From Prevotella sp. (GTDB taxonomy: Bacteria > Bacteroidota > Bacteroidia > Bacteroidales > Bacteroidaceae): a stretch of 64,000 nucleotides of DNA. Where the stretch lies: contig JAFUEP010000024.1 in the NCBI GenBank assembly GCA_017470345.1, positions 124,001-188,000 of the forward strand, written 5' to 3'. Below the pieces are notes generated by a model. It did not search any database and had not been told where the DNA came from. It saw only the letters and a program-made list of their open reading frames with translations. This document shows positions 1-64,000 of the stretch, one piece after another; position 1 is the first letter of the stretch; the number at the start of each line of letters is the position of its first letter. The position numbers and the translations under genes are program-made.

Positions 1-1
1 G

Positions 2-1222
2 GGCGCCGACCTGGAGCTGACCGTCAGCGACTGGATCCCCTCGATGCAGCAGAGCGGCACGACGCTCACCCTGGGCGGCTCGTGGGTCAACAAGCACGAG
101 GAGCCCGGCACGTTCCAGCGCACTGAGGCCGTCAGGGACACCACGGCCCACACGACGACCATCACCACATGGCAGATGAACCAGCCGCGCTACGTCAACG
201 CTTGGGACGCCCGCGCCAACCTCAACACGGGCAATTTCTCGCTCCTGCTGGAGTATGCCCAGAAGACTGACGACCCGACCTTCGCCAACGGATATATCTT
301 CAAGAAGGGCGAGGTGGCCATGCTCTCGACCAGCTACTCGCGCAAGGGCCTCAGCCTCCTGCTCCAGGCCAAGCGCTCGGAGAACATGGCCTTCAAGAGC
401 GACCGCACCGTCATCGGCACCTCGTCGGCCATCAACCACCTGCCCGCCTTCACCCAGGACCAGACCTACGCACTGGCCGCCCTCTATCCCTACGCCACGC
501 AGCTGGCCGACGGCGAGTGGGCCTACCAGGCCGAGCTGGGCTACAACTTCAAGCGCAAGACGGCCCTGGGCGGCAAGTACGGCATGAACCTCAAGGTGAA
601 CTACTCATACGTCCGCGCCATCGACCGCAAGTTCATCGACGGACAGCAGCGCCACGCCATCGGCGGCACCACCGACCTGGCCGGCACCAGCGGCTACACC
701 TCGAAATGGCTCAAGTGGGGCGACCACACCTACTATCAGGACCTCGACATCCAGCTCTCGCGCAAGTTCTCGAAAGCCTTCAAGCTCAACCTCATGTACA
801 TGAACCAGCGCTACAACAAGACGCAGATCGAGGGCCACGGCGGCATGATCCACAGCGACATCTTCGTCGCCGACGGTAAGTATCAGTTCTCGCCCAAGAC
901 CACCCTGCGCGTCGAGGCACAGTATCTGTCGACATCGCAGGACGAGGGCGACTGGGTCTACGGACTGGCCGAGCTCTCGCTCGCTCCCCACTGGATGATC
1001 ACCCTGAGCGACATGTGGAACGTGGGCGACAGCGACCCGCTCTACTACAAGGAGAACACCCACTACCACTACTATCAGGGACTCATCACCTACAACGTAG
1101 GCTCCCACCGCCTGCAGGCCGGCTACGGCCGCACCCGCGCCGGCTACAACTGCTCGGGTGGCGTCTGCCGATGGATTCCCGCCCAGAAGGGCTTCACGCT
1201 CTCCTACAACTACAACTTCTAA
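2..1222 (+). CDS. Outer-membrane protein, DUF6029-like (5' end outside window)
   Basis: The reading frame is open from base 2 to the TAA at 1220, so the apparent internal ATG at 44 is not the start and the N-terminus lies before the window. The visible 406 residues alternate aromatic and polar residues in the manner of beta-strands and end in a tyrosine/aromatic-rich strand (FTLSYNYNF), typical of an outer-membrane barrel closing with Phe. From memory it resembles DUF6029-type proteins of Bacteroidales, which often sit beside Omp28-like genes as here. The next gene follows after 19 bp, so they are probably co-transcribed. No enzymatic motif is visible; a structural or T9SS-related role would be a guess. 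Confidence 0.6.
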   Translation, partial: GADLELTVSDWIPSMQQSGTTLTLGGSWVNKHEEPGTFQRTEAVRDTTAHTTTITTWQMNQPRYVNAWDARANLNTGNFSLLLEYAQKTDDPTFANGYIFKKGEVAMLSTSYSRKGLSLLLQAKRSENMAFKSDRTVIGTSSAINHLPAFTQDQTYALAALYPYATQLADGEWAYQAELGYNFKRKTALGGKYGMNLKVNYSYVRAIDRKFIDGQQRHAIGGTTDLAGTSGYTSKWLKWGDHTYYQDLDIQLSRKFSKAFKLNLMYMNQRYNKTQIEGHGGMIHSDIFVADGKYQFSPKTTLRVEAQYLSTSQDEGDWVYGLAELSLAPHWMITLSDMWNVGDSDPLYYKENTHYHYYQGLITYNVGSHRLQAGYGRTRAGYNCSGGVCRWIPAQKGFTLSYNYNF

Positions 1223-1241
1223 ACAAAAGCCCCCAACAGAG

Positions 1242-2126
1242 ATGAAAAACCGACATAACCTCATCGCCGCCGCTGTCCTCCTGTGCTGCAATGTCGTCGC
1301 AGCGCTCACCGCCTGCTCCGACATCGACGAGAACGAGCGCATGGTGGCCGTCAGCACACGCGTCGTCGTCGACTCCATCCCCCAGCCCGTCGAGGTCGAC
1401 AGCCTCTGGGATGCGCCCGTCGAGCCCATTGAGCGCCGCGTGCTCATCGAGGACCACACGGGCCAGAAGTGCCCCAACTGTCCTGACGCCGCCCGGCTCA
1501 TCCACACCTTCCAGCTGAGCTACGGCGACCGCATCGTCCCCGTGGCCATCCACTCGCAGATGCAGGGCATCATGGAGCCGGCCGGACTGGGCAATGAGCT
1601 CGGCAACACCTATTATAATTATTGGAAGATGGAGTATAAGCCCGCCGGACTCGTCAACCGCCTCGACGGCGGCGACGGACGCGTGCTCGACAAGACCATC
1701 TGGGACTTCGCCGTCACCTATGCCCTCAGCATGGAGACGCCCCTCGACATCCGCGTCAAGGCCAGCCAGGCCGACGACGACCCGACGAAGGCCGAGGTCG
1801 ACGTGAAGGTCATCTGCACCCGCGAGGGCCAGTCGGCCAGCGGCAAGCTGCAGGTGTGGATCACCGAGGACGGCATCATCGCCGAGCAGGACGACATGGG
1901 CAAGCACATCGCCGACTATGAGCACAACCACGTGCTGCGCGCCGCCGTCAACGGCGACTGGGGCGAGGACGTCAGCGTCAGCGGACTGGGCGACGCCCGC
2001 GAGTTCAGCTACACCGCCACGCTCAAGCCCGAGTGGAAGGCCGAGAACCTCAGCATCGTCGCCTTCGTCTACAACAACGACGAGGTCGTCCAGGTGGTCA
2101 GCCGCCCACTCAAAGTGAATGACTAA
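1242..2126 (+). CDS. Omp28-like lipoprotein with a thioredoxin-like CPNC motif
   Basis: A 294-residue protein. The start at 1242 is chosen because it gives a clean lipoprotein signal (MKNRHNL..VVAALTAC); the longer in-frame extension back to 1158 lies inside the upstream gene. After the lipidated Cys comes an acidic stretch (SDIDENE), the usual surface-export signature in Bacteroidetes. Around residue 80 the sequence EDHTGQKCPNCPDAARLIH is a thioredoxin-fold segment with a CxxC pair, as in Omp28-family outer-membrane proteins, followed by a beta-rich C-terminal half. It lies between two genes of related surface type with short gaps, so one operon is likely. The biochemical role of Omp28-like proteins is not established. 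Confidence 0.75.
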   Translation: MKNRHNLIAAAVLLCCNVVAALTACSDIDENERMVAVSTRVVVDSIPQPVEVDSLWDAPVEPIERRVLIEDHTGQKCPNCPDAARLIHTFQLSYGDRIVPVAIHSQMQGIMEPAGLGNELGNTYYNYWKMEYKPAGLVNRLDGGDGRVLDKTIWDFAVTYALSMETPLDIRVKASQADDDPTKAEVDVKVICTREGQSASGKLQVWITEDGIIAEQDDMGKHIADYEHNHVLRAAVNGDWGEDVSVSGLGDAREFSYTATLKPEWKAENLSIVAFVYNNDEVVQVVSRPLKVND

Positions 2127-2153
2127 CAGAAACTAATTAAATCAATAAAGCTT

Positions 2154-4526
2154 ATGAAAAGATTTTTCTACTATTGCATGTCACTGCTGATGCTGGGCAC
2201 CCTGAGCGCTCAGGCACAGATCGTGACGGATGAAGGACTGGACGAATCGTTCCAGTTTGTCGACGAGCAGGGAAATGTCGTTGCCAACGGTTCGACCGTC
2301 GTGGTCAGCAAGATCAACAACCAGGGCCAGATGATCGTGCCCCTCTACGTGCAGAACAAGTCGGGCGAGAAGGCCGCCGTCAGCATGTATGAGGACCTCA
2401 GCCGCAAGCCCAACGGCGGATGGCAGACCTGCGCCTTCGGCAACTGCATGACGCTCAACGGCTCGGGCTATTCGGCCAAGAGCATCGCCGCCGCGGACTA
2501 CAAGGCCGACATCCAGACCGAGTGGATGCCCGTCGTGGGCCAGTATGCCACATGGGAGGCCCGCCTGCAGATCCATGTCTTCAACATTGTCACCAAGACG
2601 CAGTTCGGCCGTCCCGTCGAGCAGCCCGGTGAGGAAGTCATCGGCTACGGCCCCGCCATCACCGTCCGCTTCGTGTATGACGCAAGCAGCTCAATGACCG
2701 CGGTCAACATGGGTAGCTACAGCTCCGACAAGTATCTCGACGTGGCCAGGGACAACGCCGCCTACGGACTGCCAAACTATGTCGCCAGCGCCACCACCGT
2801 CTACATGTATCAGCTCCTCACGGCTGACGACCTCAAGATGTTCGACGGCGCCAAGGTCAAGCAGCTCCGTGTGGCCTTCACCCAGGACCTCGACACCAAG
2901 GCCTCCGTCTTCCTCGCTCCCCTCGTGGGCGGAAACATCAGTGCCAACGTCGCTGAAGGCGCCATCGACGCGCCTAAGACGGGATGGAACACGGTCGACG
3001 TCGATCCCTACGTGATTGACGTCAACAGCGTCGACGGTCTGCTGCTGGGCTTCAGCTACATCCAGAAGAACACCAACAACGGCAAGTACTACTACAACGA
3101 ATGCTTCCCCTGGTCGGGCTACGCCCCCGTGGGTCACGGCTATACCGTCTTTGTCAAGGGTCTGAACAACGAGCAATATGGGTTTAATGCCAATTATATC
3201 TACGACTTCGGCGAGATGAACCTCAGCGTGCAGGCCATCGTGGAAGGCGACTTCTCAGCTGAGAATGCAGCTGAGGCCCTCGACTACAGCTCCATCATCA
3301 TGCGTCCCGGAGAGTCGAAGGAAGGCACCATTGCCATCCACAACACGGGTCTGAACCCGATCACCAGCCTCGTCTATACCGTCAACGTCGACGGCCAGGC
3401 CGGTGAAGAGAAGACAGTGGAGATTGCCGACGAGGTATGCTTCAACGAGTATACCACGTTCGACCTGACCTTCAACGCCTCCAGCAAGGAAGGCACCGAG
3501 CGCCGCGCCGTCGTCATCACCAAGGTGAACGATGCCGACAACGAGCTGGCTGCCGCCGAGTCGGCCGGCTATGGCCTCGTGACGACCACCAGCCGCAGCG
3601 TGAAGAAGCGCGTGGCCGTCGAGGAGCTCACCGGCACGGGCTGCCCCTGGTGCACACGCGGCATCGTGGGCATGGAGCTCATGCGTAAGACCTTCCCCGA
3701 CGATATCGTCAACATCGCCGTCCACCAGTATAACAACAGCGACGCCATGTTCATTGAGGACTATGCCAACATCGGCCTGAGCAGCGCTCCCAGCTGCACC
3801 ATCGACCGTCAGCTGACCGTTGACCCCTACTACGGCAGCTCACAGAGCACTGCCTTCGGCATCAAGAACGACCTGGAGGCCGCTCTGCAGCAGCAGGCCA
3901 TGGCCGGACTTGAGGTGAAGGGCGAGTGGGCCGACGAGAACACCGTCAAGGCCACGGCCACCGTCGAGTCGCTCATCAACGGCGAGAGCTACGACATTGA
4001 ATACGTCCTCGTGGCCGACAGCCTCAGCGGCACCGACAGCAGCTGGACTCAGGGCAACAACTACGCCACACGCAACGACGGCGGCGACCTGGCCATCTTC
4101 TGCCGTGGCGGCAAGTATGGCAAGACCAGCGTCACCGGTCTGAAGTTCAACGACGTGGCCATCGCCTCGTCTTACAGCGAGGGCGAGAATCAGGCAGAGC
4201 CTATCATCGCCGCACCTGACGATGCTGCCGTCGAGAGTTCATTCTCGCTCAGCCTGCCCTCGAAGCTGAAGAGCACCATCACCAGCGAGAACGTATGGGT
4301 GGTCGCCCTGCTGGTCAACCAGTGGAACGGCTACATCGAGAATGCCGCCAAGTTCAAGATGCCCAAGTATGTCGATCCCTCAGGCATCGTGAGCACCGAG
4401 AGCAACGCCGCCACCACCGTCGCCGAGCGCTACTCGCTCGACGGCCGTCAGCTGCCCGCCGCCCAGAAGGGCCTCAACATCGTCCGCATGAGCGACGGCA
4501 GCGTCCGCAAGGTCGTGGTTAAGTGA
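2154..4526 (+). CDS. Large Omp28-like secreted protein with C-terminal sorting tail
   Basis: A 790-residue protein with a Sec signal peptide (MKRFFYYCMSLLMLGTLSAQA). Roughly residues 170-330 form a beta-rich domain also recognisable in the genes at 59311 and 61679. Residues about 485-700 are the Omp28/thioredoxin-like part with the motif EELTGTGCPWCTRG (CxxC). The last 35 residues (ERYSLDGRQLPAAQKGLNIV, then RMSDGSVRKVVVK) match the short C-terminal signal that is very common on secreted Prevotella proteins and is thought to direct type IX secretion. It follows the lipoprotein gene by 27 bp and is closed by a hairpin. Function is unknown; surface adhesion or redox roles are possible but not shown. 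Confidence 0.75.
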   Translation: MKRFFYYCMSLLMLGTLSAQAQIVTDEGLDESFQFVDEQGNVVANGSTVVVSKINNQGQMIVPLYVQNKSGEKAAVSMYEDLSRKPNGGWQTCAFGNCMTLNGSGYSAKSIAAADYKADIQTEWMPVVGQYATWEARLQIHVFNIVTKTQFGRPVEQPGEEVIGYGPAITVRFVYDASSSMTAVNMGSYSSDKYLDVARDNAAYGLPNYVASATTVYMYQLLTADDLKMFDGAKVKQLRVAFTQDLDTKASVFLAPLVGGNISANVAEGAIDAPKTGWNTVDVDPYVIDVNSVDGLLLGFSYIQKNTNNGKYYYNECFPWSGYAPVGHGYTVFVKGLNNEQYGFNANYIYDFGEMNLSVQAIVEGDFSAENAAEALDYSSIIMRPGESKEGTIAIHNTGLNPITSLVYTVNVDGQAGEEKTVEIADEVCFNEYTTFDLTFNASSKEGTERRAVVITKVNDADNELAAAESAGYGLVTTTSRSVKKRVAVEELTGTGCPWCTRGIVGMELMRKTFPDDIVNIAVHQYNNSDAMFIEDYANIGLSSAPSCTIDRQLTVDPYYGSSQSTAFGIKNDLEAALQQQAMAGLEVKGEWADENTVKATATVESLINGESYDIEYVLVADSLSGTDSSWTQGNNYATRNDGGDLAIFCRGGKYGKTSVTGLKFNDVAIASSYSEGENQAEPIIAAPDDAAVESSFSLSLPSKLKSTITSENVWVVALLVNQWNGYIENAAKFKMPKYVDPSGIVSTESNAATTVAERYSLDGRQLPAAQKGLNIVRMSDGSVRKVVVK

Positions 4527-4599
4527 GAGAAAAGAGAGCACGCGCTCTCTTTTCCGAACGAGAACGAGCTAGAACGACAGTTCAAGGTCGTGGTTAAGT
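4508..4599 (+). repeat. 17-bp direct repeat spanning the 3' end of the Omp28-like gene
   Basis: CAAGGTCGTGGTTAAGT occurs at 4508-4524, where it encodes the last residues of the protein, and again at 4583-4599 in noncoding DNA after the hairpin. This looks like a duplicated gene end or a recombination scar. Confidence 0.7.
4529..4554 (+). terminator. Hairpin terminator after the Omp28-like gene
   Basis: GAAAAGAGAGC and GCTCTCTTTTC form a perfect 11-bp stem with a 4-nt loop, starting 2 nt after the stop codon. There is no clean T-run afterwards, so termination strength is uncertain. Confidence 0.6.
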
Positions 4600-4616
4600 A
4601 AAATTCAGGCGAAAGA

Positions 4617-4648
4617 TTTGGTGCTTTCAAAAAAAAGCGCTAACTTTG
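4617..4648 (+). promoter_or_regulatory. Bacteroidetes-type promoter for tRNA-Gln
   Basis: TTTG at 4617-4620 and TAACTTTG at 4641-4648 are separated by 20 nt, matching the -33/-7 consensus exactly. The tRNA begins 40 nt downstream. Confidence 0.8.
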
Positions 4649-4687
4649 CAGGCGATTTCCGAGGAAGTCGCCTGTTTTCTTTATTCT

Positions 4688-4758
4688 TGGACGATGGTGT
4701 AATGGTAACACTACAGGTTTTGGTTCTGTCATTCCCGGTTCGAATCCGAGTCGTCCAA
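4688..4758 (+). tRNA. tRNA-Gln (anticodon TTG)
   Basis: The acceptor stem TGGACGA (4688-4694) pairs fully with TCGTCCA (4751-4757). The anticodon loop TTTTGGT places TTG at the anticodon position, and the T-arm GGTTCGAATCC is canonical. No CCA is encoded in register. A T-run (CCTCCTTTTTTT) follows directly and probably ends the transcript. Confidence 0.95.
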
Positions 4759-4784
4759 CCTCCTTTTTTTGGTGCTAACTTCCT

Positions 4785-6233
4785 ATGAATAAACCCATCA
4801 TGAACATATCAGATTTTGAGATCATGGCCCCCGTAGGGTCGCGCGAATCGCTCACGGCCGCCATCCAGGCCGGCGCCGACTCGATCTACTTCGGCGTTGA
4901 GCAGCTCAACATGCGCTCCCACTCGGCCAACCACTTCACCATCGACGACCTCAAGGAGATCGCCCAGACCTGCCGCGAGCACGGCATGAAGAGCTACCTG
5001 ACGGTCAACACCATCATCTACGACGAGGACCTGCCGCTCATGCGCCAGATCATCGACGCCGCCCGCGAGGCCCAGATCACCGCCATCATCGCCAGCGACG
5101 TGGCCGTCATGCAGTACTGTCTTTCAAGTCAGAAGTCAGAAGTGAGAAGTGAGAAGTCAGAAAGCAGAAGTGAGAAGTCATAAGTGAGAAGTGAGAAGTT
5201 TTATAACCACTGTCCCGATGAAGCCTCTGCCGACAAAGGTAATAAAACTTCTCACCTCTCACCTCTCAATTCTCACTTCTCACTTCCCACTTCTCACCTC
5301 TCACCTCTTACTTCTCACTTCACGAGCGTCCACCTCTCCACCCAGCTCAACATCTCGAACGTCGAGGCGCTGCGGTTCTATGCCCAGTTTGCCGACGTCG
5401 TCGTGCTGGCCCGCGAGCTAAAGATCGAGCAGGTCGAAGCCATCCACCGCGCCATCGTCGAGGAGCACATCTGCGGCCCCTCGGGCCAGCTGGTGCGCAT
5501 CGAGATGTTCTGCCACGGCGCCCTGTGCATGGCCGTCTCGGGCAAGTGCTACATGTCGCTCGACCAGGCCAACCGCTCGGCCAACCGCGGCGAGTGCATC
5601 CAGGTGTGCCGCCGCTCCTACACCGCCACGGACAACGAGACGGGCTATCAGCTCGAGATCGACAACAAATACATCATGAGCCCGAAGGACCTGAAGACCG
5701 TGCGCTTCATCGACCGGCTGATGCGGGCCGGCGTCAGCGTCTTCAAGATCGAGGGCCGCGCCCGCGGACCCGAATATGTCTATACCGTCGTCAAGTGCTA
5801 CAAGGAAGCCATCCAGGCCGTCATCGACGGCACGTTCACCGAGGAGCGCAAGGACGAGTGGGACCGCCGCCTCGCCACCGTCTTCAACCGCGGTTTCTGG
5901 GACGGCTACTATCAGGGCCAGCTGCTCGGCGAATGGAACAAGAACTACGGCTCGAACGCCACCGAGCGCAAGGTCTACGTCGGCCGCGCCACGAAGTATT
6001 ACTCGCGGCTCGGCGTCGGCGAGTTCCAGGTCGAAGCCACCACCTTCCGCCTGGGCGACCGTCTGCTCGTCACCGGGCCCACGACGGGCGTGATGTATCT
6101 CGACTGCACCGAGATCCACGACAACGACGGCCGCCCCGTCAGCGAGGCCCCTCAGGGCCAGCCCGTCGCCATCCCCGTCAGCGCCAAGGTCCGCCCCTCC
6201 GACAAGCTCTTCAAGCTGGTCACCGAACAATAA
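4785..6233 (+). pseudogene. U32 peptidase-family protein (tRNA/rRNA hydroxylation type), interrupted by a foldback repeat with a stop
   Basis: The N-terminal part (4785 to about 5120) and the C-terminal part (about 5326-6233) are one U32-family protein in the same reading frame. Key features are MAPVGSRESLTAAIQAGADS at the N-terminus and the conserved cysteine cluster CHGALCMAVSGKC followed by RGECIQVCRRSY, which binds an Fe-S cluster in this family (TrhP/RlhA/UbiU relatives). About 205 bp of heptad repeat lie between AVMQYC and VHLSTQLN; they keep the frame but introduce one TAA at 5181-5183. The two halves could be made as separate peptides (a GTG at 5184 restarts the frame), or the gene may be dead. 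The 3' part has no other damage, which suggests a recent insertion or a tolerated one. Confidence 0.8.
5121..5325. repeat. Heptad foldback element inside the U32 gene
   Basis: The left tract is built of 7-nt units (AGAAGTG, AGAAGTC, ATAAGTG). A unique centre of about 40 nt follows, then a right tract of the opposite sense (TTCTCAC, CTCTCAC). The innermost arms GTGAGAAGTTTTA (5191-5203) and TAAAACTTCTCAC (5243-5255) are perfectly complementary. The element sits in frame in the host gene. Confidence 0.85.
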
Positions 6234-6238
6234 GGAGT

Positions 6239-6258
6239 CCCACAAAATTTTCTGTGGG
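6239..6258 (+). terminator. Hairpin after the U32 gene
   Basis: CCCACA and TGTGGG enclose AAATTTTC, 6 nt after the stop codon, followed by TTAATTA. A short stem, plausible as a weak terminator. Confidence 0.5.
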
Positions 6259-6307
6259 TTAATTACAGACCCCACCCCCCTTATACCAACCGAAAAAAGA
6301 GCTTCAA

Positions 6308-6374
6308 ACTATTTTCAAGGCTTGAAAATAATATTCCGCGGCGTGGAAATATATTTTCAAGCCTTGAAAATAGT
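6308..6374. repeat. Inverted repeat in the gap before sufE
   Basis: Arms of 23 bp (6308-6330 and 6352-6374, core TTTTCAAGGCTTGAAAAT) are complementary, with each arm itself nearly palindromic. CCGCGGCG and CCGCGCCG flank the arms. The rest of 6234-6443 shows no gene. Confidence 0.75.
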
Positions 6375-6443
6375 ATTCCGCGCCGTGAAAAAAGATTCAG
6401 GCAGTCCTTCCGTCGAATTGGTTGATTAAAAAATTCGACGATT

Positions 6444-6477
6444 TTTGACGATTTGTCTCTAAAAATTTGTACTTTTG
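6444..6477 (+). promoter_or_regulatory. Promoter for sufE and possibly the fructan regulator
   Basis: TTTG (6444-6447) and TACTTTTG (6470-6477) with a 22-nt spacer match the Bacteroidetes consensus. The position rules out the ATG at 6467 as a start and supports the one at 6509. Confidence 0.7.
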
Positions 6478-6508
6478 CAGCATCATTGACAATAATACTT
6501 TAACCACA

Positions 6509-6934
6509 ATGACCATCAACGAACGACAAGACGAGATTATCGCCGAATTCCAGGACTTCGACGACTGGATGGACCGCTACCAGCTGCTCATCGACCTGGC
6601 CGGCGAACAGGAACCGCTCGACCCGAAGTATAAGACCGAACAGAACCTCATCGACGGCTGCCAGAGCCGCGTGTGGCTCCAGGCCGACCTGACCGCCGAG
6701 GGGCTCGTCCACTTCCAGGCCGAGAGCGACGCCCTCATCGTGAAGGGCATCGTCGCGCTGCTCATCCGCGTGCTCGACCTGCAGTCGCCGGAGGACATCC
6801 TCGCGGCCGACCTCTACTTCATCGACCGCATCGGGCTCACGGAGCACCTCTCCCCCACCCGCTCCAACGGCCTCGTGGCCATGGTCAAGCAGATGCGGAT
6901 GTATGCCCTGGCCTTCCAATCGAAAGCAAGCTGA
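6509..6934 (+). CDS. sufE: SufE family Fe-S cluster assembly sulfur acceptor
   Basis: A 141-residue protein. The start at 6509 (MTINERQDEII) is preferred over 6467 because the promoter -7 box covers 6470-6477. SufE accepts persulfide sulfur from the cysteine desulfurase SufS on one conserved cysteine. Here that residue is Cys51 in the motif IDGCQSRVWLQ, at the same position as in characterised SufE proteins. The domain otherwise has the expected length and the C-terminal segment IGLTEHLSPTRSNGL that is conserved in the family. It is not beside other suf genes. The regulator gene begins 25 bp downstream on the same strand and may be co-transcribed. Confidence 0.92.
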   Translation: MTINERQDEIIAEFQDFDDWMDRYQLLIDLAGEQEPLDPKYKTEQNLIDGCQSRVWLQADLTAEGLVHFQAESDALIVKGIVALLIRVLDLQSPEDILAADLYFIDRIGLTEHLSPTRSNGLVAMVKQMRMYALAFQSKAS

Positions 6935-6959
6935 CAACGATTCCCGATAAAAACAAAGC

Positions 6960-8645
6960 ATGAGGCGTACCTTATACATAATAATACTCTCCACGATCGT
7001 GCTGCTGACGGGATGCGCCCGCCGCGAGCCACGCTTCGTCATCGGCGTCAGCCAGTGCTCGCAGGACATCTGGCGCGACAAGCTGAACAGCGAACTGCGC
7101 ATGGGCGCCTACTCGCACGACGACATCGAGCTGCGGTTCGCCTCGGCCGACGACAGCGACGAGCTGCAGATCAGCCAGATAGAGCAGTTCGTCAGCGAGG
7201 GCATCGACCTGCTCATCGTGGCGCCCAACCAGGTGGCCACGGTCACGCCGGTCATCGACCGCGTCTTCGACAGCGGCATTCCCGTCATCGTCTTCGACCG
7301 CAAGACCAACACCGAGAAGTTCACCGCCTACATCGGCGCCGACAACCGCGAGATGGGCCGCATGATGGGCGAGTTCATCGCCGCGCAGCTTGGCGGCCGC
7401 GGCCGTGTCGTCGAGGTCATGGGCCTCAAAGGGTCGTCGCCGGCCATCGAGCGCCACGAGGGCTTCGCCGAGGCATTGGGCCGTCATCCCGGCCTGGAGC
7501 TCGTCGCCTCGCTGCAGGGCGACTGGACGGAGGAAAGCGGCTACGAGGCGATACAGAAGTATGAGGGTGAGCTCGGCAACATCGACTACGTCTTCGGTCA
7601 GAACGACCGCATGGCGATGGGTGCCCGACGCGCCATGCTGAAGGAAAAAGGAAAAGTGAAAAGTGAAGAATTTGCTGCCGCCACAGATTCTGCGCTTGAA
7701 ACCATGGCGGCAGCAAATTCTTCACTCTTCACTCTTCACTCTTCACTAAAATTCTGCGGCATCGACGCCCTGCCGGGCGAGGGCGGAGGCATCGAGCTGG
7801 TGCTCGACTCGCTGCTCATGGCCTCGTGCATCTATCCCACCCACGGCGACGAGGTGCTCCAGCTGGCCCTCGACATCCTCGAGGGGCGCCCCTATGCCAA
7901 GGACAACCGCCTGCAGACGGCCCTCGTCACGCCCGACAACGCCTCGGTCATCCAGATGCAGAGCGCCGAGACCCAACGCCAGTCGACCTACCTGGACCAA
8001 CTGCATGAGCAGTCGGACCAATACCTCAAGCGCCTCAACTCGCAGCGCATCATCACGCTGCTCGCCCTCGGCGTCATCGTCCTGCTGCTGCTCGTCATCC
8101 TGCTCTTCTACCTCTTCGAGCAGGGCAAGATCAGCCTGCGCCACCAGCGCGAGGTGAGCAACCTGTGGAACCTGGAGAACGAGCCGCAGACAGCCCTCAC
8201 CAAGGAAGGAGAGGGCGACGACACCCAAGGGCAGGAGCCGACCGACGTCGCCACCCCGTCCGGGGAAGGCCAGCCGACCGGACAGAAAGACCAGCCGACG
8301 GGCTCAGAGCCCCAGAGCGCAGGACTCTCCGACACCGCCTTCATCATCCGCTTCAAGGACGTCGTCGAGAAGCGCCTGGCCGAGAGCGAGCTCAGCGTCG
8401 AGGACCTCGCCGCCGACATGCACCTCAGCCGCGTGCAACTCTACCGCAAGGTGAAGTCCGTCACTGGCTCGTCGCCCGTCGAGCTACTCCGCACGGCCCG
8501 TCTGAACCGCGGCTACCAGATGCTGCTGACCACCGACAAGTCGGTCAGCGAGGTGGCCTACGCCGTCGGATTCACCGCCCCAAGCTACTTCACCAAGTGC
8601 TTCAAGGACGAATTCGGCAAGAGTCCCACCGATATGAAACAGTAA
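6960..8645 (+). CDS. Transmembrane one-component sugar sensor: periplasmic binding domain + TM + AraC DNA-binding domain
   Basis: A 561-residue protein. Residues 1-20 are a signal or lipobox-like segment (TIVLLTGC). Residues about 25-340 are a periplasmic-binding-protein type 1 sugar domain (IGADNREMGRMMGEFIAAQL, FGQNDRMAMGARRAM, KFCGIDALPG). A strong TM helix follows at about 363-385 (ALGVIVLLLLVILLFYLF), then a Pro/Gly/Gln-rich cytoplasmic linker and an AraC/XylS double-HTH at about 460-561 (LAADMHLSRVQLYRKVKSVT, VGFTAPSYFTKCFKDEFG). There is no histidine kinase or receiver domain, unlike the hybrid two-component regulators of Bacteroides fructan loci. It precedes the susC promoter, so it probably senses periplasmic fructose or oligofructose and activates the locus. 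Residues about 228-263 are encoded by a repeat insertion. Confidence 0.88.
   Translation: MRRTLYIIILSTIVLLTGCARREPRFVIGVSQCSQDIWRDKLNSELRMGAYSHDDIELRFASADDSDELQISQIEQFVSEGIDLLIVAPNQVATVTPVIDRVFDSGIPVIVFDRKTNTEKFTAYIGADNREMGRMMGEFIAAQLGGRGRVVEVMGLKGSSPAIERHEGFAEALGRHPGLELVASLQGDWTEESGYEAIQKYEGELGNIDYVFGQNDRMAMGARRAMLKEKGKVKSEEFAAATDSALETMAAANSSLFTLHSSLKFCGIDALPGEGGGIELVLDSLLMASCIYPTHGDEVLQLALDILEGRPYAKDNRLQTALVTPDNASVIQMQSAETQRQSTYLDQLHEQSDQYLKRLNSQRIITLLALGVIVLLLLVILLFYLFEQGKISLRHQREVSNLWNLENEPQTALTKEGEGDDTQGQEPTDVATPSGEGQPTGQKDQPTGSEPQSAGLSDTAFIIRFKDVVEKRLAESELSVEDLAADMHLSRVQLYRKVKSVTGSSPVELLRTARLNRGYQMLLTTDKSVSEVAYAVGFTAPSYFTKCFKDEFGKSPTDMKQ
7642..7749. repeat. Heptad foldback element inside the sensor gene
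   Basis: Units such as AAAGTGA on the left and TCTTCAC (three perfect copies) on the right flank a centre. Arms of 21 bp at 7663-7683 and 7705-7725 are perfectly complementary and include GCTGCCGCCA. The insertion keeps the frame and falls between RRAMLKEKG and KFCGID of the periplasmic domain. Confidence 0.85.
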
Positions 8646-8659
8646 TAAAACATTTGAGT

Positions 8660-8803
8660 CAAGGGGAGTCAAGGGGAGTAAAGGGGAAGTGAAGAAGAAG
8701 TGAAAGGGGAGTGAAAAGGACGTCACTCTATCCCTTAATGGTCGCGAAAAAACTGACGTCCCCTTCACTCCCTCCTCACTACTCCTTCACTCCCCTTCAC
8801 TCC
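8660..8803. repeat. Foldback repeat between the regulator and susC
   Basis: The left tract repeats a 10-nt unit (AAGGGGAGTC, AAGGGGAGTA). The right tract is its complement type (CCCTTCACTC). The inner arms GGACGTCA (8718-8725) and TGACGTCC (8754-8761) pair. It lies just after the regulator stop codon and may also act as a transcription terminator. Confidence 0.75.
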
Positions 8804-8835
8804 CAGCAAGCAAAGCCCCTCGTAAGTTGAATAAC

Positions 8836-8902
8836 AAAAATCGTTCGTCTTCGAGCAAAAATGTTACAACGAAACAATTTTTGCCCGCGACGAACGATTT
8901 TT
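8836..8902. promoter_or_regulatory. Palindromic operator candidate upstream of fructan susC
   Basis: AAAAATCGTTCGTC (8836-8849) and GACGAACGATTTTT (8889-8902) are perfectly complementary. An inner pair GCAAAAAT (8855-8862) and ATTTTTGC (8877-8884) is complementary as well. The outer half-site AAAAATCGTTC recurs in the palindrome upstream of the second fructan transcription unit (17174-17219), which makes it a good candidate binding site for the AraC-type sensor. Confidence 0.65.
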
Positions 8903-8927
8903 TTACTGCCAACGCCCCGATTTCCAC

Positions 8928-8935
8928 TACCTTTG
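8928..8935 (+). promoter_or_regulatory. -7 box of the fructan susC promoter
   Basis: TACCTTTG matches TAnnTTTG, 26 nt after the operator palindrome and 40 nt before the start codon. No good TTTG lies at -33, which is consistent with a promoter that depends on an activator. Confidence 0.65.
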
Positions 8936-8975
8936 CGGCAGATTTTTTAATTATCATTACTAACCGCAAAGATTT

Positions 8976-11900
8976 ATGGAAAAAGCAAAGAGAATCTTTC
9001 TGAGCCTCGTGCTCATGTTTGCCGCTACTGCTATGTACGCGCAGACGGAGATTACGGGCACCGTCCTCGACGAGTTCGGCGAGGGAGTCATCGGTGCCAC
9101 GGTAAAGGAAAAAGGGACCTCAAACGGTTCTGTGACCGATTTCGACGGAAACTTCAAGCTGAAAGTTGCACCGGGGACGATGCTCGTCATCACCTACATC
9201 GGCTACGATGCCGTCGAGATGCCTGCCGCCACCGGCATGAAAGTTCAACTGAAAGAGAACGCTTCGGAACTGGCCGAGGTGGTCGTCACCGGTTACCAGA
9301 CGCAGCGCAAGGCCGACCTGACGGGTTCGGTGGCCGTCGTGAAGACCGACGAGCTGAAGACCTCCAGCGACACCGACCCCATGCGCGCGCTGCAGGGTAA
9401 GGTGCCGGGCATGACCATCACGAGCAACGGCTCGCCCGTTGGCGCCGGCACGGTGCGCATCCGTGGCGGTGGCTCGTTCAACTCGTCGCAGGACCCCCTC
9501 TTTATTATTGACGGCGTGCCGACGACGACCAACCTGAACACGCTGAACATGAACGACATCGAGTCGATGCAGGTGCTGAAGGACGCCGCCTCGGCTTCTA
9601 TCTACGGTTCGCGCGCTGCTAACGGTGTCATCATCATCACCACCCGCTCGGGCAAGAAGGGCGACAAGGTGAAGGTGGACTTCTCGGCCAACCTGACCGC
9701 CCAGTTCTACAACTCGCAGTCGATGATGAAGCTGGCCAACACCGCCGAGTATGCCACCGCCATGGCACAGGCTGCCATGAACGACGGTCTGGACCCCGTG
9801 GCCTACGCCTCGAACTACGGACTGAACCTCAATGCCTCGGCCGGTACGCCCATCCAGGCCTACGACCCCGCCACAGGCGCAATGCGCCAGTTCACGGTCA
9901 ACGGCCTCTATGACGGCTACATGAACTCGAAGCACACCATGCGCTTCAGCGACACCGACTGGCTGGACGAGATCTCGCGCACGGGCTTCTCGCAAAACTA
10001 CGACCTGTCGCTGTCGAACGCCACCGACCGCTCGTCGGCGCTGTTCTCCTTCGGCTATAAGAAGAACAACGGTATCCTGAAGTACACCGACTTCGAGAGC
10101 TTCTCGGGCCGCATCAACACCTCGTACAAGGTGAACAAGATTGTCACCGTCGGCGAGAATGCCACCATCACCTACTCAGACCAGGTGGACTGCCAGCCGC
10201 TGGAGAACGCCCTGAAGATGGCCCCCACGCTGCCCGTCTATGAAGAGGACGGCACGACCTTCTCGGGTCCCGTGGGCGGCATGAGCGACCGTCAGAATCC
10301 CCTGCGCGAGCTCTATCACAACCGCGACAACCGCCTGAAGATGTGGCGCATATTCGGCAATGCCTACGTCAACCTGCAGCCCGTCAAGGGTCTGACGCTG
10401 CGCTCCAACTTCGGTCTCGACTACTGGTCGGAGTTCATCCATAGCGTCACCTACACCTGGCACTCGGACGTGGTGAACAACTCGACGCCGTCGTCAAACC
10501 TCGGTGCGAAGAACTCAGTCAAGTGGACATGGTCGAACACCGCCAACTATAACTTCACCCTTGCTGCCGACCACAACTTCATCGTCCTGGCCGGTATGGA
10601 GCTCCACCGCGACGTCGAGGAGCGCTCCAATGCCTACGCCCAGATGTACGCCCTGGAGAACTACGACTATATGTGGCCCGACGCCGCCACGGGCACACAG
10701 CGTGCCGGCGGTATCCGCGAGGGCTACAACCTCGTGTCGTTCTTCGGCAAGCTCGACTATAACTGGAAGGACCTGGTGCTCGCCTCGTTCACCATCCGTC
10801 GCGACGGCAGCTCGCGCTTCGGCGAGAACAACCGCTACGGTACGTTCCCTGCCTTCACCCTTGGCTATCGTCTCTCAGAGAATCTCCATCAGGACTGGAT
10901 CAACGACCTGAAGCTGCGTGCATCGTGGGGTGAGACCGGTAACCAGGCCATCTCCAACTACGCCCGCTACGGACTCTACGCCGCTACGTATGGTGGCGGC
11001 CGCAACGAGTCGACGGCCTACGACCTGGCCCTGCAGGGCAGCGGCATCTATCCCTCGGGCTTCCGTGCCACGCAGTCGCAGAACAACAACCTGAAGTGGG
11101 AGACCACAGAGCAGTACAACCTCGGTCTCGACTTCACCCTCTTCGGCAGCTCCGTCTACGGCACCGTCGATGCCTATATCAAGAATGTGAAGGACATGCT
11201 CATCAATCCCGCCTACCTCGGCTCAATGGGTGAGGGCGGCGCCTCGTGGCTCAACGGTCCGAGCCTGCGCAACTGGGGTATGGAGTTTGCCCTGGGATAT
11301 CGCCACACCACGGAGTACGGCCTGCGCTACAACGTCAACGGCAACCTCGACTTCTTCCGCCAGCGCGTCACTTACCTGCCTGAGACAACCACCGGTTCCT
11401 ACGTCCACACGGCCAAAGAGAACCTCGTGGAGTCGAAGAAGCCCTACGGCTCAATCGTCGGCTACGTCGTCGACGGACTCTTCCAGAACCGCGAGGAGGT
11501 CATCGCCAGCGGTCAGGAGAACGCCCGCGTGGGTGGCCTGAAGTATGCCGACCTCGACGGCAACGGCCTCATCAACGAGCAGGACCAGACCTGGATCTTC
11601 AACCCCGTGCCCAACTTCTCGTGGGGTCTCAATGTCGAGCTCGCCTACAAGGACTTCGACTTCTCGATGTTCTGGCAGGGCGTCGCCGGACAGGATGTCT
11701 ACAACGACCAGAAGTTCCAGACCGACTTCTACTCCATCACCGACGCCGGCTCGAACAAGGGCAACCGCATGCTCGACGCCTGGACAACGGCCAACACCGG
11801 CAGCGATATTCCCGCACTGACCACCAACAACGTCGGCAACGAGGGACGCGCCTCGACCTACTTCGTCGAGAACGGCTCCTACGCCAAGCTTCGCCAGGTG

Positions 11901-12089
11901 CAGCTGGGCTACAACATTCCCGAGCGTCTGCTCAAACCCATCAAGATGACCAGCGCCCGCGTCTATCTCTCGGCTCACAACCTGCTGACGCTGAAGTCCT
12001 CATCGCTCACCTGCTCTGACCCTGAGAACCCCCGCTGGATGTATCCTAACAGCACGTCAGTCTCGTTCGGCATTCAGACTTCGTTTTAA
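8976..12089 (+). CDS. susC: SusC-like TonB-dependent outer-membrane transporter (fructan locus)
   Basis: A 1037-residue protein with a signal peptide ending at MYAQ, a carboxypeptidase-regulatory-like domain (TEITGTVLDEFGEGVIGATV, residues about 24-100), then a plug starting at the TonB-box-like ELAEVVVTGYQ. The plug includes the SusC signature GTVRIRGGGSF and DPLFIIDGVPT, and a beta-barrel reaches the terminal FGIQTSF. Together with the SusD lipoprotein it should bind and import fructo-oligosaccharides across the outer membrane using TonB energy. Substrate assignment rests on the two GH32 enzymes and the fructokinase encoded downstream. The start at 8976 gives a proper signal peptide. Confidence 0.93.
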   Translation: MEKAKRIFLSLVLMFAATAMYAQTEITGTVLDEFGEGVIGATVKEKGTSNGSVTDFDGNFKLKVAPGTMLVITYIGYDAVEMPAATGMKVQLKENASELAEVVVTGYQTQRKADLTGSVAVVKTDELKTSSDTDPMRALQGKVPGMTITSNGSPVGAGTVRIRGGGSFNSSQDPLFIIDGVPTTTNLNTLNMNDIESMQVLKDAASASIYGSRAANGVIIITTRSGKKGDKVKVDFSANLTAQFYNSQSMMKLANTAEYATAMAQAAMNDGLDPVAYASNYGLNLNASAGTPIQAYDPATGAMRQFTVNGLYDGYMNSKHTMRFSDTDWLDEISRTGFSQNYDLSLSNATDRSSALFSFGYKKNNGILKYTDFESFSGRINTSYKVNKIVTVGENATITYSDQVDCQPLENALKMAPTLPVYEEDGTTFSGPVGGMSDRQNPLRELYHNRDNRLKMWRIFGNAYVNLQPVKGLTLRSNFGLDYWSEFIHSVTYTWHSDVVNNSTPSSNLGAKNSVKWTWSNTANYNFTLAADHNFIVLAGMELHRDVEERSNAYAQMYALENYDYMWPDAATGTQRAGGIREGYNLVSFFGKLDYNWKDLVLASFTIRRDGSSRFGENNRYGTFPAFTLGYRLSENLHQDWINDLKLRASWGETGNQAISNYARYGLYAATYGGGRNESTAYDLALQGSGIYPSGFRATQSQNNNLKWETTEQYNLGLDFTLFGSSVYGTVDAYIKNVKDMLINPAYLGSMGEGGASWLNGPSLRNWGMEFALGYRHTTEYGLRYNVNGNLDFFRQRVTYLPETTTGSYVHTAKENLVESKKPYGSIVGYVVDGLFQNREEVIASGQENARVGGLKYADLDGNGLINEQDQTWIFNPVPNFSWGLNVELAYKDFDFSMFWQGVAGQDVYNDQKFQTDFYSITDAGSNKGNRMLDAWTTANTGSDIPALTTNNVGNEGRASTYFVENGSYAKLRQVQLGYNIPERLLKPIKMTSARVYLSAHNLLTLKSSSLTCSDPENPRWMYPNSTSVSFGIQTSF

Positions 12090-12113
12090 TTGAAGATTGA
12101 AGATTGAAGATTT
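12090..12113 (+). repeat. Heptad tract between susC and susD
   Basis: ATTGAAG is repeated three times in the gap immediately after the susC stop codon. A single-arm tract of the same class as the foldback elements. Confidence 0.8.
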
Positions 12114-12140
12114 AATGTTAAACATCGAAAAGAAACAATT

Positions 12141-13895
12141 ATGATTACCAAGATAAACAAAATCATCTGTGCTGGCCTCGCAGGCTTCGCTTTCAGCGCA
12201 GCGTTGGTAAGCTGCAACGACTTCATCGACGTCACCCCACAGGGCGTCATCAGCGAGGACCTCGCCATGAGCCAGCCTAACGAGATGGTCACCTCGGCCT
12301 ATGCCAAGCTGGGCGACGACTGGTACACCTATCCGTTCAACCTCTGGCCCTACGGCGACGTCTCCAGCGACGATGCCATGAAGGGCGGCTCGGGCACCAC
12401 CGACACGAACTATCATCCCGTCGAGGTGTGGTCGACGCTGACCGCCTCCACGCCCGACCACATGGACGAGCAGTGGTATCACTTCTACTGCAGCATCTCG
12501 CGCTGCAACCGCGCCCTGGTGTCGCTCGCCCAGTATGGCAACGAGAAGCTGGGCGAGGAGACCACCAAGATCCGCGAGGGCGAGGTGCGCTTCCTGCGTG
12601 CCCACTTCTACTTCAAGCTCGTGCAGATGTGGTATCAGGTGCCCTGGGTCGACGAAGAGGTCTACAAGAATCACACCGAGGAGCAGACGCCCAACAACCA
12701 GTTCACCCACCAGGAGCTGATGGAGAAGATCATCGCCGACTTCAAGGCTGCCTACGATGTGCTGCCCGTCAGCCAAAGCGAGGGCGGACGCGCCAACAAG
12801 ATTGCCGCCGCAGCCTATCTGGCCAAGTGCTATCTGACGCTGGCCTGGGGCGACGGCTACGAGGCCAACACCGGCGTGAGCCACATCAACCAGCAGTATA
12901 TGCAGGAGGTGCTGAAGTACACCGAGATTGTCAAGAACTCCAGCTATGGCTACCTTGAGGACTTCGGCGACATCTTCCTGCCCGAGTACAAGAACTCGAA
13001 GGAGAGCATCTTCGCCGTGCAGCACTCTGACTATCAGGACGACAACACCCTCTACGGACGTGCCAACTGGTCGAACATGCTGAACGGTTGCTGGGGCATC
13101 TGGTCGTGCGGATGGGACTTCCACAAGCCCACGCAGAACCTCGTCAACGCCTTCAAGACCCGCGACGGACTGCCCATGTTCAACGACTACAACGACCAGA
13201 TCAGCTATCCCGTCAACGGAGTGCCGACGGCACAGAAGTGGGATCCCCGCCTGTTCCACACCGTGGGCATGCCAACCTTCCCCTACAAGTATGAGGTGGA
13301 GTACACCATGACCAAGGACAACTCGCGCACACCGAACACCTACGGCTACTATGCCTCGCTGAAGGAGGTGCCGCAGCGCTCCAAGGGCGAGACCTTCGAC
13401 AACCCCTGGCAGGCCTTTGCCATGAACGACTACGTGCTGCGCTACACCGACGTCATGCTCATGCGTGCCGAGGCACTCATTGAGACCGGACAGCTCGAGG
13501 AGGCCCGCCAGATCATCAACGACATCCGCCAGCGCGCCAAGAACAGCGTGGCCAAGCACATCCAGTATGCTGCCGACCAGTGCGACATCGCCCTCTATCC
13601 GCAGAGCTACTTCCAGAGCAAGGAGCAGGCCCGCCAGTGCCTGCAGTGGGAGCGCCGGCTGGAGATGGCCATGGAGAACGGCCGCTACTTCGACCTGCGC
13701 CGCTGGGGCATCGCCTCACAGACGCTGAACAAGTTCTTTGAGACGGAGCAGAACGTCAGCTACGACGGCCAGACCTACGCCCAGTACTACCGCGACGCTC
13801 ACTACACGCCCGCCAAGAACGAGTACTTCCCCCTGCCTTACATCCAGCTCTACTACGTGCCCGGACTGTACACCCAGAACAAGGGATACAACTAA
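12141..13895 (+). CDS. susD: SusD-like surface glycan-binding lipoprotein (fructan locus)
   Basis: A 584-residue protein with a lipobox (FSAALVSC at Cys26) followed by NDFIDVTPQG, the usual start of mature SusD proteins. The helical TPR-like RagB/SusD fold is indicated by EGEVRFLRAHFYFKLVQMW and by the C-terminal block ARQCLQWERRLEMAMENGRY with FDLRRWG. SusD proteins cap the SusC barrel and capture oligosaccharide at the cell surface. It starts 51 bp after susC and is followed by the DUF4960-like gene, so all belong to one operon. Confidence 0.93.
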   Translation: MITKINKIICAGLAGFAFSAALVSCNDFIDVTPQGVISEDLAMSQPNEMVTSAYAKLGDDWYTYPFNLWPYGDVSSDDAMKGGSGTTDTNYHPVEVWSTLTASTPDHMDEQWYHFYCSISRCNRALVSLAQYGNEKLGEETTKIREGEVRFLRAHFYFKLVQMWYQVPWVDEEVYKNHTEEQTPNNQFTHQELMEKIIADFKAAYDVLPVSQSEGGRANKIAAAAYLAKCYLTLAWGDGYEANTGVSHINQQYMQEVLKYTEIVKNSSYGYLEDFGDIFLPEYKNSKESIFAVQHSDYQDDNTLYGRANWSNMLNGCWGIWSCGWDFHKPTQNLVNAFKTRDGLPMFNDYNDQISYPVNGVPTAQKWDPRLFHTVGMPTFPYKYEVEYTMTKDNSRTPNTYGYYASLKEVPQRSKGETFDNPWQAFAMNDYVLRYTDVMLMRAEALIETGQLEEARQIINDIRQRAKNSVAKHIQYAADQCDIALYPQSYFQSKEQARQCLQWERRLEMAMENGRYFDLRRWGIASQTLNKFFETEQNVSYDGQTYAQYYRDAHYTPAKNEYFPLPYIQLYYVPGLYTQNKGYN

Positions 13896-13896
13896 T

Positions 13897-13932
13897 GGGA
13901 GCCCCCTCCCAGGCCCTCCCCGAGGGGAGGGA
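13897..13932. repeat. GC-rich palindrome (CCCTCC/GGAGGG family) after susD
   Basis: CCCTCCC...CCCTCCCCGAGGGGAGGG folds into a hairpin in the 82-bp gap before the next gene. Related palindromes lie inside coding sequence at 14021 and 31101. Confidence 0.75.
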
Positions 13933-13977
13933 ACAAATAGACAAGTCAATAAGAAAACCCAAAACAGAAAAAGCAAG

Positions 13978-15504
13978 ATGAAAAAGAATATCATAAAATT
14001 TGCAGTCTATTTTCTTACTGCTCTCCCCCTCGGGGGAGTTGGTGGGGGGCTACTTGCTTCCTGCCAGGACAAGGACTACGAACAGGAGGCCATGAAGCTG
14101 CAGGCCCCCGACGCCGGACAGATCACCGGACAGCTCGAGGGTGACGACTACGTCATCAGCTGGCCTGCCCAGACGGCCCAGATGCAAGTGACCATCTACC
14201 GCAACGGCACGCTCTCAGCCTCTGAGATCGTCAGCGGCACCAGCTACACCCAGAAGGACGTTCCCACGAACGTGCCCTTCGAGTATGTCTTCAAGCTCAC
14301 CGACGGCCAGAACTTCTCCACCGGCGTCGTCAAGCAGTACACCCGCGAGGGTGCCACGAGCATCAGCGGCGTGCAGATGTCGCAGATTGACAAGGCCGGC
14401 GGCTACGACGCCCTCATCGAGTGGAACCGTGCTGCCGATGCTACCAGCATCCTGTTCACTGCCACCAATGGCAAGGATGTCATCAACCAGACGCTGGCCG
14501 GCACTTCCACCTCTTATACTATTAATGATGTGGAGACGGGCGACACGTGGAACGTCACCCTCGTAGCCAAGAACGACAAGGGCACCTCGCTCGCTACGAC
14601 TTCTTCGCTGCGCATCGGTAAGACCGCCATCGGCTTCCTCAGCGTCTATGCTACGCCCGAACAGCTTGTGGCCGACGGCGACGACGACGAGGCCTCGGCA
14701 TGGCTCTGGCTGCATGAGACTTATCCTACAGCACAGTATGTCTACTTCGGCGACGTCAAGTCGGCCGACGACGTGGAGCCCTTCCGCGTGCTCTTCTGGA
14801 TGCGCGACCTCGAGGGCGTCGGCGAGGCCGAGGTCTTCGCCATCCCCGAGGTAGTCCAGGCCGCCACGCCCATCATCCGCCAGTGGTATGCCGAAGGCGG
14901 CTCGATGCTCCTCTGGAGCCACGCCACCACCTATGCCGGTCATCTGGGACGCATCAACCTTGACGACATGAAGAACAACGACCGCGCCATCGGCACCGGC
15001 GTGGGAGGCATCAACAACGACGTCTGGAAGATGGCTGTGCAGCTGAATCCCGGCGGACGCTTCTCGAAGGACCACTCCACGCACCCCATCTACAAGGGCC
15101 TGGAGGTCGAGTCGACCGACCGCACGAAGCTCATCGCCTTCAAGGGCCCGGGCTGGACTGAGGACCACAACTGCCTGTTCTTCAACCTGCCCTCGCTCTA
15201 CACCGGCATCGGCAACCAGGAGGAGGCCTGCTACACGCAGCTCACCCAGACCTACGGCATCTATCCCCTCGGCACGTGGGACAGCCAGATCGACTGGGTC
15301 AGCCAGATGAACGTCTGGGAGGCCCAGCAGGGCAACACCGAGTTCAAGGGCACACTGCTCTGTATCGGTAACGGCGGCTGCGAGTTCTCGATGAAGAACC
15401 CCGACGGCACGCCCGACAAGAGCGCTCACCCGAAGAACAACATCTATCAGGATAACGTGCTCACGCTGGCCAAGAACTCACTTGAATACCTGAAGACCCG
15501 ATAA
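13978..15504 (+). CDS. DUF4960-like surface lipoprotein of fructan locus (SusE/F position)
   Basis: A 508-residue lipoprotein. The start at 13978 is chosen for the signal peptide (MKKNIIKFAVYFLTAL..LLASC); the longer frame is a shadow of susD. After Cys the acidic QDKDYEQE suggests surface export. Residues about 40-210 look like fibronectin/Ig-type beta domains (VPFEYVFKLTDGQNFSTGVV). From about residue 215 a globular domain resembling DUF4960 begins (KTAIGFLSVYATPEQLV, YAEGGSMLLWSHATTYAG). That family occupies the SusE/SusF position in Bacteroides fructan loci, where it is thought to bind fructan. The hydrophobic core of the signal peptide is partly encoded by a GC-rich palindrome. Confidence 0.75.
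   Translation: MKKNIIKFAVYFLTALPLGGVGGGLLASCQDKDYEQEAMKLQAPDAGQITGQLEGDDYVISWPAQTAQMQVTIYRNGTLSASEIVSGTSYTQKDVPTNVPFEYVFKLTDGQNFSTGVVKQYTREGATSISGVQMSQIDKAGGYDALIEWNRAADATSILFTATNGKDVINQTLAGTSTSYTINDVETGDTWNVTLVAKNDKGTSLATTSSLRIGKTAIGFLSVYATPEQLVADGDDDEASAWLWLHETYPTAQYVYFGDVKSADDVEPFRVLFWMRDLEGVGEAEVFAIPEVVQAATPIIRQWYAEGGSMLLWSHATTYAGHLGRINLDDMKNNDRAIGTGVGGINNDVWKMAVQLNPGGRFSKDHSTHPIYKGLEVESTDRTKLIAFKGPGWTEDHNCLFFNLPSLYTGIGNQEEACYTQLTQTYGIYPLGTWDSQIDWVSQMNVWEAQQGNTEFKGTLLCIGNGGCEFSMKNPDGTPDKSAHPKNNIYQDNVLTLAKNSLEYLKTR
14021..14052. repeat. GC-rich palindrome inside the DUF4960 gene signal peptide
   Basis: CTCCCCCTCGGGGGAG is a hairpin followed by TTGGTGGGGGG. It encodes LPLGGVGGG of the signal peptide. 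The same family occurs 90 bp upstream in noncoding DNA. Confidence 0.75.
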
Positions 15505-15507
15505 GCG

Positions 15508-17040
15508 ATGATGATCAACAATCGTTCCATACTACGCCTGGTGGCAGCCGTCATGATGACGGCTGTCATCGCCGGCTGTGGCGGCGACGACAACAACGGT
15601 CAGGACTACAATCCGCTGATCGACGATCCACAGCCCGAGCAGCCCAGCAGTGAGGAGCCGGCCACGTCGGCTGGCTACGACGAGCACTACCGGCCCCAAA
15701 TCCACTACACGCCGGCCAAGAACTGGGTGAACGACCCCAACGGCATGGTCTATGTCGACGGCACGTATCACCTCTTCTATCAGTATAACCCGCAGGGCAA
15801 CGACTGGGGCAACATGTCGTGGGGACACGCCACGTCAACCGACCTGCTACACTGGAAGGAGCAGCCCGTAGCCCTGACGCGCGACGAGCTTGGCGACATC
15901 TTCAGCGGCTCGTGCGTCGTCGACCGTGACAATACCGCCGGCTTCGGTGCTGGCAGCATGGTGGCCATCTACACCTCGGCCAGCGGCGTGCAGCAGCAGT
16001 CTGTGGCCTATAGCACCGACGGCGGCAAGAACTTCACCCGCTATGCCAGCAACCCCGTCATCAAGAACGACGACGACAACCTGCGCGACCCGAAGGTGTT
16101 CTGGCATGCCGACAGCCGTCAGTGGATCATGGTCCTGGCCAAGGGCTGGAAGATGGGCGTGGAGTTCTATGGCTCCACCGACCTGAAGTCGTGGCGCCAC
16201 CTCAGCACTTTCGTCGTGCCCCTGACCGGACGCCCCTCGCTGCAGTGGGAGTGCCCTGACCTCATCCAGATGGGCGACAAGTGGGTGCTGCTGGTCAGCG
16301 TCAACCCCGGCGGACCGATCCTTGGTTCGGGCATGATGTATTTCCCCGGACAGTTCGACGGCACCACTTTCACGGCCGACGAGCGCGACTACCCGCTATG
16401 GCTCGACTACGGCATGGACAACTATGCCGGCGTGACGTGGAGCAACACGGCCGACCGCCGCATCATGATCGGCTGGATGAACAACTGGCAGTATGCCGGC
16501 AACGTGCCCTGCTCGCCCTGGCGCTCGGCCATGACCCTGCCGCGCGAGCTGAAGCTGACCACCTATAACGGACAGCTGCTCCTGGCCTCGACCGTGGTGA
16601 AGGAAATTGACAACATTGCAACGTCGTGGGCCCCTGCCACCGAAGGACAGTTCGATGCCCAGGATGCCTACCAGCTGCGCCTGACCGTTGGGCTCGACAA
16701 GAACACGACCATCACGCTGGGCAACGAGGCCGGCGAGAAGTTTGTCGTCGACGTGAACGCCACGGCACGCACACTGACCGCCCACCGCACGTCGGCAACG
16801 GGCCAGACGTCGTTCAACGGCACCTTCTCGATCCCGTCCATGCAGGCCCCGCTCTGTGTCGAGGGCGACAAGGTGACGCTCGACTTCTTCGTCGACCAGT
16901 CGTCGGTGGAACTCTTTACGGCTGAAGGCACCATGTCGATGACCAACCTGGTGTTCCCGCAGACCATCTACGACCGTCTCTCGGCGTCGGGTGCTGCCTT
17001 CGAGGCCCAGGTGCGGAGACTGAAGAGCATCTGGAAATAG
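15508..17040 (+). CDS. GH32 surface lipoprotein, fructan hydrolase (levanase/inulinase type)
   Basis: A 510-residue lipoprotein (VIAGC, Cys24, then GGDDNN). It is a family GH32 five-bladed beta-propeller: the nucleophile is Asp76 in WVNDPNG, the transition-state stabiliser Asp194 in RDPKVFW, and the acid/base Glu248 in WECPDL. A C-terminal beta-sandwich includes VTLDFFVDQSSVELFTAEG. Lipidation and acidic residues after the Cys suggest it sits on the cell surface, as the endo-acting levanase of B. thetaiotaomicron does, so it may cut fructan before import. Linkage preference cannot be read from sequence. It begins 3 bp after the DUF4960 stop codon and is probably translationally coupled. Confidence 0.93.
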   Translation: MMINNRSILRLVAAVMMTAVIAGCGGDDNNGQDYNPLIDDPQPEQPSSEEPATSAGYDEHYRPQIHYTPAKNWVNDPNGMVYVDGTYHLFYQYNPQGNDWGNMSWGHATSTDLLHWKEQPVALTRDELGDIFSGSCVVDRDNTAGFGAGSMVAIYTSASGVQQQSVAYSTDGGKNFTRYASNPVIKNDDDNLRDPKVFWHADSRQWIMVLAKGWKMGVEFYGSTDLKSWRHLSTFVVPLTGRPSLQWECPDLIQMGDKWVLLVSVNPGGPILGSGMMYFPGQFDGTTFTADERDYPLWLDYGMDNYAGVTWSNTADRRIMIGWMNNWQYAGNVPCSPWRSAMTLPRELKLTTYNGQLLLASTVVKEIDNIATSWAPATEGQFDAQDAYQLRLTVGLDKNTTITLGNEAGEKFVVDVNATARTLTAHRTSATGQTSFNGTFSIPSMQAPLCVEGDKVTLDFFVDQSSVELFTAEGTMSMTNLVFPQTIYDRLSASGAAFEAQVRRLKSIWK

Positions 17041-17135
17041 TTCGGTCCGGCGACAGCCAAGCTGTTGATGAAGCTCATTCGCCGACGCAGGATGATCGTT
17101 CTGCGACGCAGAATAATATTTCGCCGACGATGAAC

Positions 17136-17160
17136 ATTATTTCAGCGCCGCTGAAATAAT
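17136..17160 (+). terminator. Hairpin after the surface GH32 gene
   Basis: ATTATTTCAGC and GCTGAAATAAT form a perfect 11-bp stem around GCC, about 95 nt after the stop. It has no T-run and could equally be another regulatory palindrome. Confidence 0.45.
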
Positions 17161-17173
17161 TATCAGGACTGAG

Positions 17174-17219
17174 AAAAATCGTTCATTGTACCGAAATTAT
17201 GGTACAATGAACGTTTTTT
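17174..17219. promoter_or_regulatory. Palindromic operator candidate upstream of the second fructan unit
   Basis: AAAAATCGTTCATTGTACC (17174-17192) pairs with 17201-17219 with one mismatch around an 8-nt loop. The half-site AAAAATCGTTC is identical to that upstream of susC. It lies 46 nt before the -7 box. Confidence 0.65.
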
Positions 17220-17242
17220 ATTAGATTATGTATCATTTTTTA

Positions 17243-17273
17243 TTGCATAAAAAGGAAGAAAAACGTAATTTTG
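17243..17273 (+). promoter_or_regulatory. Promoter of GH32-transporter-fructokinase unit
   Basis: TAATTTTG (17266-17273) matches the -7 consensus. TTGC at 17243-17246 stands in the -33 position with a 19-nt spacer, a weak match. The start codon is 44 nt downstream. Confidence 0.6.
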
Positions 17274-17317
17274 CGGCAGAAATCCATTAACGAATAACTA
17301 AAAACCGAACATCAGGA

Positions 17318-19066
17318 ATGAAAAAACTATTGACACTGATTGCCATGATGGCCATGTGCATGGGTGCCGCCGCGCAGGAAATCCTGGGCGACAACCACAG
17401 CATGCTGCGACTGCAGCAGGGACAGAAGTATCTCCTGCTGCCCGTCCAGGAGAAGGAAGAGATTGCCAACATCTGCGTGCTGGACGACAGCAACGAGCTC
17501 ATGCAGCGCCTCAACGTGCGGCTGGCTGTCGACAAGGTTGACTACTACGTGCCGCTGCAGCTGAAGAAGGGCATGCGCCTGCTCGACATCACCTTCCACG
17601 GCGACCGCCGTCAGACGGGCCCGCTGAAGGACTTCGCCTGCTGGCGCGAGATGAAATACAGCGACACGTTCGACACGCAGAACCGCGAGCACTTCCGCCC
17701 GGCCTATCACCACACCCCGCTCTACGGATGGATGAACGACCCCAACGGCATGTTCTACAAGGACGGTGTCTGGCACCTTTATTATCAGTTTAACCCCTAC
17801 GGATCGCAGTGGGAGAACATGACGTGGGGACACTCCACCTCGCGCGACCTCATCCACTGGGAGGCACAGCCGCTGGCCATCGAGGCCGACTGGCTGGGCG
17901 CCATCTTCTCGGGCAGCGCCGTCGTCGACCATCGGGGCACGGCCGGCTTCGGCCCGGGGGCCGTCGTCGCCATGTACACCTCGGCCGGCTCAGCCCAGAC
18001 GCAGAGCATCGCCTACTCGAAGGACGGCGGACTGACGTTCACGAAGTATGCCGGCAACCCCGTCATCACCAAGAATGCACCCGACTTCCGCGACCCGAAG
18101 GTGTTCTGGCACGAGCCGACGCAGCGCTGGATCGTCGTGCTGGCCGTCGGCCAGGAGGTGCAGTTCTACAGCTCGAAGAACCTGAAGGAGTGGCAATACG
18201 AGAGCTCGTTCGGCCGCGAATATGGCAACCACGGCGGTGTCTGGGAATGCCCCGACCTCATCTATATTGAAGATTCAAGATTGAAAATTAAAGATTCAGC
18301 TGTGCGCAGCAACAATTCTCAATCCTCAATTCCCAATTCTCAATCAGGCAAGTGGGTGCTCCTGCTCAACATCAACCCGGGCGGACCCTTCGGCGGAAGC
18401 GCCACGCAATACTTCGTCGGACAGTTCGACGGCCACCGGTTCACGTGTGAGGACAGCCCGTCGGAGACCAAGTGGATGGACTACGGCAAGGACCACTATG
18501 CCACCGTCACCTTCCACGGAGCACCCGAAGGACGCATCGTCGCACTGCCGTGGATGTCGAACTGGCAGTATGCCAACCAGGTGCCCACCCGCCAGTTCCG
18601 CTCGGCCAACGGCCTGCCCCGCGACCTCGGACTGAAGACCGTCGGCGGCGAGACCATCCTGACCAGCACGCCCTCGCCCGAGATGGCGGCCCTGCGCGGC
18701 GCCAAGGTGAAGAAGCCCACGGAGACCTGCGAGATCGTGGTCGACGTGAAGGGCACGTGCACCATCGAGCTGAGCAACATGAAGGGCGAGCGCGTCGTGA
18801 TGACCTACGACGCTCAGGAGCAGGAGTTCGCCATGGACCGCACCAAAAGCGGCGACACGTCGTTCAGCGAGGCCTTCCCCTGCGTCACCACAGCTCCCAC
18901 GTATGGTGCCGTCCGCCAGCTGCGCCTCTTCATCGACCGCTGCAGCATCGAGGCCTTCAGTGCCGACGGCAGCATGGCCATGACCAACCTCGTCTTCCCC
19001 TCCGAGCCGTATAACACCATCAAGGTGAAGGGCGGCAAGGCCACGATTTATGAAATTAAGAATTAA
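17318..19066 (+). CDS. GH32 fructan hydrolase, periplasmic exo-type candidate
   Basis: A 582-residue protein with a cleavable signal peptide (MKKLLTLIAMMAMCMGAAAQ) and no lipobox, so probably periplasmic. Residues about 21-120 are an extra N-terminal beta domain, of the kind annotated DUF4980 on Bacteroides GH32 proteins. The GH32 propeller has nucleophile Asp141 (WMNDPNG), Asp259 (RDPKVFW) and acid/base Glu310 (WECPDL), and a C-terminal beta-sandwich with LFIDRCSIEAFSADGS. A repeat insertion encodes about 27 residues just after WECPDLIY, close to the active site, between two propeller strands. It likely releases fructose from imported oligosaccharides for the transporter encoded next. Confidence 0.92.
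   Translation: MKKLLTLIAMMAMCMGAAAQEILGDNHSMLRLQQGQKYLLLPVQEKEEIANICVLDDSNELMQRLNVRLAVDKVDYYVPLQLKKGMRLLDITFHGDRRQTGPLKDFACWREMKYSDTFDTQNREHFRPAYHHTPLYGWMNDPNGMFYKDGVWHLYYQFNPYGSQWENMTWGHSTSRDLIHWEAQPLAIEADWLGAIFSGSAVVDHRGTAGFGPGAVVAMYTSAGSAQTQSIAYSKDGGLTFTKYAGNPVITKNAPDFRDPKVFWHEPTQRWIVVLAVGQEVQFYSSKNLKEWQYESSFGREYGNHGGVWECPDLIYIEDSRLKIKDSAVRSNNSQSSIPNSQSGKWVLLLNINPGGPFGGSATQYFVGQFDGHRFTCEDSPSETKWMDYGKDHYATVTFHGAPEGRIVALPWMSNWQYANQVPTRQFRSANGLPRDLGLKTVGGETILTSTPSPEMAALRGAKVKKPTETCEIVVDVKGTCTIELSNMKGERVVMTYDAQEQEFAMDRTKSGDTSFSEAFPCVTTAPTYGAVRQLRLFIDRCSIEAFSADGSMAMTNLVFPSEPYNTIKVKGGKATIYEIKN
18264..18346. repeat. Heptad foldback element inside the second GH32 gene
   Basis: The left tract (TTGAAGATTCAAGATTGAAA) and the right tract (CAATTCTCAATCCTCAATT) are of opposite sense around CAGCTGTGCGCAGC. 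It keeps the frame and separates CPDLIY from GKWVLLLNINPGG, which are contiguous in the sister GH32 at 15508. Confidence 0.85.
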
Positions 19067-19171
19067 GAGTTAAGAATTATGAGTTGTCGCCTGCGGCGAT
19101 TAAAACTTAAGAATTAAGAGTTTAGAATTAAGAGTTGTCGCCGAAGGCGATTAGAAATTAAGATTTAAGAA
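19066..19171 (+). repeat. Heptad tracts with small hairpins between GH32 and MFS genes
   Basis: Units GAATTAA, GAGTTAA and GAATTAT alternate with two short hairpins (GTCGCCTGCGGCGAT and GTCGCCGAAGGCGAT). The tract fills the entire 107-bp gap. Confidence 0.85.
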
Positions 19172-19173
19172 TT

Positions 19174-20337
19174 ATGTCAAAATCAAGCAAACTCACCCTC
19201 ATCCCGCTGATGCTCTGCTTCTTCTGCATGGGCTTCGTGGACCTCGTAGGCATCGCCTCGAACTATGTGAAGGAAGGCCTCGGGCTGACCGACTCCGTCG
19301 CCAACATCTTCCCCTCGCTGGTCTTCTTCTGGTTCCTCATCTTCAGCGTCCCCACGGGCATGCTGATGAACAAGATCGGGCGCAAGAAGACTGTCGTGCT
19401 CTCGCTCGTCGTCACCGTCTTCTCGCTGCTGCTGCCACTCTTCGGCGAGTCGTTCGGCATCATGCTCGTCGCCTTCTCGCTGCTCGGCATCGGCAATGCC
19501 CTGATGCAGACGTCGCTCAACCCGCTCGTCTCGAGCGTCATCGGCGGCAAGAACCTCGCCTCGACGCTCACCTTCGGACAGTTCATCAAGGCTATCGCAT
19601 CCTTCTCGGCACCCTACCTGGCCATGTGGGGCGCCACGCAGGCCATCCCCGAGTTCGGACTCGACTGGCGCGTGCTCTTCGCCATCTTCCTCGTCGTCGG
19701 CGTCCTGGCCACGCTGCTCCTCTGGGGCACACGCATTGAGGAGGAGCCCATCGAGGGCCGCCCGTCGACCTTCGTCGAGTGCTTCAAGCTGCTCGGCACG
19801 CCCATCGTCCTGCTCTCCTTCCTCGGCATCATGTGCCACGTGGGCATCGACGTGGGCACCAACACCACCGCCCCGAAGATCCTCATGGAGCGCCTCGGCA
19901 TGACGCTCAACGAGGCCGCCTTCGCCACGTCGCTCTACTTCATCTTCCGCACCATCGGCTGTCTGACCGGCTCGTTCTTCCTCCGCGTGATGAACAACCG
20001 CACGTTCTTCATCGCCTCGGTCGTGATGATGGCCCTGTCGATGCTGCTACTCTTCGTCGGCCATGACGCATGGGAGCTCTATGTGGCCATCGCACTCGTG
20101 GGCTACGGCAACTCCAACATCTTCTCCATCGTCTTCGCACAGGCACTGACGGCCATGCCGCAGAAGCAGAACGAGGTCAGCGGACTGATGATCATGGGTC
20201 TCTTCGGCGGCACCATCTTCCCCCTGCTCATGGGCTTCATGAGCGATGGCTTCGGCCAGGCTGGCGCCGTGCTGGTGATGGCTGTCGGCGTGCTCTATCT
20301 CTTTACCTATATCAAACAAATCAAAACCGCTAAATAA
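19174..20337 (+). CDS. MFS sugar transporter (fructose uptake)
   Basis: A 387-residue polytopic membrane protein with about 12 TM helices. It starts SKLTLIPLMLCFFCMGFVDL and shows the MFS loop motif after TM2 (MLMNKIGRKKTVVLSLV) and a repeated-half architecture. It resembles fucose-permease (FHS) type transporters. Its position between a periplasmic GH32 and a fructokinase, the same order as in Bacteroides fructan loci, indicates that it carries free fructose across the inner membrane. Substrate is inferred from context only. Fourteen base pairs separate it from the kinase gene. Confidence 0.88.
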   Translation: MSKSSKLTLIPLMLCFFCMGFVDLVGIASNYVKEGLGLTDSVANIFPSLVFFWFLIFSVPTGMLMNKIGRKKTVVLSLVVTVFSLLLPLFGESFGIMLVAFSLLGIGNALMQTSLNPLVSSVIGGKNLASTLTFGQFIKAIASFSAPYLAMWGATQAIPEFGLDWRVLFAIFLVVGVLATLLLWGTRIEEEPIEGRPSTFVECFKLLGTPIVLLSFLGIMCHVGIDVGTNTTAPKILMERLGMTLNEAAFATSLYFIFRTIGCLTGSFFLRVMNNRTFFIASVVMMALSMLLLFVGHDAWELYVAIALVGYGNSNIFSIVFAQALTAMPQKQNEVSGLMIMGLFGGTIFPLLMGFMSDGFGQAGAVLVMAVGVLYLFTYIKQIKTAK

Positions 20338-20350
20338 TATAAATATTACT

Positions 20351-21235
20351 ATGGAAGAGAAAAGATATGTAGTGGGACTCGGTGAGGTCCTGTGGGATGT
20401 ACTTCCCGAAGGTAAGAAACTGGGTGGCGCACCCGCCAACTTCGCCTACCATGCAGGCCAGTTCCTGGGCATGGACAACACGATAGCCGTCAGCGCACTG
20501 GGCGAGGACCGGCTGGCCGACGAGACCGTCGACTCGCTGCGCGAGCACGGGCTGAACGACCTGCTGCCCCGCGTGCCCTACCCCACGGGCACCGTGCAGG
20601 TGCAGCTCGACGAGCAGGGCATCCCCACGTATGACATCAAGGAGAACGTGGCATGGGACAACATCCCCTACGACGACGACATCCGCCAGATTGCCCGCTC
20701 CTGCCGCGCCGTCTGCTTCGGCTCGCTGGCCCAGCGCAACGTCGTCAGCCGCCAGACCATCCAGCGCTTCCTCGACGACACGCCCGCCGACTGCGTGAAG
20801 ATCTTCGACATCAACCTGCGCCAGCAGTTCTATTCGAAGGAGGTCATCAAGGAGAGCCTACAGCGCTGCAACGTCCTGAAGATCAACGACGAGGAGCTCG
20901 TGCTCATCGGCCGTATGTTCGGCTATCCCGGACTCGACATCGAGAACAAGTGCTGGCTCATCCTGGGCAAGTATAACCTCGACATGCTCGTGCTGACCTG
21001 CGGCACCAACGGCTCCTACGTCTTCACGCCCGGCCAGATGTCGTTCCAGGAGACACCGAAGGTCGAGGTGGCCGACACGGTCGGCGCCGGCGACTCGTTC
21101 ACGGGCTCCTTCTGCGCCGCCATCCTCAGCGGCAAGACGGTCCAGGAGGCCCACCGACTGGCCGTCAAGGTGTCGGCCTACGTCTGCACCCAGAACGGCG
21201 CCATGCCCGTGCTGCCCGCCGAACTGAAGGGCTGA
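20351..21235 (+). CDS. PfkB-family fructokinase
   Basis: A 294-residue cytoplasmic sugar kinase. N-terminal GEVLWDVLPEGKKLGGAPAN and the C-terminal PfkB signature DTVGAGDSFTGSFCAAI, with the catalytic Asp in GAGDSF, identify the family. Length is normal. In this locus it would phosphorylate fructose delivered by the upstream transporter to feed glycolysis. It is the last gene of the unit, closed by a good terminator. Confidence 0.93.
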   Translation: MEEKRYVVGLGEVLWDVLPEGKKLGGAPANFAYHAGQFLGMDNTIAVSALGEDRLADETVDSLREHGLNDLLPRVPYPTGTVQVQLDEQGIPTYDIKENVAWDNIPYDDDIRQIARSCRAVCFGSLAQRNVVSRQTIQRFLDDTPADCVKIFDINLRQQFYSKEVIKESLQRCNVLKINDEELVLIGRMFGYPGLDIENKCWLILGKYNLDMLVLTCGTNGSYVFTPGQMSFQETPKVEVADTVGAGDSFTGSFCAAILSGKTVQEAHRLAVKVSAYVCTQNGAMPVLPAELKG

Positions 21236-21269
21236 CGACAGGAAAAACACGTCGTAAATGAAAAAAAAA

Positions 21270-21303
21270 GGGGAAAGCCACATGGTTTTCCCCTATTTTT
21301 TGT
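21270..21303 (+). terminator. Terminator of the fructan unit
   Basis: GGGGAAAGCC (21270-21279) pairs with GGTTTTCCCC (21284-21293) with one G-T wobble, followed by TATTTTTTGT. Confidence 0.85.
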
Positions 21304-21310
21304 AACTTTG
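21303..21310 (+). promoter_or_regulatory. -7 box upstream of the 215-aa gene
   Basis: TAACTTTG matches the consensus 29 nt before the ATG at 21339. No clear -33 element is visible. Confidence 0.6.
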
Positions 21311-21338
21311 CCGATAATTTGTTAAAACTCTCTCCGTT

Positions 21339-21986
21339 ATGGCAAAGAACTCAGCATGGCAAGACGACTACTGGCTGCTCCTGATGCAACTCTATCTGAA
21401 GAAGCCGACGGGCATCAAACGCCTCTACTGCCGCGACATGATCGACCTGAGCCTCGAGCTGCACATCGCGCCCCAGGCCCTGCAGGCACGCATGAAGCAG
21501 ATCGACCGCATGGAGACGCCACGCATCGAGCGCATCTGGCAGACCTACAGCGGCAATCCGCGGCGGCTGGCACGGGCCGTCCGGCTGCTGCGCGAGATGA
21601 AAGGCTTCGGCGCCGCCGACGACTTCTACGACGGTGTGGAGGTGCAGGAGACCTTCGAGCGCGACTTCCGCCCGCTGAGCGAGGACGAGCGGCTGACGCC
21701 CGTCGCACTGACGCTGGTGCTCGACCTCTACTTCCAGCTGACGCCGCAGACGATGGTCAGCCAGACGCCTGAGGTGCAGGAGATGGCCCGGCTGCTGCGG
21801 CTGAAGGCCGACGACGTCGTGGAGCTGCTCGACGTCTTCCAGCATTGCGACCCGTATCTCAACCTCCGCGAGGTGACCTTCTCGCCGCTGCTGCTGCCCT
21901 GCCAGCAGGTGTGGCAGCGCTATGGCAACCAGGAGCCCGCGATGCTGCATGAACTGGCCGAGGAGCTGAAGGAATACTACAGGTAG
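21339..21986 (+). CDS. Hypothetical protein upstream of rpoN
   Basis: A 215-residue, mostly helical soluble protein (MAKNSAWQDDYWLLLMQLYL). It has no signal peptide, TM helix or recognisable catalytic motif. The segment KGFGAADDFYDGVEVQETFE and a Gln/Leu-rich C-terminus look like a helical scaffold or DNA-associated protein, but I do not recognise a named family. It is followed by rpoN after a heptad-repeat spacer on the same strand. Co-transcription with rpoN is likely. Confidence 0.8.
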   Translation: MAKNSAWQDDYWLLLMQLYLKKPTGIKRLYCRDMIDLSLELHIAPQALQARMKQIDRMETPRIERIWQTYSGNPRRLARAVRLLREMKGFGAADDFYDGVEVQETFERDFRPLSEDERLTPVALTLVLDLYFQLTPQTMVSQTPEVQEMARLLRLKADDVVELLDVFQHCDPYLNLREVTFSPLLLPCQQVWQRYGNQEPAMLHELAEELKEYYR

Positions 21987-22030
21987 ATAAGAGATAAAAG
22001 ATAATAGATAATAGATAAGGGTTAGGGGTT
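21984..22030 (+). repeat. Heptad tract between the 215-aa gene and rpoN
   Basis: Units AGATAAG, AGATAAA, AGATAAT and AGATAAT begin within the stop codon region and run toward the rpoN start. Confidence 0.8.
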
Positions 22031-22042
22031 AAGATATTTTTA

Positions 22043-23545
22043 ATGGCACAGGCTCAGACTCAGATTCAGGAACAGCGACAGGAGCAACGGCTCGGGCAAA
22101 GCATTTCAGCCCAGCAGCTGCTGCAGGCCCAGCTCGTGGAGTTGCCCATCCAGCAGCTCCAGGAGCGCATTGAGACCGAGATGCACGACAATCCCGCTCT
22201 GGAGACGGCCGTCGACGACGAGCCGCACGAATGGGAGGCCGACGGCCCCGCCGCCACCGACGAGGCCGACGACTTCGACAGCCAGCGGGAGCGCGAGGAG
22301 CGCAGCGACGCACTCGACGCCGCCCTGCAGAACCTGGGGCGCGACGACGAGGACCTGCCCGTCTATCAGGGCGGACGGCCGTCGGGCGAGGAGCGCGAGG
22401 AGATGGTCTACGCCGACACCATGTCGTTCTACGACCAGCTGCTCGAACAGGTGGGCCAGATGGAGCTCAGCGAGCGCGACCGCTACGTCATGGAATACAT
22501 CATCCGCTCGCTCGACGACGACGGACTGCTGCGCACGCCGCTCAGCGCCATCGCCGACGAGCTGGCCATCTATCACAACATAGACCTGACGACCGCCCAG
22601 CTGGAGCTGACGTTGCAAAAGCTGCAGCAGCTCGACCCGCCAGGCATCGGCGCCCGCTCGCTGCAGGAGTGCCTGCTGCTCCAGATCAACCGCCGCGAGC
22701 CCTCAGAGCTGACCGACCTGATGCGCACCATCATCACCCACCACTTCGACGAGTTCACCAAGAAGCACTGGAGCCGCATCCGCCAGTCGATGGGCCTGAG
22801 CGAGACGGAGGCCGACAACGTCATCGGCGAGCTGCGCCGGCTGAACCCCAAGCCGGGAGCCTCGATGGGCGAGGTCATCGGCAAATCCCTGCAACAGATC
22901 ATTCCCGACTTCATCGTCGACACACAGGACGACGGCACCGTCACCTTCACGCTCAACAGCGGCGACGTGCCACAGCTGCAGGTGTCGGAGACCTTCGCAC
23001 AGCTGCTCAAGGAATATCAGCAGAACCGTCAGAACCTGACGCGACAGCAGAAGGAGGCCCTGCTCTACTCGAAGCAGAAGGTCGACGCCGCACAGAACTT
23101 CATCGACGCCGTCGAGATGCGGCGCCAGACACTGACCAAGACGATGAAGGCCATTATCCGCCGCCAGCACCGATTCTTCGAGGACGGCGACGAGGCCTCG
23201 CTGCGCCCCATGATCCTGAAGGACATCGCCGAGATGACGGGGCTCGACCTGAGCACCATCTCGCGTGTGAGCAACTCGAAGTATGCGCAGACCCGATGGG
23301 GCACCTTCCCACTGAAATATTTCTTCAGCGACGGCATCACCACCGAGACGGGCGAGGAGCTCTCGACCCGCGAGATCAAGGCCGCACTGCGCGACATCAT
23401 CGACGCCGAGGACAAGCGCAAGCCCCTGAGCGACGACGCACTGAGCACCCTCCTGCAGCAAAAGGGCTACCCCATCGCCCGCCGCACCGTGGCCAAGTAT
23501 CGCGAGCAGATGGCCATTCCGGTGGCACGGTTGAGGAGGAATTGA
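22043..23545 (+). CDS. rpoN: RNA polymerase sigma-54 factor
   Basis: A 500-residue protein with the three sigma-54 regions. The Gln-rich activator-interacting region is at residues 1-50 (QRQEQRLGQSISAQQLLQAQ). An acidic linker follows, then the core-binding domain (LDPPGIGARSLQECLLLQI), the HTH segment (MTGLDLSTISRVSNSKYAQT), and a near-canonical RpoN box ARRTVAKYREQM close to the C-terminus for -24 promoter recognition. Length is normal. Sigma-54 needs bacterial enhancer-binding ATPases; none is encoded in this window. Confidence 0.96.
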   Translation: MAQAQTQIQEQRQEQRLGQSISAQQLLQAQLVELPIQQLQERIETEMHDNPALETAVDDEPHEWEADGPAATDEADDFDSQREREERSDALDAALQNLGRDDEDLPVYQGGRPSGEEREEMVYADTMSFYDQLLEQVGQMELSERDRYVMEYIIRSLDDDGLLRTPLSAIADELAIYHNIDLTTAQLELTLQKLQQLDPPGIGARSLQECLLLQINRREPSELTDLMRTIITHHFDEFTKKHWSRIRQSMGLSETEADNVIGELRRLNPKPGASMGEVIGKSLQQIIPDFIVDTQDDGTVTFTLNSGDVPQLQVSETFAQLLKEYQQNRQNLTRQQKEALLYSKQKVDAAQNFIDAVEMRRQTLTKTMKAIIRRQHRFFEDGDEASLRPMILKDIAEMTGLDLSTISRVSNSKYAQTRWGTFPLKYFFSDGITTETGEELSTREIKAALRDIIDAEDKRKPLSDDALSTLLQQKGYPIARRTVAKYREQMAIPVARLRRN

Positions 23546-23578
23546 AAGTTGAGAATTGAGAATTGAGAGTTGAGAGAG
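23544..23578 (+). repeat. Heptad tract between rpoN and the PAP2-like gene
   Basis: GAGAATT, GAGAATT, GAGAGTT and GAGAGAG follow the rpoN stop codon and end 3 nt before the next start. Confidence 0.8.
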
Positions 23579-23580
23579 CC

Positions 23581-24210
23581 ATGACGAGAGAGAAAAGCAT
23601 CATCTATGCAGCCCGGGCGATGAGCATCGTGTTCACGCCCTTCTATCTGCCCCTGCTGGGGCTGGCCGTGCTCTTCACGTTCAGCTATCTGAACATGCTC
23701 GCCCTGTCCTACCGCCTGCAGGTGCTGCTGCTCGTCTATTTCTTCACCATCCTGCTCCCCACCTTCCTCATCCATCTCTATCGCCGCTCGCAGGGATGGA
23801 CCCTCATCGAGCTCGGACAGAAGCGCCGCCGCATGGTGCCCTACGCCATCTCCATCCTGTGCTACCTGACGTGCATCTGGCTCATGCAGCGCCTCCACAT
23901 CTATCACTTCGTGCCCAGCATCCTCATGGCCGCCCTGCTCATCCAGATGGTCTGCGCGCTGATCAACGTGTGGTGGAAGGTGTCGACCCACATGGCCGGC
24001 ATCGGCGGCGTCACGGGCGCACTCATCATCTTCTCCGAGCTCTTCTCGTTCAACCCCGTCTGGTGGCTCTGCCTGGTGCTCATCCTGGCCGGCGTGCTCG
24101 GCACGTCGCGCATGATCCTGCGCCAGCACTCACTGCCCCAGGTCGTCTGCGGCTATGCCGTGGGCCTGGTGTGCTCATTCTTCGGAATCATCTATCTCAA
24201 CACCATATGA
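23581..24210 (+). CDS. PAP2-like integral membrane protein lacking catalytic motifs
   Basis: A 209-residue protein with about six hydrophobic helices. The start at 23581 (MTREKSII) is chosen because the upstream in-frame ATG lies inside the heptad tract. The C-terminal half (HMAGIGGVTGALI, then ILRQHSLPQVVCGYAVG) resembles the last phosphatase motif of PAP2 enzymes. The KxxxxxxRP and PSGH motifs needed for catalysis are not visible, so it may be a non-catalytic relative. It overlaps purE by 4 bp (ATGA), which implies translational coupling. Confidence 0.7.
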   Translation: MTREKSIIYAARAMSIVFTPFYLPLLGLAVLFTFSYLNMLALSYRLQVLLLVYFFTILLPTFLIHLYRRSQGWTLIELGQKRRRMVPYAISILCYLTCIWLMQRLHIYHFVPSILMAALLIQMVCALINVWWKVSTHMAGIGGVTGALIIFSELFSFNPVWWLCLVLILAGVLGTSRMILRQHSLPQVVCGYAVGLVCSFFGIIYLNTI

Positions 24211-24713
24211 AACCATTAGTAAGCATCATCATGGGCAGCACCAGCGACCTGCCCGTCATGGAGAAAGCCTGCCGACAGCTCGACGAGCTGCAGGTGCCCT
24301 TCGAAGTCAATGCCCTCTCGGCCCACCGCACGCCTGAGGCCGTCGAACAGTTTGCCTGCCAGGCCGAAGGCCGCGGCATCCGCGTCATCATCGCCGCTGC
24401 CGGCATGGCCGCCGCACTGCCCGGCGTCATCGCCGCCCAGACGACGCTGCCCGTCATCGGCGTGCCCATCAAGGGCATGCTCGACGGACTCGACGCCCTG
24501 CTCTCCATCGTGCAGATGCCGCCGGGCATCCCCGTGGCCACCGTCGGCGTCAACGGCGCCCAGAACGCCGCTATCCTCGCCGCGGAGATGCTGGCCCTCA
24601 GCGACCCGGCCCTGGCCCAGCGGATGAAGACCTACAAGGAGGGCCTGAAAAAGAAGATCGAGAAGGCCAACGCCGAGCTGGCCGAAGTGAAGTTCGAATA
24701 TAAGGTCGGGTAA
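24207..24713 (+). CDS. purE: N5-carboxyaminoimidazole ribonucleotide mutase
   Basis: A 168-residue class I PurE for purine synthesis, converting N5-CAIR to CAIR. Diagnostic features are IIMGSTSDLPVMEKA, the substrate loop ALSAHRTPE with the catalytic His, and IAAAGMAAALPGVIA. The start at 24207 overlaps the stop codon of the membrane protein. No purK is adjacent. Confidence 0.96.
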   Translation: MKPLVSIIMGSTSDLPVMEKACRQLDELQVPFEVNALSAHRTPEAVEQFACQAEGRGIRVIIAAAGMAAALPGVIAAQTTLPVIGVPIKGMLDGLDALLSIVQMPPGIPVATVGVNGAQNAAILAAEMLALSDPALAQRMKTYKEGLKKKIEKANAELAEVKFEYKVG

Positions 24714-24781
24714 GGGATTTTCCGCCCGGCCCCGATTTTCGGAATATCGGGATTCCGGAATTAAAAAAAGAGAGAAAAACA

Positions 24782-25933
24782 ATGGAACGAAGAAAGACTC
24801 ATGAGGTGCGCGTAGGCAATATCGGCATCGGCGGGGCGAACCCCGTCCGCGTGCAGTCGATGTGCACCACCTCGACCATGGACACCGAGGGCTGCGTGCG
24901 CCAGATCCTGGCCATCGCCGAGGCCGGCGGCGAGCTCGTCCGGCTGACCACGCAGGGCGTGCGCGAGGCCGAGAACATGCGGGTGATCCGCGACCGCGTC
25001 CGCGCCGAGGGCTGCATGGTGCCCCTGGTGGCCGACGTCCACTTCAACCCCGCCGTGGCCGACGTCGCCGCCCGCTACTGCGAGAAGGTGCGCATCAACC
25101 CCGGCAACTACGTCGACCCAGGCCGCACATTCAAGAAACTGGAATACACCGACGAGGAGTATGCCGCTGAGCTTCAGAAGATTGAGCAGCGGCTCGTGCC
25201 CTTCCTCGACATCTGCCGCGAGCACTCGACGGCCGTGCGCATCGGCGTCAACCACGGGTCGCTCTCCGACCGCATCATGTCGCGCTACGGCGACACGCCC
25301 GCCGGCATCGTCGAGTCGTGCATGGAGTTCCTGCGCGTCTGCATGAAGCAGCGGTTCATGGACGTCGTCGTCAGCATCAAGGCGTCGAACACGGTCGTCA
25401 TGGTCGAGTCGGTCCGACTGCTCGTCAAGGCCATGGACGCCGAGGGCATGACCTTCCCCCTCCACCTCGGCGTCACGGAGGCCGGCGAGGGCGAGGACGG
25501 CCGACTGAAGAGCGCCGTGGGCATCGGCGCACTGCTCGTCGACGGCATCGGCGACACCATCCGCGTCAGCCTCAGCGAGCCCCCCGAGAACGAGATTCCC
25601 GTGGCCTACGCCCTGCTCCAGGCCGCCCGCGTGCGCCAGACGAAGACGGAGTATATCTCATGTCCCGGCTGCGGACGCACCCTCTACGACCTGCCCGAGA
25701 CCATCCGACGCGTCAAGGCTGCCACCAGCCACCTCAAGGGCCTGAAGATCGGCATCATGGGCTGCATCGTCAACGGACCGGGCGAGATGGCCGACGCTGA
25801 CTATGGCTACGTGGGCGCCGCCCGAGGCAAGATATCCCTCTACCGCGGCAAGGAGTGCATCGAGAAAAATATCCCCGAGGCCGACGCCGTCGACAGACTG
25901 CTTGCCCTCATCGAATCCGATCGCGGTGCTTGA
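24782..25933 (+). CDS. ispG: 4-hydroxy-3-methylbut-2-enyl diphosphate synthase, short form
   Basis: A 383-residue MEP-pathway enzyme that makes HMBPP from MEcPP using a [4Fe-4S] cluster. The N-terminal TIM-barrel starts RRKTHEVRVGNIGIGGANPV and includes VPLVADVHFNPAVA. The cluster ligands are Cys294 and Cys297 (ISCPGCGRTLYDL) and Cys328 in MGCIVNGPGE with the following Glu. As far as I recall, many Bacteroidetes carry a much longer IspG with a large middle domain; here GDTIRVSLSEPPENEIPVAY runs directly into the cluster domain, so that insert is absent. The gene is otherwise complete. Confidence 0.93.
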   Translation: MERRKTHEVRVGNIGIGGANPVRVQSMCTTSTMDTEGCVRQILAIAEAGGELVRLTTQGVREAENMRVIRDRVRAEGCMVPLVADVHFNPAVADVAARYCEKVRINPGNYVDPGRTFKKLEYTDEEYAAELQKIEQRLVPFLDICREHSTAVRIGVNHGSLSDRIMSRYGDTPAGIVESCMEFLRVCMKQRFMDVVVSIKASNTVVMVESVRLLVKAMDAEGMTFPLHLGVTEAGEGEDGRLKSAVGIGALLVDGIGDTIRVSLSEPPENEIPVAYALLQAARVRQTKTEYISCPGCGRTLYDLPETIRRVKAATSHLKGLKIGIMGCIVNGPGEMADADYGYVGAARGKISLYRGKECIEKNIPEADAVDRLLALIESDRGA

Positions 25934-26104
25934 CATCAAGACGACTGGACATCAAGACAACAAGACAAATAATAAACGGCAGCCTGCGGGTTGCCGTTTG
26001 TTGTATGTTGACAGCTTGCGTATTGATTATTGACCATAGAGATTCTTAGCCGTATAAACCATCTATCAGGATTTCATCTGCATTATTATTATCAATAATG
26101 TGAT

Positions 26105-26353
26105 AAATGCCCGACAGCAGTCAACGCCCCACTCCGCTGTTGTCAACGCCCCCTTGCCCCCCTCTAATCTTAGAGGGGGAGCTGGATAGCGTGCATGCCG
26201 CCCGCCTCCGCTGGTGTCACGGCGCTCATCTACTCCTGCGGTAGTAAATAACTCCCCCTCTAAGATTAGAGGGGGGCAGGGGGGCGTTGACAACAGCCGA
26301 GGCGGGCGTTGACAACAGCGGAGGCGGGCGGCATTGACTGCTGTCGGGCATTT
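26105..26353. repeat. Nested palindromic element of about 250 bp
   Basis: The outer arms AAATGCCCGACAGCAGTCAA (26105-26124) and its exact complement (26334-26353) enclose inner 24-bp complementary arms (26158-26181 and 26252-26275), each itself a CCCCTCTAA/TTAGAGGGG palindrome. Imperfect arms between them share GTTGACAACAGC-type sequence. Confidence 0.85.
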
Positions 26354-26390
26354 GTCACCATATTGATTTTTAGACCTAAAAAGGAATGAA

Positions 26391-26588
26391 TTTGTAAGAA
26401 AATATTCAAGTATTTTTGTCCATTTTCTTAAATACTTGATAATCAGCGCATTTACAAAACACGAAAAAAGAAGCGGTGCTTTTCGATGAGAGAAGCGGTG
26501 CTTTTTGAGTCGAAAAGCACCGCTTCTTGACCGTCAAAGCACCGTTTCTCCTTTAATCAAGACACAATTTGTAAAGAATATTCACACC
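26391..26588 (+). repeat. Dispersed 200-bp noncoding element, copy A
   Basis: Both ends carry a TTTGTAAAGRAWATTC-type sequence in the same orientation (TTTGTAAGAAAATATTC and TTTGTAAAGAATATTC). The middle holds AATCAGCGCATTTAC, then GAAGCGGTGCTTTTCGA twice and complementary TCGAAAAGCACCGCTTC. Copies B (35351-35551, inverted) and C (48999-49199) share ends, order and length. Confidence 0.85.
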
Positions 26589-26769
26589 AACAAACATCTT
26601 TTTATCATAATGCCTTGTTGTCTTGTTGTCTTGATGTCTTTTTGTCTTTATGTCTGAAGTCTGAAGTATATAGTCTATAGTCTGAAGTCAATAGTATGAA
26701 GTCTATAGTCTATAGTCTATAGACTATAGAGTTTAGTCTATAGTCTGTAGTCCAGCCGTCTTGATGTCC

Positions 26770-27456
26770 TCAAAGGATAGCGAAGAGTTCGCGCATGCCG
26801 TCGGAGGCGCCTTTGGCGATGTGATGGACGCCGCTTGGGGCGGAGACGTCGTTGGGGTCGATGAGGTAGATGGGGGTGGCGGGGCGGACGTAGTGGACCA
26901 GTCCGGCGGCGGGATAGACATTGAGGCTGGTGCCGATGATGATGAAGATGTCGGCCTCCATGGCCTCGCGTGCGGCCAGCTCGATGTTGGGCACAGCCTC
27001 GCCGAAGAAGACGATGTAGGGTCGGAGCAGCGAGCCGTCGCCGGCCAGGGTGCCCGGCGCGATCTGGCAGTCGTCGGGCGTCAGGGTGCGCTGGTAGCGG
27101 GGGTCCTCGGGGTCGCGGCTGGAGCAGACCTTCATCAGCTCGCCGTGCAGGTGGATGACGTTCGAGGAGCCGGCCTGCTCGTGCAGGTTGTCGACGTTCT
27201 GGGTGACGACCACCACCTCATATTTCTCCTCCAGTCGGGCCACCAGCCGGTGGCCCTCGTTGGGCTTGACGCCCCAGCACTTGCGGCGCAGCATGTTATA
27301 GAAGTTGGTCACCAGCGTCGGGTCGGCCTCCCATCCCTCGTGCGTGGCCACCTGTGCCACGGGGTATTCCTCCCACAGTCCGTCGGCGTCGCGGAAGGTC
27401 CGGAGTCCGCTCTCGACCGACATGCCTGCGCCTGTCAATACAACTATTTTCTTCAT
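26770..27456 (-). CDS. Sirtuin (Sir2-family NAD-dependent deacylase)
   Basis: A 228-residue protein. The start at 27456 (MKKIVVLTGAGMSVESGLRT) is preferred because the longer frame adds a nonconserved 21-residue extension upstream of a typical start. The NAD-binding GAGMSVESG, VVTQNVDNLHEQAG and catalytic His in VIHLHGE are present, as is IIIGTSLNVYPAAGLV. The Zn-ribbon cysteines of CobB/SIRT5 are missing: only VCSSRD and DDCQIA remain in that region. It probably removes acyl groups from protein lysines. It is convergent with ispG. Confidence 0.93.
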   Translation of the reverse strand: MKKIVVLTGAGMSVESGLRTFRDADGLWEEYPVAQVATHEGWEADPTLVTNFYNMLRRKCWGVKPNEGHRLVARLEEKYEVVVVTQNVDNLHEQAGSSNVIHLHGELMKVCSSRDPEDPRYQRTLTPDDCQIAPGTLAGDGSLLRPYIVFFGEAVPNIELAAREAMEADIFIIIGTSLNVYPAAGLVHYVRPATPIYLIDPNDVSAPSGVHHIAKGASDGMRELFAIL

Positions 27457-27487
27457 ATCGATAACTGTAAGAATTATTAAAACTCTA

Positions 27488-27495
27488 CAAAAATA
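27488..27495 (-). promoter_or_regulatory. -7 box for the sirtuin gene
   Basis: On the minus strand TATTTTTG fits TAnnTTTG, 31 nt upstream of the start codon. No clear -33 element. Confidence 0.4.
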
Positions 27496-27538
27496 GTGAT
27501 TTTTCGCGAAATAACGCACATAAATCCCGGAAAATGTT

Positions 27539-27546
27539 TAACTTTG
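27539..27546 (+). promoter_or_regulatory. -7 box of the FKBP operon
   Basis: TAACTTTG matches the consensus 36 nt before the ATG at 27582; the -33 region is weak. Confidence 0.6.
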
Positions 27547-27581
27547 CACGATTTTAATTTATAGATAGAGAAAAAAAGGTT

Positions 27582-28187
27582 ATGGATAAACTGAGCTATG
27601 CCCTCGGACTGGGCATCGGACAGCAGCTCTCGCAGATGGGAGCTCAGAATCTCAACGTAGATGATTTCGCACAGTCGATTCGCGACGTGCTCGAAGGCAA
27701 CCCCCTGAAGATGAAGCATCAGGAGGCACAGCAGATCGTGCAGCAATACTTCATGGAGCAGGAGCAGAAGATGAACGCCAAGATGGCCGAGAAGGGCAAG
27801 ATTGCCAAGGCCGAGGGCGAGAAGTATCTGGCTGAGAACCAGAAGAAGGAGGGCGTCGTCACGCTGCCCAGCGGCCTGCAGTATCAGGTGCTGAAGGAGG
27901 GCAACGGCAAGAAGCCGACGGCCAAGGACCAGGTGAAGTGCCACTACGAGGGCTTCCTCATCGACGGCACCGTCTTCGACTCGAGCGTGGAGCGGGGCGA
28001 GCCCGCCACGTTCGGCCTGCAGCAGGTCATCGCCGGATGGACCGAGGGTCTGCAGCTGATGCAGGAGGGCGCCAAGTATCGCTTCTTCATCCCCTATCGC
28101 CTGGCCTACGGCGAGGGTGGTGCCGGCCAGCTCATCCCGCCCTATGCCGCACTGATCTTCGACGTGGAGCTCATCGAGGTCCTTTAA
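27582..28187 (+). CDS. FKBP-type peptidyl-prolyl isomerase, cytoplasmic
   Basis: A 201-residue Mip/FkpA-like PPIase without a signal peptide. The N-terminal about 80 residues are a helical dimerisation domain (LSYALGLGIGQQLSQMGAQN). The C-terminal 110 residues are an FKBP domain (KCHYEGFLIDGTVFDSSVER, VIAGWTEGLQLMQEGAKYRF, FIPYRLAYGEGG). It is the first of three related genes in a row, probably by tandem duplication, and the only one predicted to stay in the cytoplasm. Confidence 0.93.
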   Translation: MDKLSYALGLGIGQQLSQMGAQNLNVDDFAQSIRDVLEGNPLKMKHQEAQQIVQQYFMEQEQKMNAKMAEKGKIAKAEGEKYLAENQKKEGVVTLPSGLQYQVLKEGNGKKPTAKDQVKCHYEGFLIDGTVFDSSVERGEPATFGLQQVIAGWTEGLQLMQEGAKYRFFIPYRLAYGEGGAGQLIPPYAALIFDVELIEVL

Positions 28188-28236
28188 CAGAGAGAAAAAA
28201 AAGACGTAACAAACATAATCATTTAAAGACAAAGCA

Positions 28237-29097
28237 ATGAAAAAGATTTCGTTCGTAGCCGCTATGGCTATCGCCGCCATCACGATGACGTCGTGCGACG
28301 GCAATGCTCCTCAGGCCAACCTGAAGAGCGATGTTGACTCGTTCAGCTATGCTCTCGGCATGGCTCAGACGCAGGGACTGAAGCCCTACCTGAGCGACCG
28401 CATGGGCGTCGACACCACCTATCTGGCCGACTTCATCAAGGGCGTCAACGAAGGCGCCAACGCCGGCGACGACAAGAAGCGCACCGCCTACTTCGCCGGT
28501 CTGCAGATCGGACAGCAGATCTCCAACCAGATGGTGAAGGGCTACAACTTCGAGCTCTTCGGCGAGGACAGCACGAAGACCATCTCGCTGCGCAACCTGC
28601 TCGCTGGTCTCGTCGCCGGTGTCTCGGGCAAGGGTGGCAAGATGACCATCCAGGAGGCTGACTCGACGGCCCAGGCCCTGATGGCCCAGATCAAGGCCCA
28701 TCGCTTCGACGCCAACAAGAAGGCCGGCGTGGCCTTCCTCGAGGAGAACGCCAAGAAGGAAGGTGTGAAGACCACCCCGAGCGGCCTGCAGTACAAGGTG
28801 CTGAAGGAAGGCAAGGGCGCCCTGCCCACCGACACGTCGACCGTCGAGGTCAACTATGAGGGCCGCCTCATCGACGGCACCGTCTTCGACGCCTCCAACA
28901 AGTACGGCGACAAGCCCGCCACGTTCCGCGTCAACCAGGTCATCAAGGGCTGGACTGAGGCCCTCAAGATGATGCCCGCCGGATCCGAGTGGGAGATCTA
29001 CATCCCCGAGGAGCTGGCCTACGGCGCACAGGGCTCACGCGGCATCGACCCGCTGTCGGCTCTCATCTTCAAGGTGGAACTTGTCAACGTGAAGTAA
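28237..29097 (+). CDS. FKBP-type peptidyl-prolyl isomerase, lipoprotein
   Basis: A 286-residue protein with a lipoprotein signal (AIAAITMTSC, Cys at about 20, then DGNAPQ). The N-terminal helical domain (SFSYALGMAQTQGLKPYLSD) spans about residues 30-170. The FKBP domain follows with VNYEGRLIDGTVFDASNKYG and YIPEELAYGAQGSRGIDPLS. It likely assists folding in the periplasm or at the outer membrane. It begins 49 bp after the first FKBP gene and ends 9 bp before the third. Confidence 0.93.
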   Translation: MKKISFVAAMAIAAITMTSCDGNAPQANLKSDVDSFSYALGMAQTQGLKPYLSDRMGVDTTYLADFIKGVNEGANAGDDKKRTAYFAGLQIGQQISNQMVKGYNFELFGEDSTKTISLRNLLAGLVAGVSGKGGKMTIQEADSTAQALMAQIKAHRFDANKKAGVAFLEENAKKEGVKTTPSGLQYKVLKEGKGALPTDTSTVEVNYEGRLIDGTVFDASNKYGDKPATFRVNQVIKGWTEALKMMPAGSEWEIYIPEELAYGAQGSRGIDPLSALIFKVELVNVK

Positions 29098-29106
29098 GAG
29101 ACTCTC

Positions 29107-30012
29107 ATGAAACGCATCCTCATCGCAGCACTCGCCCTCATCGTGGCGAGTGCTTCTTTTACGACGGCCGAGGCCGCCAAGAAGAAGAAAAAGAAGGAGC
29201 AGGAGAAGCCCGCTGCTGAGGTGCTCGCACCCGTCAACCTCGTGAGCGGCAGCGACTCGCTCTCCTACGTCGCTGGCATGACCTTCACCGAGGGCCTGCT
29301 GCCCTACCTGATCAACCAGATGAAGGTCGACACCGCTTACATGGCCGACTTCGTCAGCGGATTCCGCGAGGCCCTCTCCCTCAACGACGACCCCAAGGCC
29401 GTGGCCCGCATGGCCGGCATGCAGATTGCCGAACAGGTCAGCAAGCGCATGCTGCCCGGCATCCGACAGGAGTTCACCGACACGCCCGACACGGTCATCG
29501 AGCAGACCCTCTTCCGCGGATTCACTGACGCACTGACTAACGACACCACCCACTTCACCGCCCAGAAGGCCGTCGACGTCTTCCGCACGAAGCAGCAGGT
29601 CAACAAGCAGGCCAAGACGGCCAAGCTGACCGAGGCCGGACGCAAGTTCCTCGCCGAGAACAAGACCAAGCCCGGCATCATCACCACACCCAGCGGACTG
29701 CAGTATGAAGTGCTCAAGCAGGGCGAAGGCGAAGTGCCCCAGAAGTCGGACAAGGTGAAGGTGCACTACGAGGGCCGCCTCATCGACGGCACCGTCTTCG
29801 ACGCCTCGTCGAAGCACGGCACCGAGCCCGCCTCCTTCCGCGCCGACCAGGTCATCAAGGGATGGACCGAAGCCCTCACGATGATGCCCGTAGGCTCGAA
29901 GTGGCGCCTCTACATCCCCCAGGAGCTGGCCTACGGCGAGCGCCAGGCCGGACAGATCCCCCCCTACTCGACACTCATCTTCGACGTCGAGCTGGTAGGC
30001 ATCGACAAGTAA
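29107..30012 (+). CDS. FKBP-type peptidyl-prolyl isomerase, secreted
   Basis: A 301-residue protein with a Sec signal peptide (MKRILIAALALIVASASF). A lysine-rich mature N-terminus follows (AAKKKKKKEQEK), which is unusual and not seen in the neighbours. Then come the helical dimerisation region (DSLSYVAGMTFTEGLLPYLI) and an FKBP domain (VHYEGRLIDGTVFDASSKHG, LYIPQELAYGERQAG). The tandem arrangement and matching domain order indicate duplication from the preceding genes. Confidence 0.92.
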   Translation: MKRILIAALALIVASASFTTAEAAKKKKKKEQEKPAAEVLAPVNLVSGSDSLSYVAGMTFTEGLLPYLINQMKVDTAYMADFVSGFREALSLNDDPKAVARMAGMQIAEQVSKRMLPGIRQEFTDTPDTVIEQTLFRGFTDALTNDTTHFTAQKAVDVFRTKQQVNKQAKTAKLTEAGRKFLAENKTKPGIITTPSGLQYEVLKQGEGEVPQKSDKVKVHYEGRLIDGTVFDASSKHGTEPASFRADQVIKGWTEALTMMPVGSKWRLYIPQELAYGERQAGQIPPYSTLIFDVELVGIDK

Positions 30013-30136
30013 GCCGCCCCTGACCCTTCCGAGACTGACAGACGGACTTTTGGGGCACAAATATGCTCCATAAGTCCGCTTGCTTTGTTACAATTGTATT
30101 AAAAATACACGAAATGCGCATTTTTTTCCGATATAA

Positions 30137-30168
30137 GTTGCCAGTCTCAAGAATTTTGAGTACTTTTG
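30137..30168 (+). promoter_or_regulatory. Promoter of the Lrp/AsnC-peptidase operon
   Basis: GTTG (30137-30140) and TACTTTTG (30161-30168) are 20 nt apart. Because the -7 box covers 30161-30168, the in-frame ATG at 30166 cannot be the start; the ATG at 30196 is used. Confidence 0.75.
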
Positions 30169-30195
30169 TTTGTCCAAAAAACGAAACACACCAAA

Positions 30196-30669
30196 ATGGA
30201 AAAGATTGACAACCTTGACAAGAAGATCTTGAGTATTCTATCGAAGAATGCCCGCATTCCGTTTAAAGACGTTGCAGCTGAGTGCAACGTGTCGCGAGCC
30301 GCCATCCATCAGCGCGTGCAGCGCCTCATCGAAAACGACGTCATCACCGGCAGCGGATTCGACGTCAACCCCAAGTCGCTGGGCTACACCACCTGCACCT
30401 ACGTGGGCATCACCCTCGAGCGGGGCTCCATGTACCGGGAAGTCGTCAAGCAACTCGAGCTCATCCCAGAGATCGTCGAGTGTCACTTCACCACCGGCCC
30501 CTACACCATGCTCGTGAAGCTCTTCGCCCGCGACAACGAGCAGCTGATGCAGCTCATCAACGCCCAGCTGCAGGAGATTCCCGGCGTCGCGGCCACCGAG
30601 ACGCTCATCTCGCTCGAACAAAGCATCAAACGCGAAATACCCGTCGATTTTAAAGACCTAGAAGAATGA
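30196..30669 (+). CDS. Lrp/AsnC-family transcriptional regulator
   Basis: A 157-residue protein. The N-terminal winged helix (IDNLDKKILSILSKNARIPF, ECNVSRAAIHQRVQRLIEND) is followed by the RAM ligand-binding domain (about residues 65-150, GFDVNPKSLGYTTCTYVGIT). Such proteins respond to amino acids and act as octamers. It overlaps the next gene by 4 bp (ATGA), so it is translationally coupled to a peptidase and may respond to peptide-derived amino acids. Confidence 0.93.
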   Translation: MEKIDNLDKKILSILSKNARIPFKDVAAECNVSRAAIHQRVQRLIENDVITGSGFDVNPKSLGYTTCTYVGITLERGSMYREVVKQLELIPEIVECHFTTGPYTMLVKLFARDNEQLMQLINAQLQEIPGVAATETLISLEQSIKREIPVDFKDLEE

Positions 30670-32543
30670 ACCGATTCGACCTGAACGCCCAACTCGCCGA
30701 CGCCTACAGCCAGTTCAGCCGGCTGAAAGGCCAGCGGCCCGTCGTCGGCATCACCGGCAACTATGGTGACATGACCTGCAAGCTGGCCGAAGGCTACTAC
30801 AAGCAGGTGGCCGAGGCCGGGGGCGCTCCCGTCATACTGCCTCCGCTCGACGAGGCCGGCGCCATCAGCGCCATGCTCGACCACATCGACGCCCTGCTGC
30901 TCAGCGGCGGCGCCGACATCAACCCCCTCTACTGCGGTGAGGAGCCGTCGCCACGACTGGGCGGCATCAACGCCGAGCGCGACCTGCCCGAGCTGCTCAT
31001 CACCCGCATGGCCTATAACCGGCAGATGCCCATCCTCGGCATCTGTCGCGGCATTCAGACCCTCGCCGTCGCCCTCGGCGGCCATGTGCACCAGGACATA
31101 GGCCTCCCCCCTACCCCCTCCGAAGGGAGGGGGAGCAAGAGCCCTGCCGGCGCCGTTCCCCTCATCAAGCACTCACAGGACGCCGACCGCGCCGTCCCCA
31201 CCCACAGCGTCGCCCTCACCCCCGGCTCCGCCCTCAGCTCCCTTTTCGCCGGCGCCCCCGCCGGCCCCATGGCCCCCGCCGCTGGCGTCCTCCCTGCCCC
31301 TTCCCGTCCGGTGGTCAGCGGCATTGCCGCTGACAGCCCTGACGCCGCCCCCCTCATCCTCCCCGTCAATTCTTTCCATCACCAGGCCGTCAGCGAGCCC
31401 GGCCCCCATCTGCGCATCGCTGCCACAGCCCCCGACGGCATCATCGAGGCCGTCGAGAGCTCGGAGCACAAGGCCGTCATCGGCGTCCAGTGGCACCCCG
31501 AGTGCATGGCATCCGCCGACGGGCAGCCCCTCTTCCGCTGGCTCATCGACCAGGCCCGCCTCTACCGTCAGGTGCAGCTGACCCACGACCACATCCTGAC
31601 GCTCGACACCCACTGCGACACGCCCATGCTCTTCCCTCAGGGCATCCGCTTCGACACACGCGACGAGCGCATCCTCGTCGACCTGCCCAAGATGACCGAG
31701 GGCCGGCTCGACGCCACCATCATGGTGGCCTACCTGCCCCAGCGGTGGGACAAGCAGCCGATGACGCCCCGCCAGTATGCCGACCACATCTTCGACGAAA
31801 TTGAAGAAATAGCCTCAAAAAACGCCGATTCCATCGCATTAGCCCGCACCCCCGACGACCTCTGGCGCCACAAGCATGAAGGCCGCCGCAGCATCATGCT
31901 CGGCATCGAGAACGGGCTGGCCCTCGAGGGCCGTCTGGCCAATCTTGAGCACTTCGCCAGCCGCGGCATCGTCTACATGACGCTCTGCCACAACGGCGAC
32001 AACGACATCTGCGACGCGGCCTCACGCTCCGAGCAGACCCACGGCGGCGTCAGCCCCTTCGGAGCCGACGTCATCCGCGAGATGAACCGCCTCGGCATCA
32101 TCGTCGACCTGAGCCATGGCGGCGAGAAGAGCTTCTACGACGCCCTCGAGATCTCAGCCAAGCCCATCGTCTGCAGCCACTCGTCCTGCCGCGCCCTCTG
32201 CGACCACCCCCGCAACCTGACCGACGACCAGTTGCGGGCCCTCGCCCGCAAAGGCGGCGTCTGCCAGGTGACCCTCTATCCCGGCTTCCTCGCCGCCGAC
32301 GGCCAGGCCACCATCCTCGACGCCATGCGCCACCTGGACCACGCCGTCAGCCTGATGGGCATCGACCACGTAGGCCTCGGCACCGACTTCGACGGCGACG
32401 GCGGCGTGCCCGGACTGGCCGACGCCTCCGAGCTGACCAACTACACGCGCCAGCTGCTCGCGCGCCGCTACAGCGAGGAGGAGATCCAGATGCTCTGGGG
32501 CGGCAACTTCCTGCGCGTCATGCGCCAGGTGCAGGAGCGATAA
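30666..32543 (+). CDS. Fusion of a C26 gamma-glutamyl hydrolase-like domain and an M19 dipeptidase
   Basis: A 625-residue protein with two complete-looking enzyme domains. Residues 1-300 are a class I glutamine amidotransferase-like C26 peptidase (PuuD type) with nucleophile Cys127 in ILGICRGIQTL, and the His and Glu of GVQWHPECM. Residues about 310-625 are an M19 membrane-dipeptidase-like TIM barrel (LDTHCDTPMLF, DLSHGGEKSFYDAL, CSHSSCRALCDHPRNLTDDQ, GLGTDFDGDGG). No signal peptide is seen, so it is probably cytoplasmic. Two low-complexity insertions lie in the C26 domain: one encoded by a GC-rich palindrome (31101-31136) and a Pro/Ala-rich stretch at about 31240-31350. Likely role: breakdown of gamma-glutamyl or other dipeptides. 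Confidence 0.88.
   Translation: MNRFDLNAQLADAYSQFSRLKGQRPVVGITGNYGDMTCKLAEGYYKQVAEAGGAPVILPPLDEAGAISAMLDHIDALLLSGGADINPLYCGEEPSPRLGGINAERDLPELLITRMAYNRQMPILGICRGIQTLAVALGGHVHQDIGLPPTPSEGRGSKSPAGAVPLIKHSQDADRAVPTHSVALTPGSALSSLFAGAPAGPMAPAAGVLPAPSRPVVSGIAADSPDAAPLILPVNSFHHQAVSEPGPHLRIAATAPDGIIEAVESSEHKAVIGVQWHPECMASADGQPLFRWLIDQARLYRQVQLTHDHILTLDTHCDTPMLFPQGIRFDTRDERILVDLPKMTEGRLDATIMVAYLPQRWDKQPMTPRQYADHIFDEIEEIASKNADSIALARTPDDLWRHKHEGRRSIMLGIENGLALEGRLANLEHFASRGIVYMTLCHNGDNDICDAASRSEQTHGGVSPFGADVIREMNRLGIIVDLSHGGEKSFYDALEISAKPIVCSHSSCRALCDHPRNLTDDQLRALARKGGVCQVTLYPGFLAADGQATILDAMRHLDHAVSLMGIDHVGLGTDFDGDGGVPGLADASELTNYTRQLLARRYSEEEIQMLWGGNFLRVMRQVQER
31101..31136. repeat. GC-rich palindrome inside the C26-M19 gene
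   Basis: CCCCCTCC GAAG GGAGGGGG folds as a hairpin and encodes LPPTPSEGRGS after the conserved GGHVHQDIG. Same CCCTCC/GGAGGG family as at 13897 and 14021. Confidence 0.75.
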
Positions 32544-32601
32544 GCGCCATCCCCGGACTTAACCAAATCCTATTTTTAATCTACACCCTATTTTACACGT
32601 G

Positions 32602-33600
32602 ATGATCAGTAAGATGCTACATATTTGCGCACTGGCAGCCCTCATGGCGGCTTGCGGCGGTGCGCAACAGAAAGCCACGACCGACGCCACCGCCAAGGCG
32701 GAGCCCGTCGGCCCCGTGTTTTCAGCCGACTCGGCCTTTGCCTACTGCCAGGCACAGTGCGACTTCGGTCCGCGGACGATGAACAGCCAGGCCCACGAGC
32801 GCTGCGCCCAGTGGATCGTCGGCAAGATGGAGCAGTTCGGGCTCCACGTCACCGAGCAGCGCGCCACGCTCACCGGCTACGACGGCACCCGCCTGCTCTC
32901 GAACAACATCATCGGCAGCTGGCGCCCCGACCTCACCGACCGCATCATGTTCTGCGCCCACTGGGACTCGCGCCCCTGGGCCGACAACGACCCCGACCCT
33001 GACAACTGGCGGAAGCCCGTCCTGGCCGCCAACGACGGCGCCTCGGGCGTCGCCGTCATGCTCGAACTGGCCCGGCTCATCAGCAGCGACACCACCCTCA
33101 ACCCCCAGCTGGGCATCGACTTCATCTGCTTCGACGCCGAGGACTGGGGCACCCCGCAGTGGAGCGACGAGCCCGACGACAGCCGCTCGTGGGCACTCGG
33201 CGCCCAGCACTGGGCCGACCATCCCCACCGCGACGGCTATCGCGCCCGCTACGCCATCCTGCTCGACATGGTCGGCGGCCAGGGCGCCCGCTTCTATCGT
33301 GAAGGCTTCTCGCTGCGCTATGCCCCCGAGCTCGTCAGCCGCGTCTGGGCCGCCGCTCAGACCGTCGGCTTCGGCGGCTATTTCCCGCAGAAGGACGGCG
33401 GCTACATCACCGACGACCACGGGCCCGTCAACGAGGTGGCCCACATCCCCTGCATCGACATCATCCCCTACTATCCCGACTGCGACGAGAGCTCCTTCGG
33501 CCCCACCTGGCACACCGTCCTTGACGACATGCAGCACATTGACCGCACGACCCTCCAGGCCGTCGGCCAGACCCTCGTGCAGGTGCTCTGGAGCGAATAG
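32602..33600 (+). CDS. M28-family glutaminyl-peptide cyclotransferase (type II QC-like) lipoprotein
   Basis: A 332-residue lipoprotein (LAALMAACGG). The start at 32602 is chosen over the GTG immediately before it. The M28 zinc-peptidase fold shows FCAHWDSRPWADNDP, NDGASGVAVMLELA, CFDAEDWG and the C-terminal GPTWHTVLDDM. These match type II glutaminyl cyclases of Bacteroidetes, which convert N-terminal Gln of exported proteins to pyroglutamate. An aminopeptidase activity is the main alternative. Confidence 0.85.
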   Translation: MISKMLHICALAALMAACGGAQQKATTDATAKAEPVGPVFSADSAFAYCQAQCDFGPRTMNSQAHERCAQWIVGKMEQFGLHVTEQRATLTGYDGTRLLSNNIIGSWRPDLTDRIMFCAHWDSRPWADNDPDPDNWRKPVLAANDGASGVAVMLELARLISSDTTLNPQLGIDFICFDAEDWGTPQWSDEPDDSRSWALGAQHWADHPHRDGYRARYAILLDMVGGQGARFYREGFSLRYAPELVSRVWAAAQTVGFGGYFPQKDGGYITDDHGPVNEVAHIPCIDIIPYYPDCDESSFGPTWHTVLDDMQHIDRTTLQAVGQTLVQVLWSE

Positions 33601-33643
33601 CCGGGAGCCACCCCATACACACACCCAGCGTCACCCTCAGACC

Positions 33644-34150
33644 ATGTCCGACCACAAGCGCGCATTCGAACAGCTGTTCCGTGAAAACTATTCACGGCTC
33701 TATGCCTATGCGTTCAGCATCCTGCAGTCGGAAGAGGACAGCCGCGACGCCGTCGACGAGGCCTTCGTCGACGCCTGGCACCATCGCGAGGCCATCAGCG
33801 AAGGCAAGACCGAATCCTACATCTTCATCAGTCTGCGCAACAAGTGCCTGACGCAGCTGCGTCGACAGACGTCGACCCACCCCCTGAGCGACGCCCTCCT
33901 GCACCGCCTCGAGGCCGAGACCGACGAGGAGTGGCGCGAGCGCGAGGAGCGCATCAGCCGCATCGAGCAGGCCATCGGGCAGCTCTCCGAGCGCACCCGC
34001 TACGTGCTCCACCAGTGCTACTACGAGCGGCGCACCTATCGCGACGTGGCCCAGCAGCTCGGCATCACCACCGACGGCGTGAAGAAGCACATCACGACGG
34101 CGCTGAGGTCGCTGCGCGGCATCTTTAACATAAATAAACACAAAACTTAG
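33644..34150 (+). CDS. ECF-family RNA polymerase sigma factor
   Basis: A 168-residue sigma-70 family protein. The start at 33644 (MSDHKRAFEQLF) is used because the longer frame overlaps the cyclase gene out of phase. Region 2 is FRENYSRLYAYAFSILQSEE with ESYIFISLRNKCLTQLRR. Region 4 is QLSERTRYVLHQCYYERRTY with the HTH RDVAQQLGITTDGVKKHI. It precedes a FecR-type anti-sigma gene and a SusC gene with an STN domain, the classical Bacteroidetes trans-envelope signalling order. Confidence 0.93.
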   Translation: MSDHKRAFEQLFRENYSRLYAYAFSILQSEEDSRDAVDEAFVDAWHHREAISEGKTESYIFISLRNKCLTQLRRQTSTHPLSDALLHRLEAETDEEWREREERISRIEQAIGQLSERTRYVLHQCYYERRTYRDVAQQLGITTDGVKKHITTALRSLRGIFNINKHKT

Positions 34151-34238
34151 TACCCATTTCCGCGTTCCCAAGTCTATTTAAATACAAAAAACAAAACATA
34201 ATCTTATCAAAAACAGATACGACAGAACAACCACTGAT

Positions 34239-35342
34239 ATGGAAGACATCGACAAGATAGCCTCACCGGAACAGGAGCCCGAGCAGCTCTCAGACGAAGC
34301 AGCATGGGACCTGCACTGCGCCTTGGCCCGTCGGCACGCCGCAGCGCCCGACGTCGACGAGGCGTGGCAGCGCTTCCGCCATGCCACCGGCCACCGCGAC
34401 GGCCACCGCACCCTCTGGCGCGTGGCGGCCGTGGCGGCTGCCATCGCTGTTGCCGTGGGGCTCTTCGTCCAGCTGTTGTCAAAGGATCACACGCCCGAGC
34501 GGCTCACGTCTGACGCCGTCATCGTGCTCCAGCACGACGAGGCCGACACGATGGGCGTGACGATGACCCGCGAGTTCGACGCCCTGACCGACGCCAGCCC
34601 CGCTCCGTCGACGCCCAAGCGGCCTGTGGCCACGACGCGCGTGGTCGTCGACGACGACGTCAACTTCGCCTCGCCCCGGGGCAACCGCGACATGCAGATG
34701 CCCTCGGTCGTGCTCATGACGACCCCCCGTGGCCGCGACCTCCACCTGACGCTCAGCGACGGCACCCGCGTGTGGATGAACGCCGACAGCCGTCTGCAGT
34801 TTCCCGAGCAGTTCGGAGCCGGGCGGCGCGTCGTCCGGCTGACGGGCGAGGCCTACTTCGAGGTGGCCAAGGACGCCTCGCGGCCCTTCGTCGTCGAGAG
34901 CAGCTACATGACCGCCACCGTCCTCGGCACCACATTCAACATGCGGGCCTACTCGGCCGCCGACGCCAGCCTCGCGCTCGTCGAGGGCCGTGTCAGCGTG
35001 AAGCCCGCCGCCGGCGGACAGCCCCTCGTCGTCAGTCCCGGCCAGGAGGCGACGCTCAGCGCCGCCCGCACGGCCTTCGCCGTCCGCAAGGCCGACACCT
35101 ACGGACTGACGCAGCGCAAGGAAGGGCTCTTCTACTTCCACGACGCCACGATGCGTCAGATCATGACCGAGCTGGGCCGATGGTACAACAAGACGGTCGT
35201 CTTCGAGGACGCCAGCCTCATGGACATGCGCCTCCACTTCGTGGCCGAGCGCTCGCTGTCGCTGCCCCAGGTCATCAACCGCCTCTCCGAAATCGACGGC
35301 GTCCGCATCACGCTCAGCGCCGACGACATCACCATCGAGTAG
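34239..35342 (+). CDS. FecR-family anti-sigma factor
   Basis: A 367-residue protein with a cytoplasmic N-terminus (about 65 residues), a single TM helix (VAAVAAAIAVAVGLFVQLL), a periplasmic FecR domain (VVLMTTPRGRDLHLTLSDGT, GEAYFEVAKDASRPFVVESS, VLGTTFNMRAY), and a C-terminal DUF4974-like domain (LFYFHDATMRQIMTELGRWY). It should hold the adjacent ECF sigma factor inactive until the STN domain of the downstream SusC signals. The gap to the sigma gene is 88 bp and shows no feature. Confidence 0.93.
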   Translation: MEDIDKIASPEQEPEQLSDEAAWDLHCALARRHAAAPDVDEAWQRFRHATGHRDGHRTLWRVAAVAAAIAVAVGLFVQLLSKDHTPERLTSDAVIVLQHDEADTMGVTMTREFDALTDASPAPSTPKRPVATTRVVVDDDVNFASPRGNRDMQMPSVVLMTTPRGRDLHLTLSDGTRVWMNADSRLQFPEQFGAGRRVVRLTGEAYFEVAKDASRPFVVESSYMTATVLGTTFNMRAYSAADASLALVEGRVSVKPAAGGQPLVVSPGQEATLSAARTAFAVRKADTYGLTQRKEGLFYFHDATMRQIMTELGRWYNKTVVFEDASLMDMRLHFVAERSLSLPQVINRLSEIDGVRITLSADDITIE

Positions 35343-35350
35343 GCACCCCC

Positions 35351-35551
35351 AAGATTCAGAATATTCTTTACAACAACCACGTATGCTAACGGCAAAGCGG
35401 CGCTTCTCGAGCAGAGAAGTGCCGCTTTTTTCATCGAGAAGCGGTCCTTTTCTCATCGAGAAGCGCCGCTTCTTTTTGTAATAATGACAAATGCGCTGAT
35501 TTACAGATGCTTGTGGTTTCTTGACAAAACATTACGAATTTCCTTTACAAT
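35351..35551 (-). repeat. Dispersed 200-bp noncoding element, copy B (inverted)
   Basis: Read on the minus strand it starts ATTGTAAAGGAAATTC and ends TTGTAAAGAATATTCTGAAT, with AATCAGCGCATTTGTC and two AGAAGCGSYGCTTCTC-like palindromes between. It occupies the leader between the anti-sigma gene and the susC start. The rest of 35552-35735 shows no clear promoter box. Confidence 0.85.
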
Positions 35552-35735
35552 CCGTCGCCGCCGCGCCGTCGTCGCCGCCCACCATGAAAAAGAAAGCCAG
35601 AAAAGCGCGAAAACCCCTATTTTTTCAAAAAACAGCATTTTTTGCTTACAATTTGGTACCCGTCCGCCCGATTTTCAGTCTTTTTTAATAAGAAGCGAAC
35701 AACCATACAACCAATCTATCACTAAAATCATTGTT

Positions 35736-38700
35736 ATGAAGAAAGAGACATCTCTCGCGAAAGCCTTGGCTCTGCTGATCCTGCTGTTCACGGCAATCAC
35801 TGCGGCCGCCCAGGGCAACAAAGTGACATTGAAATGTGATGGCATGCCGCTGCCCGACGCCTTGCAGAAGGTGGAACAGCTGTCAGGCTATTACAAGATC
35901 AACTTCAACTACGGCGACCTCAGCCGCCAGAAGGTGACAGCCGACATCCGCCAGGCCGACGCCCCCGAGGCCGTCCGACAGCTGCTGCGCTCGCTGCCCT
36001 ACAGCGTGACGACCAAGGGGCAGTTCATCCAGGTCAACCACAACGGCAGCGGACAGAACGGCGGATGGGCCCCCGAGGGCAACACCGTCACGGGCCGCCT
36101 GCTCGACGCTGAGGGCAACCCGCTCATCGGCGCCACGGTGAAGGTCAGCGGCACGCAGCGCGCCACCGTCACCGACACCGACGGCCGCTACACGCTCGAC
36201 GGCGTGCGCCAGGGCGACATGCTCGAATACAGCTACATCGGCATGAAGACCTACCGGCGCCGCGCCAGCCTGAAGGACGTCAGCATCATCCTCGAGCCCG
36301 ACGCCACCACGCTGAGCGACGTCGTCGTCACCGGCATGCACACGATGGACAAGCGCCTCTTCACCGGATCGACCACCTTCATCGACGCCGCCGAGGCCAA
36401 GCTCGACGGTGTGCCCGACATCTCGCGCTCGCTCGAGGGCCGCGCCGCCGGCGTCACCGTCCAGAACGTCACCGGCACCTTCGGCACCGCACCCCGCATC
36501 CAGGTGCGCGGCGCCACGTCGATCTACGGCAACTCCACGCCGCTCTGGATCGTCGACGGCGTCATCCAGGAAAACGTCATCGAGGTCAACACCGACGACC
36601 TCTCATCCGGCAACGCCGAGACGCTGCTCTCGAGCGCCATCGCCGGCCTGAACGCCGACGACATCGAGTCGTTCCAGATCCTGCGCGACGGCTCCGCCAC
36701 GTCTATCTATGGTGCGCGCGCCATGGCCGGCGTCATCGTCATCAACACGAAGAAGGGCACGGCCGGCAAGACCAACGTCAACTACACGGGTGAGTTCACC
36801 ATGCGACTCGTGCCCTCCTACCAGAACTTCAACATCATGAACTCGCAGGAGCAGATGTCGGTCTATCAGGAGCTGCAGCGCAAGGGCTACCTCAACCCCG
36901 CAGACGTCATCAACGCCAGCCAGTCGGGCGTCTACGGCAAGCTGGCCGAGCTCATCCAGGACGGCACGGTGCTCAACACCGACGCCGGCCGCAACCAGTG
37001 GCTGCGCCAGCAGGAGGTGCGCAACACCGACTGGTTCGACGAGCTCTTCTCGAACAGCATCATGCAGAACCACTCCGTCAGCGTCTCCACCGGCACGCAG
37101 AAGGCCCAGCACTACGCCTCCATCTCCGGCATGTTCGACCCGGGCTGGTATAAGCAGAGCCGCGTGAAGCGATATACGGCCAACGTCAGCTCGACGTTCA
37201 ACTTCTCCAACAAGCTGCGGCTGCAGCTCAACGCCAACGCCTCGACGCGCGAGCAGCGCGCACCCGGCACCCTCTCATCGGAGGTCAACCTCGTCAGCGG
37301 CGAGGTCAGCCGAGCCTTCGACATCAACCCCTACAGCTACTCGCTCAACACCTCGCGCACGCTCGACCCGCGGGAGTCGTACATCCGCAACTTCAGCCGG
37401 TTCAACATCTTCAAGGAGCTTGAGGAGAACTACATCGACCTGAACACCAACGAGTTCAAGATCCAGGGACTGCTCGCCTACAAGCCCATACAGGGACTGG
37501 AGCTCAGCGCCCTCGGCGCCCTGAAGCGCGCCTCCTCGTCGTCGGAGCACAACGCCACCGAGTTCTCCAACCAGGCCAACGCCTACCGCGCCATGCCCAA
37601 CACGCTGGTGCGCGACGCCAACCCCTACCTCTACACCGACCCCACCGACCCCTACGCCGTGCCCACGTCGGTGCTGCCCACGGGCGGCATCTACGACCGC
37701 AACGACTATCGCATGACGTCGTGGGACTTCCGCGCCACGGCCGCCTACAACCACGTCTGGGCCGACACCCACATCATGAACCTCTTCGGCGGACTCGAGG
37801 CTAACAGCGTCGAGCGCGACAACACGTGGATGCGCGCATGGGGCATGCAGTACGAATATTCCTACACGGGCAACTTCAACCCCAGCGTCTTCGACAAGAT
37901 CAAGGAGGAGGGCACCGGCTACTACAGCCGGTCGACCGCACTGGAGCGCACCGCCGCCTTCTTCGGCACCGCCACCTATTCTTATAAGGGACGCTACATC
38001 GTCAACGGCACACTGCGCTACGAGGGCACCAACACCCTCGGACGCGACCGCCAGAGCCGATGGCTGCCCACGTGGAACGTCTCGGCAGCATGGAACGCCC
38101 ACGAGGAAGCCTTCTTCGAGGCCTTCAAGCCCACCTTCTCGCACTTCACCCTCAAGGGCTCCTACTCGCTGACGGCCGACCGCGGCCCCTACAGCATCTC
38201 GAACTCGAGCGCCATCATGAACAGCATCGTCGTCTGGCGACCCCTGAGCGACGACCAGGAGACGGCCATCCAGATCACCGAGCCGGGCAACTCCGAGCTG
38301 ACCTACGAGAAGAAGCACGAGCTCTCGCTCACAGCCGACATGGGATTCCTCAACAACCGCATCAACCTCGAGATGAGCTGGTATAAGCGCAACAACTACG
38401 ACCTCATCGGCCCCATCACCGTCTCGGGCGTCGGCGGATTCGTCGACAAGTTCGGCAACATCGCCGACATGAAGTCGAGCGGATTCGAGCTCTCGCTCTC
38501 GACGAAGAACATCAAGACCGAGGACTTCGAATGGAACACCACCTTCCTCTACTCGCACCAGCACAACGAGGTGACCAACCTGAAGAACACGGCGCGCGTC
38601 ATCGACCTCGTACGCTCCAACGGCTTCGCCCTCGAGGGCTACCCCGTACGCTCGCTCTTCTCCATACCCTTCAGCCGCCTCAACAGCGAGGGCATCCCGA

Positions 38701-39317
38701 TGTTCAACGTCGGCGGAGGACTGGAGACCTACAAGGACGTCAACTTCCAGGAGTATGCCGACCTGAGCTGGATGAAGTATGAGGGCTCGACCGACCCCAC
38801 CGACTACGGCTCGCTGGAGAATGTCTTCAAGTATAAGGGCTTCCGGCTGACGGCCTTCATCGTCTATTCCTTCGGCAACAAGGTGCGCCTCGACCCCGTC
38901 TTCAGCAACCAGTACACCGACCTCGACGCCACGCCGCGCGAGTTCAACAACCGCTGGTCGGCAGGCGGCGAGGAGGCGATGACCACCGTCCCCGTCATAC
39001 CCTCCGTGCGCCAGAACTACATCTACGGCGCCTCCAACCTCGCCATCGCATACAATGCCTACAACTACTCGAGCGAGCGCGTGGCCAAGGGCGACTTCAT
39101 CCGCATGAAGGAGATCTCGCTCGACTACACCTTCCCGCGCCACTGGCTGCAGCCCATCGGTGTGCAGAACGTCAACCTGAAGCTGCAGGCCACCAACCTC
39201 TTCCTCATCTACGCTGACAAGAAGCTCAACGGCATGGACCCCGAGTTCTTCAACACCGGCGGCGTGGCCTCACCCATGCCGCGGCAGTTCACGTTCACCG
39301 TCCGACTGGGATTCTGA
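35736..39317 (+). CDS. SusC/RagA-like TonB-dependent transporter with STN signalling domain
   Basis: A 1193-residue protein. The start at 35736 gives the signal peptide MKKETSLAKALALLILLF..AAAQ; the 84-codon upstream extension crosses the repeat region. Residues about 30-95 are an STN domain (GMPLPDALQKVEQLSGYYKI), used to signal to FecR. A carboxypeptidase-regulatory-like domain follows (NTVTGRLLDAEGNPLIGATV), then the plug (SDVVVTGMHTMDKRLFTGST, APRIQVRGATSIYGNSTPLW) and the beta-barrel ending FTFTVRLGF. It is regulated by the upstream sigma/anti-sigma pair and imports an unknown substrate. Confidence 0.92.
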   Translation: MKKETSLAKALALLILLFTAITAAAQGNKVTLKCDGMPLPDALQKVEQLSGYYKINFNYGDLSRQKVTADIRQADAPEAVRQLLRSLPYSVTTKGQFIQVNHNGSGQNGGWAPEGNTVTGRLLDAEGNPLIGATVKVSGTQRATVTDTDGRYTLDGVRQGDMLEYSYIGMKTYRRRASLKDVSIILEPDATTLSDVVVTGMHTMDKRLFTGSTTFIDAAEAKLDGVPDISRSLEGRAAGVTVQNVTGTFGTAPRIQVRGATSIYGNSTPLWIVDGVIQENVIEVNTDDLSSGNAETLLSSAIAGLNADDIESFQILRDGSATSIYGARAMAGVIVINTKKGTAGKTNVNYTGEFTMRLVPSYQNFNIMNSQEQMSVYQELQRKGYLNPADVINASQSGVYGKLAELIQDGTVLNTDAGRNQWLRQQEVRNTDWFDELFSNSIMQNHSVSVSTGTQKAQHYASISGMFDPGWYKQSRVKRYTANVSSTFNFSNKLRLQLNANASTREQRAPGTLSSEVNLVSGEVSRAFDINPYSYSLNTSRTLDPRESYIRNFSRFNIFKELEENYIDLNTNEFKIQGLLAYKPIQGLELSALGALKRASSSSEHNATEFSNQANAYRAMPNTLVRDANPYLYTDPTDPYAVPTSVLPTGGIYDRNDYRMTSWDFRATAAYNHVWADTHIMNLFGGLEANSVERDNTWMRAWGMQYEYSYTGNFNPSVFDKIKEEGTGYYSRSTALERTAAFFGTATYSYKGRYIVNGTLRYEGTNTLGRDRQSRWLPTWNVSAAWNAHEEAFFEAFKPTFSHFTLKGSYSLTADRGPYSISNSSAIMNSIVVWRPLSDDQETAIQITEPGNSELTYEKKHELSLTADMGFLNNRINLEMSWYKRNNYDLIGPITVSGVGGFVDKFGNIADMKSSGFELSLSTKNIKTEDFEWNTTFLYSHQHNEVTNLKNTARVIDLVRSNGFALEGYPVRSLFSIPFSRLNSEGIPMFNVGGGLETYKDVNFQEYADLSWMKYEGSTDPTDYGSLENVFKYKGFRLTAFIVYSFGNKVRLDPVFSNQYTDLDATPREFNNRWSAGGEEAMTTVPVIPSVRQNYIYGASNLAIAYNAYNYSSERVAKGDFIRMKEISLDYTFPRHWLQPIGVQNVNLKLQATNLFLIYADKKLNGMDPEFFNTGGVASPMPRQFTFTVRLGF

Positions 39318-39351
39318 TTAGATAATAGATAAAAGATAATAGATAATAGAT
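39318..39351 (+). repeat. Heptad tract between SusC and SusD genes
   Basis: AGATAAT, AGATAAA, AGATAAT and AGATAAT fill the 34-bp gap. Almost the same units occur at 41078 and 21984. Confidence 0.85.
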
Positions 39352-41094
39352 ATGATTACAAGATATATCCGAAAAATAGCAGCTGCTGTCTTCGTTTGTT
39401 GCGCCAGCTGCGCAACCTTCACCAGCTGCAACGACTTCCTCGACGAGACGCCCGACGGACGCATCAGCGTCGACAACACGGGCAAGATCCGCGCACTGCT
39501 CACCACGGCCTATCCCGACGTCACCTACGTCCGAATGACCGAGCTGGCCAGCGACAACGCCGACGACCTCAACGGCGACCTCAACGGCAACTACGACCGC
39601 TTCTCCGAGCAGTGCTTCCGATGGCAGGAGGTCACCGAGAGCGACAACGAGAGCCCCACGATGGTCTGGCAGGGCTACTACGCTGCCATCGCCGCCGCCA
39701 ACAACGCCCTCGTGGCCATCGACAACCTCGGAGGGGCCGCCGCCAGCGACACGCTCCGCGCCCTGCGCGCCGAGGCGCTGCTCTGCCGCGCCTTCTCGCA
39801 CTTCATGCTGACCAACCTGTTCTGCCTTAACTACTCGAAACAACACAGCCAGACCGACCCCGGCATACCCTACATCACCGAGCCGGAGACGACCCTCAAC
39901 CCGCAGTATGACCGCGGCACCGTCGCCCACGACTACGAGATGATCGAGCGCGACCTGCTCGAGGGACTACAGCTCATGAGCGACGCCATCTACACCGTGC
40001 CGTCCTATCACTTCAACACGCGGGCGGCCTACACCTTCGCCTCGCGCTTCTACCTCTTCTACCAGCAGCCCGAGAAGGTCATCCAGTACGCCACGCTCGC
40101 ACTCGACGACAACCCGCAGTCGCTCATGCGCGACTACGACGTCATGCAGTCGATGCCCACCGACGACATGCAGCCCCGCTCGCGGCAGTATGTCTCGTCG
40201 ACCGAGCCCGCCAACTTCCTCCTGCTGCCCGTCTACAGCACCGACCAGTACTACTTCCAGGGCTACTCCACCGGCGGACGATTCAACAACAACCACTACA
40301 TCGGACAGGCCGAGGAGTTCTTCGCCACGCCCTGGATGCCCTCCGTCGAGGCCGCCCAGCAGTCGCAGAACCTCTATCGCTTCTACTGGTTCTACAGCCA
40401 GACCTACGACAAGTTCCTCCTGCCCAAGCAGCCCGCCTACTTCCAGGAGACCAACTCGAACACCCACACGGGCTACTACCGCACCGTCGTCGTCGCACTG
40501 AAGGCTGAGGAGGCCCTGCTCAACCGCGCCGAGGCCTACGTCCTGACGGGTCAGAACCAGAAGGCGCTCGACGACATCAACGTATGGACACGCAACTTCG
40601 TCGTCGACTCCGTCACCTACGTCAGCGGCGGCCACTACAACTGGGACCCCTTCGAGTATGTCGTGGAGTACAGCACCGAGCAGGTGCCTAACCAGCTGAC
40701 CTTCGAGAGCATCCGCGAGTGGGCCTCCAAGTGGGGCTACTACCAGCCGCAGCAGCCCCTGCCGCGCAAGCGCCTCAACCCCGAGTTCGTCAGCCTCACC
40801 GAGGGCTCCACTCAGGAGGACCTGCTGCAGTGTCTGCTGCTCATCCGCCGACTGGAGTTCCTGCATGAGGGCATGCGATGGTTCGACATCAAGCGCTACG
40901 GCATGAAGATCTACCGCCGAGAGATCAACGCGGCCCTCAACATGCTGACACTGACCGACTCTATGTCCTACCGCGACCCGCGTCAGGCCCTCCAGATTCC
41001 CTTCGAGGTGCAGGCCGCCGGCATCACGCCCAACGCCCGCCCCGAGGCCGAGCCCGCGGCCTTCGCCACTTGGAAGATAACAGATAACAGATAA
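39352..41094 (+). CDS. SusD/RagB-like surface lipoprotein
   Basis: A 580-residue lipoprotein (CATFTSC followed by NDFLDETPDG). The SusD fold is supported by LRALRAEALLCRAFSHFMLT, VVALKAEEALLNRAEAYVLT and the C-terminal LLIRRLEFLHEGMRWFDIKR. It pairs with the preceding SusC. The last residues (KITDNR) and the stop codon are encoded by AGATAAC heptads, so the repeat has replaced the native C-terminus. Confidence 0.92.
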   Translation: MITRYIRKIAAAVFVCCASCATFTSCNDFLDETPDGRISVDNTGKIRALLTTAYPDVTYVRMTELASDNADDLNGDLNGNYDRFSEQCFRWQEVTESDNESPTMVWQGYYAAIAAANNALVAIDNLGGAAASDTLRALRAEALLCRAFSHFMLTNLFCLNYSKQHSQTDPGIPYITEPETTLNPQYDRGTVAHDYEMIERDLLEGLQLMSDAIYTVPSYHFNTRAAYTFASRFYLFYQQPEKVIQYATLALDDNPQSLMRDYDVMQSMPTDDMQPRSRQYVSSTEPANFLLLPVYSTDQYYFQGYSTGGRFNNNHYIGQAEEFFATPWMPSVEAAQQSQNLYRFYWFYSQTYDKFLLPKQPAYFQETNSNTHTGYYRTVVVALKAEEALLNRAEAYVLTGQNQKALDDINVWTRNFVVDSVTYVSGGHYNWDPFEYVVEYSTEQVPNQLTFESIREWASKWGYYQPQQPLPRKRLNPEFVSLTEGSTQEDLLQCLLLIRRLEFLHEGMRWFDIKRYGMKIYRREINAALNMLTLTDSMSYRDPRQALQIPFEVQAAGITPNARPEAEPAAFATWKITDNR

Positions 41095-41131
41095 CAGATA
41101 AGAGATAATAGATAATAGATAATAGATATTG
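41078..41131 (+). repeat. Heptad tract overlapping the SusD 3' end
   Basis: Units AGATAAC (three), AGATAAG, AGATAAT (three) run from inside the coding sequence to 3 nt before the next start. Confidence 0.85.
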
Positions 41132-41133
41132 AT

Positions 41134-42093
41134 ATGAATACGAAATATTTCCTGAAAGTCGGGCTGACGGTCCTCCTGGGCGTCAACATCGCTGCGGCCC
41201 TCACCAGCTGCTCCGGCGACGACGACGTCGACACCGCCATCAGCGTCATCACCGACAAGCAGACACCAGAGAACGACCTCGACCGATGGCTCATGAAGAA
41301 CTACGTCGAGCCATACAACATCGAGATGCGCTACCGTTGGGAGGACAACGAGATGCAGATGGACTACATCCTCGTCCCAGCCAAGTATGAGAACGCCATT
41401 CGCATGGCCAAGATCCTGAAGTATATCTGCTTCGACGCCTTCGACGAGGTCACTGGCAGCAAGCAGTTCATCCGCAACTACTTCCCGAAGATCATCCAGC
41501 TCGTGGGCAACCCCGGATGGAGCCCCAGCGCCGACGGCTCCTACATCCTCGGACAGGCCGAGGGAGGCTACAAGATCAGCCTCTACTACGTCAACCACCT
41601 CGGCGACCAGTACTACGACGCCAACTGGCAGTCGCACGACGTCATCACCAGCCGCGAGCAGCTCAATGCCAACTACTTCCACACCATCATCCACGAGTTT
41701 GCACACGTCTTCCACCAGAAGGTGCCCTACAGCAACGCCTTCACCCAGATCACCGGCACAGACTACGTCGGAGGCATGTACTCCAGCGTCTTCTCATCCA
41801 ACGACGACCCGCGTGCCTACCTCATGGGATTCGTCACAGCCTATGCCGCATGCAACGCCGACGAGGACTTCGCCGAGACTTTCTCGACCTACATCTGCTC
41901 CACGCCCGAGGAGTTTGAGCTCATCCTCACCACCGCCGGCGCCAGCGGCCGGCAGCTCCTGGAGCGCAAGATCTCGATGGTGCGCAACTACTTCCGCTCT
42001 AACTGGGGCCTCGACCTCGACCGTGTGCGCGACGCCGTCCAGAAGCGCGAGGCCAACCTCGAGGGCCAGGACTTCGACGACATCAGCATCTGA
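41134..42093 (+). CDS. Putative zinc metallopeptidase lipoprotein
   Basis: A 319-residue lipoprotein (NIAAALTSC, then SGDDDVDT). The zinc motif HEFAH lies in NANYFHTIIHEFAHVFHQKV at about residues 187-191. A downstream acidic segment NADEDFAETFSTYI can supply the third ligand, as in the putative zinc-binding peptidases found next to SusCD pairs. It is preceded by a surface-export-like acidic stretch. Substrate is unknown; its place after a SusC/SusD pair suggests it processes a protein ligand at the cell surface. Confidence 0.85.
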   Translation: MNTKYFLKVGLTVLLGVNIAAALTSCSGDDDVDTAISVITDKQTPENDLDRWLMKNYVEPYNIEMRYRWEDNEMQMDYILVPAKYENAIRMAKILKYICFDAFDEVTGSKQFIRNYFPKIIQLVGNPGWSPSADGSYILGQAEGGYKISLYYVNHLGDQYYDANWQSHDVITSREQLNANYFHTIIHEFAHVFHQKVPYSNAFTQITGTDYVGGMYSSVFSSNDDPRAYLMGFVTAYAACNADEDFAETFSTYICSTPEEFELILTTAGASGRQLLERKISMVRNYFRSNWGLDLDRVRDAVQKREANLEGQDFDDISI

Positions 42094-42172
42094 GTGCATA
42101 GTTCATAGTGTATAGTTCATAGTGCATAGTGCATAGTGCATAGTTCATAGTTAACAGTTTACAGTTTACAGT
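42093..42172 (+). repeat. Heptad tract between the metallopeptidase and DUF4302 genes
   Basis: CATAGTT, CATAGTG, TATAGTT, CATAGTG and then AACAGTT, TACAGTT give at least ten consecutive 7-nt units filling the gap. Confidence 0.9.
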
Positions 42173-42173
42173 T

Positions 42174-43526
42174 ATGATTACAAAGATTATCAAGCAATAC
42201 CTGCCCGCCGTCCTCCTCGGCTGCAACATCGCTGCGGCACTGACCGGATGCCAGATGAAGGAGGACGACATCTTCGACGTCGACCCCGCCAACCGTGCCG
42301 ACCAGTGGATGGCCGACTACCGACGCGTGTTCAACAACAACCGCTACGGATGGGCGCTCTACTCCGTCGGACCTACCAGCGGGCGACACCCCATGGTGCA
42401 GACCTTCGCCGTCAAGTTCGACGACGTCAACAGCACCTTCTTCCGCTCCACGTCGACAGCACGACTGCCATACGTCAACACCCTCGACAGCGTCACCAGC
42501 ATGTACTCGATGAAGAACGACAACGGCATCGTCCTCTCCTTCGACACCTACAACGCCTTCTTCCACTACTATGCCGACCAGTCGCAGTACTTCGCACAGG
42601 AGCTGCAGGCCGACTTCGAGTTCTGCCTCGACCGCTACTCCGCCAACGAGGACACCATCTTCGGCCGCGGCAAGACCAAGCAGCTGCCCTTCATGATGAT
42701 CAAGCTGCCCGTCACCGCACAGCAGTATCAGGACGCCTGCGACAGCATCGCCTCCTTCTACGCCCCCTACAACTGCTCCTTCGTCTGCGCCGGCGACACC
42801 CTGCCGGCACGCTTCCTCAGCGGCTATCAGAACCTCTCCATCTGGATGGACGGCGACGACCCCTCCATCGACGGCCACCTCTTCAGCTATGGCAACCTCG
42901 TCGGAGGCATCTACTTCCTCGAGCCCATCGAGTATAAGGGCCACATCATCCGCGAGATGCACATCAAGGGCGACAAGTCGGGCTACGACGACATCTACGA
43001 CCACGCACAGATCATCCCCAAGCCCTTCGCCAACTACTTCACCCAGGACGAGGAGTACGACTCGCGATTCTTCGGCTACTCCGCCCTCGGCCCGTGGACC
43101 CAGCAGCAGTGGGACAAGGCCCGCGAGGCCCTCACGGCCAGCGGCGTCTACGACCCCAACAGCCTCGTCTACGTCTGCATCTACACCGACGGCAAGGGCG
43201 AGTTCCATCTCATCTTCAACATGTGGTACGGCTCGGGCGAGATACACTACCCGATGGAGATGCGCAAGATCAGCAACGACGAGATAGCCCTGCGCTGGAC
43301 AGGCGAGGAGCACCACGGACTGGGCGTCAACCTCTATGAGGCCGGCTTCCGCTACTTCGTCGACGCCCTGGCCCCGAAGGACGAGTGGCGCACCTATCGC
43401 ATCTCGGCCCAGACCGGCTCCGTCATGTCGCCCGGCGAGCTGAAGCTGACCGACGAGTCGAACCCCGACAACTCCTTCTACTTCCCCACCTACTTCCGCT
43501 ACTACCACCAGAGCATCTGGGACTAA
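42174..43526 (+). CDS. DUF4302-like lipoprotein
   Basis: A 450-residue lipoprotein (NIAAALTGC). The sequence YGWALYSVGPTSGRHPMVQT and the even spread of aromatic beta-strand segments match DUF4302 proteins, which occur beside the metallopeptidase family upstream in other Bacteroidetes. Its leader is nearly identical to that of the preceding gene at protein and DNA level. Function is unknown; a surface receptor component is likely. It is the last gene of the SusCD operon and is followed by a perfect foldback. Confidence 0.8.
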   Translation: MITKIIKQYLPAVLLGCNIAAALTGCQMKEDDIFDVDPANRADQWMADYRRVFNNNRYGWALYSVGPTSGRHPMVQTFAVKFDDVNSTFFRSTSTARLPYVNTLDSVTSMYSMKNDNGIVLSFDTYNAFFHYYADQSQYFAQELQADFEFCLDRYSANEDTIFGRGKTKQLPFMMIKLPVTAQQYQDACDSIASFYAPYNCSFVCAGDTLPARFLSGYQNLSIWMDGDDPSIDGHLFSYGNLVGGIYFLEPIEYKGHIIREMHIKGDKSGYDDIYDHAQIIPKPFANYFTQDEEYDSRFFGYSALGPWTQQQWDKAREALTASGVYDPNSLVYVCIYTDGKGEFHLIFNMWYGSGEIHYPMEMRKISNDEIALRWTGEEHHGLGVNLYEAGFRYFVDALAPKDEWRTYRISAQTGSVMSPGELKLTDESNPDNSFYFPTYFRYYHQSIWD

Positions 43527-43538
43527 GTGAAGTAAAAG

Positions 43539-43642
43539 ATGAAAGATGAAAAGTGAAAGATGAAAGATATGATTAGCTTTAGCACCGATTATTAAGCGGA
43601 AAGTCTAATCATATCTTTCATCTTTCACTTTTCATCTTTCAC
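43539..43642. repeat. Foldback element between convergent genes
   Basis: Arms of 38 bp (43539-43576 and 43605-43642) are complementary except for the outermost base, made of AAAGATG/AAAAGTG units, around a 28-nt centre. It may serve as a bidirectional terminator for the DUF4302 and DUF4294-like genes. Confidence 0.9.
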
Positions 43643-43651
43643 ATAAAGGAC

Positions 43652-44263
43652 TCACAGCTGTCCCGCCTCGACCATCAGCACGACGCGCTCCGTCAGGCGG
43701 TCGACGCCGTCAGCGTCGTAGCCCTTCTTCAGCGACGCGCCGAACATCCAGGCGAAGGCCTGCCACATGCCCGACCGCACAGGGCCGATGAAAGCCTGCA
43801 TCGCCTCGTAGGCCGTCGAGTTGCACTCGCGGTCCACCAGCTTGATGAGCAGCTTGCCCTGCGAGAACGTCAGCTTCTTCATCTTCGGCTTATATTCCTT
43901 CACGATGGCCGCCTCGACGCGCTTCATGTGCTCCTCCTTCTCCTTCTTCGTCGGCAGCGTCTCCAGATACTCCGCCGTCTCGATCAGCATCTGGCGCACC
44001 TCCTTGGCCAGCGGCAGCGTCTTCTTCACGTTCTTCACCAGCCTGAGGTAGGCCTGCTGCTGCCGACGGTTCTTGAACGTCGGCTCCGGATAGACGTAGA
44101 CGTTCGACATCTCCATATACTGGATCGAGTCGCCGTCGACCACCGTCCGCGCCACCTTCACCGTCGGCACCATCGTCGGCTCGCCCGTCGCGACCTCCTC
44201 CTGCGCCCGGGCCACCGTCAGCCCCGCCGCCGTCATCACTGCTGCCAAGAATCGTCTGTACAT
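43652..44263 (-). CDS. DUF4294-like exported protein
   Basis: A 203-residue protein. The start at 44263 gives the signal peptide MYRRFLAAVMTAAGLTVARA; the longer frame runs into the toxin gene. The central region (VYPEPTFKNRRQQQAYLRLV) and the following charged helical half match what I recall as DUF4294 of Bacteroidetes. No catalytic motif is evident. Possibly periplasmic. Confidence 0.75.
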   Translation of the reverse strand: MYRRFLAAVMTAAGLTVARAQEEVATGEPTMVPTVKVARTVVDGDSIQYMEMSNVYVYPEPTFKNRRQQQAYLRLVKNVKKTLPLAKEVRQMLIETAEYLETLPTKKEKEEHMKRVEAAIVKEYKPKMKKLTFSQGKLLIKLVDRECNSTAYEAMQAFIGPVRSGMWQAFAWMFGASLKKGYDADGVDRLTERVVLMVEAGQL

Positions 44264-44279
44264 AATCCTATGACTATAA

Positions 44280-44570
44280 TTAATCGTGCATGTTCTGTTC
44301 ATGACAAGCATCAACAATGATGACCACATCGCCACTGACAGTATAAGCATAATACCAACGACCAGCTTTTGCCATAAACAAGCCGTTCCATCGGCTGAGC
44401 GTAGGACGTCGCCGTGGTAAGCCTGACTCTATCAGCCTGGCATTAAGGATGACATTCCGAATATTGTTCTCCATATCTTCTAATGAATATGTATGACAAT
44501 ATTTCTTTGCAACATTCCTATAAAAGCCCCATATCCTAGCCAGTGCTTCAGGTCTGAAACTATATTGCAT
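44280..44570 (-). CDS. RelE/ParE-like toxin of a type II toxin-antitoxin pair (probable)
   Basis: A 96-residue basic protein. The C-terminal half (GLFMAKAGRWYYAYTVSGDV, then VIIVDACHEQNMH) has the beta-hairpin pattern of RelE/ParE toxins ending in an aromatic/His segment, and the N-terminal half is helical. The start codon overlaps the end of the upstream 89-residue gene by 11 bp, the arrangement of antitoxin-toxin pairs. Target (ribosome-bound mRNA or gyrase) cannot be told. Confidence 0.7.
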   Translation of the reverse strand: MQYSFRPEALARIWGFYRNVAKKYCHTYSLEDMENNIRNVILNARLIESGLPRRRPTLSRWNGLFMAKAGRWYYAYTVSGDVVIIVDACHEQNMHD

Positions 44571-44829
44571 TATTGTCTCTGTAAATCTGGCGGACGTCTT
44601 CCAAAATCAAATTCAGAGCTTCTTCAGGAGTATATGACTCCTTGTCGGCGGGCAACTGGGGCAAGTCGCCATGATCCTCATAGAGCCATGGGTCGCTATA
44701 GTCAATCACTGCAGCCGAATCGTCATCAGAGCTGCTCAGCTCTGTGAAGAAGCCCGTGCGCAGCAGTGCTGCCAGCGCCTGCCGGGCCTCAGCATTGTTC
44801 TTGTCGTATGTGAGCGTCAGTGTACACAT
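44560..44829 (-). CDS. Antitoxin-like protein of the type II pair
   Basis: An 89-residue acidic protein (MCTLTLTYDKNNAEARQALA). The first strand plus helix resembles Bacteroidetes antitoxins that begin with TLTxxYDxxN. The C-terminus (YTPEEALNLILEDVRQIYRD) is the likely toxin-wrapping segment. It is transcribed before the toxin from a very good promoter and overlaps it by 11 bp. Confidence 0.7.
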   Translation of the reverse strand: MCTLTLTYDKNNAEARQALAALLRTGFFTELSSSDDDSAAVIDYSDPWLYEDHGDLPQLPADKESYTPEEALNLILEDVRQIYRDNNAI

Positions 44830-44858
44830 GATTTATCTGTTTTACTCTTTTCTGCCTG

Positions 44859-44890
44859 CAAAGATAAGCAATAATTTCCGTTCCGCCAAA
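44859..44890 (-). promoter_or_regulatory. Promoter of the toxin-antitoxin operon
   Basis: On the minus strand TTTG (44890-44887) and TATCTTTG (44866-44859) are exactly 20 nt apart, a full consensus match. The start codon lies 30 nt downstream. Confidence 0.85.
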
Positions 44891-44909
44891 TTTTTTTGCC
44901 ATACATGCA

Positions 44910-44946
44910 GCGGGGGCGGCATCCACACCAAGGATGCAGCCCCCGC
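44910..44946 (-). terminator. Hairpin after the 55-residue peptide gene
   Basis: GCGGGGGCGGCATCC (44910-44924) and GGATGCAGCCCCCGC (44932-44946) pair with one mismatch around a 7-nt loop. It lies 44 nt after the peptide stop. There is no T-run on the minus strand. Confidence 0.6.
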
Positions 44947-44990
44947 CTATGAGAGTCTTTTCAATTCCTTTCTTTAATGCACAGACGAGA

Positions 44991-45158
44991 TTACTCCTCG
45001 TCGTCCCAGATGCTGCGGCTGCCGCGGCTGTCGCTGTAGCCGCCAGCAAACTCTTCCTTGCTTTCTGTGACGTCTTCCAGTCCTGTGACAGAACCGGCCA
45101 GGATGGCCTGGAGCTCAATCTGCTCGATGCTTACAGCAGGCTTGATATATGCTTTCAT
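44991..45158 (-). CDS. Small peptide of 55 residues downstream of the large surface protein
   Basis: Reading the minus strand from 45158 gives MKAYIKPAVSIEQIELQAIL followed by AGSVTGLEDVTESKEEFAGG and YSDSRGSRSIWDDEE. AAAAGGA lies 11 nt before the ATG. The gene begins 43 bp after the stop of the 1093-residue protein and is closed by a GC-rich hairpin, so it is probably co-transcribed. The layout (MKxYIKPxV leader-like segment, acidic centre, Gly/Ser/Arg C-terminus ending in an acidic tail) recalls short conserved Bacteroidales ORFs of unknown function. A precursor-peptide role is possible; no modification enzyme is adjacent. Confidence 0.65.
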   Translation of the reverse strand: MKAYIKPAVSIEQIELQAILAGSVTGLEDVTESKEEFAGGYSDSRGSRSIWDDEE

Positions 45159-45201
45159 TGTCGTAAATTCCTTTTAGTCGTTAATAATAATCTTCCAAAA
45201 C

Positions 45202-48200
45202 TTACTTCATGACAACCTTCTTGCCATTCTGGATGAAGATGCCCTTCTGAGCCGACTTCACCTGCTGACCGTTCAGGTTGTAGACGCGTGTGCTCTCAGC
45301 ATCGGCGGCAGCTACGCCTTCGATGCCAGTCGACTCGCTACCGTCGACGACGAACTTCAGCGAGCGGGCAGCGCTTTCAGACACCTGGATGTAAGCACGA
45401 TAAGGAGCCACCATAGCAGCATTGGCACCAACAGGATAAATCACGTTCGAGCTCAGCACGTAGTTGGTCACACCCTCAGCAGCGTTGACAGTGGTCTCGG
45501 CATAGACACCCTTCAGGCTGGCATTGCCCTTCACCACGTCCTTAGCCTCAGCAGCAACCACGGCCACGTTGCTCAGTTCGATCGAGCTCTTGTCGCTCTC
45601 ACTGCGCATCAGGAACGGCTCGTTGGGCGTGCTCTCGGTGATGCTCGTGAAGTTCAGCGTCGTGCCCTCATAGCTATCGAGCGTAGCCATCTTGTCGACG
45701 CCGCTCACAGCGAACGGATAGATAGCGGTAGCCCACTTGCCGGCTGTCAGCGAGCGCGTGATCTTCACTGCGGGATAGGTGCCGGGAGCGTAAGTGGGAA
45801 CAGCGCCGTCGGCGAACTCAAGCACCTGCGAAGCATCCTTAGTAATAGAAACACCTGTTATCACGGTATTACCACTGTTAGCCAGCTTCAGCACGTAGTT
45901 GCCAGCCTCACCGGTCACGAACTTGATGGTCTTGGTGACAAGGCTATTGGCAGCTTTGTATTCAGTGTCATTTGCCTCATAGGCAATAGCAGCCATACCT
46001 TGCTCGCCGTTCAGGACAGAAGCTGTCATTCCATCATTGGAATCAGTTGCCCATGATGCATACTTGAACGTCAGCGTATAAATGGTGTTAGCCTTAAGAG
46101 GCATGGTGTAGACACCTGCATTACCATACTCCATTGAACCAGGCTGGTTGTAATACACGGTTCCATTGGTGTCATCACCCTCTGCGCCGTTCTGGAACTG
46201 TCCCCAGCCATTTGTACGGTTCCAGCCATACTTCTGAATGTCAGTGTAGGAAGAGCCCTGACCAATGGCGAAGTTACCATTGTAGACGCACTCCACATCA
46301 GCAGTGTTGGCAGTCCAAGTGGCAGCGGTCAGGGCGGCGGTAGCATCAGTTATCAGTGACTCTGCATTAGCAGCAGTCTGGTCAATAGCCTTGGCTGCGG
46401 CCAGAGTCTCCAGAGCAGCGACATTGTTATAAGGAGCATACTCGTCAGCCTCGAAGCCGAGAGTCTTAGCCTCAGCGGCAGCAATAGCAGAATTCAGAGC
46501 GGCATAGTCATCGGCATCTGCTTCAGGAATAGCTTCAACGAAAGTAAGCTTAATCCAGTCAACACCGAACCAACGTGCACCCATAGTGGCATTGTTCTTT
46601 ACGCCAATGCGCAGCGTACCATCGAGAACCGAAATCTCATCAGTGGTCTTAGTGACAAGGCTTCCGTCATTGCTCTCTGTGTCTACACCAGCAAAGACTG
46701 TCATCTCTCCACTCGTGCCATAAACGCCGGCTGCACCGTTGACAGCGGCACCTTCCTCATTATTGGCAGAGTTCCACATTGAAGCCTGAACGGTGTATTT
46801 TCCGATAGGCATATCAGCAAGTTCCTGGTAGTAATCGAAAGAACCATTGGCAGCAGTGCCAATCCAGTACTCTACGCATGTTGAGCCGTGAGTCCATGTA
46901 TTGCCTCCGTTAGGAGCAGAAATGTTCCAGCCGGGGAAGTTGTTGTTTGCACAGTTCAAGAAGTCCCAGTTGTTGATGGCCAGTGTCATATCGGCACCCG
47001 CTGTGGTCTGAGCCTTAGCTGCAGCACGAAGCGCTGCCTCACAGGCGGCTTTCTGTTCAGCGGTAACAGCCTCAAGGGTTTTTGCCTCATAAACGGTCTT
47101 AATAGCAGTCACCGTCTCGTTGGCAGCGTATGAAGCCTGACCTGCTGCGTCAAGACTATTGGCGGCATTGAGGATTGCAAGAGCAGCTGCATAGTTGTTA
47201 ATGCTTGAGGTAGCGTTGGTTGTAGCAGTGTTCAGTGCACTAATGGCCTCAGTGATTTCATCGACAGAAGTAAATGTAGCAAACTCCTTACCGCCATAAG
47301 TAGCAATGGCATTCTGAAGAGCAGCAAGAACAGAAGCGTTCATCTGAGCCGTCTGGTCTACAGCAGCGGCAGCAGCCTTGGCCTCAGCAAGCGGAGTCTC
47401 ATATATAGAGATGTCTTCGCCAAGGTAATAAAGCTTGAACTCGTCAAACACGCACCAATCAGTACCAGCCTGTGTATCTTTCTTGACACCGATGGTGAGA
47501 GTACCGTCAGACACGACGATATCTTCGATGGCGTTCAAGTAGAAGCCTTGAGTAAAGCAGGCAGCTGCCTGCCACTGGTTGTTAGGAGTATTGTCTGCCC
47601 ATCCCATTGAAGAGCAGAAGGCCGTGGCATTGGCATCGCCGGCAACGCTCATAAGGGGAGTATCCTTGCCACCAGCAAAGAATATGGCATTGAGAACTTC
47701 GGTACCATCAGCATGTGCAGCAACAGCAGCAGCATTACTGTTGGTGCCTCCATTGTTCCAACGATAGTAACCATAACATGTAGCACGATATTTGCCGTTA
47801 GGCAGACCTTCTACTTTCTGGGAAATGCTGAAGGCAGATTTGTTCCATGACTCGCCTGAATGGCCAGCATTACCGCCACCACCGAGGTCAACATTGGATA
47901 TTGTCCAACTGCTGGCATTAACACTCTTCACATCAATACCTGCGTCCTTCATAAAGAAGGTGGCATCAACGGGATTGGAAGAACTAGCCTCATCGAGTGC
48001 GGCTACAAGTTCAGCACGACTAATGAACTGCCACTTGGCAAAGTCGGTTGCCACATCACCTGCCATCACTTTATAAAGTTTTGCGCCATCCTCTGTTACT
48101 TCCGTAGCATAGAGATTGCCCGTTCCATTATTGATTGTGAAATAATGGTTGGTTGCATCCACTTCAGTGATAGTCATTTGACAGACTGCACCATCCACAT

Positions 48201-48483
48201 AGGGGTCTTCTACAGCGGTGATGTATTGATTCTGACCGCCATTGTTCTGTTGCGTCATAATGGTATACTTCCCGTCAACAGCAGTGATAGTGACTGCATA
48301 CGGGTCGTTCCATACCACAACCTTTGTACCATAATAAGCATCACCCTTAAGATAGGTACCTGTCCCGACATTTTTAACAAAATACTCACCAGACCCTGAT
48401 GTGGGCAGGTCAGCAGCACTTGCAGTCATACCCCCCCCAAGTACGAGGGCGGCAGCTGCGATGAAAAGTTTTAGTTTTTTCAT
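45202..48483 (-). CDS. Large secreted surface protein with C-terminal sorting tail
   Basis: A 1093-residue protein with a signal peptide (MKKLKLFIAAAALVLGGGMT, cleavage after ASA). Residues about 25-165 contain a ricin/TPR-free beta domain (SGEYFVKNVGTGTYLKGDAY). Two related galactose-binding-like beta modules follow (VDLGGGGNAG...DEFKLYYLG and NNWDFLNCANNNFPGWNISA...VDWIKLTFVE), separated by Ala-rich helical linkers, plus a third (GNFAIGQGSSYTDIQKYGWN). It ends with a short sorting tail (RVYNLNGQQVKSAQKGIFIQ, NGKKVVMK). Codon third positions are visibly more A/T-rich than in neighbours. It probably binds host or plant glycan at the cell surface. Confidence 0.82.
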   Translation of the reverse strand: MKKLKLFIAAAALVLGGGMTASAADLPTSGSGEYFVKNVGTGTYLKGDAYYGTKVVVWNDPYAVTITAVDGKYTIMTQQNNGGQNQYITAVEDPYVDGAVCQMTITEVDATNHYFTINNGTGNLYATEVTEDGAKLYKVMAGDVATDFAKWQFISRAELVAALDEASSSNPVDATFFMKDAGIDVKSVNASSWTISNVDLGGGGNAGHSGESWNKSAFSISQKVEGLPNGKYRATCYGYYRWNNGGTNSNAAAVAAHADGTEVLNAIFFAGGKDTPLMSVAGDANATAFCSSMGWADNTPNNQWQAAACFTQGFYLNAIEDIVVSDGTLTIGVKKDTQAGTDWCVFDEFKLYYLGEDISIYETPLAEAKAAAAAVDQTAQMNASVLAALQNAIATYGGKEFATFTSVDEITEAISALNTATTNATSSINNYAAALAILNAANSLDAAGQASYAANETVTAIKTVYEAKTLEAVTAEQKAACEAALRAAAKAQTTAGADMTLAINNWDFLNCANNNFPGWNISAPNGGNTWTHGSTCVEYWIGTAANGSFDYYQELADMPIGKYTVQASMWNSANNEEGAAVNGAAGVYGTSGEMTVFAGVDTESNDGSLVTKTTDEISVLDGTLRIGVKNNATMGARWFGVDWIKLTFVEAIPEADADDYAALNSAIAAAEAKTLGFEADEYAPYNNVAALETLAAAKAIDQTAANAESLITDATAALTAATWTANTADVECVYNGNFAIGQGSSYTDIQKYGWNRTNGWGQFQNGAEGDDTNGTVYYNQPGSMEYGNAGVYTMPLKANTIYTLTFKYASWATDSNDGMTASVLNGEQGMAAIAYEANDTEYKAANSLVTKTIKFVTGEAGNYVLKLANSGNTVITGVSITKDASQVLEFADGAVPTYAPGTYPAVKITRSLTAGKWATAIYPFAVSGVDKMATLDSYEGTTLNFTSITESTPNEPFLMRSESDKSSIELSNVAVVAAEAKDVVKGNASLKGVYAETTVNAAEGVTNYVLSSNVIYPVGANAAMVAPYRAYIQVSESAARSLKFVVDGSESTGIEGVAAADAESTRVYNLNGQQVKSAQKGIFIQNGKKVVMK

Positions 48484-48569
48484 AATGTTTTTATTAAGTT
48501 AGTAAATTGGTATAGTCTTACTATTTGTCATCATGATGCCTGTGTAAGCAGGAAGGATTTCACAGGTGG

Positions 48570-48704
48570 TCACAGTGCATTGGGCCAGGCGTGCATGTCG
48601 TCAAGATTTGAGAATCTTGTCCCCTTCCCTTCTGCGGTGTCACTCTCGCCTCTGTCGAGTTTTTCGAGAAACTCTTTTTCAGCATTGAGTTGTACGGCAT
48701 TCAT
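48570..48704 (-). CDS. Short ORF of 44 residues in the leader of the large surface protein
   Basis: The minus strand from 48704 encodes MNAVQLNAEKEFLEKLDRGE followed by SDTAEGKGTRFSNLDDMHAW and PNAL. It lies between the -7 box at 48775-48782 and the start of the large gene at 48483. The C-terminus resembles, from memory, the ends of small Bacteroidales antitoxin-like proteins, so it could be a truncated antitoxin remnant, a real small gene, or chance. Confidence 0.4.
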   Translation of the reverse strand: MNAVQLNAEKEFLEKLDRGESDTAEGKGTRFSNLDDMHAWPNAL

Positions 48705-48774
48705 AACACACTTATTGTCGGTTAGTGGTTCGTCCTTGAATCTCTAATTGGTTGTAGTCAGCCCTTTTGGGTGG

Positions 48775-48782
48775 CAAAGTTA
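48775..48782 (-). promoter_or_regulatory. -7 box upstream of the 44-residue ORF and large surface gene
   Basis: TAACTTTG on the minus strand. If used, the large gene has a leader of about 285 nt that contains the 44-residue ORF. The -33 match is poor. Confidence 0.55.
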
Positions 48783-48998
48783 CAATAAATCAGCGAGATG
48801 TGTTCACTTGCGGGCTAAGAATTAACAAAAAATAAACTTTCGGGGAGGGGTATTATTTCAATTCGTGATCATAATTATTCTGATTCATTTCAAAAGACAA
48901 GACATGGTTCGGTTCGGATTTCTTGTCTGCGACGCTACATGTAATCTTCAGGAATCAGTCATGAATTATTCATGTAATATCTCTTTCGGAAACAGCAA

Positions 48999-49199
48999 TT
49001 TTGTAAAGGAAATTCAGAATTTTTGTCCGGTTTTTACAACTGCCTGGTTTTTAGGCGTTTATTTGCAGGCAGAAAAAGAAGCGGTGCTTTTCGATGAGAG
49101 AAGCGGTGCTTTTTTGATCGAAAAGCGGCGCTTCTCTGGCCGAGAAGCGCCGCTTTTTCAAAATCCGTCCTGACGATGTAAAGAATATTCTGAATCTAC
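48999..49199 (+). repeat. Dispersed 200-bp noncoding element, copy C
   Basis: It starts TTTTGTAAAGGAAATTC and ends TGTAAAGAATATTCTGAATC, with AAAGAAGCGGTGCTTTTCGA, a second GAGAAGCGGTGCTTTT and their complements in the middle. The surrounding 48783-48998 shows no gene I trust; a 102-codon frame through the element is likely spurious. Confidence 0.85.
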
Positions 49200-49274
49200 T
49201 CTGCCCGAGCCCGTCATAATTCCTAAATCCCAAGATTCGCTAGTCTACATTATCCATTCTTCAACCGCTCCGCG

Positions 49275-49380
49275 GTCTTACAAAAACAAAATAAAACAAA
49301 ATAAAACATGAAAAAAACAATTAGCCTGATATATCCTGTTTTATTTTGTTTTTTCTTGTTTTATTTTGTTTTTGTAAGAC
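49275..49380. repeat. A/T-rich foldback downstream of pnuT
   Basis: Arms of 24 bp around 49275-49298 and 49357-49380 (core ACAAAAACAAAATAAAAC) pair perfectly. They are made of an 11-nt ACAAAATAAAA unit present once more in each arm. It may end transcription of the thiamine operon. Confidence 0.85.
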
Positions 49381-49402
49381 GCAGGGCGTTACAGACTTCA
49401 CC

Positions 49403-49975
49403 TCAGGCCGTGACGGGTATCATGCGGAGCCACTTGCGGTAGCCGGCGAGGGCGACGACGGTGTAGAGGGCGTAGATGGCTGCCTTGAAGGGGATGCCCT
49501 TGTATATATATAATATGGTGCAGACGGCGTCGACGACGAACCAGAGGAGCCACTGCTCGGCGTACTTGTGGGCCAGTGCCCACAGGGCTACGATGCTGAG
49601 GGCGGTGGTGAAGGCGTCGGTGAGGGGTACGGTGGAGTTGGTCTGCGTGGCGAGGAAGAGCCAGATGACGCCCCACAGGAGCAGAAAGACGGCGGCGGTG
49701 GGCAGGACGAGGCGGAGGGGGAAGTGGCAGGGGGTGGGCGCAGGTGTGGACTGCTGTTTGGGCCTCCATTTCACATATCCATAGAGGCCGGCGAGGCAGT
49801 AGTAGACGGCGAGTCCGAAGTCGGCGTAGAGTCCGGCCTTATAGTAGAGCACCATGTCGACGGCGGGCATGACGATGGAGGCGAGCCAGAGCCAGATGCT
49901 GGCACGATATTCGAGGTAGAGGTAGATGAGGCCGAGGACGAAGCCGAGGATGTCGAGAAAACGTAGGGTGTCCAT
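49403..49975 (-). CDS. pnuT: PnuC-family transporter, probably thiamine (PnuT)
   Basis: A 190-residue membrane protein with about seven hydrophobic helices. The start at 49975 (MDTLRFLDILGFVLGLIYLY) is chosen; the longer frame runs through the repeat. PnuC-type features are YLEYRASIWLWLASIVMPAV, DMVLYYKAGLYADFGLAVYY and WLLWFVVDAVCTILYIYKG. Because the upstream TonB receptor is under a TPP riboswitch, thiamine rather than nicotinamide riboside is the likely substrate. The thiamine pyrophosphokinase gene that often follows in Bacteroidetes is absent. Confidence 0.85.
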   Translation of the reverse strand: MDTLRFLDILGFVLGLIYLYLEYRASIWLWLASIVMPAVDMVLYYKAGLYADFGLAVYYCLAGLYGYVKWRPKQQSTPAPTPCHFPLRLVLPTAAVFLLLWGVIWLFLATQTNSTVPLTDAFTTALSIVALWALAHKYAEQWLLWFVVDAVCTILYIYKGIPFKAAIYALYTVVALAGYRKWLRMIPVTA

Positions 49976-49978
49976 ATT

Positions 49979-50206
49979 TTGAAGGTTGATGGTAGATGGT
50001 AGAAGGTAGAAGGGTCGGCTTCGCCGAGGACGAAGGTTGAAGGTTGAAGGAGGAGGGTTGCTGAGGTTTAGGATTTTGGTTGAAGGTGAAGGTGGTTTCC
50101 ACAATCCTTATACTGCCTCGTTGGCAAAACCATTCCTTCAACCTTCGTCCTTCGTCCTCGGCGAAGCCGACCCTTCTACCTTCTTCCTTCTTCCTTCTTC
50201 CTTCGT
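49979..50206. repeat. Heptad foldback between the TonB receptor and pnuT
   Basis: Units GAAGGTT, GATGGTA and GAAGGTA on the left; CCTTCGT and CTTCTTC on the right. Arms of 32 bp at 50005-50036 and 50149-50180 are perfectly complementary and include a TCGGCTTCGCCGA hairpin. The right arm has one extra heptad relative to the left. The element fills the gap between two co-transcribed genes. Confidence 0.88.
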
Positions 50207-50207
50207 G

Positions 50208-52622
50208 TCAGAATCTCAGCGTCAGCGAACCCATGACGGTGCGGCCGGCCATGGGGATGAAGCCGATCTGATAGTAGCGGTTGTCGTTGGGATGGCCGTA
50301 GTCGTCGAGGATGGAGGAGTAGACCCATCCGCTGGAGGCGTAGCGGGCGTTGAGGACGTTGTTGACGTTGAGTCCTACGATGGCCTCGCGGAGACCCTTC
50401 ACCCGCAGGGGCAGCTTATAGGAGGCGTAGAAGTTAGACACGCAGAAGGCTGGCAGGGAGCGGTCCTCGTTCTCGGTGTTGTCGAGGTATTGGCGCGAGG
50501 TGAAGTTGGTGTGCCATGTGGCCTGCAGCCCGCGCCAGTGGAAGTCGAGGAATCCGTTGAGGATGGCCGATGGCGAGAAGGCGAGGGTGGTGCCCTCGTA
50601 GTGGATGGGTCGGAAGGAGTCGTCCCAGTCGACGGAGGCCATCTCGGTGAAGTCCTTCAGTCGGTTCTGGCTGAGTGCGGCGTTGGCCTCAAGGGTGAGG
50701 ACGGGCAGGAGGTCCCATGCGGCGGTGAGCTCTGCGCCCATGCGGTAGCTCGACTTGATGTTGGTCGTGAGGGGCTCGCCGATCTCGCTGAGCTCGCCCG
50801 TCTGGACGAACTGGTCGTTATAGTCCATGTAGTAGAGGTTGGCGCCGAGGCGGAGGGTGCGTGTGGAGTAGTTGTAGCCCAGCTCGTAGTCGATGAGGCT
50901 CTCGGCCTCGGGGAGGGGATACTTGTAGTTGTCGGTGAAGTTGTTGCGCTCGGGCTCGCGGTGGCTGACGGCGACGGAGGCGTAGGCGAAGTGTGGCCCT
51001 GCGGAGTAGCTCAGTCCGACCTTGGGGTTGAAGAAGTTGTAGTGCTTGGCGATGTCGAGGGGCTGGTTGTAGTAGCGTCCGCCCTCCTCGTAGAATCGGT
51101 CGTTGATGCCGTTGGTCTCGTAGTCGACGTGGCGGAACTGGACGTCGGCGAAGAGCTTGAGGGCCATGGTGAGGTCGTAGCTGGCCTTAAGGAAGGCGCT
51201 GACGTCGTACTTGTCGGCGTTGGAGTCGTAGTATTTGTAGTCGCCCTGGGCGAGCACCTCGCTGCTCAGCGTCGGGTCGGCCAGATAGGTGAGGTAGCCG
51301 AAGTGGTTAGCATTAAATAGCTGGGCCGACAGCCCGCCGATGACCTCCTTGCGCTCGCCCTTGTAGCGGGTGTTGAAGAGGACGCCGAGCAGGTTCTGCG
51401 ACATGCCTTTCTGGCGGACGGCGTCGGTCTTGACCGACTTGCCACGGGCGTCGACATAGCCGAGTCCGAACTTCGAGACCTTGCTCTGGGGACGGAACTC
51501 GTCGTAGTAGCCGCGGCCGTAGGTGTAGTGGAGGGTTCCCGAGGCGGTCCATCCGTTCTGCCAGTCGTAGGCCAGGGAGAGCAGGTTGTGGCTCTGGTGG
51601 AAGTTGTCGGTGGTGCGGGGCCAGTAGTGTTGAGAATTGGGAGTTGAGGATTGAGAATTGAAGGGGTAGCGCTCGGTCAGGTATTTGCCGTCGGGTCCCT
51701 TGACGAAGAGACCGTTGTCGTCGGTCACGAGGCGCTCATAGAGCGAATTGAAGCGTCCGAGTCCGGCGTCCCACATGTCGCGATAGTCCTTGATGCCCGT
51801 CGCGGTCTGATAGGCCCATGAGCCGTCGTCGTACGAGCCGTCCATGAGCGAGTAGTCGCCGTTGCCGGCGGTGACGCCGTTCCATGCCTGGCCCGTCTTC
51901 TCGAAGTTGCCGAAGTTCTTGTATCTGATGGCAATGCCATCAGACACCCAACTGAGGCCGGCGTAGTAGGAGCCCGAGCGGCCGTCGGTGCCATGGATGA
52001 AACCGTCTGTCTGGGTCTCGTGGTAGGCGCCGTCGAGGATGAAGTGGTCCCAGAGGAGGCCCGTGGAGAAGGATCCGCCGACGTTGAACGTGTTATAGGA
52101 GCCGTAAGAGCCCGACACCTCGGCCGAGGGTCGCGTCGAGGGGGCCTTCGAGGTCATGGCGATGGTGCCGCCGAAGGCGCCGTCGCCGTTGGTCGAGGTG
52201 CCTACGCCGCGCTGCAGCTGGACTGATCCGAGCAGCGATCCGTAGGAGTTCATGTTGGCCCAGAAGACGGTCTGGTCCTCGGGCGAGTTGAGGGGCACGC
52301 CGTCGAGCGTCACGTTGATACGGCTTCCGGCGGCGCCGCGGATGCGCATGTAGACGGAGCCCGTGCCCAGTCCGTTCTCGCTCCAGGCCTGGACGCCGGG
52401 TGTGCGTGCGAAGAGGAAGGGCAGCTCCTGGCCCGTGGTGGAGTGCTGCGCGAGCTCCTGGCGCTTGATGTTGCTGACGGCGTAGGGTGCGCTCTTCTGG
52501 GTGCGTACGCCGCTGACGACGACTTCCTGCAGTCGCGACATCTTCAGCGAGTCGGCCTCTGTCTGTGCCCCCGCTGCCTGGGTCATGGCCGCAGCCATGG
52601 CGACGAAAAGAATCTTTTCCAT
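50208..52622 (-). CDS. TonB-dependent receptor, thiamine uptake (TPP-riboswitch controlled)
   Basis: An 804-residue outer-membrane receptor with signal peptide (MEKILFVAMAAAMTQAAGAQ), a TonB-box-like LQEVVVSGVRTQKSAP, a plug (ARTPGVQAWSENGLGTGSVY, MRIRGAAGSRINVTLDGVPL) and a 22-strand-type barrel ending GRTVMGSLTLRF. It has no N-terminal regulatory-like domain, unlike SusC. The TPP riboswitch immediately upstream indicates transport of thiamine or a precursor. Residues at about 320-331 (NSQSSTPNSQH) are encoded by a heptad insertion in an extracellular loop region. Confidence 0.9.
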   Translation of the reverse strand: MEKILFVAMAAAMTQAAGAQTEADSLKMSRLQEVVVSGVRTQKSAPYAVSNIKRQELAQHSTTGQELPFLFARTPGVQAWSENGLGTGSVYMRIRGAAGSRINVTLDGVPLNSPEDQTVFWANMNSYGSLLGSVQLQRGVGTSTNGDGAFGGTIAMTSKAPSTRPSAEVSGSYGSYNTFNVGGSFSTGLLWDHFILDGAYHETQTDGFIHGTDGRSGSYYAGLSWVSDGIAIRYKNFGNFEKTGQAWNGVTAGNGDYSLMDGSYDDGSWAYQTATGIKDYRDMWDAGLGRFNSLYERLVTDDNGLFVKGPDGKYLTERYPFNSQSSTPNSQHYWPRTTDNFHQSHNLLSLAYDWQNGWTASGTLHYTYGRGYYDEFRPQSKVSKFGLGYVDARGKSVKTDAVRQKGMSQNLLGVLFNTRYKGERKEVIGGLSAQLFNANHFGYLTYLADPTLSSEVLAQGDYKYYDSNADKYDVSAFLKASYDLTMALKLFADVQFRHVDYETNGINDRFYEEGGRYYNQPLDIAKHYNFFNPKVGLSYSAGPHFAYASVAVSHREPERNNFTDNYKYPLPEAESLIDYELGYNYSTRTLRLGANLYYMDYNDQFVQTGELSEIGEPLTTNIKSSYRMGAELTAAWDLLPVLTLEANAALSQNRLKDFTEMASVDWDDSFRPIHYEGTTLAFSPSAILNGFLDFHWRGLQATWHTNFTSRQYLDNTENEDRSLPAFCVSNFYASYKLPLRVKGLREAIVGLNVNNVLNARYASSGWVYSSILDDYGHPNDNRYYQIGFIPMAGRTVMGSLTLRF
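51629..51663. repeat. Heptad tract inside the thiamine TonB receptor gene
   Basis: TGAGAATTGGGAGTTGAGGA and following TTGAGAATTGA are GAGAATT/GAGTTGA-type units, 35 bp in frame, encoding Asn/Ser/Gln-rich residues. Confidence 0.8.
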
Positions 52623-52664
52623 TCTTATCTTTTAAATTAGATTAAACAAAATGGGGATTTTTTA

Positions 52665-52748
52665 CCGTTTCATCCCTTCGGCGGCATTATCCGCATCAGG
52701 TGCTGAGGGTATCATCTCAGCCCGCCACATCGACGGGCACCCCTTGAA
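52665..52748 (-). promoter_or_regulatory. TPP (THI-element) riboswitch
   Basis: On the minus strand the aptamer contains CTGAGATGATACCCTCAG, then ACCTGATGCGGATAATGCC and GAAGGGATGA, the conserved thi-box core. The 5' and 3' helices are GGGGTGCCCGTCG and its partner region. It precedes the TonB receptor start by 42 nt, so it likely shuts off translation or transcription when TPP is abundant. Confidence 0.95.
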
Positions 52749-52756
52749 TTCGGCTG

Positions 52757-52764
52757 CAAAGTTA
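52757..52764 (-). promoter_or_regulatory. -7 box of the thiamine operon
   Basis: TAACTTTG on the minus strand, just upstream of the riboswitch aptamer. Confidence 0.65.
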
Positions 52765-52844
52765 CGAAGAATAAATGAGAAACGAGAAAGAAATCGCAAC
52801 TAAGTAGCAATGAAGGGGAAAGAAAGTTTCGAAACGGCAGCAAA

Positions 52845-52970
52845 ACGGCAGCCTTCGGCTGGAAATTATTCAAAATTAAAACAAAATTTTTCATTTTGCA
52901 CACTCATGCTTGTGCCATTTTGTTTAATTTTGAATTCAATTTTGAATAATTTCCAGCCGAAGGCTGCCGT
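52845..52970. repeat. Long inverted repeat between two outer-membrane protein genes
   Basis: Arms of 33 bp (52845-52877 and 52938-52970) pair perfectly and include CAGCCTTCGGCTGG; further AAAACAAAAT/ATTTTGTTT pairing continues inward. It lies between the end of the 52996 gene and the thiamine promoter. Confidence 0.9.
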
Positions 52971-52995
52971 ATAGCCGTATACACAACAGAGCCTA

Positions 52996-55551
52996 TCAGA
53001 ACTCGTCGCCGCCGCCGTAGCCGCCCTGCGAGCCGGCGTCGTCGTCCATGGCGCCGGGCTGGTCGTCGCGGTCGGGACGCTTCTTCTGGGTCATGTTGCC
53101 GAAGTTCCATGTCAGCTGGATCTGCAGGCGCGGGTCACGGTGGCCTCGCTGGTGGCGCCAGAAGGTGGGGCCCTCGGTGAAGTTCTCCCATCGGCGGGTG
53201 TTGAAGACGTCGCGCCAGTTGAGGGCCAGTGCGAAGGTCTTGTTGAGGAACGTCTTGCGCACGCCGAGGTCGAGCGAGCCGTTGGCGCGGCGGTAGCCCT
53301 GGGTGATGACCTGGCGTGAGCGGTAGTTGCCGGTGGCCTGGATGCTGATGCTGTAGGGCAGGATGACGGAGGCCAGCAGTCGGGCGTCCCATGCGAAATT
53401 CTCGTCGGCATCGCCCGTGACGGTCTGTCCCTCGACTGTGGTCTGGAATCCGTCGAGGTGGTAATAGTAGGCGTTGAGCGTGGTGGTCAGGTCGAGGATG
53501 CGCCACAGCTTGTCCTTGAGGATGAGCTCGGCTCCGGCCCGCTGGCTGCGCGCCACGTTGAGGTTGGTCATGAACATGGTGGGTCGGCCGTCGTAGAGGC
53601 CCTGATAGCGGATGCGCTGCATGACGTCGGTCGTCGGGCGATAGTAGGTGCCGATGGAGAGGGTGTGGGCGGGCCACGTCTTGAGGTAGTTGAGCGAGAA
53701 GGAGTTGGTGTACTCGGGCGTCAGCTCCGGGTTGCCGAACTCGATCATCGAGGCGTCGCGCGTGTTCTTGAACGAGTTGAGCTGTCCGCCCCAGGGTCGG
53801 CGCAGGCGTCGCGTGTAGTTGAGCTGCAGCTGCGAGGTCGGCGTCAGCTCGTAGTTGAGGAAGAGCGAGGGGAAGAGCTGCGTGTAGTCCTTCTTGAAGG
53901 GCGTCTCCTTCTGGTAATAGTCGATGCTCTTGGTGTCGACGCGCCAGTATTCGCCGCGCAGTCCGGCCATGACGCCGAGGCGGCCGAACTTCATGTTGGC
54001 CGTGGCGTAGAGGGCATGGACGTCCATGTCGTAGATGAAGCGGTTGTAGAAGTAGGGGTCCTCAGCGAGTCGCGCGTCGTCGGGCCCGAGCCGCTCGGCC
54101 TGCCCCTGTGCGCTGTATTCGAAGCTCGACTGCGGCGTGTTCTCATGCGAGAAGCGTCCCTGATAGCCGGCCTCGATCTTCAGCCGCTCGGTGATCTGGT
54201 TCTCATAGTCGAGCTTGGCCTCCCATGAGCGGTTGCTGATCTCCATCGGGCGGTATTGATAGCTGAATGAAGGCGTGGGGGCAAGGGCTGAGGAATAGAG
54301 CGGGAGGATGTAGGTGGTGTCGTTGAGGTATTCGTTGGAGCCGTCGCTGGCCCATCGGTTGAAGGAGACGACGGCGTCGAGCTTGTGGGTGCCTTGTTCA
54401 TTGAACTTATGGGTGAACGAGAGCTCGCCGTGATACATGTGGTTGTCGCCGTCGCCCCAGGTCTGGCGGCGCAGCAGGCGGTCGTCGGTCTGTGCGCCGT
54501 CGGCGGCGAAGGTGCCGTAGCGATAGACGGTCAGGTTGTCGCTCTCGCGGTTGCCGTGCATGGTCATGCCACTGAGGGCGAGGTCGTCGTTCTGGGTGAG
54601 GTGGAAGGTGAGTCCGGCGCGGGCGAAGAGTCCGCCGCCGTTGTTGTTGTCGTCGCCCTCGGAGATCTGGTAGGAGCTAAAGGCAGAACCTTTAGCCGCT
54701 CTGTAGCGCTGGTCGCTCATGTTCGAGCCCTTGCCGCGGCGACGGCGATAGCCCAGGTTGGCATAGGCGTCGACCCACTTCGAGGAGTAGTTGATGTTGC
54801 CGCCGAAGTTGTAGCCGCCCTGCTGGTTGGCGCCGGCCTGGAGCGAGCCGTAGTAGCCGGCGCGGCGGTCGCGCTTGAGGATGATGTTGATGATGCCGGC
54901 GGTGCCCTCGGGCGAATACTTGGCCGAGGGGTTGTCGATGACCTCGATGCGCTCGATGCTCTCGGCGGGAATCTGCTGCAGGATCTCGGCGCGGTTGTCG
55001 GAGGTCAGTCCGCTGGCCTTGCCGTTGATCCACACCTCGACGCTGGAGTTGCCGCGCAGCGAGATCTCGCCGTCGGTGGTCACCTCGATGGAGGGGATGT
55101 TCTCGAGCAGGTCGGTGACGGAGCCGCCGGCAGCCGCCAGCACCTCGTCGACGGTGAACGTCTTGCGGTCGACCTCGAGCTTCATCTGCGACCGCTGGCC
55201 CGTCACCTGCACCTCGCTGAGCATGCGGGTGTCCTCGGCCATATAGATGGCGTTGAAGTGGTGGGAACGGTGCTGCGGGGTCAGCTGGAAGTTGCGCGTC
55301 GCCTTCTTGTATCCCACCAGTGTGACGGCGAGCGTGTAGCGCCCGTCGCGGAGGTCGCCGATGCTGAAGGCGCCGCTGGCGTCGGTCATGGCGCCGCCGA
55401 CGATCTTGCCGACGGCGTCGGTGACGCTGATGCTGACAAACTGCATGGCCTCGTCGGTCTGCTTGTCGATAATCCTGCCGCGCACGACTCCCTGCGCCAG
55501 CATGCCGACGGCAGCGAGCAGGAGCGCGAAGGTCATAATAATTCTGTTCAT
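52996..55551 (-). CDS. Outer-membrane beta-barrel (TonB-receptor-like) protein
   Basis: An 851-residue protein. The start at 55551 (MNRIIMTFALLLAAVGMLAQ) gives a proper signal peptide; the longer frame has none. Residues about 22-105 are a carboxypeptidase-regulatory-like domain (GVVRGRIIDKQTDEAMQFVS). Then comes a plug-like domain (VDEVLAAAGGSVTDLLENIP, EVWINGKASGLTSDN) and a barrel typical of the 'outer membrane beta-barrel family' (AGIINIILKRDRRAGYYGSL, LNYTRRLRRPWGGQLNSFKN). The C-terminus is an unusual acidic, Gly-rich tail (DDAGSQGGYGGGDEF). Ligand unknown. Confidence 0.85.
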   Translation of the reverse strand: MNRIIMTFALLLAAVGMLAQGVVRGRIIDKQTDEAMQFVSISVTDAVGKIVGGAMTDASGAFSIGDLRDGRYTLAVTLVGYKKATRNFQLTPQHRSHHFNAIYMAEDTRMLSEVQVTGQRSQMKLEVDRKTFTVDEVLAAAGGSVTDLLENIPSIEVTTDGEISLRGNSSVEVWINGKASGLTSDNRAEILQQIPAESIERIEVIDNPSAKYSPEGTAGIINIILKRDRRAGYYGSLQAGANQQGGYNFGGNINYSSKWVDAYANLGYRRRRGKGSNMSDQRYRAAKGSAFSSYQISEGDDNNNGGGLFARAGLTFHLTQNDDLALSGMTMHGNRESDNLTVYRYGTFAADGAQTDDRLLRRQTWGDGDNHMYHGELSFTHKFNEQGTHKLDAVVSFNRWASDGSNEYLNDTTYILPLYSSALAPTPSFSYQYRPMEISNRSWEAKLDYENQITERLKIEAGYQGRFSHENTPQSSFEYSAQGQAERLGPDDARLAEDPYFYNRFIYDMDVHALYATANMKFGRLGVMAGLRGEYWRVDTKSIDYYQKETPFKKDYTQLFPSLFLNYELTPTSQLQLNYTRRLRRPWGGQLNSFKNTRDASMIEFGNPELTPEYTNSFSLNYLKTWPAHTLSIGTYYRPTTDVMQRIRYQGLYDGRPTMFMTNLNVARSQRAGAELILKDKLWRILDLTTTLNAYYYHLDGFQTTVEGQTVTGDADENFAWDARLLASVILPYSISIQATGNYRSRQVITQGYRRANGSLDLGVRKTFLNKTFALALNWRDVFNTRRWENFTEGPTFWRHQRGHRDPRLQIQLTWNFGNMTQKKRPDRDDQPGAMDDDAGSQGGYGGGDEF

Positions 55552-55613
55552 GATGATGTTTAAAAGTCCTGATTCAGTTTTTTTGAGGTTGACGGCCCGC
55601 CCCCACTCCACAC

Positions 55614-55910
55614 CTAACTGTGCAGCAGGAAGTAGAAGGCGGCGGCGATGACGATGATGAGATAGCTGCAGCCCTTCCATATCTTGCCGAAGACATAGCA
55701 GGCCAGGAGCAGCGCCACGACGATGATGATGTCCTCAGTGTCGAAGCGGATGGGGCGATAGTCCATCATGCCGTCCATGCCGTCGAGCTCGTCCACACCG
55801 CGGCGGCCCGATGCGCCGTCGAGGTCGTCGTCGTAGTCCTGACCCCATGTGGCCATGGTGAGGAGCCATCCGCAGACAGCCATATAAACCCTGAAAAGCA
55901 ATTGTCTCAT
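55614..55910 (-). CDS. Small membrane protein upstream of the beta-barrel gene
   Basis: A 98-residue protein (MRQLLFRVYMAVCGWLLTMA) with an N-terminal hydrophobic signal or anchor, a short acidic middle (DYDDDLDGASGRRGVDELDG) and two closely spaced hydrophobic segments at the C-terminus (IIIVVALLLACYVFGKIW, YLIIVIAAAFYFLL). No family recognised. It starts at 55910, just downstream of a -7 box, and is 62 bp from the barrel gene, so co-transcription is likely. Confidence 0.7.
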   Translation of the reverse strand: MRQLLFRVYMAVCGWLLTMATWGQDYDDDLDGASGRRGVDELDGMDGMMDYRPIRFDTEDIIIVVALLLACYVFGKIWKGCSYLIIVIAAAFYFLLHS

Positions 55911-55947
55911 CGTTAACAGAATGTCGTATGTGTGGTTTTTTGCGGTG

Positions 55948-55955
55948 CAAAGGTA
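55948..55955 (-). promoter_or_regulatory. -7 box for the small membrane protein and barrel gene
   Basis: TACCTTTG on the minus strand, 37 nt before the start at 55910. It lies back to back with the divergent box at 55998. Confidence 0.6.
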
Positions 55956-55997
55956 TAAAATAAATATTAAAATAAGGTATATATTAAATTTATTTTG

Positions 55998-56005
55998 TAA
56001 TTTTG
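55998..56005 (+). promoter_or_regulatory. -7 box for the CoA-transferase gene
   Basis: TAATTTTG matches the consensus 35 nt before the ATG at 56041. Confidence 0.6.
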
Positions 56006-56040
56006 CAGCCGAAAATCCAAAACAACCTATAAAAAACATT

Positions 56041-57546
56041 ATGGCTTACACACGTATGACCGCTGCTGAAGCAGCAGCACTTATCAAGAATGGCGACCAG
56101 ATTGCCATGAGTGGATTCACGCCCGCCGGCGTGGCCAAGGCCACGACGAAGGAGCTGGCCAAGCTGGCTCAGAAGGAGCACGAGGCCGGCCGCGAGTTCA
56201 AGGTGAGCATCTTCACCGGAGCATCGACGGGTCAGTCGACCGACGGCGACCTGGCCAACGCTCAGGCTATCAAGTATCGTGCACCCTACACGACCAACCC
56301 CGACTTCCGCAAGCATGTCAACATGGGCGAGATCCCCTACAACGACCTGCACCTGAGCCACATGGCACAGGAGCTGCGCTACGGCTTCTACGGCGAGCTG
56401 GACTGGGCCATCATCGAGGTCTGCGACATTGAGGAGGTGGGCGACGAGATGCGCGTCTACCTGACCGCTGCCGGCGGCATCAGCCCCACGGCCGCCCGTC
56501 TGGCCAAGAAGGTCATCCTGGAGCTCAACGCCTTCCACAGCCCCAACGCCAAGTATATCCACGACGTCTACGAGCCGCTCGACCCGCCCTACCGCCGCCC
56601 CATACCCATCTTCAGCGTCGGCGACCGCATCGGCAAGCCCTACGTCTCGATACCCCGCGAGAAGGTGGTCGGCGTCGTCGAGTGCAACATCCCCGACGAG
56701 GCACGCGCCTTCAAGGACTCCGACCCCGTCACGGACAAGATAGGATTCCTCACCGCTGAGTTCCTCGTCTCCGAGCTCCACGCCGGACGCATCCCCAAGG
56801 AGTTCCTGCCCCTGCAGAGCGGCGTCGGCTCGACGGCCAACGCCATCCTCGGCGCCCTGGGCGAGGACAAGCACGTGCCCGACTTCAACATCTACACCGA
56901 GGTCATCCAGAACTCCGTCATCGAGATGATGCTCAACGGCCGCGTCAAGGACGCCTCAGCCTGTTCGCTGACCGTCTCGAACGAATGTCTGATGCAGGTC
57001 TACGATAACATCGGATACTTCAAGGATCACCTGACGCTGCGCCAGAGCGAGATCTCCAACCACCCGGCCGTCATACGCCGACTCGGCGTCATCGCCATCA
57101 ACACCGCCATCGAGGTCGACCTCTACGGCAACGTCAACTCCACACACATCAGCGGCACGAAGATGATGAACGGCATCGGCGGATCGGGCGACTTCGAGCG
57201 CAACGCCTACCTCTCCATCTTCACATGCCCCTCGACAGCCAAGGGCGGGCTCATCTCGTCGATCGTGCCCTTCGTCACCCACCAGGACTCCTCGGAGCAC
57301 GACGTCAACATCATCGTCACCGAGCAGGGCGTCGCCGACCTGCGCCACAAGAGCCCCATGCAGCGCGCCGAGGCCATCATCGAGAACTGCGCCCACCCCG
57401 ACTATCGTCCCCTGCTGCGCGAATACCTCCGTCTGGGTCAGGGCGGCCACACCCGCCACTGCCTCACCGCCGCCTTCGCCATGCACGACACGCTGGCCCG
57501 CAAGGGCGACATGCACCTGACGGACTTCTCAGAGTACGTGAAGTAA
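56041..57546 (+). CDS. Acetyl-CoA hydrolase/transferase family CoA-transferase (acetate/succinate type)
   Basis: A 501-residue protein. The start at 56041 (MAYTRMTAAEAAALIKNGDQ) follows the promoter; the longer frame has a nonconserved AT-rich extension. Family markers are GFTPAGVAKATTKELAKLAQ at the N-terminus, PLQSGVGSTANAILGALGED in the middle and the GIGGSGDFERNAYLSIF and VTEQGVADLRHKSP segments at the C-terminus. Such enzymes move CoA between acetate, succinate or propionate in Bacteroidales fermentation. A hydrolase activity is the alternative. It is monocistronic with its own terminator. Confidence 0.92.
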   Translation: MAYTRMTAAEAAALIKNGDQIAMSGFTPAGVAKATTKELAKLAQKEHEAGREFKVSIFTGASTGQSTDGDLANAQAIKYRAPYTTNPDFRKHVNMGEIPYNDLHLSHMAQELRYGFYGELDWAIIEVCDIEEVGDEMRVYLTAAGGISPTAARLAKKVILELNAFHSPNAKYIHDVYEPLDPPYRRPIPIFSVGDRIGKPYVSIPREKVVGVVECNIPDEARAFKDSDPVTDKIGFLTAEFLVSELHAGRIPKEFLPLQSGVGSTANAILGALGEDKHVPDFNIYTEVIQNSVIEMMLNGRVKDASACSLTVSNECLMQVYDNIGYFKDHLTLRQSEISNHPAVIRRLGVIAINTAIEVDLYGNVNSTHISGTKMMNGIGGSGDFERNAYLSIFTCPSTAKGGLISSIVPFVTHQDSSEHDVNIIVTEQGVADLRHKSPMQRAEAIIENCAHPDYRPLLREYLRLGQGGHTRHCLTAAFAMHDTLARKGDMHLTDFSEYVK

Positions 57547-57574
57547 TCATCGCACACCCTCTACATTCATTTAT

Positions 57575-57609
57575 GCCCATATCTCCCGCTGCGGAGGTAT
57601 GGGCTTTTT
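57575..57609 (+). terminator. Terminator of the CoA-transferase gene
   Basis: GCCCATATCTCC and GGAGGTATGGGC form a 12-bp stem (one G-T wobble) around a 6-nt loop, followed by TTTTTC. Confidence 0.88.
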
Positions 57610-57649
57610 CTTTCCACTCACAATTCACACTGAGTCATATTTATTGTCA

Positions 57650-58375
57650 ACCACGAGTTTATTTAACCACGAATTACACTAATTTCACGAATTAATTCTT
57701 AACCACGAATTACACTAATTCCACGAATTTTTTTTAAAACAACGAATTAAGACGAATTACACGAATTGTCACGAATTAAAACTAATTTCACGAATTCTTT
57801 TTAAAAACAACGAATTAAGACGAATTGCACGAATTAAAACGAATTTTATTATATTTCACGAATTATTTCTATTTCACGAATTATTTCTATTTCACGAATT
57901 TTTTTTTATTTCACGAATTATTTTTTCATTTCACGAATTGGCTGCGCACTGGCAATCGCTACATGTAGCAGACAATTCGTGACAATTCGTGACAATTCGT
58001 ACAATTCGTGTAATTAGAATTAATTCGTGTCATTAATATTAATTCGTGTAATTAGTTTTAATTCGTGTAATTAGTTCAAATTCGTGTAATTAGTTCAAAT
58101 TCGCGTAATTAGTTTTAATTCGTGTAATTAGTTTTAATTCGTGTAATTAGCTCAAATTTGTGTAATTAGTTCAAATTCGTGTCAATTCGTGTAATTCGTC
58201 TTAATTCGTTGTTTTTAAAAAGAATTCGTGAAATTAGTTTTAATTCGTGACAATTCGTGTAATTCGTCTTAATTCGTTGTTTTAAAAAAAATTCGTGGAA
58301 TTAGTGTAATTCGTGGTTAAGAAATAATTCATGTTTAAGAAATAATTCGCAGTTAAGAAACAATTCGTGGTGAAG
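57650..58375. repeat. Giant foldback element with 129-bp arms
   Basis: Arms at 57698-57826 and 58193-58321 read as perfectly complementary over 129 bp. Both arms and the 366-bp centre are built of ACGAATTA/CACGAATT units with ACTAATTTC spacers, in opposite sense on the two sides of an approximate midpoint near 57945-57975 (GGCTGCGCACTGGCAATCGC). Related units extend outward in both directions. No coding potential. Confidence 0.9.
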
Positions 58376-58387
58376 ATAAAAAACTAG

Positions 58388-58446
58388 AAAACGGTGCTTT
58401 TCGAAAGTAATATACCCCTATATTACCTTCAAAAAGCACCGTTTCG
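58388..58446. repeat. Fragment related to the 200-bp dispersed element
   Basis: AAACGGTGCTTTTCGAAAG and CTTCAAAAAGCACCGTTTCG form a hairpin. It shares the CGGTGCTTTTCGA core of the dispersed element but lacks its ends. It lies just downstream of the hemolysin-III gene and may terminate it. Confidence 0.65.
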
Positions 58447-58459
58447 CGGTATGGGGAGG

Positions 58460-59113
58460 TCAGAGATATTGCACGAGGATGTCCCAGACGGCGATGATGT
58501 GGCAGACGCTGCCGAAGAGGACGAAGAAGTGGAAGGCGGTGTGCATGTAGCGGCGGCCGCGCCCGAGGCTGTAGAAGACGGCGCCGGTGATGTAGCAGAT
58601 GCCCTCGGCCACGATCCAGTTGACGGCGACGAGGGGGGCAGCGTCCATCAGCGGCTTGAAGGCGACGAGCACCGACAGGCCCATGAGGCAGAAGCAGAGC
58701 GTCTCGACGTAGGAGTGCTCCTTGAGCCGGCGGAACGAGACGATGGTGCCGGCCAGGGCGCTGAGCCATACGAAGGCGAAGAGGCCCCATCCCCAGAGGC
58801 CCTCGGCGCGCAGGACGGTGAGCGTGATGGGCGAGTAGGAGCCTGCGATGTGCCAGTAGATGGCGGCGTGGTCCCAACGGCGCAGCCGCTCCTTCCACGG
58901 GCTCTGGGCCGGCAGTGCATGATAGACGGTCGAGGCGACGTAGCTGGCGAGCATGCCGGCCAGATAGAGGCTGACGCCGAGCGAGGCCCACGCGTCGGCG
59001 GCCCTGGCGGCCATGACGATGAAGACCGTGCCGACGACGACCGCCAGCACTGCGCCGGCGGCGTGCGACCATGAGTTCCAGCGCTCTTCGCGCCGTGTGT
59101 AGCGTATTGCCAT
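58460..59113 (-). CDS. Hemolysin III / PAQR-family membrane protein
   Basis: A 217-residue protein with seven hydrophobic helices. The start at 59113 (MAIRYTRREERWNSWSHAAG) lies just after a promoter box. Family signature residues are present: EERWNSWSHAAGAV, YVASTVYHAL, RRWDHAAIYWHIAGSYSPIT and the C-terminal HTAFHFFVLFGSVCHIIAVW with the conserved His residues that bind metal in PAQR proteins. Physiological function in bacteria is not settled. Confidence 0.9.
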   Translation of the reverse strand: MAIRYTRREERWNSWSHAAGAVLAVVVGTVFIVMAARAADAWASLGVSLYLAGMLASYVASTVYHALPAQSPWKERLRRWDHAAIYWHIAGSYSPITLTVLRAEGLWGWGLFAFVWLSALAGTIVSFRRLKEHSYVETLCFCLMGLSVLVAFKPLMDAAPLVAVNWIVAEGICYITGAVFYSLGRGRRYMHTAFHFFVLFGSVCHIIAVWDILVQYL

Positions 59114-59131
59114 GCTTCGCGTCTTTGGCTG

Positions 59132-59139
59132 CAAAGTTA
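59132..59139 (-). promoter_or_regulatory. -7 box for the hemolysin-III gene
   Basis: TAACTTTG on the minus strand, 18 nt before the start codon. A second identical box lies at 59214-59221 with no gene of its own directly after it. Confidence 0.6.
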
Positions 59140-59241
59140 CGAAAAGTCGAGCGCAAAACAAAAGAATTTATTCTTTTTTTGCCGAGACGGAGTAAGTTCG
59201 CCGTCATAGACGGCAAAGTTACGAAAAATAATCTTAAGAAA

Positions 59242-59280
59242 AGACACGGAAGCCACAAAAAGATTGCGGCTTCCGTGTCT
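59242..59280. terminator. Bidirectional hairpin terminator after the Omp28-like operon
   Basis: AGACACGGAAGCC (59242-59254) and GGCTTCCGTGTCT (59268-59280) pair perfectly with a 13-nt loop. TTTTAATAAA follows on the plus side and TTTCTTAAGATTATTTTT on the minus side. It closes the operon that ends at 59311. Confidence 0.85.
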
Positions 59281-59310
59281 TTTTAATAAATCAGGTGACA
59301 ATCACCGTTG

Positions 59311-61632
59311 TTACTTCCGGACGACCTTCTTGCCGTCGATGATGTAGAGGCCCTTCAGGGGAGCAGCGACGCGGCGGCCCTGCAGGTCGTAGACCGTCGT
59401 GCTCTTGGCGGCCGTCGTGCTCACGGACTCGATGCCCGTTGCCTCGTCCTGGGTCAGGATGGGCGTGATGGCGGCATTGACGATCTCCTTGGTGTCCTTG
59501 TTGATGAGGAGCACGATGGCGCGGGCGTTGCCGGCCTCCTCCTGTCCCTCAGCGACGGGCACGTCGAGCGTGGTCTCAAAGACGTTGTCCTCGCCGGCCT
59601 TGATGTCCTTGGTGGGCAGGCTCTTCTGGATGCCGGTGACGTCGGTGGCAGCCACGGCCACGTTGTTCAGTGCATAGTCGGGGTTGCTGTAGGGGTTGGT
59701 GAGCCACTCGGCCATGTCGTCGTCAGCATAGGCCGACTTGTAGTAGGTCAGGTAGTTGGAGATGCTCTGCTTGACGTTGTCCTTGATGACGACGAAGGCC
59801 AGGCGGTAGGGAGCGGTCTTGAAGTCGGCCATGAACTTGGCGTTGGCCGTCAGTGCGACAGCGTCCTGCTTGTCATCGTCGGTCCACTGTGCGGTGAGGC
59901 TGACCGAGGCCTCCGTGGGCTTTTGCAGGGTTGGCATCACGACGTCGGCGGCACCGAAGTGGTTCTGGGCGTAGTTCGAGGGCGCCACGTTGCCGGTGTA
60001 GGGATCGGTGGTGAAGGCTCGGTTGACCTCTGCGACGGGATAGGTCGAGTACTTGTTGGTGTAGGTGTCGCCGTTGTAGACCTTCTGATAGTCGGCATAG
60101 GTGGGCACGGCGAGGGTGCCGTTGTAGTGGTCGATGAGGAAGGCGATGACGCCCTGGTCGCTGAGCAGCTGGCTGCCGACGATGGCGCGGGGCGCGAAGC
60201 CGTTGGTGGCGTTATAGAAGATTTCGGCGACGGCGGTGCGCTCGGCACTCTCGCTGAGGACGGTGACGACGACGGAGCACTTCGACTTGCGGCCTGTGAC
60301 GCCGTTGTCGCTGCCATTGACCTTGGTGATCTGCAGCTCAATCTCCTGCAGTCCGGCCTGCTGGGGGGCCTCCAGCTCGATGGCGACTGTTGCCTTGGCT
60401 CCGATCATGGCGTCAATGGGCGTGGTGAGGTCGAGGTGGCCTGTCTTCTCGGCACCGTCGAGGGTGTAGGTGAAGTCGATGCTCTGCACGCCGGCGGCAC
60501 CCTGGTTGGTCAGGTTGAGGCTGAGGGCGATGGGCTGTCCGACGAGGGCGACCATGTCGTCGATGTCGTCGGCCACCTGGACGGCGTCCATCGTCATCGA
60601 GCTGCTGCTCACCTCAATCTGTGCGGCCAGACAGCCGGTCGACGACTTGTCGGTGAACTCGGTCTCGCCAGGCTGCATCAGGTAGAGGCCCTGGGGCACG
60701 CTCTTCTTGGCATAGACGATGGGCGTGCCCTCGTATTCGTTCCACCACTGGGTGACGCGGAACGAGTAGCCCACGTAGAGACCCGTCTCGGGCAGCTTGT
60801 AAGGCTCGGGCAGGGTGACGGTGGTGAAGCCGCTGCTCTGCACGGCCTCGGGCACCACCTCGACGAGGTTCTCGCCGTCGAGCTCGGAGCGCAGCCAGAA
60901 CTTCACGTTCTCAGAGCTGCTGGCCGTGAGGCGGGTCTGGATGCGGATGGCGGTGATGTCGGCATCCTTCAGCGTGCCGTCGCCGGCGACGAACATGGCA
61001 GCGGCGTAATCGCCGGGCACCTTCGAGTTGCCCAGCAGGCCGGTCTGCTCAGAGCCGGTGAAGTTGCCCCACCACATGGTGACGGCGGGAGCCTTGAAGC
61101 CAATCTGTGCGGCGAGGCAGCCGACGGACGACTTGTCGGTGAACTCGGTCTCGCCGGGCTGCTTCAGGTAGAAGCCCTGGGGCACGCTCTTCTTGGCGTA
61201 GACCACGGGTGTGCCCTCGTATTCGTTCCACCACTGGGTGACGCTGAACGAGTAGCCCACGTAGGCACCCGTCTCGGGCAGCACGTAGCCCTCGGGCAGG
61301 GTGACGGTGGTAAAGCCTGAGCCGGAGACCGACTCGGGCGCCACCTCGACGACGTTCTCGCCGTCGAGGGCGGTGCGGATCCAGAACTTCACGTCCTTGG
61401 AGCTGCTGGCCGTCAGGCGTGTCTGGATGCGGATCTGCTCGATGCTGACGCCCTTGAGTGTGCCGTCGCCGGCGACGAACATGGCGGCCTCGTAGTCGCC
61501 GGGCACCTTCGAGTTGCCTGTCACTGATGTCGACTCGTTGGTGTAGTTGCCCCACCAAGCCAGGTCGTCCTGAGCCTGTGCAGCCGTGACGGCGGCGCAG
61601 AGGGCCATGATAGTAAAGAATTTCTTCATCAT
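59311..61632 (-). CDS. Secreted protein with duplicated beta domain and cysteine-less Omp28-like domain
   Basis: A 773-residue protein with a signal peptide (MMKKFFTIMALCAAVTAAQA). Residues 26-177 and 187-339 are two copies of one domain (GNSKVPGDYEAAMFVAGDGT, VTQWWNEYEGTPVVYAKKSV). From about residue 460 it aligns with Omp28-like proteins, but where the neighbour has EEYTGTWCSACPRG it reads EIFYNATNGFAPRA, so the CxxC is lost. A short sorting tail ends the protein (TTVYDLQGRRVAAPLKGLYI, IDGKKVVRK). Function unknown; the missing cysteines argue against a redox role. Confidence 0.82.
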   Translation of the reverse strand: MMKKFFTIMALCAAVTAAQAQDDLAWWGNYTNESTSVTGNSKVPGDYEAAMFVAGDGTLKGVSIEQIRIQTRLTASSSKDVKFWIRTALDGENVVEVAPESVSGSGFTTVTLPEGYVLPETGAYVGYSFSVTQWWNEYEGTPVVYAKKSVPQGFYLKQPGETEFTDKSSVGCLAAQIGFKAPAVTMWWGNFTGSEQTGLLGNSKVPGDYAAAMFVAGDGTLKDADITAIRIQTRLTASSSENVKFWLRSELDGENLVEVVPEAVQSSGFTTVTLPEPYKLPETGLYVGYSFRVTQWWNEYEGTPIVYAKKSVPQGLYLMQPGETEFTDKSSTGCLAAQIEVSSSSMTMDAVQVADDIDDMVALVGQPIALSLNLTNQGAAGVQSIDFTYTLDGAEKTGHLDLTTPIDAMIGAKATVAIELEAPQQAGLQEIELQITKVNGSDNGVTGRKSKCSVVVTVLSESAERTAVAEIFYNATNGFAPRAIVGSQLLSDQGVIAFLIDHYNGTLAVPTYADYQKVYNGDTYTNKYSTYPVAEVNRAFTTDPYTGNVAPSNYAQNHFGAADVVMPTLQKPTEASVSLTAQWTDDDKQDAVALTANAKFMADFKTAPYRLAFVVIKDNVKQSISNYLTYYKSAYADDDMAEWLTNPYSNPDYALNNVAVAATDVTGIQKSLPTKDIKAGEDNVFETTLDVPVAEGQEEAGNARAIVLLINKDTKEIVNAAITPILTQDEATGIESVSTTAAKSTTVYDLQGRRVAAPLKGLYIIDGKKVVRK
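60616..61557 (-). repeat. Tandem intragenic duplication (two copies of about 455 bp)
   Basis: The two domain copies (61102-61557 and 60616-61074) remain similar at DNA level, for example GGGGCACGCTCTTCTTGGC in both and CACCTTCGAGTTGCC in both, which suggests recent duplication or gene conversion. Confidence 0.85.
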
Positions 61633-61678
61633 AGGTTTGTTTTTGTTTGAATTAGGTGAATGGATTTGCTTTTGTGTC

Positions 61679-63511
61679 TTATCTGATGACCTTGCGGAAG
61701 CTGCCGTCGGGGCGCTGCTCGATGGTCAGGCCCCGCTGGGCGGCCGAGGCGGGGAGACCCTGCAGGTTGTAGCGTGCGACGGTGCGGGGTTGCTGTGACG
61801 CAGCAACAGACCAGACGGCAGCGGCATCCGGCGCCGGGGTGCAGACGGCGGCGTTGGCGATGCGCTTGGTCGTCGCGTCGATGAGCAGCGCCACGACGTG
61901 GACGTTGCGGCGGTTCTGCGACACGGGCGTCAGCCGCAGCTCGTAGTCGTGCTTCATCGGCTGGCCGACGCGCTGCTCGCCGCTGAGGCTGCCCTCAATA
62001 CCGCGCACGTCGCTCATGGCGATGACCACGTCGTTGTAGGCCACGTCGTCGAGCATGGTGCCCTCGGCGTTGACATACTGCTGCATGTCGTCCTCGACGT
62101 AGTAGGCCATGACGGGGTTCGAGAAGCTGTTCATCTGGTGCCAAGCATGGTCGCCCTCGGGCCCGCGCAACGAGTCTTCAATGAGGACGTAGGCCAGCTT
62201 GTAGTCGCACTGCGGCGCGTCGTAGGCAAAGCTGACGGTGGCGGCGACGGCGCACACGCTGTCGGCCGTCCAGCGGGCCTCGACGCTGAGGTCGGCAGGG
62301 GCCAGGATGCTGTTGGCGGCCAGGAAGTTCTGGTCGGCATGGAAGTGGCCGTCGCTGAGGTCGCCGTCGTAGGGGTCGGTCAGCTCGCCGCGGTCGAATC
62401 GGCAGGAGGGGAACTGGGTGGCGTTCATCACGTAGTAGTAGTCATAGTAGACGTCCATGGGGTCGCCGTTGAGCACGTGGACCGAGATGGCGATGAAGTC
62501 GTCGGGATACATCCGCTTCAAGCGGGCGATGCCGGCGAAGCCCCTGGGGCAGGCCGAGCACCACGTGCCGGTGTACTCCTCCATGACGGTGCGGCGGTGG
62601 GTCATGTGCTGCAGGCTGACGACGTCGCACGCGGCCTGCCGGGCAGCGTCGGCGTTGGGGCGCCCGTTGACGCCAGTCAGGGTGAAGGTCAGCGGCATGC
62701 GCCCTGTGGCCTCGGGGCCCACGACGGGCACTGCGGCGTAGCCCTGCGCCCCGTAGACGTTGGCCAGTGGCTCTGCGAGGTCGAACGTGCCGGTCATCGT
62801 CTCGTCGCCGAAAGCGTAGGCGTATTGCAGTGAGCGGATGGGCTCGGTGCCGTTGTTGGCGAACATCACGTCGAGGCGGTCGTCGGTCATGTGGACGACG
62901 TTGTTCGAGCGGATGCCCCCGACGGATGCCGAGCAGGGCGTGAGGCTGCCGCCGCTGAGCAGCAGCTGCATGGCCAGCGAGCCGTAGCGCCGCGTGTTGT
63001 ACCATTCGCGATACTGCCTGACCTGGGCCACGCGCAGCCACAGGCCGCCGTCGTTGAGGTCGTTGCACATGATGAGCGGTCGCTCGGACTGTCCGTCGAG
63101 CTCGGTCACGTTGAACGTGTAGCCGACGTAGAGGCCCTCCGCGGGGATGGCGACGGGCTCAGGCAGAGAGACGACGTTCCATCCCTCGACGGGATGGTCG
63201 ATGCTCAGGGTGAGCAGGCGCTGGCCGTCGCCGTCGTCAAGGCTGGTGGCGAGCCATAGCGCCAGGCTGTCGATGTGCTCCACGCTGCTGAAGGGCAGCC
63301 GCACGGCCTCGATGCTGGTGCCGCCGGCCACGGCGTCGCTGCCGTCGACGTGGATGGCGGCCTCGTAGGTGGCCTCCTTGCTGACGCCGAGATAGTTCTC
63401 CGGCACCTGCGTCTCATGGCAATAGCCCCACCAGAGGCTGCCTTCGCTCTGTGCGGAGGCAGCCGTGGTGAGCATCATAGCTGTGATTAGGGAAATAAGG
63501 CGGGTTCTCAT
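61679..63511 (-). CDS. Omp28-like secreted protein with CSAC motif and sorting tail
   Basis: A 610-residue protein with a signal peptide (MRTRLISLITAMMLTTAASA). Residues about 25-185 are one copy of the beta domain duplicated in the next gene (SLWWGYCHETQVPENYLGVS, GLYVGYTFNVTELDGQ). The Omp28/thioredoxin-like domain carries MEEYTGTWCSACPRGFAGIA. A C-terminal sorting tail follows (ARYNLQGLPASAAQRGLTIE, QRPDGSFRKVIR). It is preceded without a gap by the partial gene at 63512 and followed 46 bp later by the 773-residue gene, so the three form one operon. Confidence 0.82.
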   Translation of the reverse strand: MRTRLISLITAMMLTTAASAQSEGSLWWGYCHETQVPENYLGVSKEATYEAAIHVDGSDAVAGGTSIEAVRLPFSSVEHIDSLALWLATSLDDGDGQRLLTLSIDHPVEGWNVVSLPEPVAIPAEGLYVGYTFNVTELDGQSERPLIMCNDLNDGGLWLRVAQVRQYREWYNTRRYGSLAMQLLLSGGSLTPCSASVGGIRSNNVVHMTDDRLDVMFANNGTEPIRSLQYAYAFGDETMTGTFDLAEPLANVYGAQGYAAVPVVGPEATGRMPLTFTLTGVNGRPNADAARQAACDVVSLQHMTHRRTVMEEYTGTWCSACPRGFAGIARLKRMYPDDFIAISVHVLNGDPMDVYYDYYYVMNATQFPSCRFDRGELTDPYDGDLSDGHFHADQNFLAANSILAPADLSVEARWTADSVCAVAATVSFAYDAPQCDYKLAYVLIEDSLRGPEGDHAWHQMNSFSNPVMAYYVEDDMQQYVNAEGTMLDDVAYNDVVIAMSDVRGIEGSLSGEQRVGQPMKHDYELRLTPVSQNRRNVHVVALLIDATTKRIANAAVCTPAPDAAAVWSVAASQQPRTVARYNLQGLPASAAQRGLTIEQRPDGSFRKVIR

Positions 63512-64000
63512 TTAGCGAAGCATCTTGACGTTCCTGACGCTACCGTCGGCCATGCGCTGGCTGCGGATGACGAGTCCCTTGCCCGCATGGCTGAGGGCGC
63601 GGCCCTGCAGGTCGTAGAGGCGCTCGGCCACGGGGCTGGCCGTCAGCACGTCCTTGATGCCGGTGACGGTCTCGATGGTGGTGGTCTTCGTCTCCGTGTC
63701 GTAGTGGCAGATGTCACTGTAGGTCACCGTGCCGTTCATGCGGTAGATGCTCTGCAGGCTGATGGTCTTCGGGCGCAGGTCTTTGTCGATGGCCAGGACG
63801 TGGTAGGTCATCGTGCCGTTGGCGTTGTCGGTGCGTCCGTTGACCTTGCCGCGGTCGGTGAAGCGGCTGGGCACCTCCCACTCGTCGGGGAAGTGCTGGT
63901 AGTACTCACCCTTGCCGTTGGTGAAGTGGAGCTGCTCGCCGTCGAGATAGAAGCGATAGTAGAGCGAGTCGGGATTGATGAAGTCGCCGTTGACGTCCTC
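63512..64000 (-). CDS. Secreted protein with sorting tail (5' end outside window)
   Basis: The C-terminal 162 residues only. The frame is open to the window edge at 64000, so the GTG at 63874 is not the start. Upstream in frame it reads EDVNGDFINPDSLYYRFYLD, a pattern seen in secreted Prevotella proteins, and it ends with ERLYDLQGRALSHAGKGLVI and RMADGSVRNVKMLR, a sorting-tail motif. Its stop codon abuts the ATG of the next gene directly. The remainder of the protein cannot be judged. Confidence 0.75.
   Translation of the reverse strand, partial: EDVNGDFINPDSLYYRFYLDGEQLHFTNGKGEYYQHFPDEWEVPSRFTDRGKVNGRTDNANGTMTYHVLAIDKDLRPKTISLQSIYRMNGTVTYSDICHYDTETKTTTIETVTGIKDVLTASPVAERLYDLQGRALSHAGKGLVIRSQRMADGSVRNVKMLR

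Follow-up and report, generated by a model that had tools for sequence, protein, structure and literature searches.

The heptanucleotide foldbacks in the window, by which is meant the whole 64,000-nucleotide stretch of Prevotella DNA under analysis, are discrete elements that occur as dispersed copies with common ends. They are probably miniature mobile elements, namely gene-less derivatives of a parent in which inverted arms of mostly four heptads surround a gene for IVP and no other. IVP is a protein that also goes by the names 23S_rRNA_IVP, S23p and four helix bundle protein, and no activity is known for it. The IVP elements would be relatives of the intervening sequences (IVSs) of rRNA genes, with IVP as the presumptive mover.

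Listed in Table 1 are the repeat loci of the window. A sequence-only reading of this DNA had held that foldbacks recur throughout it, and indeed all eight places that it named are real inverted repeats; as had also been claimed, the unit sequence varies by locus and the architecture stays constant. In 462,200 bases of the same genome, 53 period-7 tandem tracts were counted at a threshold of 13/14 matches versus 0 in the one shuffle that served as the control, which bears out the proposed excess of 7-nt periodicity over shuffled sequence. The harmonics at 14 and 21 gave 37 and 33 tracts, respectively, and the other periods 12 (22 and 24, each) or 11 (period 8). The window itself contains 11 period-7 clusters at 17/18 matches, as compared with a mean of 0 over five shuffles. 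Perfect inverted arms of at least 16 nt form 51 clusters versus 0 in one shuffle. An inverted partner is present for 27 of the 53 tracts and lacking for 26 (18/21 matches, within 600 bp). The period-7 density in a further 380 kb of the genome is 5.8 per 100 kb versus 11.5 earlier, and thus the 462-kb sample lies above the genome average in tracts. Note that in an early scan the candidates were counted on the two strands together and 40 of the 63 were scored; no total is taken from it.

Table 1. Repeat loci of the window, with the length and complementarity of the arms (span in brackets).
Feature	Position	Strand	Arms	Context
Family-B type foldback (AGTGAGA-like heptads, >4 units per arm)	5126..5321	.	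89 nt, 81% (5126-5320)	in U32/TrhP-like gene
Family-A element, 107 bp	7641..7747	.	47 nt, 83% (7644-7744)	in frame in periplasmic-binding/AraC regulator gene 6960-8645
10/11-nt unit foldback	8656..8806	.		downstream of AraC-type gene
Heptad tract ATTGAAG	12088..12115	+		at stop codon
ATTGAAG-type heptad foldback	18264..18346	.	opposed heptads on either side of GCTGTGCGCAGC	in frame in GH32 gene 17318-19066
Heptad tract AGATAAC/AGATAAT	41074..41130	+	no inverted partner	at gene junction
Family-D element (heptads AGTGAAA/GATGAAA, then GATATGATTAG)	43536..43643	.	37 nt, 100% (43540-43641)	between convergent ORFs
10-nt unit foldback, unit AAAACAAAAT	49275..49380	.	inverted repeat	
Large heptad foldback, GAAGGTA/GAAGGAA units	49981..50206	.	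71 nt, 89% (49981-50204)	
Long ACGAATT-type foldback	57650..58375	.	179 nt, 93% (57686-58333)	

The foldback in the U32/TrhP-like gene reads in frame through it except for one TAA at 5181-5183. Both flanks of this site were aligned in 26 genomes; the site is 189 nt shorter in 25 of them, and a different insert occupies it in G023. The peptide encoded by the family-A element in the regulator gene is KEKGKVKSEEFAAATDSALETMAAANSSLFTLHSS. The GH32 site is longer here by 75 nt than in G023 and G014, by 72 nt than in G011, by 54 nt than in G032 and by 42 nt than in G034; 8-nt tandem repeats are found at the same place, in this GH32 loop, in G034 and G032. G034 also carries half a family-A element between the two genes that surround the ATTGAAG tract. 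The large heptad foldback matched nothing else in the sample with E 1e-4 as the threshold. The three foldbacks with 10-/11-nt or mixed units (8656-8806, 49275-49380 and 57686-58333) had been regarded as kin of the heptad foldbacks; they are real inverted repeats but constitute separate families. In 570 kb of its own genome the first has three more copies with a coverage of 70% or more. At the same coverage the second has no copy in the own-genome sample and lies at three distinct places in G034 (four loci, two of which overlap). The own-genome sample also contains partial matches to the third, at 10 places besides its own.

In family A, four heptads are followed by two bases, by TTTGCTNCCGC and by a short centre, and the mirror image completes the element. 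Its end is sharp, with a periodicity over 244 arms of 0.89 inside the arm versus 0.36 beyond the fourth heptad, and the same end after the fourth heptad is observed in families B (10 arms) and D (12 arms); the family-A ends were examined on 37 copies, 232 arms and 244 arms in separate counts. The copies in a set of 116 measure 93-117 bp. Identical cores with exactly four heptads are located at unrelated sites in many species. The suggestion of a repeat-generating process in place of element copies is not supported, for across many genomes the family-A copies agree in core, in arm length and in their ends. Its companion, that no one known transposon accounts for the foldbacks, was borne out. 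Target-site duplications were looked for in the 116 elements at offsets of -4 to 4, and no clear excess was found. The inverted flanks of these elements display a weak excess (23 vs 14.3 at k=2, 4 vs 0.8 at k=5). Of 110 loci from GTDB, 82 have two periodic arms, 19 have one and nine have none. The 61 unpaired arms listed overcount the halves, because many sit in full elements with a second arm that did not fit the pattern, and only part are true half elements. Half elements and tandem arrays occur beside full elements. The full hairpins are very stable (z of -7.5 to -16.9), and half elements alone fold with z values of -0.5 and -1.05, such that the hairpin is not formed by a single half. One G034 family-A copy used as a query against phages and plasmids gave no match; a single viral contig contains one family-A copy, positioned outside an open frame.

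Family-A copies in long open frames number 45 of the 116, although these 45 include the same insertion in two assemblies in at least two pairs (L074/L282 and L215/L285). The set was filtered for a core with no more than two changes per arm and at least 14 period-7 matches in both arms, copies lying no more than 70 nt from the end of a locus were left out, and the fetching of sequence around matches biases it. All 45 coding copies have a length of 2 mod 3 versus 27 of the 71 others (Fisher 1.9e-13). Of the coding copies, 44 were scored in one reading phase, whereas the 71 others are uniform. In-frame stops are present in none of 44 upstream arms, 33 of 44 downstream arms and 120 of 142 other arms. 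Only translated copies need both this length and the loss of the upstream-arm stop, and thus the two features show, to judge from the DNA, that elements are apparently translated within ordinary proteins, including enzymes such as ArgS (the sole ArgS match in G034) and CTP synthase. The host genes have no function in common.

Two loci supply a gene-bearing parent whose ends are those of family A, with family-A arms (23/24 complementary in each) enclosing an IVP gene: L312:2512-2981 of the own genome (PF05635, 85 bits), which lies between protein genes and not in a 23S rRNA gene, and L386:5330-5801 of G078. At L051:9621-10106, again in the own genome, ATTGAAT-type arms (22/24) enclose a second IVP gene. 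These are all three distinct IVP genes in the fetched Prevotella sequence, and each is thus enclosed by inverted arms. Plasmid records matching IVP number 25, and the 12 among them that were listed, from Cyanobacteria, Bacteroidota, Spirochaetota and Bacillota, were all examined. Inverted 24-mers above five shuffles flank 12 of these 12 genes. Heptad tracts are found on both sides of nine, on one side of two and beside none of the last, as compared with a background of 0 of 86 ORFs for tracts on both sides and 0 of 50 for inverted arms of 21/24. The hint at cyanobacterial heptanucleotide repeats in the sequence-only reading proved useful, since heptad arms border IVP genes there as well. The number of heptads varies (16 in Bernardetia, 14 on one side in Euhalothece, 7-8 in Treponema), the perfect inverted arms at the Nostoc UHCC 0870 gene contain no heptads, and the Treponema arms are scarcely above shuffles (19 vs 18). 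The annotated neighbours of the plasmid genes are protein genes, not 23S rRNA. The sample is small, plasmid-borne throughout outside Prevotella, and includes close kin (Nostoc L417 and L418, with the same arms). Searches of 380 kb more of the own genome, of 280 kb from G034 and of 120 kb from G022 yielded no further IVP gene, and the gene-bearing forms are therefore rare.

The IVP would work in trans, with the folded arms as its substrate and perhaps one ring subunit per heptad, and would spread both gene-bearing and gene-less forms without target-site duplication. Selection would keep those copies that are intergenic or that join protein loops in an open frame, in parallel with IVSs taking over small loops of 23S rRNA. 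Slippage together with intrastrand correction could render the unit family-specific and hold its number near four.

The Coxiella IVS contains an S23p ORF, its terminal repeats form a 28-bp stem (4 x 7), IVS stem-loops took the place of tetraloops, and it has been suggested that the IVS is a mobile element with its ORF serving mobility and that S23p is not made in Coxiella (PMC4990558). The elements here are similarly small and selfish, with inverted ends and an IVP gene, but lie outside rRNA genes and are mostly gene-less; their arms are heptads, whereas rRNA IVS ends may or may not be. As with the Rickettsia palindromic elements (RPEs) and the Wolbachia protein-coding palindromic repeats, of 105-146 bp, several families lie in frame in conserved genes (PMC2229807, PMC10969869), and family A at its observed length is likewise a palindrome of ∼100-150 bp in such genes. 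Going by their description, they differ from RPEs in phylum (not Rickettsia and kin) and in their four-heptad arms. The heptameric and TAACTGA repeats of Xanthomonas and Nostoc share the 7-nt unit (PMC4692102, PMC4679880), and those of Xanthomonas, like the elements here, mostly have four units and are often in inverted pairs (70 and 75 cases; PMC4692102), but in the passages cited they are tied to G-quadruplexes or regulation rather than to IVP or mobility. REPINs, or REPs with RAYTs, also have an inverted pair as the mobile unit, compensatory changes and singlets (PMC3116915); each REP is a small hairpin, however, whereas a half element here does not fold, and the present copies are also intragenic. 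Bacterial MITEs such as BrickBuilt of Porphyromonas are small and gene-less with inverted ends (PMC4596501), but BrickBuilt is intergenic with 23-nt units, and no target-site duplication was found here.

A comparison of two close genomes revealed one element inverted and one without its core, and relatives have sites without the element. The two arms of an element co-vary; within the GTA sub-type this co-variation was not significant (428 of 2000). Remodelling thus acts on top of element copying. Transposition of any element was not observed.

It is unlikely that some other enzyme, such as a RAYT-like HUH protein, moves the arms, with IVP a passenger or regulator. One RAYT-like family reaches three matches or more in every one of the 7 family-A genomes and in 10 among the 53 remaining genomes of the genus; these matches are segments (the three of G000 represent two genes, and the other six family-A genomes have at least three genes). 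NF047646 gives hits in 6 of the 7, and in 2 of 5 other genomes, one above the cut-off. For the longer RAYT-like family (alignment A1), co-occurrence has a hypergeometric value of 5e-5 on segment counts, confounded by kinship. Yet the RAYT-like family also turns up in 27 of the 53 genomes that lack the exact core pattern, and a heptad tract lies within 1 kb of 9 of 36 RAYT-like loci, a count at a loose threshold and without a control, G000 being 61.6% complete. Two candidate mobilisers were set aside: RAYT as given by PF01797, which matches 40 of 60 genomes and 4 of 5 family-A genomes of the set, and the G034 RAYT, for which 5 of the 7 family-A genomes gave no match at E 1e-5; in G000 it scored 27 bits.

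The marked preference for period 7, the co-varying arms, the core loss and inversion, and the proposal of 7 nt as a polymerase contact cited in PMC4679880 could all fit a local process, in which 7-nt slippage and template switching make foldbacks anew without mobility. It is very improbable, since many species have the same cores with exactly four heptads at sites that are unrelated, and the arms also enclose a gene. That the hairpins are functional RNA structures under selection is scarcely credible: they are very stable and some lie between convergent ORFs, but the coding copies reside in genes of no common function, and a search of the window, L106 and L058 against Rfam matched only a tRNA and a TPP riboswitch. 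Palindromes are skipped in yeast mitochondria (PMC6649704), RNase III cuts out IVS RNA (PMC4990558), and the U32 copy retains a stop; that in-gene elements are bypassed or excised, and thus neutral, is nevertheless hardly to be expected, given that the uniform length of 2 mod 3 and the stop loss are required solely under translation. Finally, most of the genomes are metagenome bins, G000 an incomplete one, but the chance of an assembly artefact is negligible, with elements in the complete Prevotella communis E15-14 genome, Fibrella isolates, complete plasmids and many independent MAGs.

Beyond miniature elements derived from an IVP-bearing parent, we tentatively entertain a wider possibility, with a scope of Prevotella, Fibrella, Nostoc, Treponema, Xanthomonas and others. 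Bacterial heptanucleotide repeats may largely be arms of one mobile class with IVP as its sole gene, an IVP ring reading one heptad per subunit and moving the hairpin; rRNA IVSs, gene-less foldbacks and translated loops might then be its three fates. The S23p of X. campestris has been described as a homopentamer. In Prevotella such a ring could read four heptads plus the beginning of the next, and one subunit per heptad would set the number of units.

The IVP link joins the abundance of 7-nt repeats in some bacteria, the role of the IVP/S23 protein and the spread of rRNA IVSs, and makes them testable. Heptad arms around IVP in distant bacteria may explain the spread of both the repeats and the gene. 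In rumen bacteria, the elements would also be a case of selfish DNA translated inside enzymes, and of remnants that take over native protein loops.

The window lies on contig C15 of genome G000 (2.67 Mb in 68 contigs, 61.6% complete), whose relatives match rumen Prevotella MAGs. The foldbacks listed by the sequence-only reading, which held that elements of heptanucleotide units recur across the window, are indeed present, and period-7 tracts exceed those in shuffled sequence (53 in 462,200 bases versus 0 in one shuffle). Tracts per 100 kb numbered 11.5 in the first sample of G000, 24.0 in that of G022, 11.6 in G011 and G014 combined, 6.9 in G034, 2.0 in G032 and 0 in G023; these values run high, judging by stretches taken later from G000, G034 and G022, which gave 5.8, 4.3 and 9.2, respectively. 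Nine other genomes of the genus yielded 1.1, and eleven stretches of other families 1.6. Most units can be read as ART followed by any four bases (in 46 of 53 tracts and 19 of 24 types, versus 14.5 of 24 types, maximum 20, after letter shuffling); the signal is stronger for ART with A at position six (15 of 24 types versus 5.4 shuffled, maximum 12).

In family A, AGTGAAG-like heptads are followed by two further bases, TTTGCTNCCGC and a centre, beyond which the arm recurs in mirror image. Across 37 copies, agreement with the periodic consensus is 0.92-1.0 up to exactly 30 nt from the core and 0.32-0.43 beyond that point. Arms for the end analysis were picked by periodicity of the inner 28 nt, a selection that does not force the fifth heptad to be non-periodic, and the heptad-wise means for 244 family-A arms are, from outermost to innermost, 0.30, 0.29, 0.32, 0.36, 0.89, 0.90, 0.90 and 0.92. 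An identical cut is observed in family B (core AGTNWHATTA; 0.44 to 0.91 in 10 arms) and family D (core RATATGATTA; 0.42 to 0.75 in 12 arms). Three further families, each represented by single arms, agree with it. Half elements also occur, as do tandem arrays with a spacing of 46-48 nt. Two family-A copies in G082 (contig C2) lie 0.5 kb apart with their centres oppositely oriented.

The exact family-A core pattern was found in 7 of the 100 genomes searched, every one of a single genus, with 24 copies in G000 and 17 in G034. A GTDB scan gave at least 110 stretches, and among the matches listed 82 had two periodic arms, 19 had one and 9 had none; six of those listed were strays without heptads (Oscillospiraceae, Desulfonatronum, Chloroflexi, Paenibacillus, Sphingobium and Gracilibacteraceae). 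All the other matches listed are from Prevotella, Prevotellaceae, Bacteroidaceae or Bacteroidales assemblies, one MAG labelled just as an uncultured bacterium, Prevotella communis E15-14, Fibrella aquatilis and F. rubiginis. The Fibrella copies have different units, and their arms matched 30/30 in four copies.

A gene-bearing form occurs among the arms scored as unpaired. In the Prevotella locus L312, two family-A arms face each other 0.4 kb apart, and the single ORF between them is 23S_rRNA_IVP (PF05635, 85 bits; IVP, alias S23p). Each arm consists of four heptads and the core, namely AGGTAAG AGTGAAT AGTGAAA AGTGAAA AA TTTGCTTCCGC and AGGGAAT AGTGAAA AGTGAAA AGTGAAA AA TTTGCTACCGC. The IVP frame extends into the arm as KVKSEKFATA, which is the frame of the translated insertions. 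Searching the fetched loci (2.85 Mb including overlaps) gave two more IVP genes, that in L051 flanked by inverted ATTGAAT-type tracts and that in G078 by family-A arms; 780 kb taken later from G000, G034 and G022 held no further IVP genes.

Coordinates of the gene-bearing loci, palindromes and other features
Feature	Sequence	Coordinates	Strand
IVP (PF05635) gene between inverted heptad arms	L312	2512-2981	
IVP (PF05635) gene between inverted heptad arms	L051	9621-10106	
IVP (PF05635) gene between inverted heptad arms	L386 (G078)	5330-5801	
Family-A pair	L143 (G082:C2)	1471-1574, 1987-2090	
562-bp indel	L250 vs L058	5276-5837 vs 19366	
RAYT-like domain within ORF	L300 (G000:C35)	1989-5588	
AAGCGGTGCTTTT-type foldback	L347 (G000:C62)	5160-5244	
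Palindrome, other unit length	window	26105-26353	
Palindrome, other unit length	window	6308-6395	
Palindrome, other unit length	window	52840-52975	
Palindrome, other unit length	window	26468-26528	
Palindrome, other unit length	window	35395-35471	
tRNA	window	4688-4758	+
TPP riboswitch	window	52656-52754	-

IVP (a four helix bundle protein) also matches 25 plasmid records, and the analysis covered all twelve of the loci listed (L407-L418), which represent four phyla: Nostoc (6 loci), Dolichospermum, Aulosira, Euhalothece, Bernardetia, Treponema and Monoglobus. In 12/12 the top-scoring pair of inverted 24-mers about the gene lies above all five shuffles (19-24 matches versus 16-19), and heptad tracts flank the gene on both sides in nine. 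Bernardetia and Monoglobus have a tract on one side only, and Nostoc UHCC 0870 on neither, yet its arms match 24/24. By a mechanical count that includes partial units, tracts contain about five to six units in Nostoc C052, N6 and ATCC 53789 c and in Aulosira; they are longer in Bernardetia, Euhalothece and Treponema. In 90 kb of background (two stretches from two of these plasmids), tracts on both sides were seen for 0 of 86 ORFs, and inverted arms of at least 21/24 for 0 of 50 sampled ORFs.

Of 116 family-A elements, 45 sit in a reading frame that stays open for 60 codons or more to either side; these 45 are not wholly independent in that two insertions are shared. All 45 have a length of 2 mod 3, and the remaining 71 are distributed 27/24/20 across the three length classes (Fisher 1.9e-13). 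The core occupies one phase in 44 of the 45; the other copy (L044:6688), whose score refers to the antisense strand, has the common phase on the coding strand. Stops in that phase occur in 0/44 upstream arms, 33/44 downstream arms and 120/142 other arms, the upstream value being partly a consequence of the open-frame requirement, which the length bias is not. Family models identify the family-A hosts as an RNB-domain (RNase R-like) protein, an NAD-dependent epimerase, GH88, an M24 peptidase, a radical-SAM protein, a semialdehyde-dehydrogenase-fold protein, ArgS, QueG, CTP synthase, an o-succinylbenzoate-synthase-like protein, CbiE/CbiT and serine dehydratase, and the family-B hosts as TopA, GH31 and an AAA protein (two copies).

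At nine sites the protein flanks on either side align in frame, eight of them without a stop, and the element lies between conserved blocks. The U32/TrhP gene has a short loop in 25 of 26 genomes and a different in-frame insert in G023, the epimerase of G022 contains half of a family-A element, and the RNB gene of G033 has an A-type insert built from different units. ArgS of G034 carries the full element and is the sole ArgS match there apart from a stray element copy; in ArgS of G022 the native loop is replaced by ANSSLFTLHSS, and six other genomes have neither. The PyrG insertion is common to G000 and RUG12472 (97.8% identity over 3.1 kb), its core and centre fitting better inverted (39/44) than direct (33/44). 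At a second common site, the element of RUG12472 includes a core, which the palindrome of G000 lacks. Arms co-vary within copies (26.6/30 versus 23.9, reached in 0/2000 shuffles); in the GTA type alone the co-variation was not significant. Separately, a 562-bp indel between RUG12472 and G000 holds a short coding-looking stretch.

A rival mobiliser is a RAYT-like family found in company with family A, without linkage to the heptads. The linkage of IVP to the arms points to this protein as the putative mobiliser of the heptad elements. The RAYT-like family (alignment A1; loci L304-L306 and L330-L366) is diverse, has the motif MPDHLH and open frames of ~330-520 aa, and in some genomes includes several paralogues; the four longer proteins tested gave no Pfam match. 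In L300, a methyltransferase-like ORF with a weak BREX PglX match encloses, in frame, a RAYT-like domain scoring 55 bits against a cut-off of 80, and palindromes of another family, GGAGGCGACGTGTCYCACGTCGC, lie on its flanks. A AAGCGGTGCTTTT-type foldback is positioned 43 bp from a RAYT-like gene in L347, and others occur at window positions 26468, 35395 and 49121. The window palindromes of other unit lengths represent further families, most of which have copies elsewhere in the sample.

Passages of PMC4990558 describe the Coxiella 23S rRNA intervening sequence (IVS) as having an S23p ORF and ends forming a 28-bp stem, report tetraloops replaced by IVS stem-loops, and already suggest a mobility role for the ORF. 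Xanthomonas heptamers, according to PMC4692102 (section 10), comprise mainly four units, with inverted pairs numbering 70 and 75. IVP terms are absent from PMC4679880 and PMC4692102. Neither these elements nor an IVP-heptad link is described in the titles and abstract openings among the matches listed, which covered heptanucleotide repeats, palindromic in-frame insertions, MITEs and REP elements in Prevotella or Bacteroidetes as well as IVS in connection with four helix bundle proteins or inverted repeats; prior work may exist, subscription papers lying outside this scope. S23p of X. campestris is a homopentamer, and the G000 IVP matches one PDB entry, 2rld, with five chains. We suggest that one heptad of the arm might correspond to each subunit of a putative IVP ring.

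The proposed derivation from an IVP element covers the L051 type and families A, B and D; the other foldbacks of the window and the unpaired tracts are less well explained by it. With arms of identical type, the gene-bearing and gene-less forms look like an IVP-encoding parent and its miniature derivatives.
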